A stretch of DNA of 64,000 bases. Origin: Tribonema minus. Its lineage: Eukaryota; Sar; Xanthophyceae; Tribonematales; Tribonemataceae. Below the pieces are notes generated by a model. The model made no database searches. It was not told the origin of the DNA and saw nothing but the letters and a program-made list of their open reading frames with translations. Positions 1-64,000 of this stretch are shown piece after piece. Position numbers and translations under genes: made by a program. Where the stretch lies: positions 1 through 64,000 of the forward strand of contig JAFCMP010000172.1 of NCBI GenBank assembly GCA_017506865.1, written 5' to 3'. Every line of letters begins with the position of its first letter. Within the stretch, counting starts at the first letter, position 1.

Positions 1-9
1 CACACAGAC

Positions 10-1051
10 ATGCACGCGCGCGACGCGGCCGTGCTGCCGTCCGGCCTGCGCCGGCTGTGTCTGGCGCACAGCACGCATGCGCTGCGCTGCCTGCCCGAAG
101 GCCTCAGAGTCCTGGAGCTGCAGGAGCATGAGCACGCGCTGCCGCCTCTGCCGCCTGCGCTGGAAGAGCTCACGCTGAGCCGGTGCACGCAGCCCACGCC
201 GCCGCTGCCGGCATCGCTGCGCGCCCTGGACATGACAGATGCGGCGCATGCGCTGCCGCCTCTCCCGTGCGCGCTGCGGAGCTTGGCGCTGACGGGGTAC
301 CGCTATACCCTGCCGGAACTGCCGCCGGCGCTGGAGGTACTGAAGCTTGCCAACTGCGCTGCTGGGCCGCCTGCACGCCTCCCGGACCAGCTAAGCCTGC
401 TCGTCCTGCACGCGTGCCAGTCCCCGCTGCCGCCGCTGCCGCCGCGGCTGCACGCGCTGTCCCTGAGCTACTGCGCGCCGCTGCGGCCAGGAGACCTGCC
501 AGGAGGCCTGCGGCAGCTCCTCGTGCAGGATGCGACGCATGCCCTGCCGCCCCTGCCCGCTGCGCTCTGCTGCCTCTCGGTGGAGCTGGCGAGGGGCGCG
601 AGCTGCGCCGAAGGTCCTGGCGTGCGCGCTGCCGCGCGGCCTGCGGGTGCTCGAGCTCAAGGACGCGAGCTGGCCGTTTACGCGCGACTTGTCGGCGCCC
701 GCGGAGTGGCGCCTGCCGCCGCTGCCGCCAGCGCTGCAGGCCCTGAAATTGTGGCGCCACGTCGCCCCTACCGGCCAGCTTGACACCAAGGCGCTCCACC
801 TGGGCGGCGTGCCTCCCCGCCTGCGCGTGCTGCAGCTGAACGGCTTCGAGGTGACCCTGGCGGAGCGGGAGACGCTGCCGGCGTCGCTGGAGCTGGTGGT
901 GCTGGGCACGCACTTTGTGGGGCGGGAGCTGCTGGCGGAGGTGGATTGGGGTAGCGCCGCCGTGCGGCGCGGCGCTGCGGAGCCTGTGTTCATGTGCCTC
1001 ACTGAACGGGGCGGCAATGTTGATGTAGGCAAAAGCGCGTGGCACTGGTGA
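10..1051 (+). CDS. LRR/FNIP-like repeat protein, 3' portion, with an internal frame break
   Basis: About ten tandem repeats of roughly 21-23 residues follow the pattern LPxxLRxLxLxxxxHALPPLPPAL, which resembles FNIP or leucine-rich repeats and suggests a solenoid used for protein binding. The first seven to eight repeats read in frame 1 up to about base 590. The remaining three read in frame 2 from about base 620 (the repeat with LPRGLRVLELKDASW) to a TGA at 1049-1051. The shift falls inside GC-rich repeat DNA and no intron fits, so this is either a real 1-nt indel that breaks the gene or an assembly error. The frame is open to the left window edge, so the 5' end is probably missing even though an ATG lies at 10. 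The last ~40 residues have no repeats. The repeat family call is firm; the function is unknown. Confidence 0.6.
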
Positions 1052-1916
1052 TGCGGATTGGAATATGAACCCATTAGCTTTGGAAGGCAGGTGCACAAGG
1101 TGTTTTTTGGCTGCAGAAGCATCATCCTCATCACAGGGTCGGTTTTACGCTGTGAATCTTTGTTTTTGGTGAATTTTCAGATTTCGTTCTATTGTGGCAT
1201 TCCCTTTGTCCGTGCTCATGCCTCGTTCAGGCAGCAACTTGAATGCCAGCCTTGCCACCAGCACTTTACGCCCCCCCCCCCCCCCCCCCCCCGCGCGCAC
1301 ACAACTTCAGCTCAGGAGTGACTCAGAAGTGCAGTGGTGCCATAGGCTGGCACAAAGTCATGACTTGCGAGTGACTTGCGAGACCGGCAATGCACTTGGT
1401 GGGACTTGCCGCTGCATGAAGCTGTGCGTCTGGAATCCCTCAAAGTCCTGCTGGCGCAATAGGCATTGTACTCACTGGCGCACTTTGGAAGCCCATCTAG
1501 TTGTTGTATTCAAAGGGCTAGGTCTGAATTCAGAGCCCCCCCCCCGTATTCCCCAGTCACAACAGCCCCTTAAAGCAGGTTCAGTACAGGGCCCGTCCGA
1601 TTTTAGTTTTTTGCAATCTTATCCAACGCATCAAGCCCACCTTGGGGCTGCTATAAATACAAGATCATAAGTACCGTCCCATTGCTGTAAAAAGAGCTGC
1701 ACATGTGCGCTGCTGCTTAGCAGCATCGTTTGAAAACACCACATACCGCGCATGGAATTCGAATGCTCATTACTCATTAATTGGCACTTCTGAACTGAAA
1801 AGCGTGAAAGCGAAGGCTGGAGGATCGTGCACGTTTCCTCGTTGTTAAAAGACTTTGTCGCGACGACCGCTGTCTGGAGCGCACGGAGTGCAGCTGCCTA
1901 GAGGCGCAGCAGGAGC
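1052..1916. other. Intergenic region with poly-C run and TATA-like box
   Basis: No gene is recognised. It holds an uninterrupted run of 22 C at 1271-1292, a shorter C run near 1537-1545, and a TATAAATA box in the half nearer NAA20. The C run followed by CAG-ending sequence looks like the C-tract/3' splice site arrangement seen elsewhere in the window, so an unrecognised exon after 1310 is possible, but nothing conserved is visible there. Confidence 0.4.
1652..1659 (+). promoter_or_regulatory. Possible TATA box of NAA20
   Basis: TATAAATA lies about 260 bp upstream of the NAA20 start codon in otherwise mixed sequence. Position and strand suit a core promoter with a 5' UTR of some 220-230 bases. 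This is a sequence match only. Confidence 0.25.
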
Positions 1917-4401
1917 ATGTCGACAACAAGGAAGTTCACCTGCGAGGATCTGCTGAAATTCAACGACATCAATCTGGATGTGCTGACCGAGACGGTGAGG
2001 TGCATCATGCGGCAGCTTCAATTGCTGACGTGAAGTTAGGCTTCACAACATGCTTGCTGCTGTCGATGTCTCTTTCTCAATGTCTCATGCGCGTGATCCA
2101 TCCGCCAAACTGCATCGCATTAGTGTCTGCAGCAGCTTGTGGAGGTCTGCATCATTAGCTGTTTTGGGACCGCTGCAAAGACTGTTGTGTTCATGAAGTT
2201 TTGTGACCGTAATATCACCATGCCTTCCCTCTACAGGCAAACTTTAGCTGGGTGTCGTCTGCAGCACAGTTCGTCAATCTGACTTCAAGTTGCTGCTTCA
2301 GCAAATGACCACAGCCCCCTGCTTTCCTTTGACCGTTGTTTTCACAACAGTACAACATGAGCTTCTACCTGACTTACTTGGCAAACTGGCCGGAGTACTT
2401 TCTAGTGAAGGAGGCGCCCGGAGGGCAGCTGATGGGCTATAGTAAGTACGCCACGCGCGCGCACTGGATCGTTTCACTGTGGTTGCAAAACCACTTCTCT
2501 TCATCATGTCGCACACAGCCGCCGTGCTCCAAACCCACAGTCACGGTGCACCGCATCATCATGTTTGATGTACACTACGCACGCTTCGCATCGAGTGTGG
2601 TGCACAGGTTCGATCTCGTGCATCACACAGCGCTCGCAGCACTGCTCGGCGCAAGGCGCCTGCAGTAGCTTGCTGATTCTGTTCTGAGTCTGGCCGTGGG
2701 CACCCTGCGGCGCAGGTGGGATGCGTCCCACAGCGTCTTAGAGCATCGTCAGGCATTCGCTCCCCCCAACCCCTGGTGCCAGCGCTGTGCTTGGTGTGCA
2801 CGTGAGGTGCTACCCTCACCCCCTGACCCTAGACATGGGCCTTGTATGTACAAAATGCCCCGCTGGTCTAGGCGGGGACTAGCATGACAGCCGCATAGCC
2901 GCTGCAACAGTCCGGATCGTAGAGTTCATCAGCACAACAATGCAATCGCGTGCCATACTTGAATCATGCAAGGCGCACAGGACTTCGTCCGTTCACCTCC
3001 CTGCGCGCTGCGTCGCACTCCCCAGTCATGGGCAAGGCGAATGGCGAGGGGGATCTGTGGCACGGCCACGTAACTGCCGTAACCGTCGCGCCGCGCTACC
3101 GGCGCCTCAAGCTGGCCAAGCAGCTCATGGACAGCCTGGAGCACGTGGCGGAATACGCACACAATGCCTTCTTTGTGGACCTGTTTGTGCGCGTGAGCAA
3201 TGCGCCCGCGATCGCCATGTACAAGCACTTTGGCTACGATGTGTATCGCCAGGTGGGTGCGGCCACGAGTCCACGAGCTCAACCCTAACTAACCCTACAT
3301 GAGGTAAAGGTGTTGATTCGACGTAGCTCGCTCTATGGTGGCACCCGGGTCACGCCAAAATGTGTGCATGGACTGGATGTGTCATGTGCCTGTGTTGCGC
3401 ACTGACCAATTTACAAATGGCTGTTCTGCCCATGGGTATGTTGCCATATGCATGTTGTTCATTTCGCATCAGACAAGACCTGCGGCGGTGGCGTTTTATA
3501 GTTTAGCAGCAAAGAAGTAGCGCAAAGGGGCGACCAGCAGCCTTGAAGTGCATCTGCAACGTATACGTACCCCAGCAGTTGCAATGCTCGCCGCACGGGG
3601 CACGGGGGGAGGGGGGGGGGCGGGCGCTGCCAAGCATGGCCGCCTGATCACGCTTTGGCAAATGTGCAGATTCTGGAAATGCCACGCGCTCCGATTCCAT
3701 GTAAACCGAATAGACTACGCTCAGCACTAGTTGCGTGCGGCATGGTCTGCCGCATTGGCCAAGCCGAGACTGGGCGTTCGGGCCGGAAGCGCGGTGCGGG
3801 CGCACAAAATGCGGTCACGTCACCTCGCGCGCGCCTGCATGTTGCCCTGCGCGTGCCAATCGCTTGTTCGACGGCGCCGCCACGGTGCGACGGACACGAC
3901 GGGGTAGTCTCAGTGCGCGCACTGGCCAGCCACGCCTCCAGGCAGCAGAAGCGCACTGTTGAAGCGCACTGTTGAAGTTGAAGTTGGTGCGGGTGACGCT
4001 CCAGTCAGTCTCCAGTGTGCCCAACCAGCGCCCTGGGCCACCAGCGAAAGCCCAAACATGGACATGCAGGCGGTGTGTGCCCGGCCCGGCAAGGCAAGCG
4101 CGGCTCCGCGCCTGATACGTTAGGCGCCAGTCGTTTCGCAGTTTCCGCTGTTTGTTTCCGTTGATCTGACATGAATGCCATCTGCGCGTGACAATGCCGA
4201 CAGTCGTTTCGCAGTTTCCGCTGTTCGTTTCCGTTGATCTGACACGAATGCCATCTGCGCGTGACCTGCGGACAGGTCATAGGGTACTACTCGGGGGAGG
4301 AGGACGCATACGACATGCGCAAGGCGCTGCCGCGAGACCCCGACAAGAGGTCAATGGTGCCTCTGGGGCGGAAGATCTTGCCGGAGGAGCTGGAGTGGTG
4401 A
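1917..4401 (+). CDS. NAA20: N-alpha-acetyltransferase 20, NatB catalytic subunit
   Basis: Four exons, 1917-1994, 2351-2441, 3026-3252 and 4276-4401, join in frame to 173 residues with GT-AG introns; animal NAA20 is about 178. NatB acetylates the N-terminus of proteins starting Met-Asp, Met-Glu, Met-Asn or Met-Gln, with NAA25 as auxiliary subunit, at the ribosome. Diagnostic segments include FTCEDLLKFNDINLD near the start, WPEYFLVKEAPGGQLMGY, GHVTAVTVAPRYRR, FFVDLFVRVSN and the C-terminal YYSGEEDAYDMRKALPRD. In the acetyl-CoA loop the usual RRxGxA pattern reads RRLKLA, so the glycine is a lysine; from memory plant NAA20 proteins also vary here. Intron 3 (3253-4275) ends in a tandem duplication that includes the acceptor AG. 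A TATA-like box lies 260 bp upstream. Confidence 0.95.
4131..4275 (+). repeat. Tandem duplication ending at the NAA20 exon 4 acceptor
   Basis: Two units, 4131-4203 and 4204-4275 (73 and 72 bp), are nearly identical over their first ~60 bases. Both begin TCGTTTCGCAGTTTCC and both end in GACAG. The second GACAG is the real 3' splice site of NAA20 exon 4; the first is a duplicated, presumably unused, copy. Confidence 0.85.
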
Positions 4402-6329
4402 CGTGCCATGTCATTAACTTCAACTTGAGGATGTATCAAACCCCCGCGATCGCCTTTGAGCACGTGCCCGCCATCATTTCTGGTAGGCGGTGTCCGCCCG
4501 GTTCTTCCCTGCGCGATGTCGCGGCTGCTGCGCCCCGCGCGCCTGTGCGCCACGCTGTTGTTTCGCTGCGCTGCCTCATGCACTGCACGGCCGCGGCGGC
4601 GCGCGCGTGCGGAGTATGGCGCTGAGCGGGCATGCACGTGCGGCACTGCGAGGATGGCGCAACGCTGCGCTCATCATAGCGCCGCGCCCGCAGTGGCTTC
4701 AAGGTGCCTTTGGTACAGTGGCGCTGTCAGTACCGTGTTTGGAGCGACGTGGCCGCGCTTCAGTTTTGCTGCTTCTGCTGCTGCTGCTGCCGCGCGTCGC
4801 GTGCGCTGGTGCGGCCAGCGCTGCCAACGCTGTGCCGCAATGACGGCAATGAGCTGTGGTGTGCCGCAATGTCCCTGTGCTGTTGTGGCGTGTCGCGACG
4901 TCACAGTCTTGCGCGGGCAGCGCTTGGGTCCATGTGAATATTCATGTGAACATGCATCTTACCATGTCGGGCTGGATCGGTATCTGCACTGCTGGAGAGC
5001 GCCTGTGCTGCATGTGCTGTGTCCACTGCATACTAGACTGTCTGATTGTCAGCACAAGGAATTGCTGCTTACATCTGTTGTCCGAAGTGCCTGCTGCTAA
5101 GTTGGGCTGGGGATTCAAGAAGGGCATTGTGCAAAAACAATGCTCACTTGCCGGCGTCAATGCAGGTTGTGCGTACGCTTTCTGGAATGTTGTCGACTGT
5201 GACTGTGTGCATGAAGCACCCATGACCACGATGTGCGCAAGCTCTGACGAGAGCGCGCATGTACTTTTTGGTCCTCTCGCTCAGGGATGAATGAAGACTA
5301 CCATTGGTGCAGTCACGTGACTCCCAGGCACAGCTCATACATTCAGCAAGTTGACCAGCATATACATAGCACGAGCAACAGCGACAGCGAACACTCCAGC
5401 GTATGGGGGCGTATACAGCAGATGTTCATATGCGTCTCATAGGCGTCATCAGATGGCTCCAGTCCGGGTATGGCACAGCTGGATGGTGTACTTGACGATG
5501 TTTGGAGCAGGTCATTATGCACATGATACAGCGCGCACCGTATGATGTTCGATGGCTCCGGCAGCGAGGGCACACATGTTCCGCGCGCGCGCAAAGGATG
5601 AAACCCTGGTTTTACCTACGCTGGAGCAAGAGGCCCATACGCCTGAGCCAGGGGATGCACGATTCGTATGAAGCATGTGATGTAGCTCTTGGTGGCGCCC
5701 GCTGTGTCAAATGTGTTCAGGGGCCTCTACACTGCAGCGGCGGCAGAGACGAGAAATGACTGGCATTGACAGCGCCCAGCGCGCAGTGCGCACAGACAAT
5801 GGATGGGTCGTAAACCCTCGTGCTTGTCCCGATGTTGCAAAGGCACCGATGCCACCTGGACGACCGACAAGGGACGCCTGACACGCACTCGCCAGCAGCC
5901 TCTTTAGTGCCAGCGGCGCAAACCAGCCGCTCCGTGGTGCTGTCAGGGCGCACTCGGCGCTGCCACAACTTCATGAGGGCCGGATTGCAGTGCAACAGCG
6001 CTCAGCGCCACGCACACGCGCGCAAACGGCCGCATGAGCCTCAGTAATCGCCGAACGCCTGCGCCACGCTGGCGCACGGCCAGTGCGCGGTGACGCAGCA
6101 GCCGTTGAGGTCACTGAGTCGCACTGGGCGCTAGGCTGCAAAGCTTCGCGTACTTTGGCTGCCACAGCGCTGGCGTCAGCAACGCCCGCAGTTCGACTCA
6201 CACTAGTGTCAGCAGCGCCCAGCAGAGTCCCTCTGCTGTCGCGCCAACACCGGTGCGCCCGCCGCCGCCGCGCCATCTCCGCCGCCGCCTCTGCTGCGCC
6301 GTTGCCGCCACCACTGCAGGTGCCGCCGC
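4402..6329. other. Intergenic region between NAA20 and the GAF gene
   Basis: About 1.9 kb between two convergent genes. AACTTCAACTTGAGG begins 13 bases after the NAA20 stop codon. Open frames here (for example 4456-5100) show no conserved motif, and frames on both strands are equally open, as expected in GC-rich DNA. No gene is supported. Confidence 0.5.
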
Positions 6330-7641
6330 TCACTCCCCGCTGCCGCGCACGTGCTGCAGCTGGCGCATGCTGAGCCGGCCGCCCTCGCCGGTGCCCCACG
6401 GCGACCCGCCGCCGCCGCCGCCACCAGCAGCAGCGCTCGGCGGCGGCAGCTTGGCGCGCAGCGCGGCGCTCTCGCGCTTGGCGCGGTCCGCCACGGCGAG
6501 CGCGCTGTCGCGCTCCGCGCGCAGCCGCTGCAGCGCCTCGGCGATGCGCTCCAGCGGTGCGCTGAGCGCTGCCGACGAGTCGCTGGAGTAGAGGGCGTCG
6601 TCGCTGCTGCTGCCGCCGCAGGCGGCTGTGGCGGCGGCGCGCGACAGCAGGTGGTGGAGGCCCGGCGCGACGTCGACGGCGAAAGCTGCGGGTGGTGAGG
6701 GGAAGGCGGGGGAGGTTGGGGGGGGATGGAGTGTTCAGTTATTGTATGATAGCAGCGTGCTGTGACGCACGTCCGTTGGGATGTTGCATTGCAGGCTGGT
6801 GTTGGCGGGGACCGTGTGGGTGCCGAGAGTCAGGGTTAGGGTACTACTTGGTAAGGGTTAGGTTCGACTGTGCTACGTCAATCGTTGGCACACTGCTGCC
6901 AGCACAGAGCGCACGTAAGGGACCTGCACGTCAACAGCAAAGCAACGGCTCCCATCGTGGTGCTCCACAAAAATCTTGACTCACCAGTGCCAGCTTCGAG
7001 CTCAGGCGGTGGCTGGCCGGGCGGCGGGGGCACCCAGCACAGGGGGTGAGCGGTAGGCAGTCCCTCCGCCACCTGAAGCACCGCAAACACGGTGCCCCAG
7101 AAGTCTTTCATGGGCACGCAGGCGATGGCGCCGCCGCCGACGTGCAGATCCGACTCCGTGTTAAAGCCGTCCGCTTCCTCCGGGCACGGGTAGTGCTGCG
7201 GCCCACAAGCGCGAGCGATGGAGGGTCATGGTTATGACAGGGTGACGACGACATGGGTCACATATGAACGGATGTACTCATGGATGATGCGGAGAAGAGA
7301 GTGCAAGCACACCTAGAACAGGGCGCCTGCTCGCGTTCCACAACAGTGGCGCCGCCGCTATCAGAACACAGCGTGCGCGGCTCATCCAGGCAGATCCAGA
7401 AGACCCACCATGGCGCCGCGCCGCATGCTACTGTCGGCAGAGGTCAGCACCACGTGCAGCTTCAGCACGTGCTTGAACAGTTGAGCGCTTGGCATACAGC
7501 AAGTGACAGTGCGCACCTCCGCAGCGCCCGTTGCCAGCGCCCTGCCGCACAAGCCGCCGCTGCCCACGAACCGCCGTGCCGGTGCCGTCCGCAGGTCCAA
7601 CCCCACCTCGCCCCCCTCGACGAGGCACCAGAGGCCGCGCG

Positions 7642-7716
<75 letters not shown>

Positions 7717-10700
7717 TGCGGCTGCTGCGGCCGTCGTCGTCGGCGATGAACAAGCGCACGCGTGCGCGTAGCGCGTCTCGCGCCAGCGCCTCCGTTGCCG
7801 CCGCGACGGCCAGCGCGTTGATGCGCGGCGGCGGCGCGAAGACGCCGCCGTCGCCGACGACGGTCGCGACGAGGCGCGCGGAGGAGTCCAGCGTGCGCGC
7901 CGCGGTGGCGTCGCGTGCGGTGCTCTGCTGCTGCGCCTGCGCGACAGAGGGCGAGCGGGGGGGGGGGTTGGACTGGCATTTGAGGGCATGGGTGTGGGCG
8001 AAAGTTGGGCTCGGCGTGATGGCAACTGCGGCTCGAAATTCAACGTGCGCACCAACATTGCGCCTCACTTGTGTACGAGGTGGTGTTTTGTGTACGCAGG
8101 ATTCCAACAGCTTGGCTCTTGGGCCGGCTGCATGAGCTGCCGCCTGCCAATATCGTTGTGGTGAATGCACGCACAGAAGCGTGCAAGCAAGAACCACGGA
8201 GTGCGCGCCGTCGACGGAGAGTCATGCCGAGGATGATGCGGCGCCTCACGGCTATCCAGGGCATCAGCAGCGCTCTCCTGCCTCAAAGCGCCAGTGATGA
8301 GGTGCATGTGCATGATAACCCTAACCCTTAACCCTTCCCCTAACCCTAACCCTATCCCTAAGAGGGTGTTGGAAGGCACTCCGCAGACTGCCGCTCGGCC
8401 TGGTGCGACGCCTCTGCCCAGTCCGCACAAGGCCATGGCGTGAGACCAATCGAGAATTCTCATCGGGACGGTACCCACGGCCCGGCGGCACGCATCGCCG
8501 CCGGGCACGACACCGGCGCAGTCCGCACACCCGCCCTCCCCGCATGCGCGCACCGCTACACACGCCTCGCAGCCGCCGCACCTGCACGTTGCTCAGGCAC
8601 GACGCGAACTGCGCCATGAGGATGCTGCCGAGAACAGCGTCCACGTCCGAGAAGCGCGCGTGGCCACGGCGCGCCGCCGCTGCCGCCTCCGCGCCGCCGC
8701 CGCTATCGTCGTCGCTGCCGCCGCCGCTGCCGCCGTCGCCGCCGTCCTCGCCGTGCACGTGCAGCTTGGCGGTGAGCTGCAGCGCGCCGCCGCTGCCGCC
8801 GCGCGTGCCCGTGCACGGCACGTAGAGCGCGGCCTGCGGCGCGCGTGTCGTCGCGGCGTCCACCGCCGCGTCGTAGGACAGGTGCGCCTGCGCGGTGCGC
8901 GGCGCGGAGCGGTGTGGCGTGAAAGGCGTGCGTGGAGACGCAGGGGAACTCAACGAGGGGCTGGGCTGCTGCGGACGGCGGGGGCGTTTGCTCTGTTGGC
9001 TGCGCCTGTTCCGGAGGAAGCTTCCTTGTGGCATATGCGTGACTCGGCACAGCACACCCGACGGCATATATGACTTGAGGCGCGCGTGTTCTTCTTGTGG
9101 CATGAAATTACAGCAGAGAGCCGCAACGAATGCCGTGAGCTGAGAATAGGATCCTACCTGGCCTTGTGCGTGTGGCCACCAAGCTCGCTGCGCACAGTGC
9201 CTAACACCACCTCCCTTGTTGCCACCAGTAGCGTCATCCTCGAGTGACGCATTGATCGCCTCACACGCCGACCCTGGCCCTGCTGTGACCCGCGAAGTCG
9301 GCCGCAGCAGCGCTCACCTGCGTGTGCGTCAGATTCACGGGCTGCCCGCGCGTCATGGCCAGCTCCGCGATGCCCGTCCCGCCGGGCATGAGCGACCACG
9401 CCTGCGCCCCATCGCGCTGCACGAACAGCTGCTGCGGGGGCGCCCGCCGGTGCGCCGCGCTGCCGCTGCTGCCGTCCCCGTGCGGCCGCGCCGCCGCCGC
9501 CGCCGCCGCCAGGCCCATGCCCATGACCGGCACGCGCCAGTAGAGGACGGCGCGCTGGCACTCGAACATGCGCAGCGCGCGCCGCGACAGCACCTGCGCA
9601 TGTGCGTCCAGGATTGCAGTTGGCGGCTTGGTTGACTGAGGCTGTCGAGGGGTGGTGAAGGCTATGCCAGCCTTAGAGTTAGAGTAAGAGTTAGTAAGGG
9701 CGGCCGGCACAGATGGAGTGGCGGACGGCATGCGACGGCGCCTGCGTGCGCTGTTGAAGCATGTCAATGCTCAGCAGGCGCAGCTGGCGAGGACCCGAAA
9801 GTGGAACTACAACAACACCTTACGTCTTACCCCACCACTTAAGCTTCACTCTCCAGTTGCTCTGGCATCACGTGCTGCTCAGGCCATCAGCCTCAGCAGC
9901 AGAGACGCACACATCTTGATGGTGACCCGCGCCTCGCCTGCACCTGCACAGGTCCCCTTCAGCTCCACTTGGCACTTGCTGTGGCTCAACCGCCAGCGTC
10001 TTTGCCTGCGCTGCCCCCCAAGCACAAATCATACATACGTCTACTGCCGCGCACCTGCGCCGCGAGCTGCACCGGTCAGCAGGCGCCATTCGAACGCCAC
10101 CTGGCACTGGCTCTGGCTCCACCGCCAGCGGCTCTGCCTGCGCCGTCCCTAACCGCAACTCATACTGTAAAGAGACAAGTGCTTCTACTGCCGCGCACCT
10201 GCGCCACGAGCTGCTCCGGCGTCTGGCACGCACTCAGGCTCAGCAGCAGCTCCGACAGCTGCGACATGCGCTCCGCGACGCGCGCGGCGTCTGCGCCGCC
10301 GCCGCTGCCGCCACCGCTGCCGCCGCCGCCGCCGCCCTGCATCAGCCGCGTCATGGACGAGCCGAGGCCGCGCGCCGCTGCCGGCAGCACGCTCGACGGC
10401 TGGCGCAGCAGCTGCGGGTGGCGCGGCGACTGCGGCGCTGCGCGCCGCCCCGCGCGCGCGTCCGCCGCCGCGTCGGCAGCGCTCGGCACCGCGACGGCGA
10501 CCTCCGGCGCGAGCAGCGACCGCGCCTCGTCGAGGGCGCCGGCGAGGCCGCGCTCGCGCAGCGCGCTGTCGCGCACGCGCCGCCGCGCCGCCAGCACCTG
10601 GTGCGCACGCGCGAGTGAGGGGAGTGCGGGTGACGGGGGATGGGGGTGGCGACGTTGCTGCGTTCTGGTGTGATGGGTGCGCTTGGGGGAGTGCAATTGA

Positions 10701-11828
10701 GGATGCGCTGGGTGCGCTGACATGGGCGTGATGTGGGTGTCTACAACTGCGCGCGGCGCGTGGCGCACTGGCGTCTCCACTTTTGAGCCACCGCGCCGCC
10801 GCGCTGTCAGCGCATGCAAATGAGGCGTAGCACCTCGCAGTGCACTGGTCGCAGTGCGAGGCAATGCGGCAATGCCACCATACAGTGCTCAACAGACGGG
10901 TGTGCGTTTGTGTGCCGCTTCCTGGCTTCACCGCCACCTGCTAAATGCTTGCCTTGGCGCGCGTGCCGGACGATTACCTCACGGGCCGCACAGCGCATGT
11001 ACAGCGTGCAGTATTCACAACCAACGAATATCACATGTTCGCTGCTGAACCACAAACCCCCACCCTGTCTCTCACCTGCGTCTCCACGACGCGCGCGTGC
11101 GCCGCCAGCCGCTGATTCTCCTTGGACATGAGAATAAGCGCGTGACGCAGGCTGCGGCGCGTGTTGGGGTGCTCATCGTCATCCTCAACGCTCGACACGC
11201 CGCCGCCGCAGCCGCCGCCGCCGCCGCCGCGACTGCTGTCGGCAGTTGCCGAGCGGTGCAGCCCTTGTTGCGGCGCCCCCGCGGTGCCCGGCCGATCGCT
11301 GCTGCTGGCGGTGCTGCAGGCAGACTGAGCGCTGCCACCGCCGCCGCCGCCGCCCATGGCGCTGACGACCTTGAGCAGCATCATGCCGCGCGAGCGGTTC
11401 TTGGTGAGCTCCGTCTTCTGGCGCGCGAGGCAGCGGCCCTGCAGCGCGCAGTCGGCCTCCAGGGCGTGCAGGCGCAGCCTCATGGCCTCCACCACGGTGT
11501 TGGCGGCCCTGAGGCGCGCGCGCTCCGTGCGCGCGGCCCGCGCGGCGCCGGCCTTCTCGCGGCGCGCCGCGGTCAGCAGCCTGTGCTGCGCCTGGCAGCG
11601 GCTCTCCAGCTGCCGCGTGTGCATGAGGAGCGCGTCCGCCACCACCGCCGCGCCGCGCGTGGTGTTGGGGCGGGCTGGCAGTGGCGGCAGCAGGCCGTCG
11701 GCATCCTCCCACGGCCCGTCGCATTCTTCCGGTTTGGGCACACGCGTTGCGACGGGAGAAGGCGCTGTGCTGGCTCGCAGGGACGCTGGTAGAGCCGGCG
11801 GCGCGCCAACTTTCCTGAGATTTGCCAT
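6330..11828 (-). CDS. Coiled-coil protein with two GAF domains
   Basis: Seven exons on the minus strand, 11076-11828, 10199-10597, 9318-9593, 8582-8887, 7517-7936, 6985-7195 and 6330-6685, join in frame to 906 residues. Residues 1-250 carry a helical, Arg/Ala/Gln-rich segment likely to form a coiled coil. GAF domain 1 spans roughly 385-560, with the core LMPGGTGIAELAMTRGQPVN. GAF domain 2 spans roughly 590-790, with FVGSGGLCGRALATG and later ACVPMKDFWGTVFAVLQV. A second coiled coil follows (ERIAEALQRLRAERDSALA). GAF domains bind cyclic nucleotides or other small ligands, or mediate dimerisation. No phosphodiesterase, cyclase or kinase domain is present, so this looks like a sensor or scaffold. 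The GAF domains are interrupted by long Gly and Ala runs. Exon 2's 3' end and donor are duplicated in the next intron. The start is the ATG at 11828. Confidence 0.8.
8317..8362 (+). repeat. Interstitial telomere-like CCCTAA repeats in an intron
   Basis: Six to seven imperfect CCCTAA-type units (CCCTAA, CCCTTAA, CCCTATCCCTAA) lie in intron 4 of the GAF gene. They are degenerate and short, so they are an interstitial array rather than a telomere. Confidence 0.8.
9912..10201 (-). repeat. Tandem duplication of the 3' edge and donor of GAF-gene exon 2
   Basis: On the minus strand the exon 2 end reads GAGCAGCTCGTGGCGCAG followed by donor GTGCGCGGCAGTAG. A copy with the donor kept, GCAGCTCGCGGCGCAG plus GTGCGCGGCAGTAG, lies 144 bp further into the intron (CAG at 10055-10057 against 10199-10201). 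The intron part is repeated too; the pair of segments reading GGCACTTGCTGTGGCTC and GGCACTGGCTCTGGCTC on the plus strand marks it. A third unit is truncated near 9940. Confidence 0.85.
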
Positions 11829-12482
11829 CTTATTAGAACAGCCGCCTGCGGCGCGGTGGGGCAGTGAGCAGATGATGATTTGCGCTCAAGTGCATGGTCA
11901 GGCAACCTCTTGCGAGCTCGGCCGAACGATACGTACACGCACGACTCCGATGCACCAACACCGCACCCGTGTCGTTGGAAGCGAGATTACGACGCGCACT
12001 TGTTGTTGGCGAGCAGCAGGCAGTGTTGACGTCTGTGTGACTCTACGACGGCAACATGCAGCGTTCATGTGAGAATTAGCTTTGACATCGCAGTTAGCGG
12101 TCACAACTCTGGTCTGACGGCTGGGTAGATCGGGCGCATACCTGTCGGCACCCATGTCGGCGGCGGTCAGTCGTTGTCGGTGCACGCGAAGGGAGGTCTT
12201 CGTCATCCCTGCTGATCGATCATCGTGATCTCAACGCCGACGGTTACATTTGAACTTCAACCCAGAACTTCAAAACGCGATGGCTGTCCCACTTGGTTGC
12301 TGGAGATTGCCCACTGATCTAGACAGCCCACTGATCTACTTTCCCAATAGCAGATCTCGTAAGCTGGGCCACCGGGCTCAGAACCTGGCGTGAGCTTCGC
12401 TGGACTGACAAATCAGCTAGTACAGCAGTTGTGTAGCCCTTCTCCGAGCTGTGAGCAGCAGGAGGCCACGGACAGGACCGGA
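11829..12482. promoter_or_regulatory. Divergent promoter region, GAF gene / NSRP1
   Basis: The 654 bp between the two divergent start codons must carry both promoters. It is less GC-rich than the flanking exons and contains TTGAACTTCAACCCAGAACTTC near 12250. No clear TATA box is visible. Confidence 0.5.
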
Positions 12483-13718
12483 ATGAAGCGCTACGGTCTG
12501 CTCGGCAACGCCAAAACCCTTAAAGCCCAGTCAGTCGCTGCCAAAACCGCAAAGGCGCCGCGTAAAGCCCCTGCTCGGGGGCCGGCAGTGGCAGCCTTCG
12601 GCGATGACTCCGATTCCGATGGAGGTGCAGGGGCAGAAGATCCCACCAGCAGGGCCGCAGTGAACAGGCGTCTCGCTGCGGAGCAGGCGGAGCGCGCACG
12701 GCGAATGGAGAAGGTGGCGGTGCAGGCCGTCATGGATGACCCCAGCGTGTTTGACTACGACGGGGTGTACGACGAGGTGTCGAAGGGCCGGGACGACAAG
12801 GCCGCCGCAGCAGCAGCCGCAAGGGGTAATGACAAGACCAAGCGGCTGCAGCCGCGCTACATCGGCAACCTGCTGGAGCAGGCGAAGCTGCGCACCGTCG
12901 AGCAGGACCGCGTCTACGACCGCAAGCTCGCCAAGGAGCGGGAGGAGGGGGACAAGGAGTTCGGCGCGGCGGAGATGAAGTTTGTCACGAGCGCGTACAA
13001 GGCCAAGCTCATGGAGCAGAAGAAGTGGGAGGTCGCGCAGGAGCGCGAGGCGGAGCGCGAGGCGCAGGCGGAGGCGGACATGAAGCGCGGCGGCGGCATG
13101 ACGGCCTTCTACTCCAACCTGCTCACCAAGAACATTGCCATGGGCGGCGACGTCGCCAACGCCACCAGCGCGTTCACCGCGGGGTCGCGCAGGCACGCCG
13201 CTGCCGCCGCCTTCAAGGTCAAGGCGGACGGCGGCGGCGGCGAAGCTGGTGGCGAAGCTGGGGCGTCGGCGGCGGCAGCTGCGGAAGGGGAAGGCAGCGG
13301 CGGGGGGGATGGGGCGGCGGCTGCTCCTGAGGAGGAGGACTATGGCCGGCCAAGCGCGCGCATGATGGACGCAAAGAAGCGGCAGCGCTCGCCGGAGAGC
13401 GGCGCGGCGGATGACGGCGGCGCTGCGGACGCAGCAACAGCGGCGGCAGCGGCAGCGGCGGCGGACGAACTTGGCGAGCCTCGCAAGGAACGCGAAACCG
13501 GAAGGCCTGAGAAGAGGGCCAGGGAAGAAGAGCAGCGAGCGCCAGACCGCACGCCGCGGCCTCCTGCTGCTGCGGCGGCGCCGGCAGCAGCAGCAGCAGC
13601 GCCTGCAGCGGCGGCGGCGGTGGACGCGGCGAAGGCGCAGGAGGATCGGGCTGCGGCGATAGCGGCGGCGAAGGCGCGCGCACTGGCGCGAAAACAGAAG
13701 GCGCAGCAGCCGACGTGA
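12483..13718 (+). CDS. NSRP1: NSRP1-like nuclear speckle splicing regulatory protein
   Basis: A single exon of 411 residues. The ATG at 12483 was chosen because MKRYGLLGNAKT matches the family's short N-terminal motif; the frame is open upstream only from a GTG. Conserved segments of the NSRP1/CCDC55 (DUF2040) family are in order: an acidic FGDDSDSDGG, DPSVFDYDGVYDEV, PRYIGNLLEQAKLRTVEQDR, KEFGAAEMKFVTSAYKAKL and a Gly-Met-Thr-Ala-Phe-Tyr-Ser-Asn-Leu-Leu segment. The family regulates alternative splicing in nuclear speckles. The C-terminal half is Ala/Gly/Glu-rich with Lys/Arg-rich patches and lacks long RS repeats. It is intronless, unlike its neighbours, and divergent from the GAF gene. Confidence 0.88.
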   Translation: MKRYGLLGNAKTLKAQSVAAKTAKAPRKAPARGPAVAAFGDDSDSDGGAGAEDPTSRAAVNRRLAAEQAERARRMEKVAVQAVMDDPSVFDYDGVYDEVSKGRDDKAAAAAAARGNDKTKRLQPRYIGNLLEQAKLRTVEQDRVYDRKLAKEREEGDKEFGAAEMKFVTSAYKAKLMEQKKWEVAQEREAEREAQAEADMKRGGGMTAFYSNLLTKNIAMGGDVANATSAFTAGSRRHAAAAAFKVKADGGGGEAGGEAGASAAAAAEGEGSGGGDGAAAAPEEEDYGRPSARMMDAKKRQRSPESGAADDGGAADAATAAAAAAAADELGEPRKERETGRPEKRAREEEQRAPDRTPRPPAAAAAPAAAAAAPAAAAAVDAAKAQEDRAAAIAAAKARALARKQKAQQPT

Positions 13719-15586
13719 GCTCGCAAAGTGCCCACTGCGCTTATAATGTAGTCAATGTTACATGGGCTCTGTAGTATTGTGGTGATTTGCGCAGAGCGCT
13801 GCGCTGGCTGCTGCTTGCTTGTATCATGGCGGAGCACGCATCATGCCGTTGGTGGTGTTTGCAGTGACACTAGGCCGCATGCAAAGCAATGCCTTAGCAA
13901 ACGTAAGTGGTGGATAGCGACTCATGCAATCAAGCCCTCCAAGGCGTAGTCCAGCGCTATCATTCATCACACAGAAGCCGATGCCCGAGGGCAGCATGTG
14001 CTGCACCCCTTTAACTCGGGTGTGCTGGCAATAGCAGGTGCCCTGAATCGGCGCCGGCGTTGTTGTGCATGATACAACTTGCCCGGTCTACAAGTGTTGC
14101 CAGCCAGCCTCACGAGGCATCTGCTTTGCTTGCACTACGAGGTATGTAGAGACACACACAGTTGCAGGCCAGCAGCAGTTCACCACCATAAGCACGACAG
14201 GAACTGATTGTGACACAAACGGTTGGCAGGGCACTGAATGGATGAGATTGTTCAGTCCTTACCGCCATGATTTTATGTCAATTGCAAGCGATGCATGCTG
14301 TCGCTGCATGTCATGCCGCGGTTGTTGCTGGCAGCACCGCCGTATACTGCGGACGCGCTGGACAAGTGGAGACACCATTCGCGCATTGAGGAGCGGCTTT
14401 GCCATGACAGGAGCATGCATTGCGCAGCGTCATGTACTTCTTGTTGATTCTCGCTCAGGGCATGCAAAAGCTTCAATGGTACAGGTCCAGCTTGCAATGA
14501 GCGTCTACATGTGGCTTGTGAAAACTTGTGTCTCAATTCATATCAACTATCACTTCTAAGCAACATCGCATATATGGCATCATCGTTTACACATGTCCCA
14601 CCCCCCAGCCCTGCAGCATCTGAGCATCGCTGTTGTCTTCACTGAACCCTCTTGTCACAAATGGCCTTGTGTGCCAGTCAGTTCATCATTTGCAAGCCCC
14701 AAGAGAAGTACATGAAATGGGGGACAGCACAGGGTGTGCTCCTGACAGTGTCAAAGTGCACGCGAATTCAAAATCCCCAGTGAGTTCATCATTTGCGGAT
14801 TTGATCAGACCATTGCGGTGACATGTCATGGCCCTGATCTGGCAGGCGCCATCAGTCACATGCGAGTGCTGGGGCATGGGTTTGAGCTTCATATGGTATC
14901 CACAGCGACCCATGTGGCAGCATGCTACAGCATCTGCGGAGGAAGTTTGGCCGGTGCACGTGGTGCACTGGCAGCAGTCGGCGACCTCAGTATTCAGCGT
15001 ATGCTGCAGTACAACAACTTCGTTGGCAGCAGCTTTCGAGCTGGGCATGAGCACGCTGCTGTCACGAAAGTGAAGGTAAATGACAGACATGAACCTCATG
15101 CACTCAGCATTTGGCGCTTGCATGCAGTATTTGCACTGGCCTGACATTGGCCCGATGCTTCACACAGACGCAGGCACGATGGCTGGACAACGACAGCTGT
15201 CCACACACACAACAACGCAGTCCAATGAGGCAGCAACACGGCGTGTATTGTAAGCCGCATCCAAGTGTATGCGTATTGTGATGGACTAACTGCTGACTCA
15301 AGTAGGGGCCTGCGCACACTGCGCAGTGCGCGGCAATGTGACGTGTGTCTTGACCTCTGAATCTCTACCCCCCCCCCCCTTCTCTAGTGCCTCAACACTC
15401 ACACTGTGTCAGCGCTGCCCTGGCCACCGTGCACCGGCGTGGCGTACTTGAAGTACTTGAACTCACGCCATTGTGAACACTGATGTTGAATGCTGCATGT
15501 CGCCCCCTAGTCCCTGCCTCCCTCCTTCAAACATCAAACACAAGAACATCCACAAGCGATGCCTCTGGCAGGGCAACATTCTATCA
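13719..15586. other. Intergenic region without a recognised gene
   Basis: About 1.9 kb of moderate-GC sequence between NSRP1 and the RAMP4-like gene. A run of 12 C near 15369-15380 is the only marked feature. Open frames are short and carry no family motif. Confidence 0.5.
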
Positions 15587-16476
15587 TTATGGCTTGGGCT
15601 GGGGCTTGGCTTGAGGCTTTGCCTTTGCCTTGGATGCCTTAGCGGGCTTCTCACGGCCCTGGGAGTTGCCAAAGATGGCTCCACCTGCTCACATGGTGGG
15701 TGTTCAAGTTGAAGTTCAGTGAGGTGCAGTTGAAGTGAGCGACCAGGGCACATAGGTGCATCCGGATTGAAATTGGCTCTTTTGATGCCAAGACTTCTCG
15801 GCCCGTACTTCAGCAGACTTAGCGAGTCACACATAAGATCGAAACGCCATCTGGAGGCAGGCAGGTGTAAAGTGCGACATTACCGATGTAGAGCAGAATG
15901 CGGGGTCACCAAACCCAGCCTGCTGTGCATTCACTGTTGTGATAAAAAAAAATTCAATAACATCAATCAGCGCTTTCAGCTTACCATGAGCGGAGAGCAC
16001 AACAGTACTTCAAGTACTTGAACTTATTTTGTGGCTACGCATGCTTCTGCATAACGGTAGACTCTGCGAACGCTGAGGTCCCGCTCTCATCTGGATGTGC
16101 ATACAGCAAGCATTAGCCAAGCGTTCCACGAAGGAAGCGTGCGCGAACTGCTGAGTTTTGCGAGGTCCCTCTTTCATTGGCGGCCCCCCGAGATAAACAA
16201 TCATATACCATGAATGTCAGTCGAAAACTCAACAGTTCAAAAGCATCGTTGCGCTGAAATGCATCACTCACCGTGTTGCATCATGTTGATGATCTGGAAC
16301 ACCGTGGAGCCGACCATCACAAAAATAATGAACGCCAGCACATAGGGGTTAAGCCGCGATCCGCCGTCCTTGTCCTTGCTCCTCCCCGATACGACACCGC
16401 GTTTTGTCACGTTGGCTGCATACTTCTCGCTTGCGAGCCTGCAACAGGTCAGACGAGCATTGCGCATTGGTTGCAT
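15587..16476 (-). CDS. RAMP4/SERP1-like ER stress-associated membrane protein
   Basis: Two exons, 16272-16476 and 15587-15684, join in frame to 100 residues. The first encodes a basic cytosolic segment, RLASEKYAANVTKRGVV, and a single transmembrane helix, LNPYVLAFIIFVMVGSTVFQ, then IINMM. This matches RAMP4/SERP1, a tail-anchored protein bound to the Sec61 translocon that stabilises nascent membrane proteins under ER stress. Animal and plant RAMP4 end soon after the helix, at 65-70 residues. Here a second exon adds about 30 residues rich in Lys, Ala, Pro and Gln (KAKAKPQAKPQPKP at the end), which is unusual. The start is taken as the ATG at 16476; the ATG at 16467, or an upstream exon spliced at CAG 16440, are alternatives. 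Confidence 0.82.
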
Positions 16477-16569
16477 GCGGCGTGAGCTTTGTGCGATATG
16501 TCAAATGAGCTGGACCTTCATAGTTGCTTGTTCATGGCAACCTCTGGAGGCATGTCGCTTAATGGTGAG

Positions 16570-17470
16570 CTGTAAGGCATGCATTGCAATCACAGTGCTG
16601 AGGCTCCGCATGGCGCATGAGTTGTGCTCGGGGGCTGCGCGGGCAGCCGCCGCCGCCGCCGCTGCTGCCGCCGCCGCTGCTGCTGCTGCTGCTGCTGACA
16701 CGCAATGCCATCCTGACGCACTGCCACGCTTGCAGGCAAGGTGCTGGAGTTTGAGGAGGACTTCCGCATCGTAATCGCAGGCGCGATGCAGGGGGATATG
16801 CGGGCTTTGCAATCAACTGCTGCACCGGAGCGCACATCACCGTGGCGTCCGACGGCGGCCGTGAGGGCGCCTGGGAGCTTTTGATCGTCAACAAGTCCCT
16901 CAGCAAGACCCCCGTGTGCACCTTGGCGGCTTTCAAGCAAGCGCTGCGATACCGCTATGGGCTGCTGCACCCTGGCCCCGCTCCCATCGACATGACCGCC
17001 ATCGCAACACGACCGTCGCGCAGCATGTTGATGGGAGCGGGGCGGGGGTGTGGCAGCCCATGGCGGTATCGCAGGGCTTGCTTGATTGCTGCAAGAGTGC
17101 ACACAGGGGCGTCGCTGAGGGACTCGCTGACTATCAACTGCTCCCAGGCGCCCTTGCAGCCGCCGTCGGAGCACATGGTGATCTGAGCTCCGGTGCAGCA
17201 GTCGATCGCAAAGCCTGCAAATTCCGCCCGCGTCGCCCCTGCGACTACGATGCTGAAGCCCACCTCGAACTCCAGCACCTTGCCTGAGAAGCTTGACAGC
17301 ACATCATGACGGCATCGTGTGTCGGCAGCATGATCAACAGCAGCGGCAGCAGCGGCGGCTGCTGCAGCTGCGCCCGCAGCCCCCGAGCACAACTCAAGCG
17401 CCATGCGGAGCCACATCACTGTAATTCTGATGGATGCGTTCAGCGCCAGCAGTGCATTTGCAGTGCGAGC
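16570..17470. repeat. Large diverged inverted duplication
   Basis: Two arms of about 420-440 bp, roughly 16570-16994 and 17021-17470, are reverse complements of each other with a ~26 bp spacer. The innermost bases are CTCCCATCGACATG at 16981 and CAGCATGTTGATGGGAG at 17021. Each arm encodes, outward to inward, the same peptide series: LRMA(H/L)ELCSGAA, an alanine run, GKVLEFE, CCTGA, SDGG, GAWE, VCTLAA and KQALRYR. The arms differ by many substitutions, including codon-level ones, so the duplication is old. The 3' ends of the two gene-like copies meet at the centre. Confidence 0.85.
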
Positions 17471-17503
17471 GGCACAGGTTATACACGCTCGCTTTGTCTG
17501 CAA
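16955..17503 (-). pseudogene. Gene-like ORF in the right arm of the inverted duplication
   Basis: The minus-strand copy stays open for 182 residues, though it begins at a TTG; the first ATG inside is at LRMALEL. The N-terminal part, LRMALELCSGAAG plus an alanine run, resembles a secretion signal. The rest (GKVLEFEVGFSIVVAGATRA, CCTGAQITMCSDGG, GAWEQLIVSESLSDAPVCTL) matches no family I recognise. The plus-strand copy has a 1-nt deletion after its IVIAGA segment (about 16784-16800), which throws it out of frame. It could be an exon of an unknown gene or a relic. Confidence 0.4.
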
Positions 17504-19433
17504 TGGCAGCCTGCATTACATAGGCTCATCAAGAACAGGCCATTGAAAAGCGAGACTTCGTGTGCAGCCTTTATGCTAAATTGTCTGCATACTTGAAACA
17601 ACAGCACATCGACGAATTGCGCGGATCTTGCTCCCCGTGTGTACAAAACGGTCACAACGGCAATCACTCGGCGACATGTCGTTGAAGTCAAGAGTCTGTC
17701 GGGCAGTCAAACGTTCTGAAGATCCTTGACATCTACTGCTGCACACAGAGACAGCATCGGCTTCGGATGCTTCCATGGCAGCAGTCTTGATGCTGGGCAC
17801 GAGACCGGGAGCAAGTCATCAGCGGAGCCGTTGCCCCAAAATCATCGTACCTGGTCTTCCTCGATGTAGGCATTACTCTTTGCAGTCAACGACGTCGGCG
17901 CCTGAATCAGTCCTGCTGCTGTGCCACAGCCTCCCTCCTATAGTGCCAGCCGACGTGTGTGTGCACGGCCGTACGCGTATACGGTGCCCGACTGAACAGA
18001 ACTGCAAGTGGGGAAGTTTGGCACGTGTGCGATGTGAGACTGGCCACGTGGAAGGCAGTGCATGCACCAAACACAGACCGCAAGCGGGCGCCATGGACAG
18101 CTACGACGAGCATTTCACAGCTTGTTCATTATGGCTCTGCCAATGTGAGTGGTGGAGCTCGGGCAGTGGCACGGTGAAGCGTTCGTAGTGCCCATCATGA
18201 AAGCTGATGCTGCAGGATACTTGCTGCTGCCGTCGCAGCGCTGGACGCAAGCACACGGACACCACCGTTGCGGACTACTGACGGCGAGGAGGCAGTTGAT
18301 GCAACCTGGCAGGAAGACGCCTGGTCTGAAGAGCGAGTGAGTGCGAACTGCTATGGCTTCTGAGATTACTGAATGAACTAGATCTGTGTGCGTGCGGTGG
18401 TCGCGCCTGCGGTGTTGTTTCATGCACCTGAGCTGGCACGCAGAGGAGGTGGCAGATTGCTGGTGTACTCGATGCTGATGCGTCGGAAAGGAAGGCCTCA
18501 AAGCCGCGAATTTGAACAACTTCACCTTGTCCTTGAAGTTGCTTTAAAGCGTGTGAAGTATGTGTGTGCAGGAATCTACCGCGTCGTTGTGCACAGACTC
18601 CAGCTCTAGCATGATGTCTTTAAGTCTTGAGCATCTTAATCTGTTGCGTATCTTACGAACCTATACTTCCAACACCGCGCACTGCAGCAAGAAGTAGTGC
18701 CAATTTTTTCATGGCCTGCTGTACCAAAGCGCCATTGGCAGGTCGGGCAGAATGCCCATGCACCCCCAGCACTCAATTCACTCATACATCAATGCAGCTG
18801 CCATGCAGGCACCCGTCTTGTACGGCAGCCACCGCCCCCCGCCCTTTCCACTCTCACAGAACAGCCGTGCCCCAAGTGCGGTGCAGTTCTGCAATGTCTG
18901 ACGCAATTGCAGCCGCGCTCATCGCAGCAGCTTGTGGCTCACGGGGCGGCGTCCCATGTAGCAGCCCGCTGCTCCTACATGAGCTCAGTGGTCATGGTGC
19001 CCGCTTGTGGTCATTACAGTGCCATAACATTTCTGTTGCGACCAACCTATGTGCCCGCACCACCGACACATAATGAAGCTTTGCTCAGGCCATCTTTCAT
19101 GGGGCACAAAAGTCCCATTCAAAACGGATCGGGCGTCGCCGCATTGAGCCTGCACCATGCAAACATCAGCAGTTCTGCGCCTGTTCGTCTCGAAGAGTCC
19201 GTGCCCGATTTGCGTGGCCGTTCTGTTTGCCTCATTTTCACGCAAAAGTCCAGGTCACTTTTCTTCGAAGCTGGCGTGGATTTAAAAGGGGCATTTGGGC
19301 CCCTTTTTAAATCGCCCGATTTGATTGCCATAAAAGACGGCCTCAATCATGGACACAAAAGTTCGTCGCAAACAACTATGATGCTGACAACAGCAGCACC
19401 CAATCCGCTCCTCTGCCCTCCCCCGCCGCGCAG
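17504..19433. other. Non-coding region upstream of the METTL2-like gene
   Basis: About 1.9 kb. The missing 5' exon or exons of the METTL2-like gene should lie here, but no segment with the family's N-terminal motif (an Asn-Ala-Trp-Asp box) was found. A short hairpin lies at 19280-19312. The area around 19080-19340 is less GC-rich than its surroundings and open on both strands, without a recognised motif. Confidence 0.45.
19280..19312. repeat. Short inverted repeat (hairpin)
   Basis: ATTTAAAAGGGGC and GCCCCTTTTTAAAT flank a 6-base loop, a nearly perfect 13-bp stem. It lies about 120 bp upstream of the first recognisable METTL2-like exon. It could form a DNA or RNA hairpin, or be a mobile-element relic. 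Confidence 0.7.
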
Positions 19434-20900
19434 CAGCGCGCGGCGGAGGCGGCGGAGCGCCGCAAGGGCGTCGCGCGCATGCCGCCGTTCTGGCGCGACG
19501 CGCACGAGCGCCACGCCGCGCGCAACTGGGACCGCTTCTACCGCCGCAACGGCGACGCTTTCTACAAGGACCGCCATTATTTAGAGCGCGCCTTCCCGGA
19601 GGTGCGCGAGACGCCCGCGGACGCGGCGCTGGCGGCGGCGCTGAGCGCTGCCGCAGCGACTGCTGCTGCTGCTGCTGCTGCTGCCGCCACGGGTGGTGAT
19701 GATGCCGCGGCAGTGCTCGACGGCACAGCGGCCTCTGCCGCGCTCACGTCTGGCACAGCCGCGCATGCTCCGCTGGCGCCGCCGCCTGACGCAGCTGCTG
19801 CGCCGCAGCAGTCTCAGGAGGCGCTGCCTCCAGCGCCGCCGCCGCTGCCGCCGCCGCGGCGGGGCCGGCGCGCGCTGCTGGAGCTCGGCTGCGGCGTCGG
19901 CAACGCCGTCTTCCCGCTGCTGCAGCAGAACCGCGGCCTTTACGTGTACGCGCTAGACTTGGCGCCGTCGGCGATAGCGCTGCTGCGCGGGCGGCGCGAT
20001 GGCGGCGGCGGCGACGGCGCAGCAGGCGGCGGCGACTTTGCCGAGCGCTGCTACGCAGAGGTGCACGACGCCGCCGCTGCGGACGCGCTGCCGTGCGCGG
20101 TGACCGCGGAAGGCGGCGTGGACATGGTGATGCTCATGTTTGCGCTGTCGGCGGTGGCGCCGGAGAAGCACGCGCGCGTGATGGCCAAGGCGGCGGCGGC
20201 GCTGCGGCCCGGGGGGGTGGTGCTGTTCCGGGACTACGGCAGGTGGGGGGCGCGCGTTGAGGTGCTCGCTGTTGTGCTGCGCCCAAATGTATGTGAGACG
20301 CGCCGCGACGCCGTGCAGTGGCCCCGCTGTTGCGCCGCTTTGACGGGGTCAGCAGCAGCAGCGCTCAGCGCCGCCAGCCGCCGACTGCTGTTGGCTGCCG
20401 CTGAACATACTCCTCGCACAGCTGCACCTGTCAGCGGCATACAGATTGATAGCGCCAGCATGAGCACACCTTGCGCGGCACAACACGGCACATCCTCGCC
20501 CAACTTCAACTTGTCTGACGTTCAACTCCTCGGTCTGTCGCCATGGCACGCCGGCGCCGCTTCACTGCACACCAGCTCTCGCACGCGAAGCACCCGCCTA
20601 CCTCACGCCGCGCGCCGCCGCCCCCCCCCCCCCCCCCCCCGCGCTCGCAACAGGTACGACGAGGCGCAGCTGCGCCTGCCCGCGCACGCGCGCATCGCGG
20701 ACAACTTCTATGCGCGCGCCGACGGCACGCGCGCCTACTACTTCGACCTTCCCGATGTGGCAGCGCTCGCCGCCGCGGCGGGCCTGGAAGTGCTGGAGCT
20801 GGAAGCGGTGCGCCGCCGCTGCGCGAATCGGAAGACATCTGCGGTGTTCAATAGGGTGTGGGTGCACGCCAAGCTGCGCAGGCCGGCGGCAGCGGCGTGA
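19434..20900 (+). CDS. METTL2-type tRNA N3-methylcytidine methyltransferase, 5' end missing
   Basis: Two exons, 19434-20242 and 20654-20900, join in frame (351 codons plus stop). They match METTL2/METTL8/Trm140-type enzymes, which use SAM to make m3C32 in the anticodon loop of certain tRNAs. Visible in order: NWDRFYRRNGDAFYKDRHYL, SAM motif I LELGCGVGNAVFPLL, VYALDLAPSAI, VDMVMLMFALSAVAPEKH, LRPGGVVLFRDYGR, then YDEAQLRLPAHARIADNFYA, ADGTRAYYFDLPDV and the C-terminal RVWVHAKLRRP. Large Ala/Pro runs sit between the N-terminal box and motif I. A strong C/T-rich acceptor precedes 19434 in phase 0, so an upstream exon exists but was not found; an ATG at 19479 could serve as an internal start. The 411-bp intron is stop-free and divisible by three. 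Confidence 0.88.
   Translation, partial: QRAAEAAERRKGVARMPPFWRDAHERHAARNWDRFYRRNGDAFYKDRHYLERAFPEVRETPADAALAAALSAAAATAAAAAAAAATGGDDAAAVLDGTAASAALTSGTAAHAPLAPPPDAAAAPQQSQEALPPAPPPLPPPRRGRRALLELGCGVGNAVFPLLQQNRGLYVYALDLAPSAIALLRGRRDGGGGDGAAGGGDFAERCYAEVHDAAAADALPCAVTAEGGVDMVMLMFALSAVAPEKHARVMAKAAAALRPGGVVLFRDYGRWGARVEVLAVVLRPNVCETRRDAVQWPRCCAALTGSAAAALSAASRRLLLAAAEHTPRTAAPVSGIQIDSASMSTPCAAQHGTSSPNFNLSDVQLLGLSPWHAGAASLHTSSRTRSTRLPHAARRRPPPPPPRARNRYDEAQLRLPAHARIADNFYARADGTRAYYFDLPDVAALAAAAGLEVLELEAVRRRCANRKTSAVFNRVWVHAKLRRPAAAA
20621..20640 (+). repeat. Pure C20 tract before the METTL2-like exon 2
   Basis: Twenty C in a row lie 13 bases upstream of exon 2 and serve as the only pyrimidine tract of this 3' splice site. 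It is one of a series of coding-strand C runs that sit at acceptors in this window. Confidence 0.85.
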
Positions 20901-20959
20901 GCGCTGCACTGTGTGCTGGCGCTGCTGCTGCTGCTGCTGCTGCTGCGGCTGCCGCTGGA

Positions 20960-20993
<34 letters not shown>

Positions 20994-22690
20994 GGGTGTT
21001 GCTGCATGGCACTCATGGGGCTGCTGCTGGCAATGGCGGCGGCGCCGCTGCCTGTGTCGCAGCAGGAGCAGGCGCTGCTGCTGCTGCTGTGTACTGCTGT
21101 GCGCTGCACAACGACAGGGCGGGGCTGTAGCTGGACGTTAAAGAATGCAGCGACGCTCCGCAGGCTGCAGAGACAGCGCACACGCAGGCCTCAACGTGTG
21201 CCGCGCACATCTGCGCGCAGCCACTGGTGCTGCCACGGTCATACAGGAGCACACTTTTTTGCCGTCTCAGGCGGTCAAAGCGCGCAGCAGCAGTTTGGCA
21301 CACAAGCTATGGGTCCAACAAACCGCGCACACCCTTCTCAGAACTCGCTGAAACTAGCTTTGGCCTGGGTGGTGCTGAGCTCTTGTGTACGCATTGCCGC
21401 TGCTCCTTGCGGACCCTCTCTCAGGCGCTCGCACACGTGGTGGAGACATGTTTTTTCAGAGATGACTGTCTTGGTACACCAGTGGCACAAAGAACTGGTG
21501 GAAGAACAGCGCGCCCGAACGCAGTTACGATTGGATTGCTCAGCCTGACGGTGCAGGCAGTGCCGGCTTTTGCTGACTCGCGCGCGTGAACTTCTTATCG
21601 GACGGCTCTGGTCTAGGGTCCGCACGAGTGTCACAGCTGAGGCGGCGGCACTTGTGGCAGATGACAATGGGAACACCAGCATCGAAAATGAGAACTGCAG
21701 AGCACCAGATGCATTGCTTGAACTGGAAGTTGAGTTGTGTGCCTCCTGGTGATGAATCGCTGATGGCCTATCATGATTGATGAAGCGCTGTCCACATGCA
21801 TGCCATGAAATTTGGTCATTGCTTTACGAGGAACGAGAGATATGAAAGACAGTTATTTTCACCATCACAAAACGGCACATGCTGGTGCATGCAGATGCAC
21901 GCAAGATGTTCACACACATGACACAAAAGGATGGCGCAGCCTGTAAAGAGATTCATTGCTTAGACGGACATTCCTGGAAGTGCTGCGCTTTAAGGCATCT
22001 ATCGACTGGTCAAACAGGGCACCAGACAACCCACTATTACTGTACTGCAAACCACGATGGAGGTTTGCTGCCATCGCCAGAGGGGCAACGTACTCAGCAA
22101 ACTCCATAAAAACTGGCGGGACACTGCCCTACGAGTGTATTCGGGTGCCCTGATGGAGGCGCGACAAAGCCAACCACAGACGGAATCTACATACCCCTCC
22201 AAAGTGAAAAACCTTACACTAGAGGACGTCGAATGGACCTATCCTCAGCACACGGAATGCAACCTGCGCGGCGACTGTCTCGCGAGCGTGCGGCGCCGCC
22301 GGTGTGAAGCAAATGACACACGGCATGGCTCGACCACACGTTACAAGCCAAGAGACCGTCCTGACGCTATGTGACTCCATCACGTGGCCCACCGCGCATG
22401 CTGGCGCGTTTGCTTGAGCTCCCTGATGGGGAGCTGTGCATGGCCTCATTACCTGCTCAAGCAAAGGACACTGATGGCCTGCAGAAAATTGAATCTATGT
22501 AGTGATACACGTGTGGCACAGTCATACCCCCCCCCCCCCCTCCCGCTGTAATCCTGTTGCAGACAGAATTCAATGTCACCTGCCACCCTTACGATGACCG
22601 GCATGGTTGTGTTGAATGCCACTCGGGAGAGCCACTGCCTTCTGAAACAGCACATTGAGCTGAGCACTGACGCGCGTATTGCAGCACTGC
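20901..22690. other. Intergenic region with CTG-rich 3' flank
   Basis: The first ~190 bases after the METTL2-like stop are CTG/GCT triplet repeats (20920-21095), probably 3' UTR. Further on, the minus strand near 21620-21720 encodes CIWCSAVLIFDAGVPIVICH followed by KCRRLSC, a Cys-rich series like a zinc-binding relic, without a gene around it. A run of 14 C at 22527-22540 followed by TTGCAG at 22557-22562 imitates a plus-strand acceptor. No gene is supported. Confidence 0.45.
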
Positions 22691-25600
22691 TCAGCACACG
22701 CCGGCGGACGCGTCGGCCAGGCTGGTGACGTTGTGGAAGGGCCCAGGGCGCAGCAGCAGCTGCTGCGGTAGCGCCACTTGGTCCCTGCGCGCAGCAGAGT
22801 GCAACAGGAGTGAGCAATGCTCCCTCCGCAGCGTACGACTTTTGGTCGCGTGCTCATTGACGTGCGAGCTGTTGACGCATGCATGCAGCGCTTGCCGACC
22901 TCGTGCGGTAAGCGTTCCGCTGAGTCACGAAGGGGGCGCAGCAGCCGCTGCGAATCAATCACCACCGCGCACGAGTGCGCGCGCACAGTGCCCCCAACGG
23001 CACCCTTCTTCCGAGCACGCAGTCCAGTTTCAACCCCAACTTCAACTTCAATGTGTACGCGCACCTGCGCACGTGGCGCACCGCCTCCTCGATCATCATG
23101 AGCTCGGCGGCGGGCAGCGGCAGCGCGTGCGCAGCGCGCATGACGCGCATCGCGTCGACGCCGTCCGCGTCCGGGAACGTCGCCAGGAAGTGCGCGACGC
23201 CGTCGAACTCGCGGCACAGGAGGGCGTCCTCATTGAGCTCCAGCAGCGCGAGGCCTGCAGCGCATGCGCACGCGCGAAGTCCGCGTTTGAAGTTGAGGCC
23301 AGGGTTAAGTACGCGTAGTGTACAGGCTAGCAGTGCAACGTGTTAGGGTGGGCTGCGTGTAGCACGCGAACGGTTCAAGTAGTAATTACTTCAATCATCA
23401 GGATGGGACAAAGCATCAAACGGTTGAGCCTCGTGGCCAGCACCCAAGGCGAAACACGCGTCACGGCCGCAGCACCGCCGCCGTGCACACCCGTTCAGAT
23501 GAAGCAGGTCGCACAGGCGCCACTCATGCCCCGTCGAAGTGCACTCTCCACAACATCACTGAACACCACAAGATCAGGCCCCGAAATCCGGTGCCGGAGC
23601 ATCGCTCACCGGCGCGGAAGAACACAGAGAGCTCGCCGGACGTGAGCCACCAGTCAAACACGCGCGCGCGCGTCGCGTGCGGCAGCGGCACGGCGCACAG
23701 CAGCGTCTGGAACCAGCCGAAGACGACGAGGTCGAGCGAGAAGTCGAGGTCCGCGAGGTGCGCCGCGAGCGCCGGCAGCTTGACGGCCATGAGGTGCAGG
23801 AAGACCTCCACGCAGACCATGATGCCGGCGGTCTCCACGGCGTACAGCTGCGGGGGCGTGTACGGGGGGGGGGGGGGGGGGGGGGGGAAGGGAGGGGGGT
23901 CAGCCTGATCTATGGTTTCCAATGGCATACAGCCGTGTGAGGGGAGGGACTAGCCTAAGGGTCAGCCTGACTTGTGGTATGGTGGTAGGGGGGGGGGGGG
24001 GGGGGAGATGCAGAACGAGGGATCACTGTGGCCACTGCGTCCGGCGTACCACACAGTGCAGAGCTCGCATTTGTGGTTAGGCAAATCTCACAGTACATGG
24101 TCACTGGTGCTGGAAGCAGAGGGCGGCGTTCTCTGCCCAAGCGTCAGCGGACGTGCCCGCCCGAACAGAGGGGCTCTGCGCACCGCATGGGAGCGCACTC
24201 ACACGACCCTTGCGTGGCCGGCTAACCCTACACCTAACCCTAACCCTGGCCATAACCCTAACCCCAACCGCAAGGCCTGCCCGACAGCCTGCCCCCCTCG
24301 TTGCCCCGCACAAGCACAACATCCGAACCTCCTTATGAGGCCGCGACCCACCTCCTTTAGCCTGTACGCCTCAAACAGGCTCGCGTACAGCTCGTAGATG
24401 GGGCGCCCCGCGCGCGCGCCGCCGGGCTCGGGGTGCAGCACAATCGGCGCCGGCGCTGCTGCCGGCGCGACGACGGGCGCCTCCCACAGCAGCGACCACA
24501 GCGACGGTGGCGGCGAGCCTGGCGGAGCGTCGTCAGCGTCGTCGTCGATAGTGTTGTCTGCAATAGTAGAGGGGACGGGAGGGGGGGGGGGGGGGGGATG
24601 AGCGGTGTGCCGGTGTGGCGAGGTAGATGGCGTCAGCAGAGGGGAGGGGGGCATGCATAGCCTAGGGGGGTCACTACAAGCACTGTCGTGCGCTGGATTG
24701 ATGGAGCACATAATCCGCGTTGAACGATCTGCCGTTGCGTAGAGCTTGGGCCAGAGCTAGGGCAAGGGTGACGGTTACATACACGGCCGCTCGTGAAGCT
24801 TTGCGCAGCTGCACTGGCAGCACGGTGGTCAGTCCGTGCACGGGCAGCGTCAGCAGCGCTCACCATCCCACGCGCCGGCGCCGCTGCCATCGTCCAGCGG
24901 CTCCGCGGAGCACACGCGCATCAGGTGCCCCACCACCCTGTCCTGGCCCTGGCAGTAGCCCTCCGCGCTGGAGGCGCCGATGGCGGCGTACAGCACGTTC
25001 GCGAGCGCGCGGCGGCGTAGGCCCAGGGGCACGCGCTCGAATGCGGCGTTGGCCTGCGTGGCAGGGGCGAGGTGGTTGAAGTTGAAGTTTGGTACGTGGT
25101 GTGTGGTGTGTAAGTTAAGATGTGATGGGGGGTGGCGCGTGCAGGGGCGGGTGGCGCACGCGCGCACTGCTCTGAACCCGACGAGAGGTGTTGGGGAGGT
25201 ATGGCGATGGCCTCGACGGGCAGGCTGCGCGCCGCCGCTGCTGCCTGCTGCTGCTGCTGCTGCTGCTGGCGGCTGCTGCGCGCTGCGCACATGACACGGC
25301 TGCTGCAGCAGCGCTGATGCGAGATGATCATGCCCGTGGTACCGACTAGCGCACAGACTACACAACCCCCAAGTCCCTGCCTGCACACAACGGCAACGCG
25401 CAACGAGCACAGCCGCTTCCGCCTCTCTGCGCAAGCAAGACAGCAAGCAAGCAAACACCCCAGCTCCTGCGCCGACACGACCATCACCTGCTCCTCCTCC
25501 TCCCACTGGCGCAGCTGCTCCTCCAGCGCCGAGCGCCCCGCGCCCCACCCGCCCAGCACGCTCACGGCGCCGCCGCCGCCGCCCGCAGAGCGCGCGCGCC

Positions 25601-28600
25601 GGTGCGTCGAGCGGCCGAACGCGCGCGGCACGTCGCGCGCTACGAACGCCGCCTCCGCCGCCGCCTCCCCCGCGCGCACGAGCTGCGCGAACGCGTCCTG
25701 CGACACGCAGCCCGGCAGCCAAGGGGAGGGCGCCGCGGCGGCAGCAGCAGCAGCAGCAGCAGTAGAGTCGCTGGGGGCGCCACTGGCGCTGCCGTCCGTG
25801 GCAGCAGCGGCGGCGTCTGCGGCAGCGTCGGCGTCTGCGGCGGCGGCGGCGCGCTGCGCGGGTGTCGGCGCCGCCGCAAAGGCGAAGTGGCGGTACAGCG
25901 GCGCGCGCAGCGGCTCGGGCACGCCGCGCAGCGCGGCGGCGCGCTGCAGCAGCGGCAGCGTGCGCGGCGCCAGCGCGGCGCGCCACGCGCGGCATGCCGC
26001 CGCCGCCGCCGGCACCGCCCTCACGTCGCACAGCATGGCCAGCGCCGCTGCCAGCATGCAGTATGCTTCTGGCTCCTCATCGCCACCATTGGTATCAGGT
26101 TGAGACACTGGCGTCACAAGCACGCGGAGCAGCGCGGCGTCCCGGCGGTCGTCCGCAGGGGCGCGCAGCAGCGCCGCCGCCGCCACGGCGCGCACGGCGG
26201 CACGACTGGACGACGCCGGCGACGCGCCGCCGCGCTGCGACGACTGCTGGCGCGAGCGCGGCGGCGATTGCAGATCGAAGCCCCTCGCCGCCACCATCGG
26301 TGGGGCCTGCTGCTCTTGCAGCTGCGCTATCACTGCCTCGGACAGCGCCTCCTCTTCCGTCGTCATTGATGAGACGGTGTGCGCCGGCGCTTCTTGAAGC
26401 GCCGCTGCCGCCAGTTTCGCTGCCGCTGCCGCCGCCGCCGCCGCTGCCGCCGACTGCTGCCGCGCCGTCGGCGGCGGCAGCCGCAGGTTGAGCGCCGCCA
26501 CAGCATTGCGCGCGCGGCTGCGGCTGCCGCTGCGCTCACGCCCCCCCTCCGCATCGCTGCTGTACGACCGCGTCTCGCGCGCCGCTTCCTCTGCGTCGCC
26601 GCCGCCGCTGCGCGACGCCGCCGCAGCGCGTGACGGTGGCTGCGCGCCGCTGTTGCCTCTGCCGCCGCCGCCGCTGCTGCTGCTGGCGGCGGTCCTGCGC
26701 CGCCCGCCGAATGCGCGGATGCCGGCGCCGGAGCCCAGCTCGAAGGAGCGCGATGGCAGCGCGGTAGAGAGCCGCGACTTGGCGCGACCGAGCGCGCCGC
26801 CGCCGCCGCCACTGCCCCCCGCCGCTGCCGCAGAGCGCGCCTGCGGCGGCAGCGGGCGCGGCGACTGCGACGCCATGAGGCGCTGGCGGTAGTACGCCGG
26901 CATCTCGTCGATGTTGTCGCGCGTCGTGAAGCCGCCCCTCAGCGGGCTCGCCATGGCGACGCGCGGACCAACGTGAGTGCTGCCGCCTGCAGCGCCGGCG
27001 TCGCCGCCGCTGATGCCGAGCATCTTGAGCGCCTTGGCGTTGCTGCCGCCGGCAGTTCTGCCGACGATGGGGCTGCCGCTAGCGCTGGCGGAAGAGATGC
27101 CAAGAGTCCTGAGCGCCTTGGCGTTGACGGCGCCTGCTGGCGGCAGCGGAGACAGTGGCAGCGGCGCCTGCTTCCCACGCTGCGCAGCTGATGGCTCGGC
27201 ATCCGCGGCTGCTGCTCCGTCCGCGCTCAACTCTGCGTAAGGGTCTCCGCTCGCTGCTGCTGATGCCGCTGCAGGCGCAGCCGTCGCACCCAGCTCCCCC
27301 GGCGCTACGTCACAAACGTCGCGGTCAAGCACGGCAGTCGCCACTTGTTCCAATGCTGCGACGCCGCCGCCGCCATCGCTGCGCAGCGACACGGGCGGCG
27401 CGCCGACAGTCGGCGATGTCGCCTGCCGCTGGGGGCGCGGCGGCTGCCACCCGCTGAGCTCCATCGCGGACGCATTCGCGCGCAGCAGGCGCGGCTCCAT
27501 GAGCAGCGGCGGCTCAGCAGCAGCCGCAGCAGCAGCGGGCAGCTCTGGCGGCTGCCCACCCCAACCGCTAGCGGTACCTGCGGCCGTTGCGTCTGCAGCG
27601 GCTGCTGGCGCGTCGCTGATGCTGCCAGTGCCGCTGCTAGCAGCAGTTTTTCCGGCGGTGCTGCCGCTGCTGCCGCCGGGCGCGGGCGATGCCGCCGCCT
27701 GCCACGCTGGGCTCGGGGGGAGCGGCAGCTCCATTGTCAATGCGATCGTGTGGTACGAGTGGCCCTCGCTGCTGAGGTCTGCTGAGGAGAACTGCGTCAA
27801 GAGCTGCCCAGGCACAGAGCCGAGGTCCGACGCCAATGAGCTGGCCTGCAACGAGCGACCCCCCGTTGGAAGGTCGACGGTTACAGGTTGCGACATTGGG
27901 AGGGTTTCTGGGTTCGAGGCGGGCGAGTCAGCAGATGTTGGACCCCTGCAGTCCAGGTCTGCTGCTGGTACGACTGCGGCAGCTGGCGGAGCTGCGGGCG
28001 ACGCAGCGCCGGCCTCCGGCTCCGCCAGCGCCGGCAACGACGCAGCAGAGATCGGCAGCTCAGCCGACGGGGAGGTCGATGCGGCGGACAGCGGCAGCAG
28101 GACCGAGGGCGGCGACGACGGAGGCGACTTGGGTGGCACCTGCAAAGTCGGTGTTAGCAGTACAGCGTCGCTCAGTGATTGCGGTTCCGCGCCTGCTGCT
28201 GCTGCTGCTGCTGGTTGCCAGCAGTCGCGGCTGCTGCCGCCGAACGGCGGCGGCGTGCTGACGGCTGATGCAATGGCTGCTGTCTTTGATGCGTCTACTG
28301 CTGCGAGCTTGTCCGCGACATGCGCGTCACGGCCATCACGTGGCGGCAAGAGCTGGGTGACAGCAGCGGAAGGCGGCTGCGGCGGCGCGCTGTCCAGCCC
28401 GCGCGCCGTGCTGGCGTCGCTCGCCTGAGCGCTGCTGCCCGCGAGGTCACTGATCGAAGCAGCAGGCGCAGCGGCGGCGGGCGCCGCTCCATGCGCTGCC
28501 GATGCCGACGCAAGCGCCGACTTGCTCGGTGGCGCCGCGCCGCCAGCAGCAGCGCTACTGGCACCGACTGCGGGCAGCAGAACCCCCCCTCCTGCCTCCC

Positions 28601-30716
28601 CCGCCGCCGCCGGGGCAGCAGCGGTAGCGGCGCCGTCGCCTGCCTTGTCCTTGCTGCGGCGACGCCCCCTGGCACGCCACATGGCGAGCTGCGCTCGCGC
28701 TCCCAGGCCACTGCTGCCAGCCGCAACCGCTGCCGCTGCCGCCGCCGCCGCCGCCGCCGCCACGCCGCTGTTGCTGGTGCCCGGCTTACGGTCGCGGGCG
28801 CCGCTGCCGCCGCTGCCCGGCGCAGCGTTCCGCTGCCACATGCGCCGCCGCCGCGGCGATGACGCTGCGGCAGCGCCGCAACCGTCAAAGAGCGGCGGCG
28901 ATGGCGGCAGTGTGTCGCCGAGTTCTGATGCGCTGATGCCCAGCATCTTGAGGGCCTTGGCGTTGCTGCTGCTGCTGCCCACGCTGCCGCTGCCGCCGCC
29001 AACGCTTCCGCCGCCAATGCTGGGCATTCCAAGCGCCGTCGATGCATCGCTGCCAGTGACGCCTAGCACCCTGAGCGCCTTGCTGGCGCTGCCGCTCGCC
29101 GTGCTGTCGCCGAGGCTGCTGCTGATGCTATGCGGCGTCTCAAGTCCCCCGGCGTCGCCAGCAGCAGCGGTAACACTGACGCCAGCCATGCGCGGCGCAC
29201 TGACGCTGCTGCTGCTGCTGCTGGCCGCGCCGCTGCGCTGCTGCCGTGCTGTCACAGGGGTCATAACCAACACCTCTGCTGCCGCCTGCTGCTGCTGTGA
29301 ATTGAGAGTGGCAATGATGGGGGAATCCGGTCTGCTGCCGCTTCGCACTGGCGTTGCGTGCTCCTGGCTGAGGTCTGCAGCGTCAGCAGCGCTGCTGCCC
29401 ATCTGCATTGCCTTCGTATTGCTGCTGCTGCCGCCTGCACTGTGTGGCCCGCTACTGTCAGAACCGCCGCCCTCGCTGCCAGTGTTGTCGCTGTGCTGGC
29501 GTGCTGTCACAAGCACCGGTTCAACTGGCTCCTGCTGCTGCGGTAGCAGCAGCGGCGATGCGCTGGGAGTAATCACCGTGGGCTGCTGACTCTCACTTGT
29601 GCCGCCACTGCTGTCGCTGCTGATGACGCCATCGCCGCTGCTGCTGCTTTGGACATCGCCGCCGCTGCTCCTTGCCGCATCGCCGCTGCCTCGAGTGCTC
29701 ATGAGGACACCGTCACTGTTGACGGGTGCTTTCAGCGTCTCGACGGCAGCGCCGACGGCGTTTGCGCCAACGCCGCCTCCAGGGGTGCCACTGTTCAAGG
29801 GCGGTGCGCCATCCGCTATCAGCTCTGCCCCTCCGGCAGCAGCGACCGCGGTTTGCGCCGCCGCACCGCGCTCAGCGCTGCCGCCGTCGACGCCGCCACC
29901 GACGCTGATGCCCAGCACCTTGAACGCTTTCGCGTTGCCGCCGCTGCCGTCGCCGGCGCTGCCGCCGCGCGGCCGCGGCGGCGTCTTGACCGACAGCCGC
30001 CTCGACATGGCCATACTGCTCATCGGCGCCATGCCGCCGAACGGCGCAGCTTTCCTGGCGCCGCTGCCGCCGCCGCTGCCGCCATCGCCGCCGCCGCCGT
30101 CGCCGCTGCCGGCGCCGTACGCCTTCTGCACCGCGCGCTGCACCAGCTTGTCGACGAGGCCCGTGCGCCACTCGTCGGAGCTGGTGCGCTCGGACGAGGA
30201 CTCGCCGCAGAGCACGGGCGGCGCGGCGGGCGGCGGCGCGCTGAGCAGCGCGGCGCAGCTCCTGCTGAGCGGTATCGCGTGCGCGTCGCCGCCGTGCGCA
30301 ATGGGGCTCGCAGCCGGCAGCGGCGGCTCCTGCGCACTGCGGCCGCTGGCGGACGCCGCCGCCCCCCTGTGGCGGCGGCAGCGCTCGGGCGAGCGCGCAT
30401 CGCTGCTGCTGTCGCCGCTGTCGCTGCCGCTGCTGCTGCCGCTGCCGCCGCGCCCGCGCGCCAGCGGCGACGCCGCGCCGCACAGCAGCGCGCGCGAGGA
30501 CTGCTGCCACGGCGCCGGCATGCGCGAGACGGCGCGGCCGCTGCTGCTCGAGCTGAGCGCTGCCGCGGCAGCAGCGCCGCGCGCGAGGCGCAGCTCGTCC
30601 ACCGTCTCGTTGCAGCGCAGCAGGTAGTCGAGGAGGTCCAGCAGGACGGCGCGGTCGCTGCCGCGCAGCGCGCGCGCAATGTCCGCCTCGGATTGGATTG
30701 ACGCCGGGCATGGCAG
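22691..30716 (-). CDS. Very large TBC-domain RabGAP with repeated NAKALKxLGIS motifs
   Basis: Six exons, 25488-30716, 24864-25053, 24352-24557, 23610-23847, 23065-23254 and 22691-22784, join in frame to 2048 residues; a small 5' exon is missing because 30716 follows an acceptor in phase 0. The N-terminal ~1400 residues are Ser/Ala/Gly-rich. About six copies of a short motif occur there, such as NAKALKMLGIS, NAKALRTLGIS and SKALRVLGV. The C-terminal TBC domain starts at ALRGVPEPLRAPLYRHF. It keeps the arginine finger (ARDVPRAFG) and glutamine finger (EGYCQGQD), separated by an insertion of about 75 residues, then HLADLDFSLDLVVFGWFQTL and LALLELNEDALL. TBC proteins speed GTP hydrolysis by Rab GTPases in vesicle traffic, so an active GAP is likely. 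Poly-C tracts precede three of the exons. Confidence 0.85.
24222..24271 (+). repeat. Interstitial telomere-like CCCTAA repeats
   Basis: About six imperfect units of CCCTAA (TAACCCTACACCTAACCCTAA and similar) lie in intron 3 of the TBC gene. They are degenerate and short. Confidence 0.8.
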
Positions 30717-32151
30717 CTGCGTGGCGCGCGCGAGGGAGGGGGGGGGGGCGCACAGGAGTTCAGGCACAGCGGGCGGCGCTGTTGGAAAACGACAGCGTTG
30801 ACGTGGCTGGACTTAGACTGTGAATGGAGTCAAGGCATGCGCAACTAAGATTGCAGTTATAGGGGCTGCCCACGCTCAGACCTAACTCTGACCCTAATCC
30901 CAGGTTGTGAATCAATGGCGGGCCTCACTTTGTTGAGGAACGCCACCTGTGTGAAATTTGATTGTTTTCTGGACAAGTTATCTGCATGGTCACAAAGTCA
31001 TATGCAAGAGTTCCAGCAGCATGTCGCAGTGGCTCCAGAACAAGCATCGCTGCCATTGTCGGTGTACATATATGAGCATGTATATGAGTGTGCCAACATG
31101 TCTTCAAGATGTCTCAAACAAGCTCAAGGCTTACGTCAGCACGCAGAGGTGATTTCTGACAAACGAGCTTTGTTGAAATCAGCTTGATCTGACACTTTCC
31201 AATCATATTATGGCCCAAAAAAAGGGTGCCATGGCCACTCCCGCCCTTGACATTGAGCTCTGAAGGGCTTGTTTGGCTCATGTTCCACTGCAATGAACAC
31301 GACACTTGAAGTGTGTGTGTACGTCTGACGGACCTAAACATAGTGTTATTAGTGGAAATATTTGATTATGCAGCTTACGTTGCATAACATGATACTCTCT
31401 CCGAGCACTATGGCTAGTGTTTACCTGTGAACACTCTGTCACAAATTGACTCACAATGGATTAACCTTTTCCGACTCTTGCAAAGTTGTCGGGCAAGCTA
31501 CATCTTCTCACTGCCTTACAGCGATATCAGCACGGCTGTCACAATGGGGATGGCGCAGCGCCTGCTGCTGAATACAAACTCTCTTACTGCATGCATGGTG
31601 AAGGCCGCAGCACTTGAAAATTGACGGTATGCATTGCGGTGCGCAGCCTGTGAATCGTGCTGTAGAGCAGATGTGACACAGCTCAAGCAGAACACTTCCA
31701 CTTTGCGGCGTTGCAGCAATCGTGCCTTGGTGAAATCTCGCAAGCCAAACTGGCGGACCATGCTGCAAATGCACCGAGCGCAGTTGGAGGTGGACTGTCA
31801 CCTCAGCTGTCAAACTTCAAGATGAGCTGCTGCTTTAAGAGTTGATGCTCTGGTGGGATGGAATGGTCCTGAAGCTGCGCAAACCTCATCGTCAAGGTCT
31901 AGTCCCTTGTCTGCACACAGTTGAAACTGAGCCTTACTTTCAGAATTAGCACAGTCAGCCATCAAGCGCAGCTGTTTTCACGACAAGCTCCCTGACAGCT
32001 GAGTGCACGACATAATTTGGGAACTGTGGATACTGGATACCACTCACAACGCACAGAGTCGGTGCTGCCGCTGCTTAGTGCGGTGCATCAGCTGTCTGCT
32101 GGTTGCATTACACTCACTGAAAAAACACCGTTCATACGCAAAGCTTCTCAC
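30717..32151. other. Region between the TBC and RanBP2-type genes
   Basis: It must contain the first exon and promoter of the TBC gene and perhaps the last exon of the zinc-finger gene. Neither can be recognised. A run of 11 G at 30738-30748 is the C-tract of the TBC acceptor on the minus strand. The segment 31330-31460 is comparatively AT-rich. Nothing else stands out. Confidence 0.45.
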
Positions 32152-32709
32152 CTGCAGAAGGTCGGCGTATTTGAGGTCCATCGCCATCAAGCGCATCCAC
32201 ACCGACCGGACACCCTGCTCCCCGTTGCTGTTGCTGCTGGTGCGAGCGCCGCCAACCTCGTCCCTCGTGTGCTTGCACGATATGCACGCACTGCACAGCG
32301 GCGCATTCACCTTGCTGCAAGTGGAACACGCCCACGGCCCTGTCACGCCCGACTGAAGGTCCTCCAAGCGGCCCAGCAGTCTGTCCAGCAGCACGCTGAT
32401 GTGGCCCACGCCAACCTGCTGTATGGAGTCAATGCTGCGCTCCTGTCGGTGGCTACTGCGGTTAACGTAGGCGAGGACTTGCTGAAAATCGAAGTCTTCC
32501 TGCACTTCCGAGCTGCAACTTCTGCTGCTCCGAGTGCTGGATCTGGCGGACATGTCGGTGTCGGCGGGCAGGACGAAGGCGGTGCTGCTGCGTTTTAAGC
32601 TCCCGTGGCGTGATTCGCCCGCCGCGGTCGGCAGAGATGCCGACAGCATCAAGGTCAGCCTGTGTCCGTCAACACGCCAGAAGTAATGCAGAAGGGGGGA
32701 ATCCTCGCT
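32152..32709 (-). CDS. RanBP2-type zinc-finger protein, partial exon model
   Basis: One exon in phase 0 at both ends, 186 codons. It opens after an acceptor (GACAGCAG) with SEDSPLLHYFWRVDGHRLTL and ends at donor CAG-GTGAG. Near the C-terminal side WACSTCSKVNAPLCSACISC fits the RanBP2 zinc-finger pattern W-x-C-x2-C-x3-N-x6-C-x2-C exactly. Such fingers bind ubiquitin or single-stranded RNA. A Ser/Arg-rich stretch (SARSSTRSSRSCSS) lies in the middle. The first in-frame ATG is at 32649, so either the gene starts there or earlier exons exist. The exon's flanks and any link with the PX-like gene upstream could not be resolved. Confidence 0.55.
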
Positions 32710-33421
32710 CTGCTGTCGGCCACTCTTGCACGGCAATGTACGGCGCCCGCCCTCTCCTGACAATGCGCGTCGTTGAATGCCCTCCCTGCGCGTTGAGGAT
32801 CCACACAGTCAATACTACCGAGCAAGATTGGCTATACGTGTTCGGCTTCGGCAAGACTTACTTTTTTATTCACTCTGCGCGCATACAAAACATGCATGTC
32901 AGTGGTAAGTGACAGGTCTGACCCTGGCATAGGACAATGTGCTATAACGCTGGCATCACACAGTCGTAGCTGCTATTCACATCAAATGCGCTCTATGCTT
33001 TGCAGGCCAGGCCATCGACTTTTGTTGTGGGGGCATGCATGTAGTGCTCACCATGACACAAGGACAGTTTGCAGGAGACAAGCAGCATCGCATCAGCATT
33101 AAGAAATGACACGGCATCATTGTCGCTCCAAGAAATGTAGTATGCAGTAATAGAGGGGTGCGCAGCTCAACAGAACGTCCACTGTGTATGAGACATCAAA
33201 CCCGCACGTGATCTGCGCTGACTGACGAAACGCGCAGAATGAATGTGCACCATTATGCCATACACAAACCGCCACTGAACGCACCACCACTACATAAACC
33301 AAGCGGCACAAGCACCTTAACCACTCACAACGTGCCCAAATCAATGCCTGTCCCGGCTATACAGCCTCATGGGCACGTTACAATAACATGTCACTCGCTG
33401 AACAAGTTGCGAAGCATTGAG

Positions 33422-34444
33422 CTACGCGCCGTATGACCACTCGACGCCATCCTGAGCCCAGGCAGGACCCTGAGCCTGCCAGTCATCGCTGTCGTCCTCC
33501 TCCTCCTCCACCACCAGCAGGCTGCCGCTGGGGCTGGTGGGCAGCCAGAAAAAGGCCTGCACAAGAGGGTGGTCCCTGAGCTGCTGCTGCTGCTGCTGCG
33601 CAACATGCTGGCCGGCGCTGCTGCCGCATTGCGTGCTCAAAAGCGCGCACACGAATGTCTCCACCTCCTCTAGCGTCTGCGTCAGGCAATGCTGGGCCCG
33701 AGTGGCGCCTCCGAAGCACCCTGCTGGCGCCTGCTGCTGCTCCTGCTGCTGCTCCTGCTGCTGCTCCCATGCCCTGCCGCCGCTGCATGTGCACCCCTGC
33801 AGCGAGTACAGGGTCGGTGTGCCGCCCCTGCCTCTGCCGTGAGGCACCAAGGAGCTGGCGCACCTGCAGCCGGCAGCAATGCCAGTCTGCTGCAGCTCGG
33901 GTAGGGTGAGCCTCACTTCCGGCAGCCTGAAGTCTGGTCCCAGCGCTCCTCTGCTCTGTAGCTTTGTGATGAGCTGCGCCAGTTCGCTGTGTGTCTTGTA
34001 GAGTACATACTGGCGGGATGAGGTGTATGAAACGTACAGGGAGTACTTGATGGATTGGAGGGAGCTGCCGGCCTCCAGGCTGGCATCTATAAAGCGTACG
34101 TGGAGATTCTTCGAGGCCGTGTTGCTGTGGCAGGCCGCGGCCTGGTCTTCGTCTGATACTGCGAGTGTTATGTTGCCGCTGCTGTCGCTGCTGGCGCTAT
34201 CCACGCTCCGTGTAGGGGAGGGCGGAGCCGTGGCATGTAGTGTTACAGGAGGTGCCTCCTTCTGTCCTGCTGCAGCTGCTCTGAAGGCGGTTGCGAAGGC
34301 ATCGACGAGAGCTGTGATGGAGCCAGAAGGGCTGGTCGACGACTGCGGCGGCTGCAGCGCGCTAGCAGCTGCCGCTACAGGGGGTGCTGAGGTCTCCACG
34401 CCATGTGTGCCAAGGTAGCCGACGCCGGCATAGGAGCTGACCAT
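33422..34444 (-). CDS. PX-domain-like protein
   Basis: A single exon of 340 residues from the ATG at 34444 to a TAG at 33422-33424. Residues ~114-305 resemble a split PX domain: an Ile-Lys-Tyr-Ser-Leu-Tyr-Val strand, then YVLYKTHSELAQLITKL like the PX RxYSEFxxLxxxL helix, an insert with Gln-rich runs, and QTLEEVETFVCALLS with DHPLVQAFFWL like the closing helices. PX domains bind phosphoinositides on endosomal membranes. The match is by pattern only; the key basic residues of the lipid pocket are not all clear. The N-terminal 110 residues are low complexity, and the tail is acidic (VVEEEEDDSDDW). Confidence 0.5.
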   Translation of the reverse strand: MVSSYAGVGYLGTHGVETSAPPVAAAASALQPPQSSTSPSGSITALVDAFATAFRAAAAGQKEAPPVTLHATAPPSPTRSVDSASSDSSGNITLAVSDEDQAAACHSNTASKNLHVRFIDASLEAGSSLQSIKYSLYVSYTSSRQYVLYKTHSELAQLITKLQSRGALGPDFRLPEVRLTLPELQQTGIAAGCRCASSLVPHGRGRGGTPTLYSLQGCTCSGGRAWEQQQEQQQEQQQAPAGCFGGATRAQHCLTQTLEEVETFVCALLSTQCGSSAGQHVAQQQQQQLRDHPLVQAFFWLPTSPSGSLLVVEEEEDDSDDWQAQGPAWAQDGVEWSYGA

Positions 34445-35786
34445 GTGCTTCGACAACGACCTGGTCCCTCACCGACAGGGTCGGATGGAAGACCGCGGGG
34501 CACTGAGCATGATGCGTGGATTTGACTGCAGTGACCAGCAGGATTTAGGTGCGTCGCGTCGGCCTCTGTCGACTCCGTGTCCGACACACAGAGTCAACGG
34601 CATTCAAGTTTGTTCGACTTTGTGCGGCTGGGTCGGACCCGGGGGACGGGGGCGGCTGCATTATGTAGGGTTGATACGGCCTACGCAATATCAACCGTAT
34701 ATACCGTATGAACGTATGTATGAATCCCGCCAGGCCGAATATACGGACGGTGCAGCGGCACGCAAGGGCAGGCGCAGCCGGGATACAGAGCACAGCTGGT
34801 GGTACAATTGACTGCATTGAGCAATTAGGTATACACGGCATGAAATGCGCCGCTCGTGCTCGACAAACAAAACCATGCTCGGCAACCACACACAGCCTCT
34901 CCTCACCACGTCAAAGAAGTTCAAAATGTGAAGTCAAAGTTGAAGTTTGTGGCGGCCGTACATATTGGCTTCTCAGGGCGGTACAAGTATATCACGAACG
35001 AATGACATAGAATCGACCATATTTGTCAACCTGCATGTGAGTGCAGAAGCGTGCTCTCTGTTCGGCTGAGTGAGTGTGACAGACATACATTGAGAACAAT
35101 GGTGCTTGATATGATTTAGCATGCACACACTGGATCCAAGCCTGAAAGACGCAAAACAAATGCAGCGAACACCAACAAGCAAGCACAAAAGAGAACACAG
35201 CACACAAGGTCTGTGACACAGCCATGTCTTCTATTGCATGCAATTGGGGCAGGCCGCTCTTGCTCACTGCATGTGAGCATGTGGGCCCACACTCATTCTG
35301 TACATGTCGCACTTTTGTTGCAGATGGTTGGGAAGGTCACAGCACTTGCAATTGCCCCCCGTCCACCTCCCGACCCCCTCGCTCATTACTCCCCCTCTGC
35401 TGAGAACAAACATGCACACACGATTGCCACGCGCCTGTGCTCGTGATGCCGCTTGCGCAGACTGGGGAAATAGAACCCAGCAGCACTGACACGGAACACC
35501 AGACGCCGCTGCCCCCCCTTGCCGCATATTATTACCTCCATCGCTTCCTGGTCTGCGTTCCCGCTCTGGTCCCTCGGTGGCCGCCTGTTGCCGCGTCAAG
35601 ACACTGCGTACGCTGCGCGCACCATGAGGAGCAGCTGCGCGGAAGCCGCACGCCGCGCACACGGGAGCGTCACACCACCGTTTGAAGAACTGTAACCTCT
35701 CGAGTCAGTGCTCAGCAGCTCGTGCCAGGCAGCGCTCAAGGCGCGCGGCTCCTTACGGACAGGACATCACAACACGGTGACCGAGA
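34445..35786. other. Intergenic region without a recognised gene
   Basis: About 1.3 kb. A comparatively AT-rich patch at 34660-34740 has short inverted repeats (GTTGATA ... TATCAAC and TATACGG/CCGTATA-type elements). A further exon of the RING gene could lie at 35500-35700 if the alternative donor in its last exon is used, but none is convincing. Confidence 0.4.
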
Positions 35787-36416
35787 TCACGCCCTCCGCC
35801 GCGGCGTCCGCCTGCCGTCAGCCCCGCCCCCCCAGCTTCCGCTGCTGCGCCGCTCACCCCCTTCCGCAGACCCCCCGCCATGCCCCCCCCCGCCCCCCAT
35901 GGCATCACGGCCGTCGCGGCTGCTGCCGCCGCCGCCGCCGCCGCTGCTGCTGCCGCCGCCGCCGCCAGCGCTGCTGCTGCCGCCGCCGCCGCCAGCGCTG
36001 CCACTGTCGCGCCGCGCTGGACGGCCGCTGCTGCCCCTGCGGCCGTCGCCGCCGCCACCGCCGCTGGGCCCGGCGGCGTTGAAGACCGCTTGGAACACGC
36101 GCATGGTGCGCGCGCCGGCCATGCCGCCCCCTGCTGGCGCCGGACCCGCGTGCGCGCCGCCGCCGCCGCCGCCCGCCCCCATCTCATTGAGGAAGTCCGC
36201 AAACTCCATGGGGTGGCGGGCGCTGTGCGGCCGCGGCGCCGCGCGCGCGCGCTGCTGCGCCCCCTGCGCGGAGCCGCCGCCGCCGCCGCCGCCGTCAGAG
36301 CCGCTGCTGCTGCCCTCTGTGGACGCGAGATCGATGACGTTGTTGGGGCCGCTGCCGCCGGCGATAGGTTGCAGGCCAAAGGCCATGCCCATGCCGCCGC
36401 CTCCGCCGCCAGGCAT

Positions 36417-36460
<44 letters not shown>

Positions 36461-38538
36461 GCACCTGCGCGAACATGATGTCCTGCGGCGCAATGAACTG
36501 GCGCAGCAGGTGCTCCAGGATCGGCGGGAAGTTCATGGGGCCGTTGACGTGCGGCGGCGCGCCGCCGCCATCGCCATCGCCTTCCTCATCCGAGTCCACG
36601 AACACGTCATCGTCGTCGTCGTCGCCATCGCCGGCGCCGGCGCCGGGGGCGAAGTGGTGGTAGAAGTGGAGGTGCGGCATCGCGCCAGGGGGGGCCGCGA
36701 GGAACCCCGGGGGGAGCATGCCGGGGATGAGGGGGTTGCCCGTGGCGCCCATGATGAGGCGCATGTGGCGCAGCATGTCGAGCGGCGACTCGAAGACGCC
36801 GCTGCGGCGCGGGCAGCGCGAGGGGGGGGGGGGGGGGGGGGGGGGGCACGGGTCAGTGTATGATGCGAGCGCAGGGGCAGGGGATGGATGGGGGGGGGAC
36901 GGGGGGGGGGGGCGGCGGCGTCAACTGCAATACGTCTGTGGCCTGCACCGCACCGTATGATGATGAGGTGCAGTATGCCTCAGTGAGTGGCCTGAAAGCG
37001 GCGTTGCGGCAGCAGCCGTGCATGAAACAGGGACGGATGGCCACTTCGCGGCTTGCCTGTGAGAGTGATGCCTTCGAGCCAATAGGGGTGAGCGAAGGGG
37101 TACAACGGCCTCAAGCGCCACGACGGTCCGTGGTCGCCACGCTTGCACCGATGCCAGCAAACAGCAGCATCTACGAGGCCAACACAGCTATGCCACGCGG
37201 AGGGACAGCTGGTAGCTGCAAAGTTGCTGCATCGACGACTGCGAGTTTGACGCTGATGGACCCCTGCAATCACCATAGCTGCAAAACCACGCAACAAATG
37301 TCATTGGGCACAGCGACCACGAGGGTGACGGCATGTGCAACGTCAACAACAAGCAGTGCCAGCAGGAGGGGTGTGGCAGGCAGCCCAGCTACGGAGTCCC
37401 GGGCCAGGGGGGGCAGATAGCGGGCCAGATATCTACGGAGTCCCGGGCCAGGGGGGCCAGGTAAGGGTGCCAGATATCTGGTCCCCTCAGGACTCCCCTG
37501 GCCCGGTACTCCGTAGCTGGGCTGCCTGCTACGTCCCGCCCACTATCACTGCTTGTCATTGACGTCGCACATGCCGTTGTGGTCGCTGCAGAGACCACCA
37601 GGGGCGAGTACGCGGACGAGGTCAGACTACTGTCGGCGGTTAATTGGGGAATGGATTGCGCAGTTCCTGGGCCAGATGGCAGCTGACTCAGTGAGGTGCA
37701 TTGGTACAAAAAAGGCCAGCAACAACAGAATTGGAAGCTCAAAGAACGCACTATGTGTAAGTGATGCGCTGCTCGCTCCTGCAGGTGGTATTCCATTCGG
37801 TTTGCCGCACCCTACGGAGACTCGATGAGCTCTGTGGCACTTGTGCTTTTAAGGTTTCTATGTGGGCTTCCAGCACGCTGAGGACTCGAGTGGCAAGCAT
37901 TATGGAGAACGCTTCATGTGTCAATACGTCGCCCATGCAGCGAAACAATCGACTTGATCGCAAGCCGTTATTGAATTGGTCGAATGAGTTGCACACCGCA
38001 ATCGTAATAAAGCTTACAGTCTGCAGCCGGTGGACACTCACCTCTGGAAACGGTGCATCGTGTCACTTTGACTCGTCCGCTGCACTTTTACGCTGCGAGT
38101 TCGCCCCCTTTGCTGCTGAGCCTTCCTCTTGCCTTTTCCTTTGCCAGATGGCGCCGCTGCTGCTGCCCCAGCGGGGACGGCCTCCTCCTCCTGTATGCTG
38201 GTATACCGAGCCTTGCACAGAGGGCATGTAGTCTCCGTCTTCGACCACTCCATGATGCAGTCAAAGCAGTAGAAGTGGCCGCACTTGAGAACGCCTTTCT
38301 TAGTGGGCAGTTCGAAGCATATGCTGCAGGCCTCCGCAGCAGCGCCGGGGTCGCCTGCATCGGGCGATGAAGCATTCTGCTTCAACGCACCCTCGGCCGG
38401 CCCTTTCCGTGCCAGTGGCGGAGGGACGTTCGCACTGCTGGCAGAGGCGGCGCCTTCGGTTGCATCGGTTTCTGCTGAGGCTAGAGCTCTCTGCTTGGAG
38501 CGCGTCATCGGCGCTGCTGGTGGAGAAGGCGTCTCCAT
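35787..38538 (-). CDS. RING-HC zinc-finger protein, probable E3 ubiquitin ligase
   Basis: Two exons, 38042-38538 and 35787-36801, join in frame (phase 2) to 503 residues. The start is the ATG at 38538. The RING finger is ACSICFELPTKKGVLKCGHF followed by YCFDCIMEWSKTETTCPLC, a full C3HC4 set; it resembles the RING of PHRF1/TOPORS-like proteins (CFxCIxEWSxxExxCPLCK). Such proteins transfer ubiquitin with an E2. A basic patch (KGKGKRKAQQQRGR) suggests nuclear location. Exon 2 encodes GVFESPLDMLRHMRLIMG, an acidic DDDDDDVFVDSDEEGDGD and long Gly runs. It follows a pure C25 tract, as real acceptors do here. A donor-like GTGAGC inside the tail could splice out the last ~30 codons. The link between the two exons rests on phase and spacing and is less sure than the RING itself. 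Confidence 0.65.
37303..37592. repeat. Inverted repeat holding EsV-1-7-like cysteine motifs
   Basis: Arms at about 37303-37412 (+) and 37493-37592 (-) are reverse complements with scattered changes. The plus arm reads SDHEGDGMCNVNNKQCQQEG then CGRQPSYGVPGQGG, which follows the EsV-1-7 pattern C-x2-H-x12-C-x4-C (the first Cys is His here). The minus arm reads LCSDHNGMCDVNDKQ, keeps the first Cys, then meets two stop codons before RQPSYGVPGQG. The ~80-bp centre has further short repeats. Both copies are fragments inside the intron of the RING gene. Confidence 0.7.
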
Positions 38539-39121
38539 CTTCGCCTGCAGTGTACCCTCTGCTCCGTGCTACCTTCCTGCAGCACAGGCAAGTGCCGTCA
38601 GGTGCTCGTGTCAAGAGTACAGTGACCCAACATTGCTCAGTCAACGCGTTCGCCGGAAAAAAAAGCCCTGCTGCACGTTGGAAAGCACCAGACACTCGAA
38701 CACCCAGGAAGGTACAGACTCAAGCGAGACTCGAAGTGACTGCTGGCCCAGCCGTCGGCGGCTGGGCTGCCACCATCAGGTCAGCGCAACTTTGCAGCCA
38801 GCAGCCGGTTCAGCAAACCGGCTCTCCCACGAGACACGTACACAGTAGCAGACTAATGCAATAGCTTATGACCTCCTATGTGTTAGATCCATATAAGCCT
38901 GTTGTACCTTTGCATCAGCGAACACTTTTGCCTGTGGTGTGTCTTCCGAGAAAATCACCCACCTGTCACCCCTGCCGGTTGGCTCGTCACAGAGTCACCC
39001 GGCGTTGGGGTTGTTGTGATTCACAATTGTTACTGTAGCCGCTTTTCTAGGTGCCGTCTGGTCGTCAACTGCTGCTGCTGCGCTGCTCCCTGTGCTGTTG
39101 CTGTTTTACTTCGCAGACATC
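38539..39121. promoter_or_regulatory. Divergent promoter region, RING gene / ArfGAP
   Basis: 583 bp between two divergent start codons. The TTCGCAG just before the ArfGAP ATG could be the end of a 5' UTR intron. No TATA box is evident. Confidence 0.45.
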
Positions 39122-42100
39122 ATGTCACACGCCATGGACCTCGCTATACAGAAGGAGATCAGGGCCATGCCTGGGAACAAGGTGAAGCACCAGAAAGAAA
39201 GCGTAGAAAACATCTAAAACACACATCGCAGGTTTGCCATTGCTCTGCTTGCACGCCGCTGCCTAGCAAGGAAAGTCCTACTTGAGAGTCCCCCTTGTTG
39301 TGTGCCTGGGACGTCTGTCCCATATGGTTACTCAGCACCAGCACACGCCCTCTTAGCCCCATGACTGACCCACAACACTCTCCTTTCCCTCGTCCCCTGC
39401 GCGGCACCAGAGCTGCGTCGACTGCGGAGTGCCACACCCGCAGTGGGCCAGCGTCTCGTACGGGTGCCTGTTCTGCCTGGAGTGCAGCGGGCAGCATCGA
39501 GGCCTCGGCGTGCACGTCTCCTTCGTCCGCTCCATCACCATGGACTCGTGGACGGACAAGCAGGTGACGCTCCGCGACACCTGGCTCAGTGCCACTGTCA
39601 GTGTGTGAGCCTGCTTGCGTGTCGCTGCCTGCGCCGTCGTTCGTCGCGTGACTGCGCACACACAACAGGTCTGTATCTGTGACAGGTTGAGTGGGCAGCG
39701 GCAGCGCTCTTCTGTGATAGCAACAGTTGCACCTTGCCGGATCATGTCAAGCATTGCGCGCTGCAGCATAGCCGCTGCCGGCACATGCCGGCGCATCGTG
39801 TGAGGCTGGCCGTAACCTATCAGTGCATTCTACATCGGAGTTGCTATTACAATGTCAATTGCGCTCCAAAGGTGAGAGAGCTCGGGAATGCACACCTGCT
39901 GCTGATACAGCAGCAGCTTGCCTTCAACAGACTCCGACTGAACGCACTTGCTACCGCCTTGTCTTTGCATGACAGATGTACTTCAAGACATCTCTCGTGC
40001 AAGGTCTTGTTTCTCCCCCTCTAATTTGGCTTGTGCCACCCCCACCAAGAGTGACGAGCAACCTGCGTCTGAGTTGAAGTTCAGCTGCCCGCGACGAGCG
40101 CTTCTGATTCGCCAGTGTCACCGCCGCACTTGCCTCGCTCACGCACCAATCCTGCTTTGTGCCTGACAGATAAAGATGATGCGTGAGGGCGGAAATGCCA
40201 AGCTGCTGGAGTGGTTCGACCAGCGCGGCATCGGCCGTGCGGACCCCATTAACACGAAGTACAACAGTCCAGAGGCAGAGCTCTTCAAAGAAAGGTGCGG
40301 TTCTTAGGGACGCCCAATGCACGGCGCGGTGTGATGCGCAGCGGGGTGTGCAGTGGGCTTCTGTGAAAGCACGGCAGGCTGTCGAGGCGCGTACCTCGGA
40401 GCCCTTATTAAGGGGTTTCAAGTGCACAGTGCTGCGGGCCCGCTCGTAGCCATGGCGGGAAGTCAGATTCATGAGCGCGCGCACGCCGCATGACGCGGTC
40501 TCCTTCTGCATGGAGCATGCATTCCCTGTGCTTCACATCCCCATATTATATCCATGCAGGCTGTGGCGGTGCAGTCGTATATGCTGCATGCACGATCTGT
40601 GCTGACATGCATGTTGCTGCACAACTACAACCGTCAGTGAAACAAGACATTGTCACTGGCGCACGTGCGGTTTTGCTCAAAAACGGGAGCCCCGTTCTTG
40701 CTTGACGTTTGCTGTATTGTGCGTGTATGCCTGGAACTAGGCCATACATTCAGCCCCGAGGAAGGCGCACAGTGCACCCTCAGCTAGCATGATGCATCGC
40801 CCAGAAACTTGCAGTAGTGAGTTGATGCTGAAGTTTTTTAAACCAGTGCGCTGAAGTGTCCTGTAGTGTTGTCGCACACTGTAGGGTTCTCAGGGTGCGT
40901 GAAAGCCCGCGCTTGTGGGATGGGTTGCGGAACCACGGCTGTCTCAGCAGGCGGCGCATTCATCTGCATGCTGTTCAGAAGGAGTTGCAGCAGTGTGATC
41001 GCATCCACACTCTTGTGCGTCTTTGCATGTACGCTCTCTTGCCCATGTACTGATGCACATCGCCGCTTGCTGTCATCCACATCACAACGACTGTATGCGC
41101 GGAGCGCCAGCTCCAGCACCACATGTTCGCCGTAACCATGCACGAGCAAGCACGCATCAGCGTGCACGACCCCCAGCAGCGGCAGATACACCAACAGTTG
41201 CAGTGACGCCCCACTGCTGTGCAACATCGCTACGCTGCGCGCAGACTGCTGGCAGCGGTGGAGGGCCGCCCCCTGCCCACGGAGCTGCCGAAGCGCGAGC
41301 CGTCGCCGCCGCGCCAGGCGAGCTACGGCAACAGCGGCTTCCGCAGCAGCGGCGGCGGCGGAGGCGGAGGCGATCCGCGCGGAATGGAGCGACTAGCCGG
41401 CGAATCGGACAAGCAGTACATAGCGCGGCAACGCGTGCTGCGCGACGAGGCGGCGGCGCGTATGCGCAATAAGTTTGGGGCGGGGGGGTTTGGGGGAGGG
41501 GGGGGGGGCGGGGGCGGCGGCGGCGGGGGAGGCATGGCGGGGATAGGGAGCGATCCCAACTACAATCCAAGCCGGGGGGGGTACGGGGGCGGGGAGGGGC
41601 TGGGTGACATTGGCAGCAAGGGCATCAGCTTCATCACGTCGTCGCTGTCGTCGCTGACGACGGGCGTGCAGGTGAGCACTGCTGCTGATGTTTGCTGAGA
41701 GATACCGTAACAGTGTGTAACACTGTGTGTCATACTGAACAGTATTCGGCGTGGTTGGAGTCCCAGCTGCAACTCTGGTGGATGTGCGGTGCGCGGTGAG
41801 CAAACAGCAGTGGGGTTTGGACAGAGCTCAAACCCGTTTAGTGACACTGCAATGCCAGCAAGTCAGGCCCAGAAGCATGCCTGCCACGAACTTCAAGTTG
41901 TGCAAGGATGGAAGTTTCTCAGCCAGCCTCGTGACCTGTTCAACGAAACACACCCCATGACATGGCGTTCAGCAACAGGCAGTAGTGTGTTAGCACGAGT
42001 CCAGACTTGTGCGGTGCTTGCAACAGCTCAACCATCACGCATCATGAAGGGCATTGAAACGCTGCCATCATGCCCGATGCTTGTGCCAGACACGGCTGCT

Positions 42101-43885
42101 TCTGCATATGGCGGCCCTAAACAGAAGAACAGAGTCAATGTGCAGTCAGTCTGAATTTGTTTGGCCCCGCTAAGGCACGCAATGTTTCGCGGTGCTGGCA
42201 ACCACTTCATGGTATCCCTTGTGCACAAAGTTGTCCCACAGAGCATGCTGCCAACAGCTTTGCGGGCAGGCGCGTTGGAGTGATCCATCAGAAGTTTTCA
42301 GCTGTAAGCTGTGCTTGAGATTTGCTGTGTTTAGCCTTGTTGGCAAGGTCGCGTGCACTGGTGCACCACGCCATCATGATGATACGTCATATGATACTTA
42401 TACATGGCAACATGCTGCGCGTAGGGTGTATTAAATTTTGTGGGGCATGTGGTGAGGTAAGCTTTGGTGGCTCAGTCAGGGCTTGCCGGCAAGCCGACGT
42501 GCGCAGGTGGCTCAGCTTGCGTCGTGCCACCTTGCAGTGCTGTTGTAGACGATCCAATGCGCTGGTGCGCCAGCACCTCAGTACAGCTCGGATTGGCAAG
42601 TCAGCTCCGCTTAGTGCAGCGGGCCGCACGTGCTTCTCAAGATGGAACGTATCGGCTGCATGGCGTGCCGGTCAGCTGATGGGGGCTGTCGATGTTGCTC
42701 CTGTCAGTCCCCCCCTCCATTGATAAGAAGTGCTCACAGTTTGCCCATACTGTTGGCCTCCTGCCATGCGTGTACTGGCCCGCCCACGCGCGTAACACAG
42801 GGGGGCGGGGGGGGGGGGGGGGGGGGGGGGAGCACCGCACGCGCTACTCATGATATGCAGCTGAGCACTGGTGTGCAGATGCGGTGCCCTATGTGTCACC
42901 ATCCACGATGTGCGATCCGCCCATGACACAACATGCCCTCGCTGCGTGCCAGAATGCTTTCAGTCTAGCACACTTTCTCAGAGTGCGCAATGTCGCCGCC
43001 AACGTCCCCCATGGCACTGCCAACGCCACCGACGCCGCGACCCTTGGCAGGCTCGCCATCAGACCACGATGCGCCAGCCCTGCGCCCAGAACCTCTGCGC
43101 CTTGCTGCTCACCCCGCTCACCCCCGTTCATGACTCAAACAAGCCACAATCGCTCATCACCCCCTGCCCCCCCCTACCCCCCCCCCCCCCAGAACCTCGC
43201 GCACGAGCCCATCGGGCAGAAGCTGAGCTTCGGCGTGAGCTCCATCGGCACGCGCCTCGCGGACCCCGCTCTCAAGACCAACGTCCAGGAGGGCGCGGGC
43301 GTCGTCCTCTCCAAGGCCGCAGAAACAGCGTCCTGGGGCTGGTCCGCGCTGTCCACGGGCGCCACCACGCTCTGGTCCACCGCCGCCAAGGCGCTGGCAG
43401 AGGAAGGCGGCGGCAGCGCGCCGGTGCCGCTGTACCGCGCGGACGCGCTCGGCGGCGCGGCGCCGCCGCGCAGCGCCATGCCGGGCTTCGGCGGCGGCGA
43501 TGGCGGCGGCGAGTGGGTGAGCGCGGGCGCGTCACCGCCGCGCGCCGTCAGCGGCGGCGGCGGCGGCGGCGCCGGCGGCAGCGCGTACGGCGGCAGCGGC
43601 GCCTACGGCGGCGGCATCGAGGACCTGCTGTCAGATTCGCGCGGCGACGGCGGCGCTGCTGCCGGCGCTGCGTCTGCGGCGGCGCCGCGCGGCATGCGGC
43701 TGTCGCCGTCGAGCGGGCTGCCGCCGACGAGCGCGCACGCGCGGGCCGGCAGCGTGTCGCCGCCGCCGACGGCGCCGCTGCCGGCGGCGGCGGCGGCGCC
43801 GGCGCCGCAGACCATGGGCAGCGCGCAGGTGCCGCGCAAGGAGCTCAACGACGACTTTTTCGGAAGTTTTGGGCTGGACAAATAA
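39122..43885 (+). CDS. ArfGAP1-type ADP-ribosylation factor GTPase-activating protein
   Basis: Five exons, 39122-39181, 39411-39563, 40170-40294, 41245-41671 and 43193-43885, join in frame to 485 residues. The N-terminal ArfGAP domain (about 8-125) has [20 protein letters not shown], the zinc finger C-x2-C-x16-C-x2-C completed by CLEC, the arginine-finger region [20 protein letters not shown], and [15 protein letters not shown]. It stimulates GTP hydrolysis on Arf1 for COPI uncoating at the Golgi. The rest is Gly-rich with [14 protein letters not shown] and later [20 protein letters not shown], helices like the amphipathic curvature-sensing ALPS segments and tail of ArfGAP1/AGD6-7. It ends [13 protein letters not shown], with FxxxFG-type binding residues. 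Intron 4 ends in C14-AG. Confidence 0.92.
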
Positions 43886-45091
43886 TGTATTTTTGGAGGC
43901 GGTGGGAGGGGCGTACGTGCATAGGCGGCTGTTGAGTTCAGAGGGGAAACGGTGGTTGGCAGCATTTTTTGGACTGCGCGACTGGCGTCAGTCGTGCCGC
44001 ACCCTTTGGTGCGCACAATGGATGTGTGTGTATTTCTGCGGGAGTTCCTGACGGCACCTTCGCTTTGGGCCATTGCCTTGCCATGCATTGGTTTGTGCGT
44101 TGCATTATACAGCAGTTGCGCAGCGCTGCTAATGGGCATGACGATTGTATGCGTGACCACAATGCTCATGCCACATCGAGCTCCCTTGTATCAAGCGAGC
44201 ATATGGTAATCCTCTGTGCACACGCCAACTGTGGACCATGATTGTCAGCATGTTCATGCATCATGCATTGTGTTCCACGGGCAAAGCTCCACAGCTTGTT
44301 TCTACCGCTCATTGCAGATTGTATGCAGCGCCTTGCATCACGGAGTGAGCAGCGTGAGAATACTCAGTGCTTGGCACAGCATGCATGAGTGAATGTCGAA
44401 GTTCCACATGGTAGTTTTGAGCCAAACAGCATGTTCAACAGCTTGAAACATGCAGTGCTCAGTGTCAGTGCCAGTGTGGACTCTGGCGCGCACATGGGGA
44501 CCTGGTGGCAACAAAGCACAGTGCGATGCGCAAACTGTTGACCGCCATGCAAGCATTGCTATTGACAGCTTCTCCTGGCCAGTGCACATGCAGTACACGG
44601 TACACATCCCTCTTCGATGCATCAACTTCAAGCATGCGACCACACCCAACAGCAAGACTGCGCCTGGCTGTCTCGATGCAAAATGGTTCGATTGCGCCGC
44701 GGCAATTGCCGCCATGTACAAACTTGATATTTACATGTGATCAACAAAATTGGTTCCTCGCGTGTGATGTCAATACCTACTATAGCAATCAGTGTCAACG
44801 CGCACACACAGCACACCTGGCACTTCAAGTTCAAGACGGCGTGCCTCAGTGCTCAGATCCGGCATCCAAACCTCACACCCTCTACGAGCACAGCAGACCA
44901 GGCCGCACAGAAGCGCCGCCACCTGCCGCGCCCCCTCCCTCCCCCCGAGCAAGCGTACGGGCCTTCGCCAGTGCGCTACATAGGCCATTCCCTCCACTAC
45001 GCACCATGACACGCCTCAGCTCGTACTGGCGGCAACCCCGCCTCAAGCCGACACGACAGCGGCACCCCCAGTGGCGCAGCAGCGGCAGCGC
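43886..45091. other. Intergenic region between convergent genes
   Basis: About 1.2 kb between the ArfGAP and DUF1365 stop codons. It holds the 3' UTRs. TAATGTATTTTTGG begins at the ArfGAP stop codon itself. No gene, RNA gene or repeat of note is seen. Confidence 0.5.
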
Positions 45092-47293
45092 TCACGAGCT
45101 CTTGCCCTTGACGCTGCCGCCGCACGCCGCCGCCGCCGCCGCCGCCGCTGCCGCTGCCGCGTTGCCGCCGCCGCCGCCCATGCGCGCCTGCAGCGCCCAC
45201 AGCGGCGCCATGGCGGCCGCGATGGCGCGCGACGCGCGCGTCTCCCTCGCGTCCGGGTGCGCAAAGAACGGCACGCGCTTGCGCCACAGCCGCAGCGCCT
45301 GCCAGTGGATGCGCGCCTGCACCGCCGCCGTGTACGCGGGGTACGCCGCGAGGTGCGCGAGCAGCGCCGCCGCCGTGAGAGCGCGCCGCCGCGGCAGCGC
45401 GAGGCGCGCCGAGAACCACAGCACGCCGCCCTTGAGCATGGCGTTGCGGACGCGCAGCGGCGGCGGCGGCGGCGCGGCGCCGTCCGCTGCCGCGGCGGCG
45501 CGCGGCGCCGTGAAGCTCCAGTCGTACGTGTGCTCCATGTCCATGAAGGGCGACACGTGGAACGCCTTGGCAAAGCGGTAGCGCACCGTGTCGGCAGCAC
45601 CGCCGGCGGCATCTTGGCCCTCCGCGACTGTGCTGTTGGCAGCCGTGTTGCTGGCGCTGGTGTGGGCTGTGTCCTCGCTGCTGCTGCTGACAGTTTCGCC
45701 AGTAGTTACATGGACGCCTTCCACGCCCGGCGCCAGCGCGTAGCAGTGCATCTCCAGCCAGGGCGTGTTGCTGACCTGCGCGAACCGCAGGAATGGGCAT
45801 GCGGGGTTTGAAGTTTCCAGTGGCGGCGGACTGCACTGGGTGCATCATACGCTTGCTCGCTCTTGTAGATGGCATACTCATGAACGACCACTGGAGCAGA
45901 TTTGGCACTCCTTCCTCGCATGCTGGCCATGAGAGACCTGCAGATGGGCAGCTACCAATGCAGTGGCTTTTGCTGCTGTGGCATGCTCACGAAGCAATGT
46001 TGGATGTACACCATCAGTGAGGGTCATTACTGCATGTGCCCTTGCGACAGCCATGCGCGCAAGCGCACGCCCTTGGCATGGCTGCATCAACAGCCCCTCC
46101 ACCGCAACGCCGACCCCCCGTATGTGGATGCACACGAGCCGTGGGGTGGAAGGATTGGAGTGACTGCAATCCATAGACTTGATACCTGATGCCGCCCTTC
46201 TCCTGACCCTGACCTCAACCCCAGACTAGTTCGTCTGCAGCGGCGATGGGGCGTGCGACAGGGGCTGCGCGGCGGCGCGCAGGCTGCGCCCTCACCTCGC
46301 CTACGACCGCCTGCAGCCGCTCGCCATCTGCGTCGTAGCAGTAGTAGAAGGACACCGGGTTGAAGCAGTAGCCCAGGTACGTCAGGTGCGTCAGCAGCCG
46401 CACAGGTCCCTCTGGCCTCTCTCCCGAGCGCGCGCCCACAAAGTCGCGCACGCGGTCCGCTAGCGATCGCTCGGTGTCACCAGCCTGTAGAGAGTCACAT
46501 GCCAGTGCAGAGTAGAGTCACGACAGACTAGAGTCAGTGTGGCGACTGCGGGCCTGGAGAGTGAAGTATCACCATGACCTTTGGAAGTTGGCGCTGTCGG
46601 CACATGGGTGACACAAGCGCGGCACGCATTGGCACGCATTGCGCACACTGATTTCCAGTGTTGCAACCGACCGGGATGCGACTTGCGGGGCAGGAAACGA
46701 AAGGACTTCCATGGTTTGTCGGCAGCTGAAATAGTCTGGGGAAGAAGTCAGAGAAAACTTCTTGGGGACTGCGCAGCAGTGCGCGGATGACCTTGCACAT
46801 CTGTCAACGCCGCGGCTATGCGCTGCGATTGATACTGAAAGCAGCAGCAAGCCATTGCCATCACCGCTCACGAGCCCCAGATGTCGCGCGCCTCTTCACT
46901 GCTTTCTGGCCTCTTATCAAGAGAGCGCTGTATCACCTGCTGAGGCTGGTCCTTGAGGTGATCCGCGGCGTCGAATCGAGCAAGGGCCGGGATGTTGAAC
47001 CTTGTGGCGAGTGGCCATAGGTACCAGGGAAACACCAGCGGCAGCTCGTCCAGATCCAGGAATGCGTAGAAGATTGGGTATGTGAAAGAGTGCTCGGTGG
47101 GTTGAAAGCGGTTGTGCCAGACCCTGCCAGAGTACAGTGCGCTCCATTGTTTGGCATACTTCGCTGGGTTTCGCCATCTTGCTATGGTGTCGATCACGAT
47201 GACAAAGGCAAGTAGCACGCACAACGACAAGGTCGACGCCGCCGCGGCCTGCAGCGCAAGAGGCAGGGCTGCTGCTGCCCAGGCCGGCGCCAT
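45092..47293 (-). CDS. DUF1365 family membrane protein
   Basis: Three exons, 46937-47293, 46296-46484 and 45092-45775, join in frame to 409 residues from the ATG at 47293. A membrane segment near residues 15-35 (STLSLCVLLAFVIVID) is followed by the DUF1365 core: LYSGRVWHNRFQPTEHSFTY, DLDELPLVF, LTHLTYLGYCFNPVSFYYCY, EVSNTPWLEMHCYAL and KAFHVSPFMDMEHTYDWSF. The family is known mainly from bacteria, often beside cyclopropane-fatty-acid synthase or oxidoreductase genes, and its function is not established. Here it has introns and the codon use of its neighbours, so any transfer is old. An Ser/Thr-rich insert (~60 residues) interrupts the second half. The TGA stop lies inside a TGAGCGCTG motif. 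Confidence 0.88.
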
Positions 47294-47544
47294 TTGCGCC
47301 AATTGATGACAACTTCAAAGTCTCTTCACTTGAAGTTGAAAAGGGGAACCAGGGGGTTCCCAAAAACCTGATCAAACAGATCTGACCTCATGGCGCAGTA
47401 GAAGAGTAGAAGCCTTCAGGCTGCGCGTGTGACTCAGTGAGTTCGCTCGCGGAAGAGCCGCACGGCACGCTCTCGCCAACTGTGTCTTTGAGCGGGGCTA
47501 GGCTAGTAGAAGTCCCAGGCCTCTCGGATTCCCGACACTTGAAA
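47294..47544. promoter_or_regulatory. Divergent promoter region, DUF1365 gene / cyclin
   Basis: Only 251 bp separate the two divergent ATGs, so regulation is probably shared. It contains ACTTCAAAGTCTCTTCACTTG followed by AAGTTGAAAAGG on the DUF1365 side. Confidence 0.5.
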
Positions 47545-49772
47545 ATGAAAGCAAACGCGATGCAGCCATGCTGCCGGATGCCGCCGCCTCTGCACTGCAA
47601 GGAGAGGTCATCACGAATGCCCAGCAGCGACGCCACCTGGAGCCTCAGTTCAGACTCGACACAGAGCAGCAAAGGCGATTACTCTTTTCGATCAAACCCT
47701 GGCGCCAGCAGGGACACTGACCATGGTCAGCTCACGCCACCACCACCGTCAACGCCGCAGTCGCAGGAGAGACAGGCAGCCTCCAGGCCTGTCTGCACCG
47801 CCAAATTCTCACAGCTCCGGCGTTGGGAAACCAATTCTTCCGTGCCCTTGGATTTCCTCAGCCGGCACCCCTACCTCGAGGCCGGAATTAGATCGGCCAT
47901 TGTGGGATGGATCTTGCAGGCGCAGCAGGCGCTAGGTCTTCGACCGGAGACCCTGTTTCTGGCGACCAGCCTGATCGACCGGGGGTTGGGCGCGACTCCG
48001 AGATCGGCTGCCCTCACCAAAGACCGGTACCTGCTGCTGGCGATCGCAGCATTACACGTGGCGGCCAAGTACGAGGAGGTGCGCCCTCCCGGGTTGAGGA
48101 GGCTGCTGGCGACGGCGGGCGACCGGTGCGGGCCCGCGGAGGCGTTGTCGGCGGAGCTGGCGCTGCTTCACACGGTCGGCTTCAGGGTGGGGGCGCCCAC
48201 CGTGCTCACGTTCCTGTCTTGCTGCCTGGGCATACTGGATCCCAAACCGTGCGCACAGGTGGCGACGCTGTGCGGGAACGTGGCGGAGAGGCTCCTGCTC
48301 GGTGAGTGGCCCACTCTGCTAGTGCGGTCGTGAACATGCTGCTGGATAATCTGCGTGCATGGAGCGAGTTTCCTGACAGGCTTGCATGCAGATTGTGTAC
48401 AAAATGTGCTCCTTATAAGCAGGCCTGTGACCTTCGCTTGCTGTATTGATGCCAATTGACTCCAATGTTTCTAGGTGAAACCACATATCCTGTATGTTCC
48501 TTGGTTGTGGTGACAAATCAGTAGGTTTTGTGATGCCGCCGCTCCGCATTGGTCATGATTTGCCGTTGCATCAAGCTGGTGAATAAAACGCGCACGCGTA
48601 TGAGTGATGTGCAGCCTGGCATACATGATATCACAAAGTACAAAATTCAACACTGCGCGCTCACAACATGAAGTTTAAGAAAAATCCAAGCAGTGCTTTT
48701 AAGTTCTGTTCAAGCGGTATATTATTCACAAGGTGTAAGTATTTCTGATAAACATGTTGAAATTATTATTAAACAGATGACAGGTAAAGTACAAATAACT
48801 TCTTCAGGAGCTTCACCACTTTTACCGTGCAAAAAGCTTCACCACTCGTTCCAGCCTTACAATCAAACTGGTTAATGATACGTTACTTACAGCCAACACC
48901 TGTTTTATTACCAATTAATATTTTAGAGGATTTCACAAAACCTTTATCAGAGCAACACATCACCAGTGTGTGCGCTCAAGCGCACTTCTGCGGCAGGCGA
49001 TTGCACGTGCAGGGAATCGCGAATTCGGCGAAATCAACTGCGTTCGAGTAAACACTCACACGCACAAGTGCTGTTCTCTATTGCAAAGCCACGATTACCA
49101 TTGCACAGTTATGCTGACAGCACTACGCGATGATTCATGCCACCAAGCTTCCCTCACCCCTACACATCATCCTGCACCGCCCCTGCAGAGACGGAGGCTG
49201 TGGCGATGCACCTGCCGAGCGAACTCGCGTGCGCGGCGGTGGCGGCGGCGTGCCGCGCGATCGACATGGACACATACGCCACCACGTGGCAGTGGCAGCT
49301 GCGCGCGTGGGGGGGTGAGGCGGCAGTTTCGCCGCCCCCGCGCGCGTGCGCGCTCGTGCAGCGGCTGCTGTGGCACGCGGCGCGCGGCGGGCCGTTGCTG
49401 CCGCAGCCGCAGCAGAAGCGGGTGCTGCCGCTGCCTGCGCCGCCACAGCCGCAGCCGCAGCTCAGGTACGCCGTGACGTCGTGCTACCGCAGCTCTGCTG
49501 TCAACGGCGCCGCAGCGGGGCACTGGTGGGCGCATGGCGGAGCTGGCGGCAGCGGCGGCGGCGGTCATGAGCGTTTCTGCGGCGGCGGCGGCAGCGGCGT
49601 TGGCGCGGTGGTCTCCCTTCCGCAGACGTGCGCTTATGCCAGCGAGCCGACGGCGCTGATGATGCCGCTGGTGCTGCCGCAGCAGCCCGCGGTGCTGCTG
49701 GTGCCGCCGCTGCACGCGTACGGATGCCCGGTGGCGAGCTACCGGTACGTTTTTTCCACGCTGCACACGTGA
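47545..49772 (+). CDS. Divergent cyclin
   Basis: Two exons, 47545-48301 and 49189-49772, join in frame to 446 residues. The frame opens earlier at a GTG, but the first ATG is at 47545. The cyclin box begins [20 protein letters not shown] and continues [20 protein letters not shown] and [20 protein letters not shown], the helix with the conserved KYEE. The C-terminal lobe follows ([38 protein letters not shown]). The usual MRxILVDW is IRSAIVGWI, so it is diverged from A/B cyclins; the subtype cannot be fixed. Cyclins activate CDKs. The tail is Gly/Pro-rich. A donor-like GTACGT near 49746 suggests the last exon may instead splice onward to a frame at 49800-50057. The intron carries plastid-derived DNA. 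Confidence 0.72.
48685..48952 (+). other. Nuclear plastid DNA insert: fragments of rpoC2, ccsA and atpI
   Basis: An AT-rich island of about 270 bp in a GC-rich genome, inside the cyclin intron. Three plastid fragments follow one another in the same direction. First, rpoC2: [20 protein letters not shown] then [20 protein letters not shown] (48693-48826). Second, ccs[14 protein letters not shown] (48839-48877). Third, atp[21 protein letters not shown] followed by PLS (48881-48949). Each stops abruptly, and the second and third share one frame that differs from the first. These genes are not expected to touch in a plastid genome, so the insert was pieced together from separate fragments. It is not functional. 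Confidence 0.88.
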
Positions 49773-52683
49773 GGCGGCCACTGGCGGCAGGACGGCGAAG
49801 CGGCGGAGGCAGTGGCAGTGGCTGCGCGGCAGCAGGAGCGGTGGCGGGCGTTATCGGCGGATTTTGATTGGTCGGCGCAGACTGAGTCTGCTGCTGCGGC
49901 CTCGGCGGCGGCGGCGACGGCGGCCGGCGGCAGCAGCGGCAGCAGCGGCCGCAGCGGCGTTTTCACCAGAGGGAAGGGCTGGGCAAAGCTGGGGGGCAGG
50001 ACGTACGCATCATGTGGCCCTGCAGGCTTGGATGTCAGGACCATCTCCCCCTTTTAAAAATCCCCGCCCCCCTTTTCTTATGCACACACACACTTGCGCG
50101 TGCTGCACACAGGGTACACGGACCCACCGCAGCAGCACGGTGTGGGAGCACCGACACATGTAGACGTAGTGCGTTTCGGTCTGCGGCGGTGCAGCACACC
50201 CCCTGACCCCCCCCCCGATAGGGCAGCTTCTCATTTTCCGTAGACACCCACACGGACGGCGAGAGGGCGGTCGCGCACATTTGCGGCGACGTTTGCGCCC
50301 AGCTGAGCCGTGTGAGAGAGCCTGTCCCTCCCAGGGGGACCCCCCCAAACTAGGGTCGAAAACAGGGGGTTCCCCGGGGACAGACAGTGCGAGATCGCCA
50401 AGTTCCCCTGTTCATCAGTTCACGAAAGTGGCGGGTACTGTAGCATGCGTCACTCTGTGCCACCGGTGCCAGGGCAGCACAGAGGCTCCACACAGCACAT
50501 CAGGAAAAAAAGTCGAGGGTTTAGTTGCCTCCGGGGGCTTGCATCCCTCCCCTCCTCTCCCCTTTCAATCCCCCGCCCCCACTGGCCCCCTTCGCCTGGA
50601 GTGTTCTCTGCTCGGAGGCGATTGGGGAGGGGGGGGGCGGAGGGGCGGAGGGGCGGAGTCGAACCTGGGGTTCCCCGCCGTTCCACCGCGCGCAAGTTTC
50701 CAGCAGCGTGCATCTGTAGACGGCGGCAGCTAGTACAGGGATCCGCTGCTCGTCGAGGTTTTTTTTTGGTTTTTTCATCGACTGCGGCTGAGCCAAGCCG
50801 GCCGCCCGAGAGAGAGGCGTCAGTCGCCGGCACACATAGACGATGCGACCGACGCTGAAGAGGCTGGAGCAAACCGTGCTAGGATTTCGTTTTCGCACGC
50901 CGCCATTTAGGGGGAGTACCACAAGCTGCAGCTGTCACCTGCGCACGCCAAGATGAATACATCGACAGAGACTGCATCAGGTGTATGCCTTCAGTTGTTG
51001 CCGCCCTGCCTTCGTGCCCTCACTTGTGACCAGCGCATGCTCATCCTGTGCCATGCGATTCATAGGCGTCCATGTGGAAGCGGGCGATGGTCTATCATGC
51101 AAACACGCAGCGTGCAACAGTGCGCCCGCCAACAAGTATGATGTACATGCATCTGACTAGCAACATGTATGATGAGATGGGGGTTTCAGGGTTAGGGGTG
51201 AGGGCAAGGAGTTTAGAGAACTCCAGCGTTATTCTTTCGCTTTGGTTGCGACATCAAGCCCACTTGCATTGGGAGGTGCAGTGACTCGGGCTGTGGAACT
51301 AGACCTGAGCACTGATGAGCGCGCTGCACATATGGCATGTCTTGGCAAGTTGACCGTCCTGCGTGCGACTGACCCCGGAAGCTGGCTACGGATGACACTA
51401 CCTAAAAGTGCCATCTGTGACATTGAAGACCCTCTCTGATGAATGCACTTGAGGGATCTGACCTGGTGCGCTCGCTGCAGAGGATGGGACAGAGTTGAAG
51501 TTGAAGTTGCTCCTGGTGTGTTGTCCGGGGTTAGGACTAGGTCTACCTATGCAAGCCACCGCCCTGGCGCTCTCGGCCAGCCGATGGATGCAGGTGCAAT
51601 GCACAGTGGCCCTCAGCTTATCTCATACTGCATGCACGGTTCATGCCTGGAGGCGTGGACTTGGCGTGACAGGCGCGCGCGTCTGCCTGGTATGCATCTG
51701 TGACTCGGACTACGACCCATACTCTGTTCTACCACACAAGTGCATGCGCGTGCGCTCAACTACCGCTGGCTGATTGATCGGGCAACGCCTCTCGCGCGCG
51801 CTGCCTAACCCTAACCCGAAAGACAGGATGTGCGCACGCGAGCCAAAATGTAGCAACGGAGGGGCACTGTAAGACACGCTCATGCATGCGGAGAAGAGTG
51901 CCAGTTTGTGATGCTATTTAACTAGTGCCGCCGCGAACAGGCGCGCGTTGTCATGGCTTTCATATACAAAATTAGCCGCAATGCCTCCAAATCAGCTCCC
52001 CCCGCTCCCCAAGCACCTACTTTGTTATGGTGGCTTCTACGAAATCAGATCTACATATGCCTTCTCCACGCCGCATGAGCAGGGGCGTAGCCGACTCAGA
52101 CTCATCGACTCATACTCATGGCCAGCGCCCTCGTGATGCGACACTGCACGACTCAGCCCTGCTCCCGTCATCGTTGTTGCCAGGCCTGCTAGAAGTGGCG
52201 GGCATCAATGGGAATCGATGGGCAGTGAGGTGTGCACGCGAGCCGATGCCGCACCGGGAGCACCCTGGCACGTCAGGCCGGCTGCCCCTCCCTCTCCCCG
52301 AAGTACCCCGGAACTCCCCAACTGTAGCTACAACAGCAATGTGTCCCGCTTATATGCTGCCGCTTGCCGTAGTGAATAAACCGCCACGGACACCAGGCGC
52401 AGACCCAGCGGGGAGGTCTACACCTCAGCGCGCGAGCATTCAGCACCTCTGAACCGCTCCCCAGCAGCGGTGGCGCGGCTTTCATCCCGCCCCCACCCAC
52501 CCCCGCCCCTCTGATAGCAACGCTCCACCCAATCACCATGGCTTCGGCACCACCCGCAAGTGACAAAAGGGATACGAATGGAGGCCGGTTTGAGGGTGAC
52601 CTCACCGCCCCCCCGCACTGCTCACTAGTGACAAAGCGGCCCTCGCACTGCACTGCACTGCCCCCCCCCCCCCCCCCCCCGGG
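49773..52683. other. Long intergenic region
   Basis: About 2.9 kb between the cyclin and the end of the cyclin B gene. The first 300 bases have an open frame (to 50057: RQQERWRALSADFDWSAQ) that might be a further cyclin exon. A TTAGGG-like cluster lies at 51188-51205 and TAACCCTAACCC at 51805. AGTTGAAGTTGAAGTTG lies at 51494. A pure C run at 52661-52680 sits just past the cyclin B stop. A tRNA-like B-box at 50657-50667 was examined and rejected. No gene is supported. Confidence 0.4.
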
Positions 52684-55600
52684 TCACACCGTCCAATCGA
52701 CATCCAACGAACTCACGGCGCCGAACTCGCGCGTGCCGAACTTCCGCTTGGAGGCGCGCAGGTCGCACGGCCGCCGCATCGCCTCGCAGATGTCGCGCAG
52801 GCACGGGGTGAGCGCTGCCACGTTGTAGCCCGTGTAGCGCGCGAGCGTGGGGGACCACGCGTTGCGGTTGCAGGCGCGGCGCGACAGGTAGACGGCCGCG
52901 CTCGCCGCGACGGACGGCAGGTGGCGCAGCATGCGCGCCTCGAGGAGCATGCGCTCGCTGATGTAGCAGGCGAGCTGCACGATGCACCTGCGGAGGGGGG
53001 GTAAGGGGGGGGGAAGGGGATGAATGGGGATTGAGGACGGAGCGCTGTTGCAGCGAGATGCGAGGGTGCTTATGCGGCCATGTACGCATGTGCTCTGATG
53101 CAGCGGGAGAGCTGCATCATGCACTCTGATGCATCATGTGCTTCCAGGCCAGTGCGTGCAGCAGAGGGGGAGGGAAGGGGGCGAGGCGCGGCAATGCGGG
53201 TGACTGGAACAACACCGCAGAAGCTGCAGGGCACTGTAGTCAAGGCACCAGCGCTGACCCAACACCATGACCCACTGGAATTCAGCGCGTTGGCGTGGCT
53301 CCTCTGATGCGTGAGAACAGACGGGGGAGGGCGCTCTGCGTGTCGTTTCTGTACCTGCCTACATCACACCGCGCGTCAACCTCAACACTGTAAGCTTCAA
53401 TCACTGCCAACCTCAACACCGTCAACCTCAACACTGCAATCTCAACACTGTCCAGCCCAACACCGCCAACAACCTCACCACCGTCAACCTCACCACCTCA
53501 ACCTCAACACACCGTCAACCTCAACACCGCCAACCTCAATGCGCCGCAACGCAGACGACGACAGACGACGGTGCCCCCCCCCTCACCTGTCCGCGTGCGC
53601 CGCCTTCAGGTACCGCAGCAGGAAGCAGTACACCGTGGGGACGGTGAGGCGGAACTCGAGGCGCGCGAGCATGTCGCGCTCCGCCGCCAGGATCGCCTCG
53701 CGCGCGCACGCGCGGTCCGTCACGTACACGAGGTCGCACATCTCGGGCGGGTAGATCTCCTCGTACTTGGATGCGAGCAGCAGCGCCGCGACGCCCGCGA
53801 CCTGCAGCCCCTCGCGCGCGACCGTCGCCGCCGCCAGGTACCTGCGCGCGCAGCGGTGCGGTGCGGCGGAAGAAGCGCGGGGCGGTGACGCGCTGAGCAT
53901 GGCTTTCGTGTGTTGCGGCGTGCGGTGCGGCGGTGGGGGTGCGGCGGCGCGCAAAACGGTCACGCGCTGCGCAGGTTTATTATGTGTGGTGCGACCTGCA
54001 GCCCCTCGCGCGCGACCGTTGCCGCTGCCAGGTACCTGCAAGCGCAGCGGTGCGGCGGCGCGCGGTGCAGTGACTCACTGCGCAGGGTTTTCATGTGTTG
54101 CGGCGTGCGGCGCGGCGGTGGGGGTGCGATGGCGCGCGGTGCGGTGACGCGCTGCGCAGGGTTTGCATGTGGTGCGACCTGCAGCCCCATGCGCGCGACC
54201 GTCGCCCCCGCGAGGTGCCTGCGCGCGCAGCGGCGCGGCGGCGCGCTATGCGGTGGCGCGCCGTGCGGGGTGCTGCTGTGTTGCGCACAGTTTTCATGTG
54301 GTGCTATGTGCAGGCCCTCGCGCGCGACCGCCGCCGCCGCGAGGTACCCGGAAGCGCAGCGATGTGGGCGGCGCGCAGGGCGGTGACGCGCTGCATGGAT
54401 GTTGATGTGCTGCAGCGTGCTGCGCGGCGGCAGAGCACGCCAAACCCCTGTCTTGCGGGGCCTTTTTGAGTACAAGGCCTGGGGCACACCATGCTTCGTC
54501 CGCGTGCAGGGGGCGGAGAAGTCGTCATGGATGATGTGTGCAACCTGCCAGGCGCGCGGCGTGGGCGTTGAAGTTGTGCCGCGTACGCCGCGGCTGCGGG
54601 CACATGCAACAGGTGTCGGCGTCGCTCTCTCGAGGCCTTGAACTACGCGTGGTTGCGGCTGGTTGTCATGAGCTGAGTCCATGAGTACTGTACTCTCAAT
54701 CGATGCGCGCTGACGGCGGGAAGAAGTCCGGATGATCGGTTCAACATTGACTGCGAGGTGTCCGTGTCTTGTCACACATTTTGAACATCGCTGCCAACGG
54801 CCCCTGTCAAGGCTGAAGTATGATAAAGTATCATCAAGTATGATACTTGAAGCGCAAGGTTCACGAGCACCGTGCTTGCTGTCAATGGTCGCCTGGAGCG
54901 CGCAACTAGACTAAACTAGATTATACATACCCCTACAAAAACAATCTGTGTTGTCTCGTCTTATTAGCATGGACACAGTGCTCAGGCACGCTGAACAACA
55001 TGACAACATCGCCACACCGCACCTGTCGAGGGCGTAGATGGCCAGGTACAGAGTGTCCGGGACGAGGCGGAAGCGCATGTGGACCTCCACCAGCCAGTCC
55101 ACCAGGATGGCGCGCATGCGCGCGTTGATGTATGGCTGCTCCTCCATCAGATCGGCCGGGATGCGGTAGACGACCTCCTGTGAGGGGGGGGGGTGGGGGG
55201 GGCAAGGGAGGAGGGTCAGCTGTTCACGGCAACATGTATGCGTGTTGTATGTGCGTATCGGTACTGAGCAGTGCTGCGCGAGTTCAAGCGCCGCTGCTCG
55301 GTGACAGCGCAGCGACATGACGTCGGGGATTCCGCTGGCAGCGCGCCGCATGCGCGCAGGGGGCTGGCGGCGCAGCGTCAGCTCCGCTGTGCGCTGCTGC
55401 GGCACCTGTGTCGATGCGTGAGCGCTGCCGCAGCAAGCTGGTGCCCTGAGCGCTGCTGCAGCAGGGCGGTGCTCAGCTGCCGGCGATGCTGCCGGGGCGT
55501 CGTGCACGTCAGCGCACATCGGCGCACATGCATCACGGATTGTCATCATTAGACTGGGATCTGGTAGATCATGCAATGATGCATCGTACCGCACGACACA

Positions 55601-57206
55601 AGCTTGTGAGGCAAAACTGACTTTACCCTAGCCCTGACCCTCATCCCACGGCAGAGCTGACAGACAAGGCGCCTCTGGCGATGCGACTGATGACAACGTC
55701 CGCTGCCGCCTTGCGTGCGATATAAAAGTATGTATACGTATGTGCAGCTCTCAACCCTGCCCCACTTCTTAGAAGCTCGCTGATGGTCACACCCCATGTC
55801 GTGCTGGCTCACGCCACAGCGCGAAAGTCTACGACGTGTCAACACAGCATGGGGGGACACGTGGCCTGCGCTCCTGCGTGCGCACCCCGCATGGCAGCGG
55901 CGACGTGGCGTCCCTGCGCACCGCCATCGTGCGTTCACGGCTCTTTACACTACTGCCGGACCTCGGTGCGGTGCCGGTGGATGTCAGTGGCAGGAGCGCC
56001 TGCCATCGCTGCATCCCATCACCCCCATCAGATATTGCTCACATATGGCGGGTCCCAAATGTTTAGTGCTCCGTGCGGGAATGGACTCTTGCTTCACAGT
56101 TTGTCGAAACTTCCGTGGTCGCAACGCGCTCTCGTCAGTTCACAATGAGGAGACTGTTGCTGTACGATTTGCCGCAATGCACGAGGCGTTCTGCCTTCTT
56201 TCCTGCAGGCTCATGTGCTGGACACGCGCCGCCCTGTGAAATGCTCTAATAAGTGCAAACTGTACCGAAGCCAGTTCGGGCGCTGTAGCCAGCGCACATG
56301 TGACTGCGGCGCACGACGCGTGTTGCATTCCCATGCGCCTCACGCAGTGCGTTTGCGCGAGCGAAGTTACTCTGTGTTTCATGGTGTCAGTCGCGACACT
56401 GCGCATCTGGAGGGTTGCACTGCGTGCCGTTGGCTGATGTGGCATGCCACATGTGATGCTGCTCAAACACTACACGATTGTTTTTCGAACTGACCTACGC
56501 TGTCGTCTGCACGATGCGTGCTAATGGGCCACGCTGTCTCTGTGACTTTGATGGTGACCCAGATTGCCTGCATAGTGCTGGTGCTGGCAAATATTTATTG
56601 CGCTGTCGAATATAATGGCAGCATGGACAGGCGTCGACATGAACTCACCTGTTCTCTCAGATGATTGTACAGTCCGTCCACGTACTCCGTAAACGCCAGA
56701 GGCTCCTGGTGATCCCTTTCGTCTATATCTGCGGCTGTCCTGGCAGATCTGATCACGTGGGCAGCAGCCGCAGGCACTGGTTCAGCTTTGACGATTGGAG
56801 CCGGTGGTGGCGGTGCAGGAGCAGCCACTTTCGGCGGGTCTGAAGCTGCTGCAGAGGCAACTCTTGAGGTTCGGCGTGCGGGGCCTGTGGCGCCGGCGGC
56901 AGCTGCAGTTGATGATCGTGCTGTAGATGTTGATCTTGCTCTTACTGTCGATGCATTTTTGGTTAACGCGGACTTCGAAGAGGCTGCTGCCGCAGGCGCG
57001 CCCTCAGAGACACGAGCTCTGCTGCGGGTCGCGTATACTTTGCCGCCTGCTGCTGCACTTTGCTCCTGTTGAGCGTTGACAGCCAGGGGACCAAGAGGGC
57101 GCGATCTGCTGCTCTTGCTGGCTGCTACGGCCTTGCCGCCTGCTGCAGCGCCCATATTCTCCTTGTTGATCAAACTCCGGGTCACATGCCTCCGGGTCAC
57201 GTGCAT
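52684..57206 (-). CDS. CYCB: B-type mitotic cyclin
   Basis: Four exons, 56649-57206, 55023-55177, 53587-53841 and 52684-52987, join in frame to 423 residues. The N-terminus has a KEN box (residues 15-17) and a degenerate destruction-box-like RPLGPLAVN, both signals for APC/C degradation. The A/B-cyclin signature follows: [13 protein letters not shown], then [54 protein letters not shown] and the C-terminal lobe [19 protein letters not shown]. It partners CDK1 at mitosis. GCC-GTGAGT near the end is a strong donor, so the last ~11 codons may be replaced by an unseen exon. Intron 2 contains three extra copies of the 5' edge of exon 3. It is divergent from SF3B2 over 313 bp. Confidence 0.92.
53801..54430 (-). 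repeat. Tandem copies of the 5' edge of cyclin B exon 3 in intron 2
   Basis: On the minus strand exon 3 begins after GCGCGCAG with codons for [14 protein letters not shown]. This edge recurs at 53991-54055 ([14 protein letters not shown], acceptor GCTTGCAG kept), 54171-54235 ([14 protein letters not shown]) and 54301-54362 ([14 protein letters not shown], acceptor AG lost). Flanking intron sequence (GCGCAGCGCGTGACC-type) is repeated too, so whole units of about 130-195 bp were duplicated. Confidence 0.85.
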
Positions 57207-57519
57207 GGTACAGTATGTGCACCCCCAACTGCCACTAAGCAGAAATCCTCAGCTGAGCGCCACGGATTGCAGGCACCGGTGGTTAAGCACTGTGGCTAAT
57301 CATACGCTTCTGGTAAGCTCTTGCGCTGCTGCTGACGCCGTAGCGCTGCTCTTGTGGGCCGCTGTGCCTGTAGTACAACCCTAGATTTTTTTTCCCCCAA
57401 ACTTCACACACTACTGAGCACTGTTGCCCTGCCCAAAAGTTGCAAAAAATGAAGAAGCAGTGAGTGCTGCTGGTTATCGAGCATAGCAGTTAGGTCAGCA
57501 GTGCCTTCGCCAGGCCTGG
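57207..57519. promoter_or_regulatory. Divergent promoter region, cyclin B / SF3B2
   Basis: 313 bp between divergent ATGs. It contains a T run then C run (TTTTTTTTCCCCC) near 57387 and no clear TATA box. Shared regulation of a mitotic cyclin and a core splicing factor is plausible but unproven. Confidence 0.5.
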
Positions 57520-60500
57520 ATGACCACAGTGACTCAAAGTATGGAGCAGACGCAGCTGCAGCAGCAGCAGGAGCTGGCCAGCGAGCAGCGAAAACAAAGT
57601 AGGTGGGGAGGCATGCCAGGATTGCCTATGGTGGCGGTAGCACAGGAGCCTGCTCTTAATGGCAATGGCCACCGCAAGCTCACCAAAAATGAGAAGCGGA
57701 GACAACGGAAAAAGGTGGAGAAGCAGGGCAGTGATAAATCAGGTGCTGCTGCAGCGCCGCCTGATGCACGACGAGCGCAGCAGCAGCCCAAATCGGAGCA
57801 GCAGCAGCAGGCAGAGGCTCCGCAGCAACTTGATGGGGAAGGCGCTCTAGCCGTTGAGGTGGAGTATGTCGCACCCAGCGCCTCGGACCTGGTAGAGGGC
57901 TCCGGTATGGACGACGAGGTCGCCAAGGAGTTCAAAGAGATATTCGAGCGCTTCTCCAAGATCGGCAGGGCTGAGGAGGATATAGCTGCAGAGGAGGAGG
58001 ATGCAGCAGCGGCGGCGGCGGCGGAGGCTGCCGGCGGCGCAGCGGAGCAGCAGGCAGCCGAGGACGGGGGGGAGGAGGGGGAGGGGGAGGAGGGGGGGGG
58101 AGCCGGCAAGCTGAGCCGCAAGGCCCGCAAGTTGAAATCTCGTCTGACGGTGGCGGAGCTCAAGCAGCTGGTGCAGAGACCGGACGTGGTGGAGGCGCAC
58201 GACGTCACCGCCGCGGATCCGCGCATGCTCGTGCACCTCAAGTCGTACCGCAACACGGTCCCCGTGCCCCGGCACTGGTGCCACAAGCGCAAGTACCTCC
58301 AGGGAAAGCGCGGCATTGAGAAGAAGCCGTTCGAGCTGCCGGAGTTCATCGCGATGACGGGCATCAGCAAGCTACGCGACAACGTGGACGAGGCGGATGG
58401 GAAGCGCGCCAAGCAGCGCTCGCGCGAGCGCGTGCAGCCGAAAATGGGCAAAATCGACATTGACTACCAGGTACGCCAGCGCTGCAGCCCCACAGCGATG
58501 TTTGTTGCAGCTACTGTGTGGACTGCCCTCGATGTGCCTCTGGACTACGGATAGCTGGTGACTTGGCGGCTGATGGCGCCAAGTCACTGGCGATCGGCAG
58601 CGGCTGGCTGTCTGATCGCAAAATATGGCCCGCGTTGATTGGTGGCTGATTGGCAAGGCACCAGTGCGGCGGCACCGCCAACTGATGGGGCATGTTTGCA
58701 TGCAGCAGAGACGCCGCCGCAAAGCCCGCCGCCGGCGCCGCAGACTCCAGAGGGGCCTTGCGCCACCACTCCCAGCAGGCCAGCAGTGTCGCCTGTCATG
58801 TGCTTGCAGAGTGCCCGGCTATTCTTGGGCGGGCACCATTGAACCAACGCGCCGCCCCCACAGTGCTGCAGCGCTCAGGAGTCACTCACGCACAAGCGCG
58901 CCGCCGCCGCCGCTGCCAGCGCGGTCGTGCTTCTCGTACTTCCGCCGCAAAGCGCTGATTCTCGCGATACACCAACACGGTGTTGTTCATGGCGGGCGTG
59001 CATTACGCACGAGCTCTCGCCGTGCCTCTGCCCGGCAACGCCGATTCTGACAGTACACCAACATGATATCCTATTTATATTGTTCACGGCACGCACCGCC
59101 CCACTGCCTCACGGGCCGCTGACAGCTGCCCACCCACCCCCTCCCCCCAATGCCTGTGGCACGTCACTCCTTGCCTCTATGCGCGCGCAGGTGCTGCACG
59201 ACGCCTTCTTCAAGTGGCAGACGAAGCCGCACATGACCTCCGTTGGCGACCTCTACTTTGAGGGCAAGGAGTTTGAGGTGCGGCTGCGCGAGAAGAAGCC
59301 GGGGCAGCTGAGCGAGGAGCTCAGGGCAGCGCTCGGCATGCCGGACGGCGCGCCGCCGCCGTGGCTCATCAACATGCAGGTATGTACGTGTGTATTGAAG
59401 TTTGAGGTAGGGTATGCCGTGGCTCATCACATGCAGGCATGTATGTATTGCAGTTTGGTGTAAGGCATGTAAGTGGGTATGAAGGAGGAGCTCAGGGCAG
59501 CGCTTGACATGCCGGACGGCGCGCCGCCGCCGTGGCTCATCAACATGCAGGTATGTATGTATTGCAGTTCGAGGCAGTGTGTATAAGTAGGTATGAGCGA
59601 GGAGCTCAGGGCGGCGCTCGGCATGCCGGACGGCGCGCCGCCGCCGTGGCTCATCAACATGCAGGTATGCATGTATTGAAGTTGGAGGTAGGGTATGCAG
59701 GTATGAAGAGGAGCACAGGGCAGCGTTCGACATGCCGGCCGGCGCGCCGCCGACTTGGCTCATCAACATGCAGGTGTGTACGTGTGTATTGACGTTTGAG
59801 GTAGGGTGTGTGCAGGTTGGAGGAGCGGTGGTCAGCCACATGCGATGCAGGGCGGCAGCGTTCATCAGCGTCGTTTCACGTTACTGGTGAAAGCTGACAC
59901 CACCCCTCACCTCAACCCTACATTCAACAGCTGGCAAGCAGGCACATAGCAGCGCCTGACTGGCGGCGGTGCAAGCGTTGCTGTCACCGTCTTGGTCATG
60001 AGTGATGTGAGGAACCCTGGTGCCGTCTTGTGCGATATGTAGTGATATGCAACAGCGCTCCACGTGTGGACGTCATCAACGCTTAGCGCACCAGACCCCC
60101 TGCAGCAAAACTGTGCCCTCAACCACCCTGCTCGGACTGCGTAATGCCCGTAGCATGGCCCATTTGCACCCCACCACTGCAACTTCAAGTTGATGTTCAC
60201 TGACAATTTCTTTCCCCCCCCCCCCCCCCCCCCCCCCCCCATTACAGCGTTACGGCCCCCCTCCATCGTACCCCCACTTGCGCATCCCGGGCCTGTCCGC
60301 CCCCATCCCCCCCGGGGCCTCCTTCGGGTACCACCCCGGGGGGTGGGGGAAACCGCCGGTCAACGAGGCTGGGGTCCCCCTGTATGGCGATGTGTTTGGG
60401 ACCATGGGCGTGGAGGAGGAGGCTGCTGCGATTGACCGCTCGCACTGGGGGGAGATGGCGGAAGAGGAGTCTAGCGAGGAGGAGGAGGAGGAAGGTCAGT

Positions 60501-62708
60501 TATGAGGGGTCGGGTTAGGGCCAGCGCCATGTCATATGGGGTCAGTCATGAGGGGTAGAATGAGGGTAAAGGTTAGGGCCAGGGCCATGACATGCGGAGG
60601 AGGAGTCTAGCGAGGAGGAGGAGGAGAAGGAGGAAGGTCAGTTGTCAGGGTTTGGGGTAGTATATAGGGTTTTGCTTTGGGTCAGGATGATAGACAAGGG
60701 CACTGCTGGCTTGTTGTTGGTATGGATGACATGGCGCAAAGGAGGAATGTAGCGAGGAGGGGGACATCAATTAGGGTTAGGAGGAGTATGTAGGGCAAGG
60801 GTCAATCAATTAGGGTCAGGGGAAGTATGTTAGGGCCAGGGTCATAGACAGGGGCACCGCCGGCTTGTTGCTTGTTTTGGTGACATGGGCAACGCTCACA
60901 GCTTAAATTGGGGCGACTAATGTGCTGCTGGAGGACGGTCAGTATGAGGGTGCGGTATGGGTTTGGGTTGGGGAAGTCCAGTGGGAGATTAGCATTAGGG
61001 TTACGGCTAGGGCCAGTCGGGGTGAGGGCGAGCGCGAAAGGCAGGGGGCATTGCCGCCGCACCGTCGCTGGCCATTTCGTCGCAGGCACTTGCGGCGCGG
61101 AGCGCGCCATGGCTAGTGCTGTGCATCCGGACTAACCAGCAAGGAAAGGGTATCAGGGAGGCCATGGGGGGGCTGGTGCTGGTGACACTGTGTCGTTGCA
61201 GGTGCTACCGACATGGACGTCACCGCTGCTGGCGTAGCCCACCCGGACAGCAGAGCGCTCGTGCTGGGCCACGCTATATAGCCAAGGACGCAGTGAGCGA
61301 GGAGGGGAGAGGATGCAGCAGCGCTCAGCCCGGAGCCGTCGGTGCTGCTACTCGAGCGCACACACTCTGATCCCCCTCTCCCTCCCCCCCCCCCCCCCCC
61401 CCTCCCCCCCTGGCGCGCGCAGAGGAGGAGGCCGCGGAGGGCGGCGCGGGCGCGCTCACCGAGGCCCCGCCGACCCCCATGGAGGGCACGGAGTCCTCCA
61501 TGACGGGGCTCGAGACCCCCGACGCGCTGCTCGACCTGCGCAAGCGCGGCCTCGAGACGCCCTCGGACATCGGCACGCCCGCGCCGCGCGAGCTCTACAC
61601 GGTCGTGGGGGAGACGTCGGCGGGCGTCGGCGGCGCGCTGTTCGGCGCGGACAAGCGCTACGCCGTGGGCGGGGCGGCGGGGGCAGGGGGGAAGAAGGGG
61701 GGGAAGGGGGGGGAGGGGGCGGCGGATGTCGCCGTGTCCATCAACCCCGACGAGATCGAGGCGCAGCTGGAGGACGCCGAGGCGCTGCGCGAGCGTTACG
61801 AGGCGTCGCTGCAGGTGAGCGCTGCTGCTGCTTGAGCGCTGCTGTTGCTGCCTGAGCGCTGCTGCTGCCTGAGCGCTGCTGCTGCGTGAGCGCTACGAGG
61901 CGTCGCTGCAGGTGAGCGCTGCTGCTGCCTGAGCGCTGCTGCTGCTTGAGCGCTGCTGCAGGTGAGGGCTGCTGCTGCCTGAGCGCTGCTGCCGCAGTAT
62001 GGTGTGCGCGCGCGCGTGGGTGCGAGCGCTGGCCGCATGGCTTCTGTTGCGTACTCCCGCTAAGTGTTCAGAACCGAGATGCAGAAGGGAAGGGCCAGGA
62101 GCGTCCAGCGTGTAGCTGGACCTTGCCTTCCAACCGGTTTTCATGACCTTGTATGCAAGCCCTGGATTTGACGGAGGACAGGCGGGAGGGGGACGCTAGG
62201 GTCGCTTTCCTGTGCACTGGCACGCGCATTTGACTGCTTGCGCCACGCACTGCTGCTCGCTGTGCTCATCGACATGACAGCATGGTCATCTGTCGCTGCA
62301 CTGCAAGCGACGCTACTTGGAAAGCGCGATCACAGTGCAATCACTCCTGAGCTCCCGGGACCCTTTGCCTGAAGAAATATCACCAGTGTTTTCACGCCAA
62401 CAACAGGCATGGTGGCGCAACAGCGCCGGCGAAGAGAAACGCACTAAGGCACGCGCCGCTGCCTGCTTGTGTCCTCGTGCCTCGCTCACCGCCGCCATCC
62501 GACCATTGCGCCCTTTGATGACCAAACCCTAACTGTAACCCTAATTAATTAACCCAAACCCTAACCGTGGTGCACGGCTCAGGCGGCGCGGCCAGAGCGC
62601 GAGGACGTCAGCGACATAGTTGCCGAGGAGGCGCGCAAGCGCAAGCGCAAGCTCGAGAAGGGCAAGGAGCGCGCTGCGGCCAAGAAATCCAAGGACTTCA
62701 AGTTCTGA
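57520..62708 (+). CDS. SF3B2: Splicing factor 3B subunit 2 (SAP145/Cus1)
   Basis: Five exons, 57520-58470, 59191-59379, 60248-60494, 61423-61814 and 62583-62708, join in frame to 634 residues. SF3B2 is part of the U2 snRNP SF3b complex, binds SF3B4 and contacts pre-mRNA near the branch point. The DUF382 domain (about 209-335) has LTVAELKQLVQRPDVVEAHD, VPVPRHWCHKRKYLQGKRGI, ELPEFIAMTGISKLRDNVDE and HDAFFKWQTKPHMT. The PSP domain follows, GMPDGAPPPWLINMQRYGPP then SYPHLRIPGL. Acidic repeats (SSEEEEEE), MTGLETPDALLDLRKRGLET and a basic C-terminus (KRKRKLEKGKERAAAKKSKD) match the family. It is shorter than animal SF3B2 (about 895) but near plant length. The 3' edges of exons 2, 3 and 4 are each duplicated in the next intron. 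Poly-C tracts precede exons 3 and 4. Confidence 0.95.
59311..59773 (+). repeat. Four tandem copies of the 3' edge and donor of SF3B2 exon 2
   Basis: The true exon end (59311-59379) codes for EELRAALGMPDGAPPPWLIN then MQ, followed by GTATGT. Extra copies lie at 59484-59550 (AALDMPDG), 59595-59664 (identical peptide) and 59706-59773 (AAFDMPAGAPPTWLINMQ). Each keeps CATCAACATGCAG and a GT donor (GTATGT, GTATGC, GTGTGT). A shorter remnant, GCCGTGGCTCATCACATGCAG, is at 59416-59436. Spacings are 171, 114 and 109 bp. Each extra copy could code for 22 in-frame residues if spliced. Confidence 0.93.
60214..60240 (+). repeat. Pure C27 tract before SF3B2 exon 3
   Basis: Twenty-seven C precede ATTACAG and the exon 3 start at 60248. 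It is the longest coding-strand C tract in the window and takes the place of a mixed pyrimidine tract. Confidence 0.85.
60455..60642 (+). repeat. Duplicated 3' edge and donor of SF3B2 exon 3
   Basis: Exon 3 ends with GAGTCTAGCGAGGAGGAGG and GAGGAAG followed by donor GTCAGT. The same segment recurs at about 60594-60642 with an added GAGAAG and the same donor, GTCAGTTG. A weaker third copy (GGAGGAATGTAGCGAGGAGG) lies at 60740-60760. Confidence 0.85.
61791..61990 (+). repeat. Duplicated 3' edge and donor of SF3B2 exon 4, with GCTGCTG repeats
   Basis: GAGCGTTACGAGGCGTCGCT plus GCAG and donor GTGAGCGCTGCTGCTG (61791-61830) recurs 97 bp later at 61888-61927 with one change. Between and after lie many short units of TGAGCGCTGCTGCTGCC, including a further GCTGCAG-GTGAGG at 61949-61965. 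Confidence 0.9.
62520..62570 (+). repeat. Interstitial telomere-like repeats before SF3B2 exon 5
   Basis: AAACCCTAACTGTAACCCTAA and CCCAAACCCTAACCG lie 15-60 bp upstream of the exon 5 acceptor, so a degenerate CCCTAA array makes up part of the pyrimidine-rich region there. TTAGGG-strand units lie earlier in the same gene (60500-61020). Confidence 0.75.
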
Positions 62709-63729
62709 AGTTGGGGGGTCGTCGCGGGAGAACTTCAAGTGTGGCGTGCTCCCACGGGCCTGCCGTTTTTTCCTGTGCGCAACGCGCCACGCGAGACCGC
62801 GGCCGCTGCGAGCGCGCGCATGCGATGGCTGGGGCTGTGCCGCATCAGCAGCAGCCCCGATTTGCATCAGCGCTCAGGCACAACCAGCGCGTTGCGGGAC
62901 GGCGGTGCGCGCGCTGTGCGATCGCTGCGCGGCGCAGCAGCAGCAGCGGCGGCGGCAGCGCGTGCCGCGCACTCTCCCTGTGCAGCAGCAGCCAGCGCTT
63001 ACCGGAGGCACGCGCGTGCGTGGGCAGGGCGTGCGCAGCGGCGCGCACGGCGTTAGTGCAAACTTCTTGTTGAAGTACGTTTCATGCCGTAGCGGCACGC
63101 GCGCAGCGGCTCTGCTGCGCACGGCCTGGCGCTGCTCGCCCCCTCCCCTTCGTTGCCAATACATCACATATCTGAACACTGCTGCGCGCGTGTTTCCCTG
63201 CGGCACGCTGCCACTGCTGTGCATGGAACTTTCGCATTGCTGTGGTCTCAATATCATCAGGTGTTGTGCGCGCAGCCAACGCGCTCTTGTTGAGCAGCAC
63301 ATGTTTCTGACTGAGCACTGTTGAGCTCTGTGCATTCACTTCAACTTGTCTTGGTTTACTCAACAAGCGCGCGTGAACATTGGGATGCATCAAAGTTGTT
63401 GTTTGCCTCCGGGGATCAACGTTTACGCGCCTCAGTTTGCAACCACACTTGAACATCATTTGGCGCTGCATGTCATGCCTGGCCTACATTCTGCTCATGC
63501 AAGCATGCGACCACACTATCCTGTTTCAGGCATCCGTAGCATCTACTGTATGGTAGCTGCTTGAGCATCAATCTTTGCTGTTTTGTGAGCAGAGACACGT
63601 AGTGTTCAGTAGTTGCAAGCCTTCACACATGCAGATGACAGGCAGGCCAAAGTCAAGCGAAATAGACACATGAGTTAAGACATTTCAACCAGCCGCTCTG
63701 AGCACTGTGACCATTCTGTAATCATTCAT
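62709..63729. other. Intergenic region between SF3B2 and AATF
   Basis: About 1 kb between convergent stop codons, holding both 3' UTRs. CACTTCAACTTGTC lies at 63337. GC-rich at first, then moderate. No gene is recognised. Confidence 0.5.
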
Positions 63730-63900
63730 TCAGTCCGCCCCGTTAATCGGAGCACTGCTGCGCGATCGGCCGAACAGCGATGCAAACAGCTCGTCCGCGT
63801 CCATCGGTGGCGGCCCGTACTCCTGCGGGAACGCAAAGTTCTGGAGCTTGGCGTGCACCTCGTAGCGCAGCTTGCGCCCCTTGCTTGCGCGCCGGTCCAC
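63730..63900 (-). CDS. AATF: AATF/Bfr2 (Traube) last exon
   Basis: The final exon, 57 codons including a TGA at 63730-63732, opens after acceptor CGCAG. It reads VDRRASKGRKLRYEVHAKLQ, NFAFPQEYGPPPMDADELFA and SLFGRS. The VDxxASKGRKLRxxVxxKL block and the final SLFG are hallmarks of the AATF/Traube/Bfr2 C-terminal domain. The protein is a small-subunit processome factor needed for early 18S rRNA processing in the nucleolus. The rest of the gene lies beyond the right window edge; 63901-64000 is intron. It converges on SF3B2. Confidence 0.88.
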   Translation of the reverse strand: MDRRASKGRKLRYEVHAKLQNFAFPQEYGPPPMDADELFASLFGRSRSSAPINGAD

Positions 63901-64000
63901 CTGCGACAGCGCACACATGGGAGAGTCACGGGTGAGGATGCCGCGTCTGCCGCGCGTGCAAGTTGAGTCAATGCTCGGAGGCATTGTGAAAGCACGCTCA

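Follow-up and report, generated by a model that had tools for sequence, protein, structure and literature searches.

The window, the whole 64-kb stretch analysed here, covers bases 1-64,000 of contig C172 (120,890 bases), in an assembly of 158 Mb and 554 contigs. It carries an NAA20-like gene, a putative GAF-family gene, a cyclin B gene and SF3B2, and sequence at or beside six of their exon edges is locally duplicated (Table 1). NAA20, cyclin B and SF3B2 are putative assignments, in line with Pfam matches of the encoded proteins to GNAT, to Cyclin_N and Cyclin_C, and to DUF382 and PSP, respectively. The first-pass annotation had described at least six duplications in unrelated genes, each of which was said to span an exon-intron boundary. 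All six are in place, and all are direct repeats. Recurrence at the edges of unrelated genes stands, although SF3B2 alone holds three of the six. The statement that such units always span a boundary is too strong, as only five of the six cross one and the NAA20 array abuts it. In the wider sample described below, 14 of the 30 genic arrays detected from non-coding sequence are purely intronic, and non-genic arrays are common.

Table 1. Duplicated segments in the window and the exons that they adjoin.
Feature	Position	Strand	Description
NAA20 array	4125-4203 / 4198-4275	+	two direct copies, step 73
NAA20-like gene, last exon	4276-4401	+	working acceptor 4275/4276; gene model, GNAT domain in protein
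GAF-gene array	9925-10075 / 10053-10219	-	two direct copies, 74%, crossing donor 10198/10199
GAF-gene exon with duplicated donor edge	10199-10597	-	gene model, exon score 70; family name putative
Cyclin B array	53797-54430	-	multi-copy, step about 183-194, crossing acceptor 53841/53842
Cyclin exon with working acceptor	53587-53841	-	gene model; Cyclin_N/Cyclin_C in protein, edge inside Cyclin_N
SF3B2 exon 2 array	59309-59826	+	units of about 114 bp
SF3B2 exon 2	59191-59379	+	working donor 59379/59380; PSP domain spans junction
SF3B2 exon 3 array	60458-60518 / 60594-60660	+	two direct copies crossing donor
SF3B2 exon 3	60248-60494	+	working donor 60494/60495; gene model
SF3B2 exon 4 array	61784-61987	+	97-bp repeat (TRF) crossing donor, then short GAGCGCTGCTGCTGC-type repeat
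SF3B2 exon 4	61423-61814	+	working donor 61814/61815; gene model

The NAA20 copies are 92% identical in one alignment and match at 73/78 positions in another, and they hold intron sequence only, with an exon part of 0; the array stops exactly at the acceptor, the exon starting at 4276. The other arrays take in a short piece of exon: 21 bp in the GAF gene (identical positions 19/21 in the exon part and 105/129 in the intron part), 45 bp in cyclin B (43/45 and 195/236), 37 bp at SF3B2 exon 3 (36/37 and 19/24) and 31 bp at SF3B2 exon 4 (29/31 and 70/76). At SF3B2 exon 2, each unit runs from the end of the exon across the donor into the beginning of intron 2, and more copies of the donor follow within the intron; the last of them matches at 60/66 exon and 34/37 intron positions. 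Five of the six duplications account for 12 of the 14 near HSPs in the window. The other two (within 27008-29968) are internal to coding exons predicted for a single long gene.

Beyond the window, the sample took in the rest of C172 and a 10-kb piece of each of 18 further contigs, which brought the total to 300,890 bases. Genes were modelled ab initio with a two-strand hidden Markov gene finder, which was seeded with hand-annotated exons, those of SF3B2 and of a single-exon gene (12483-13718), and then retrained on its own predictions. In 284 kb it predicted 38 genes with 203 exons (median 156 bp) and 165 introns (median 480 bp). Only once the edge and array tests had been defined were the last 16.9 kb obtained.

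For the edge test, 60-bp windows centred on exon-intron boundaries were compared with sequence up to 600 bp away, and a copy was scored at a Smith-Waterman score of at least 44. In the first 284 kb a direct copy was found at 31/209 boundaries (donors 18/101, acceptors 13/108), and an inverted copy of the same score at none of the 209. Among comparison windows of the same kind, direct copies were found for 3.3% of 800 non-genic windows and for 6.9% of exon-interior windows, which gave inverted copies in 2.8%. Addition of the last 16.9 kb brought the count to 36/223 boundaries, or 30/223 after curation (about 13%, roughly one in seven). The curated 30 consist of 18 donors and 12 acceptors, and 6 of them are among the 68 boundaries of the window itself. 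Against the 39/800 intron-interior windows with a match, which were left uncurated, the curated 30/223 represent a clear excess (Fisher P = 3e-5); 18 of these 39 interior matches fall within edge arrays. The first-pass annotation was thus right that such copies are more frequent than chance would give, and edge copies recur outside the window, the curated cases being spread over 18 genes and 10 contigs in all.

Curation removed C172 536 (repeats within coding sequence), C172 65663 (low complexity), C172 114543 (coding repeat), L005 2554 (an exon part of just 8 bp), L016 7372 (poly-C) and L020 1512 (paralogous exon). It also removed L021 5033 and 5093, where the predicted exon is itself a copy; both were excluded from the 223 boundaries as well. 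At L020, a cysteine-rich repeat gene has two 189-bp exons (1513-1701 and 2389-2577) with related acceptor regions, which likely go back to duplication of a whole exon.

In the last 16.9 kb, 7/15 boundaries matched, or 6/15 once one coding repeat is dropped, and the arrays there comprise seven at edges (one doubtful), one intron-only, one non-genic and three at gene ends. Outside the window, edge arrays outnumber intron-only arrays by 25:5 at 45 bits or more and by 21:4 at 60 bits or more, in automatic counts that include one doubtful edge array. The automatic array counts are uncurated throughout: the doubtful array at 114543 was scored as edge, and the stretch 53957-54394 was scored as intronic, although it belongs to the cyclin edge array. 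Arrays of the same kind are found in non-genic sequence (14 at 60 bits or more), and purely intronic ones occur too. In two exons, L010 7038-7266 and L019 4073-4282, both edges are copied into the adjoining introns, the acceptor-side match of the former being weak (45 bits).

The copies share a simple anatomy. Among local duplications in the sample that score at least 40 bits and lie less than 300 bp apart, 85 are direct and one is inverted. In all 30 curated cases the copy lies on the intron side, downstream of donors and upstream of acceptors. The median exon part is 45 bp (range 0-81) and the median intron part 65 bp (range 1-250), and the copies are shifted by a median of 167 bp. An exon part of at most 81 bp in 30/30 cases would have a probability of 3e-6 under uniform placement across the boundary, and the exon part is less than half of the shift in 29/31 rows, where simulation gives a ratio of about 0.6. 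Nine of 24 pairs are contiguous. Among the 15 spaced pairs, the spacer is clearly homologous in three, part of a multi-copy array in one and marginal in two, and nine have no detectable spacer homology. Some cases would therefore represent a tandem duplication followed by decay, and others a discrete, displaced copy.

We consider it probable that these arrays arise by short local tandem duplication of an ordinary kind and are shielded by splicing, with a further, modest excess at the junctions; any function of the copies is putative. Throughout the non-coding genome, segments of about 50-300 bp would be copied to a nearby position without inversion, and we favour replication slippage or template-switch repair as the source of the copies. 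Where a duplication falls over a splice junction, the exon-side copy would retain the working site and the other copy would end up inside the intron, from which it is presumably spliced out, drifting neutrally. Events that cross an edge may in this way evade the selection that presumably purges duplications within exons. In addition, edge arrays would stay visible and resist deletion for longer than intronic arrays, as one half of them is conserved exon, and this slower loss may account for much of the excess. The first-pass annotation had proposed repair-driven duplication anchored at splice sites. Local direct duplication fits the 85:1 orientation; anchoring is only possible.

How much of the excess such survivorship can explain was addressed by simulation. 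Exon-anchored pairs remain recognisable for longer because the real exon is conserved, and in the simulations exon constraint alone lifts edge detection, to 0.18-0.21 from non-coding sequence and 0.35 from all sequence. These values depend on settings of our own choosing: unit sizes based in part on the shifts observed, divergence of at most 0.25 (or at set values), indel rates, fully conserved exons and a two-fold asymmetry in loss. The observed ratio of boundary to intron windows with a match, 0.115/0.049 = 2.35, exceeds the 0.33-0.55 simulated under uniform duplication and the 0.45-0.77 of its variants. With detection in all sequence, 17/21 arrays lie at an edge, against 0.35 simulated under uniform duplication (P = 2e-5), 0.31 with non-genic unit sizes (P = 4e-6), 0.20 with the exon part capped at 80 bp (P = 5e-9) and 0.55 when arrays away from edges are lost at twice the rate (P = 0.012).

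Detection was also run with the exons masked. Arrays that cross an edge then make up 16/30 (36 bits or more), 13/23 (45 or more) and 12/19 (60 or more), against 0.207, 0.205 and 0.197 under uniform duplication (P = 8e-5, 1.6e-4 and 4e-5) and 0.31, 0.29 and 0.29 under two-fold slower loss at edges (P = 0.01, 0.006 and 0.002). Survivorship as modelled is therefore insufficient, since two-fold slower loss predicts 0.55 and 0.31 where 17/21 and 16/30 are observed, and an excess in edge fraction of roughly two-fold remains beyond it.

This remainder, together with the short exon part, could be read as the mark of a more specific origin. The main rival reading, which we regard as possible but less likely than not, is that local duplication starts preferentially at splice junctions, which would then be mutational hot spots. 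Something linked to transcription, to splicing or to the chromatin of exon edges, such as R-loops, nucleosome edges or breaks, would set it off, with one breakpoint no more than about 80 bp inside the exon. On this reading, to which we would hold only tentatively, the outermost 20-80 bp of exons would be copied time and again, together with the splice site, into the adjoining introns across the genome, and would leave it with spare sites in reserve. Beside the edge excess that persists under exon masking, such a hot spot would fit the high frequency of matched boundaries in the later 16.9 kb and an exonic part that never exceeds 81 bp. The latter is not predicted by simple survivorship; it may reflect a junction hot spot, or selection against copies with a longer exon-like piece.

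Several tests argue against the hot spot. When a match in non-coding sequence was required to come within 4 bp of the edge, 9/30 arrays qualified against 0.18 expected (P = 0.07) and 8/23 against 0.17 (P = 0.03), and under two-fold slower loss this strict masked test gave no excess (P = 0.53 and 0.32). Intronic windows beside exons show no clear rise over intron interiors, whether 40 bp long (17/223 v 33/709, P = 0.09; 10/223 v 23/709, P = 0.41) or 60 bp long (24/215 v 54/702, P = 0.12; 16/215 v 42/702, P = 0.43), a comparison that is blunt because the interiors hold the partner copies. Masked duplication coverage rises from 5% within 0-30 bp of the exon through 8-9% (30-200 bp) to 11% (200-400 bp) and is 8% further away, against 4% in non-genic sequence. 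Tandem Repeats Finder arrays with a period of at least 50 show no edge bias: by rule, two are edge and five intron arrays, and by hand three are edge, one abutting and three intron-only, with a further six non-genic. Nor are duplications associated with G4 motifs (7/24 v 49/183, P = 0.81), runs of C or G (7/24 v 41/183, P = 0.45) or GC content (P = 0.78). Very long poly-C tracts do occur right before acceptors in the window (60214-60240 and 61372-61410), and similar ones in other genes, with no association with duplications.

The edge excess is real in this sample, yet it is separated from survivorship only in part. Had duplications been equally common away from boundaries, the idea of an edge-anchored process would have been undermined; with the exons masked this is partly so, while the array test retains its edge excess. 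The apparent exclusivity of edges arises in part because exon-anchored duplications stay detectable for longer.

The fate of the intronic copies bears on whether they are put to use. Over 24 pairs, the exon part differs at 76/944 positions and the intron part at 310/1826, a ratio of 0.47 (0.35-0.62); over 31 rows, one of them doubtful, the ratio is 0.49 (0.37-0.66). Constraint on one side only predicts 0.5. Mismatches in the exon part fall at 20/315 first, 19/313 second and 37/316 third codon positions. Both the ratio and this pattern are as predicted for an inner copy that is free to drift at every position and a real exon that changes chiefly at the third. The intronic copies thus drift neutrally. 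That selection keeps them as decoy or alternative splice sites, the second explanation offered by the first-pass annotation, is accordingly unlikely, and we give it very little weight. In favour of decoys, the GT or AG is retained in 28/30 copies, although this is probably close to what neutral drift allows at such divergence. Against decoys stand the divergence of an unconstrained copy, the frame-breaking indels inside copied exon parts (e.g. 11 bp at L011 8378, 14 bp at C172 118055 and 1 bp at L019 3105) and a shift that shows no bias towards multiples of three (8/13/9 modulo 3). We therefore reject selected decoys: the ratio of 0.47 and the codon positions reveal no conservation beyond neutral drift.

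An artefact of assembly or of wrong gene models appears still less probable. The models are ab initio, and a few low-scoring predicted exons are themselves copies (e.g. L010 6863-6922 and L021 5034-5093), but the copies differ by 5-25%, which is too much for mis-assembly. The gene models are in turn supported by two observations. The product of a predicted three-exon gene (L006:3582-5962, minus strand) is identical at 179/179 residues to the light-harvesting protein XLH8 (PDB 9m4f chain 8), and in several genes Pfam domains run continuously over duplicated junctions, namely Cyclin_N, Peptidase_M41, ERAP1_C, two protein kinases, NAD_binding_10, Vps23_core and PSP. The remaining matches of the L006 product are to chlorophyll a/c-type proteins. 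To judge by this protein, the genome is probably that of a yellow-green (xanthophyte) alga or a near relative.

The arrays can be compared with several known systems. Internal gene duplication, as Gao and Lynch reportedly described it in 2009 (PNAS), is said to copy exon and intron sequence directly and at high frequency. Here, likewise, a segment is copied in direct orientation inside a single gene. The arrays differ in that the copies cluster at exon edges, and exon number and coding sequence are apparently unaltered. We know of no edge preference in the work of Gao and Lynch.

In the intron-gain model of Rogers (1989) and Hellsten (2011), as outlined in a review (PMC3443670), an exon segment that bears AGGT is duplicated in tandem. 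Here, too, tandem direct duplication involves splice-site-like sequence, and many junctions read AG|GT. The model would make the arrays intermediates of intron gain, which we regard as highly improbable and reject: what lies between the copies is not the intron, as the predicted shift of one intron length and the mutual identity of donor and acceptor edges are found in 0/24 pairs.

Beside internal gene duplication, the nearest parallel is the RdRp gene of potato (PMC4974935), in which duplication of an intron end and exon start led to use of a cryptic donor and to splicing of a new intron, as seen in RNA reads. Units that join an intron end to an exon start correspond to the acceptors of the present set (12/30, 11 of them with exon sequence). 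The two differ in that no new intron is apparent here, as judged from DNA alone. Introners resemble the arrays in affecting splice sites of many unrelated genes genome-wide; in contrast to them, each unit here copies the edge of its own gene. For the 301-bp NAA20 stretch, the one unit searched in the whole genome, a dispersed element is disfavoured, its single match being itself. A literature search that covered few subscription papers returned no report of a genome-wide exon-edge bias, and the arrays may constitute an edge-biased variant of internal gene duplication that is new with respect to the literature searched.

Duplicated splice sites are raw material for alternative splicing, intron gain and exon gain. 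With 30/223 of the examined splice sites accompanied by a dated, neutrally decaying duplicate, the rate of origin, the tolerance of such copies and any attraction of duplication to junctions would all become measurable. If junctions do prove to be hot spots, about one in seven splice sites would carry its own fossil, and with it a spare site for new exons or introns. Surveys of intragenic duplication will need exon-masked controls, because conserved exons keep old edge copies visible.

Repeats of other kinds occur in the same DNA. In the window, short interstitial TAACCC / CTAACC repeats at 8316-8361 and 24222-24269 resemble degenerate telomere repeats. A 15-bp minisatellite (53374-53539) and a 44-bp tandem pair (37389-37479) both lie in non-exon sequence, away from confident exon edges. 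Elsewhere, two pairs of inverted repeats, L015:3499-3788 / 4168-4454 (290 bp, 77%) and L006:2331-2363 / 2682-2714 (33 bp, 100%), lie about 0.35-0.7 kb apart and are perhaps the ends of mobile elements.
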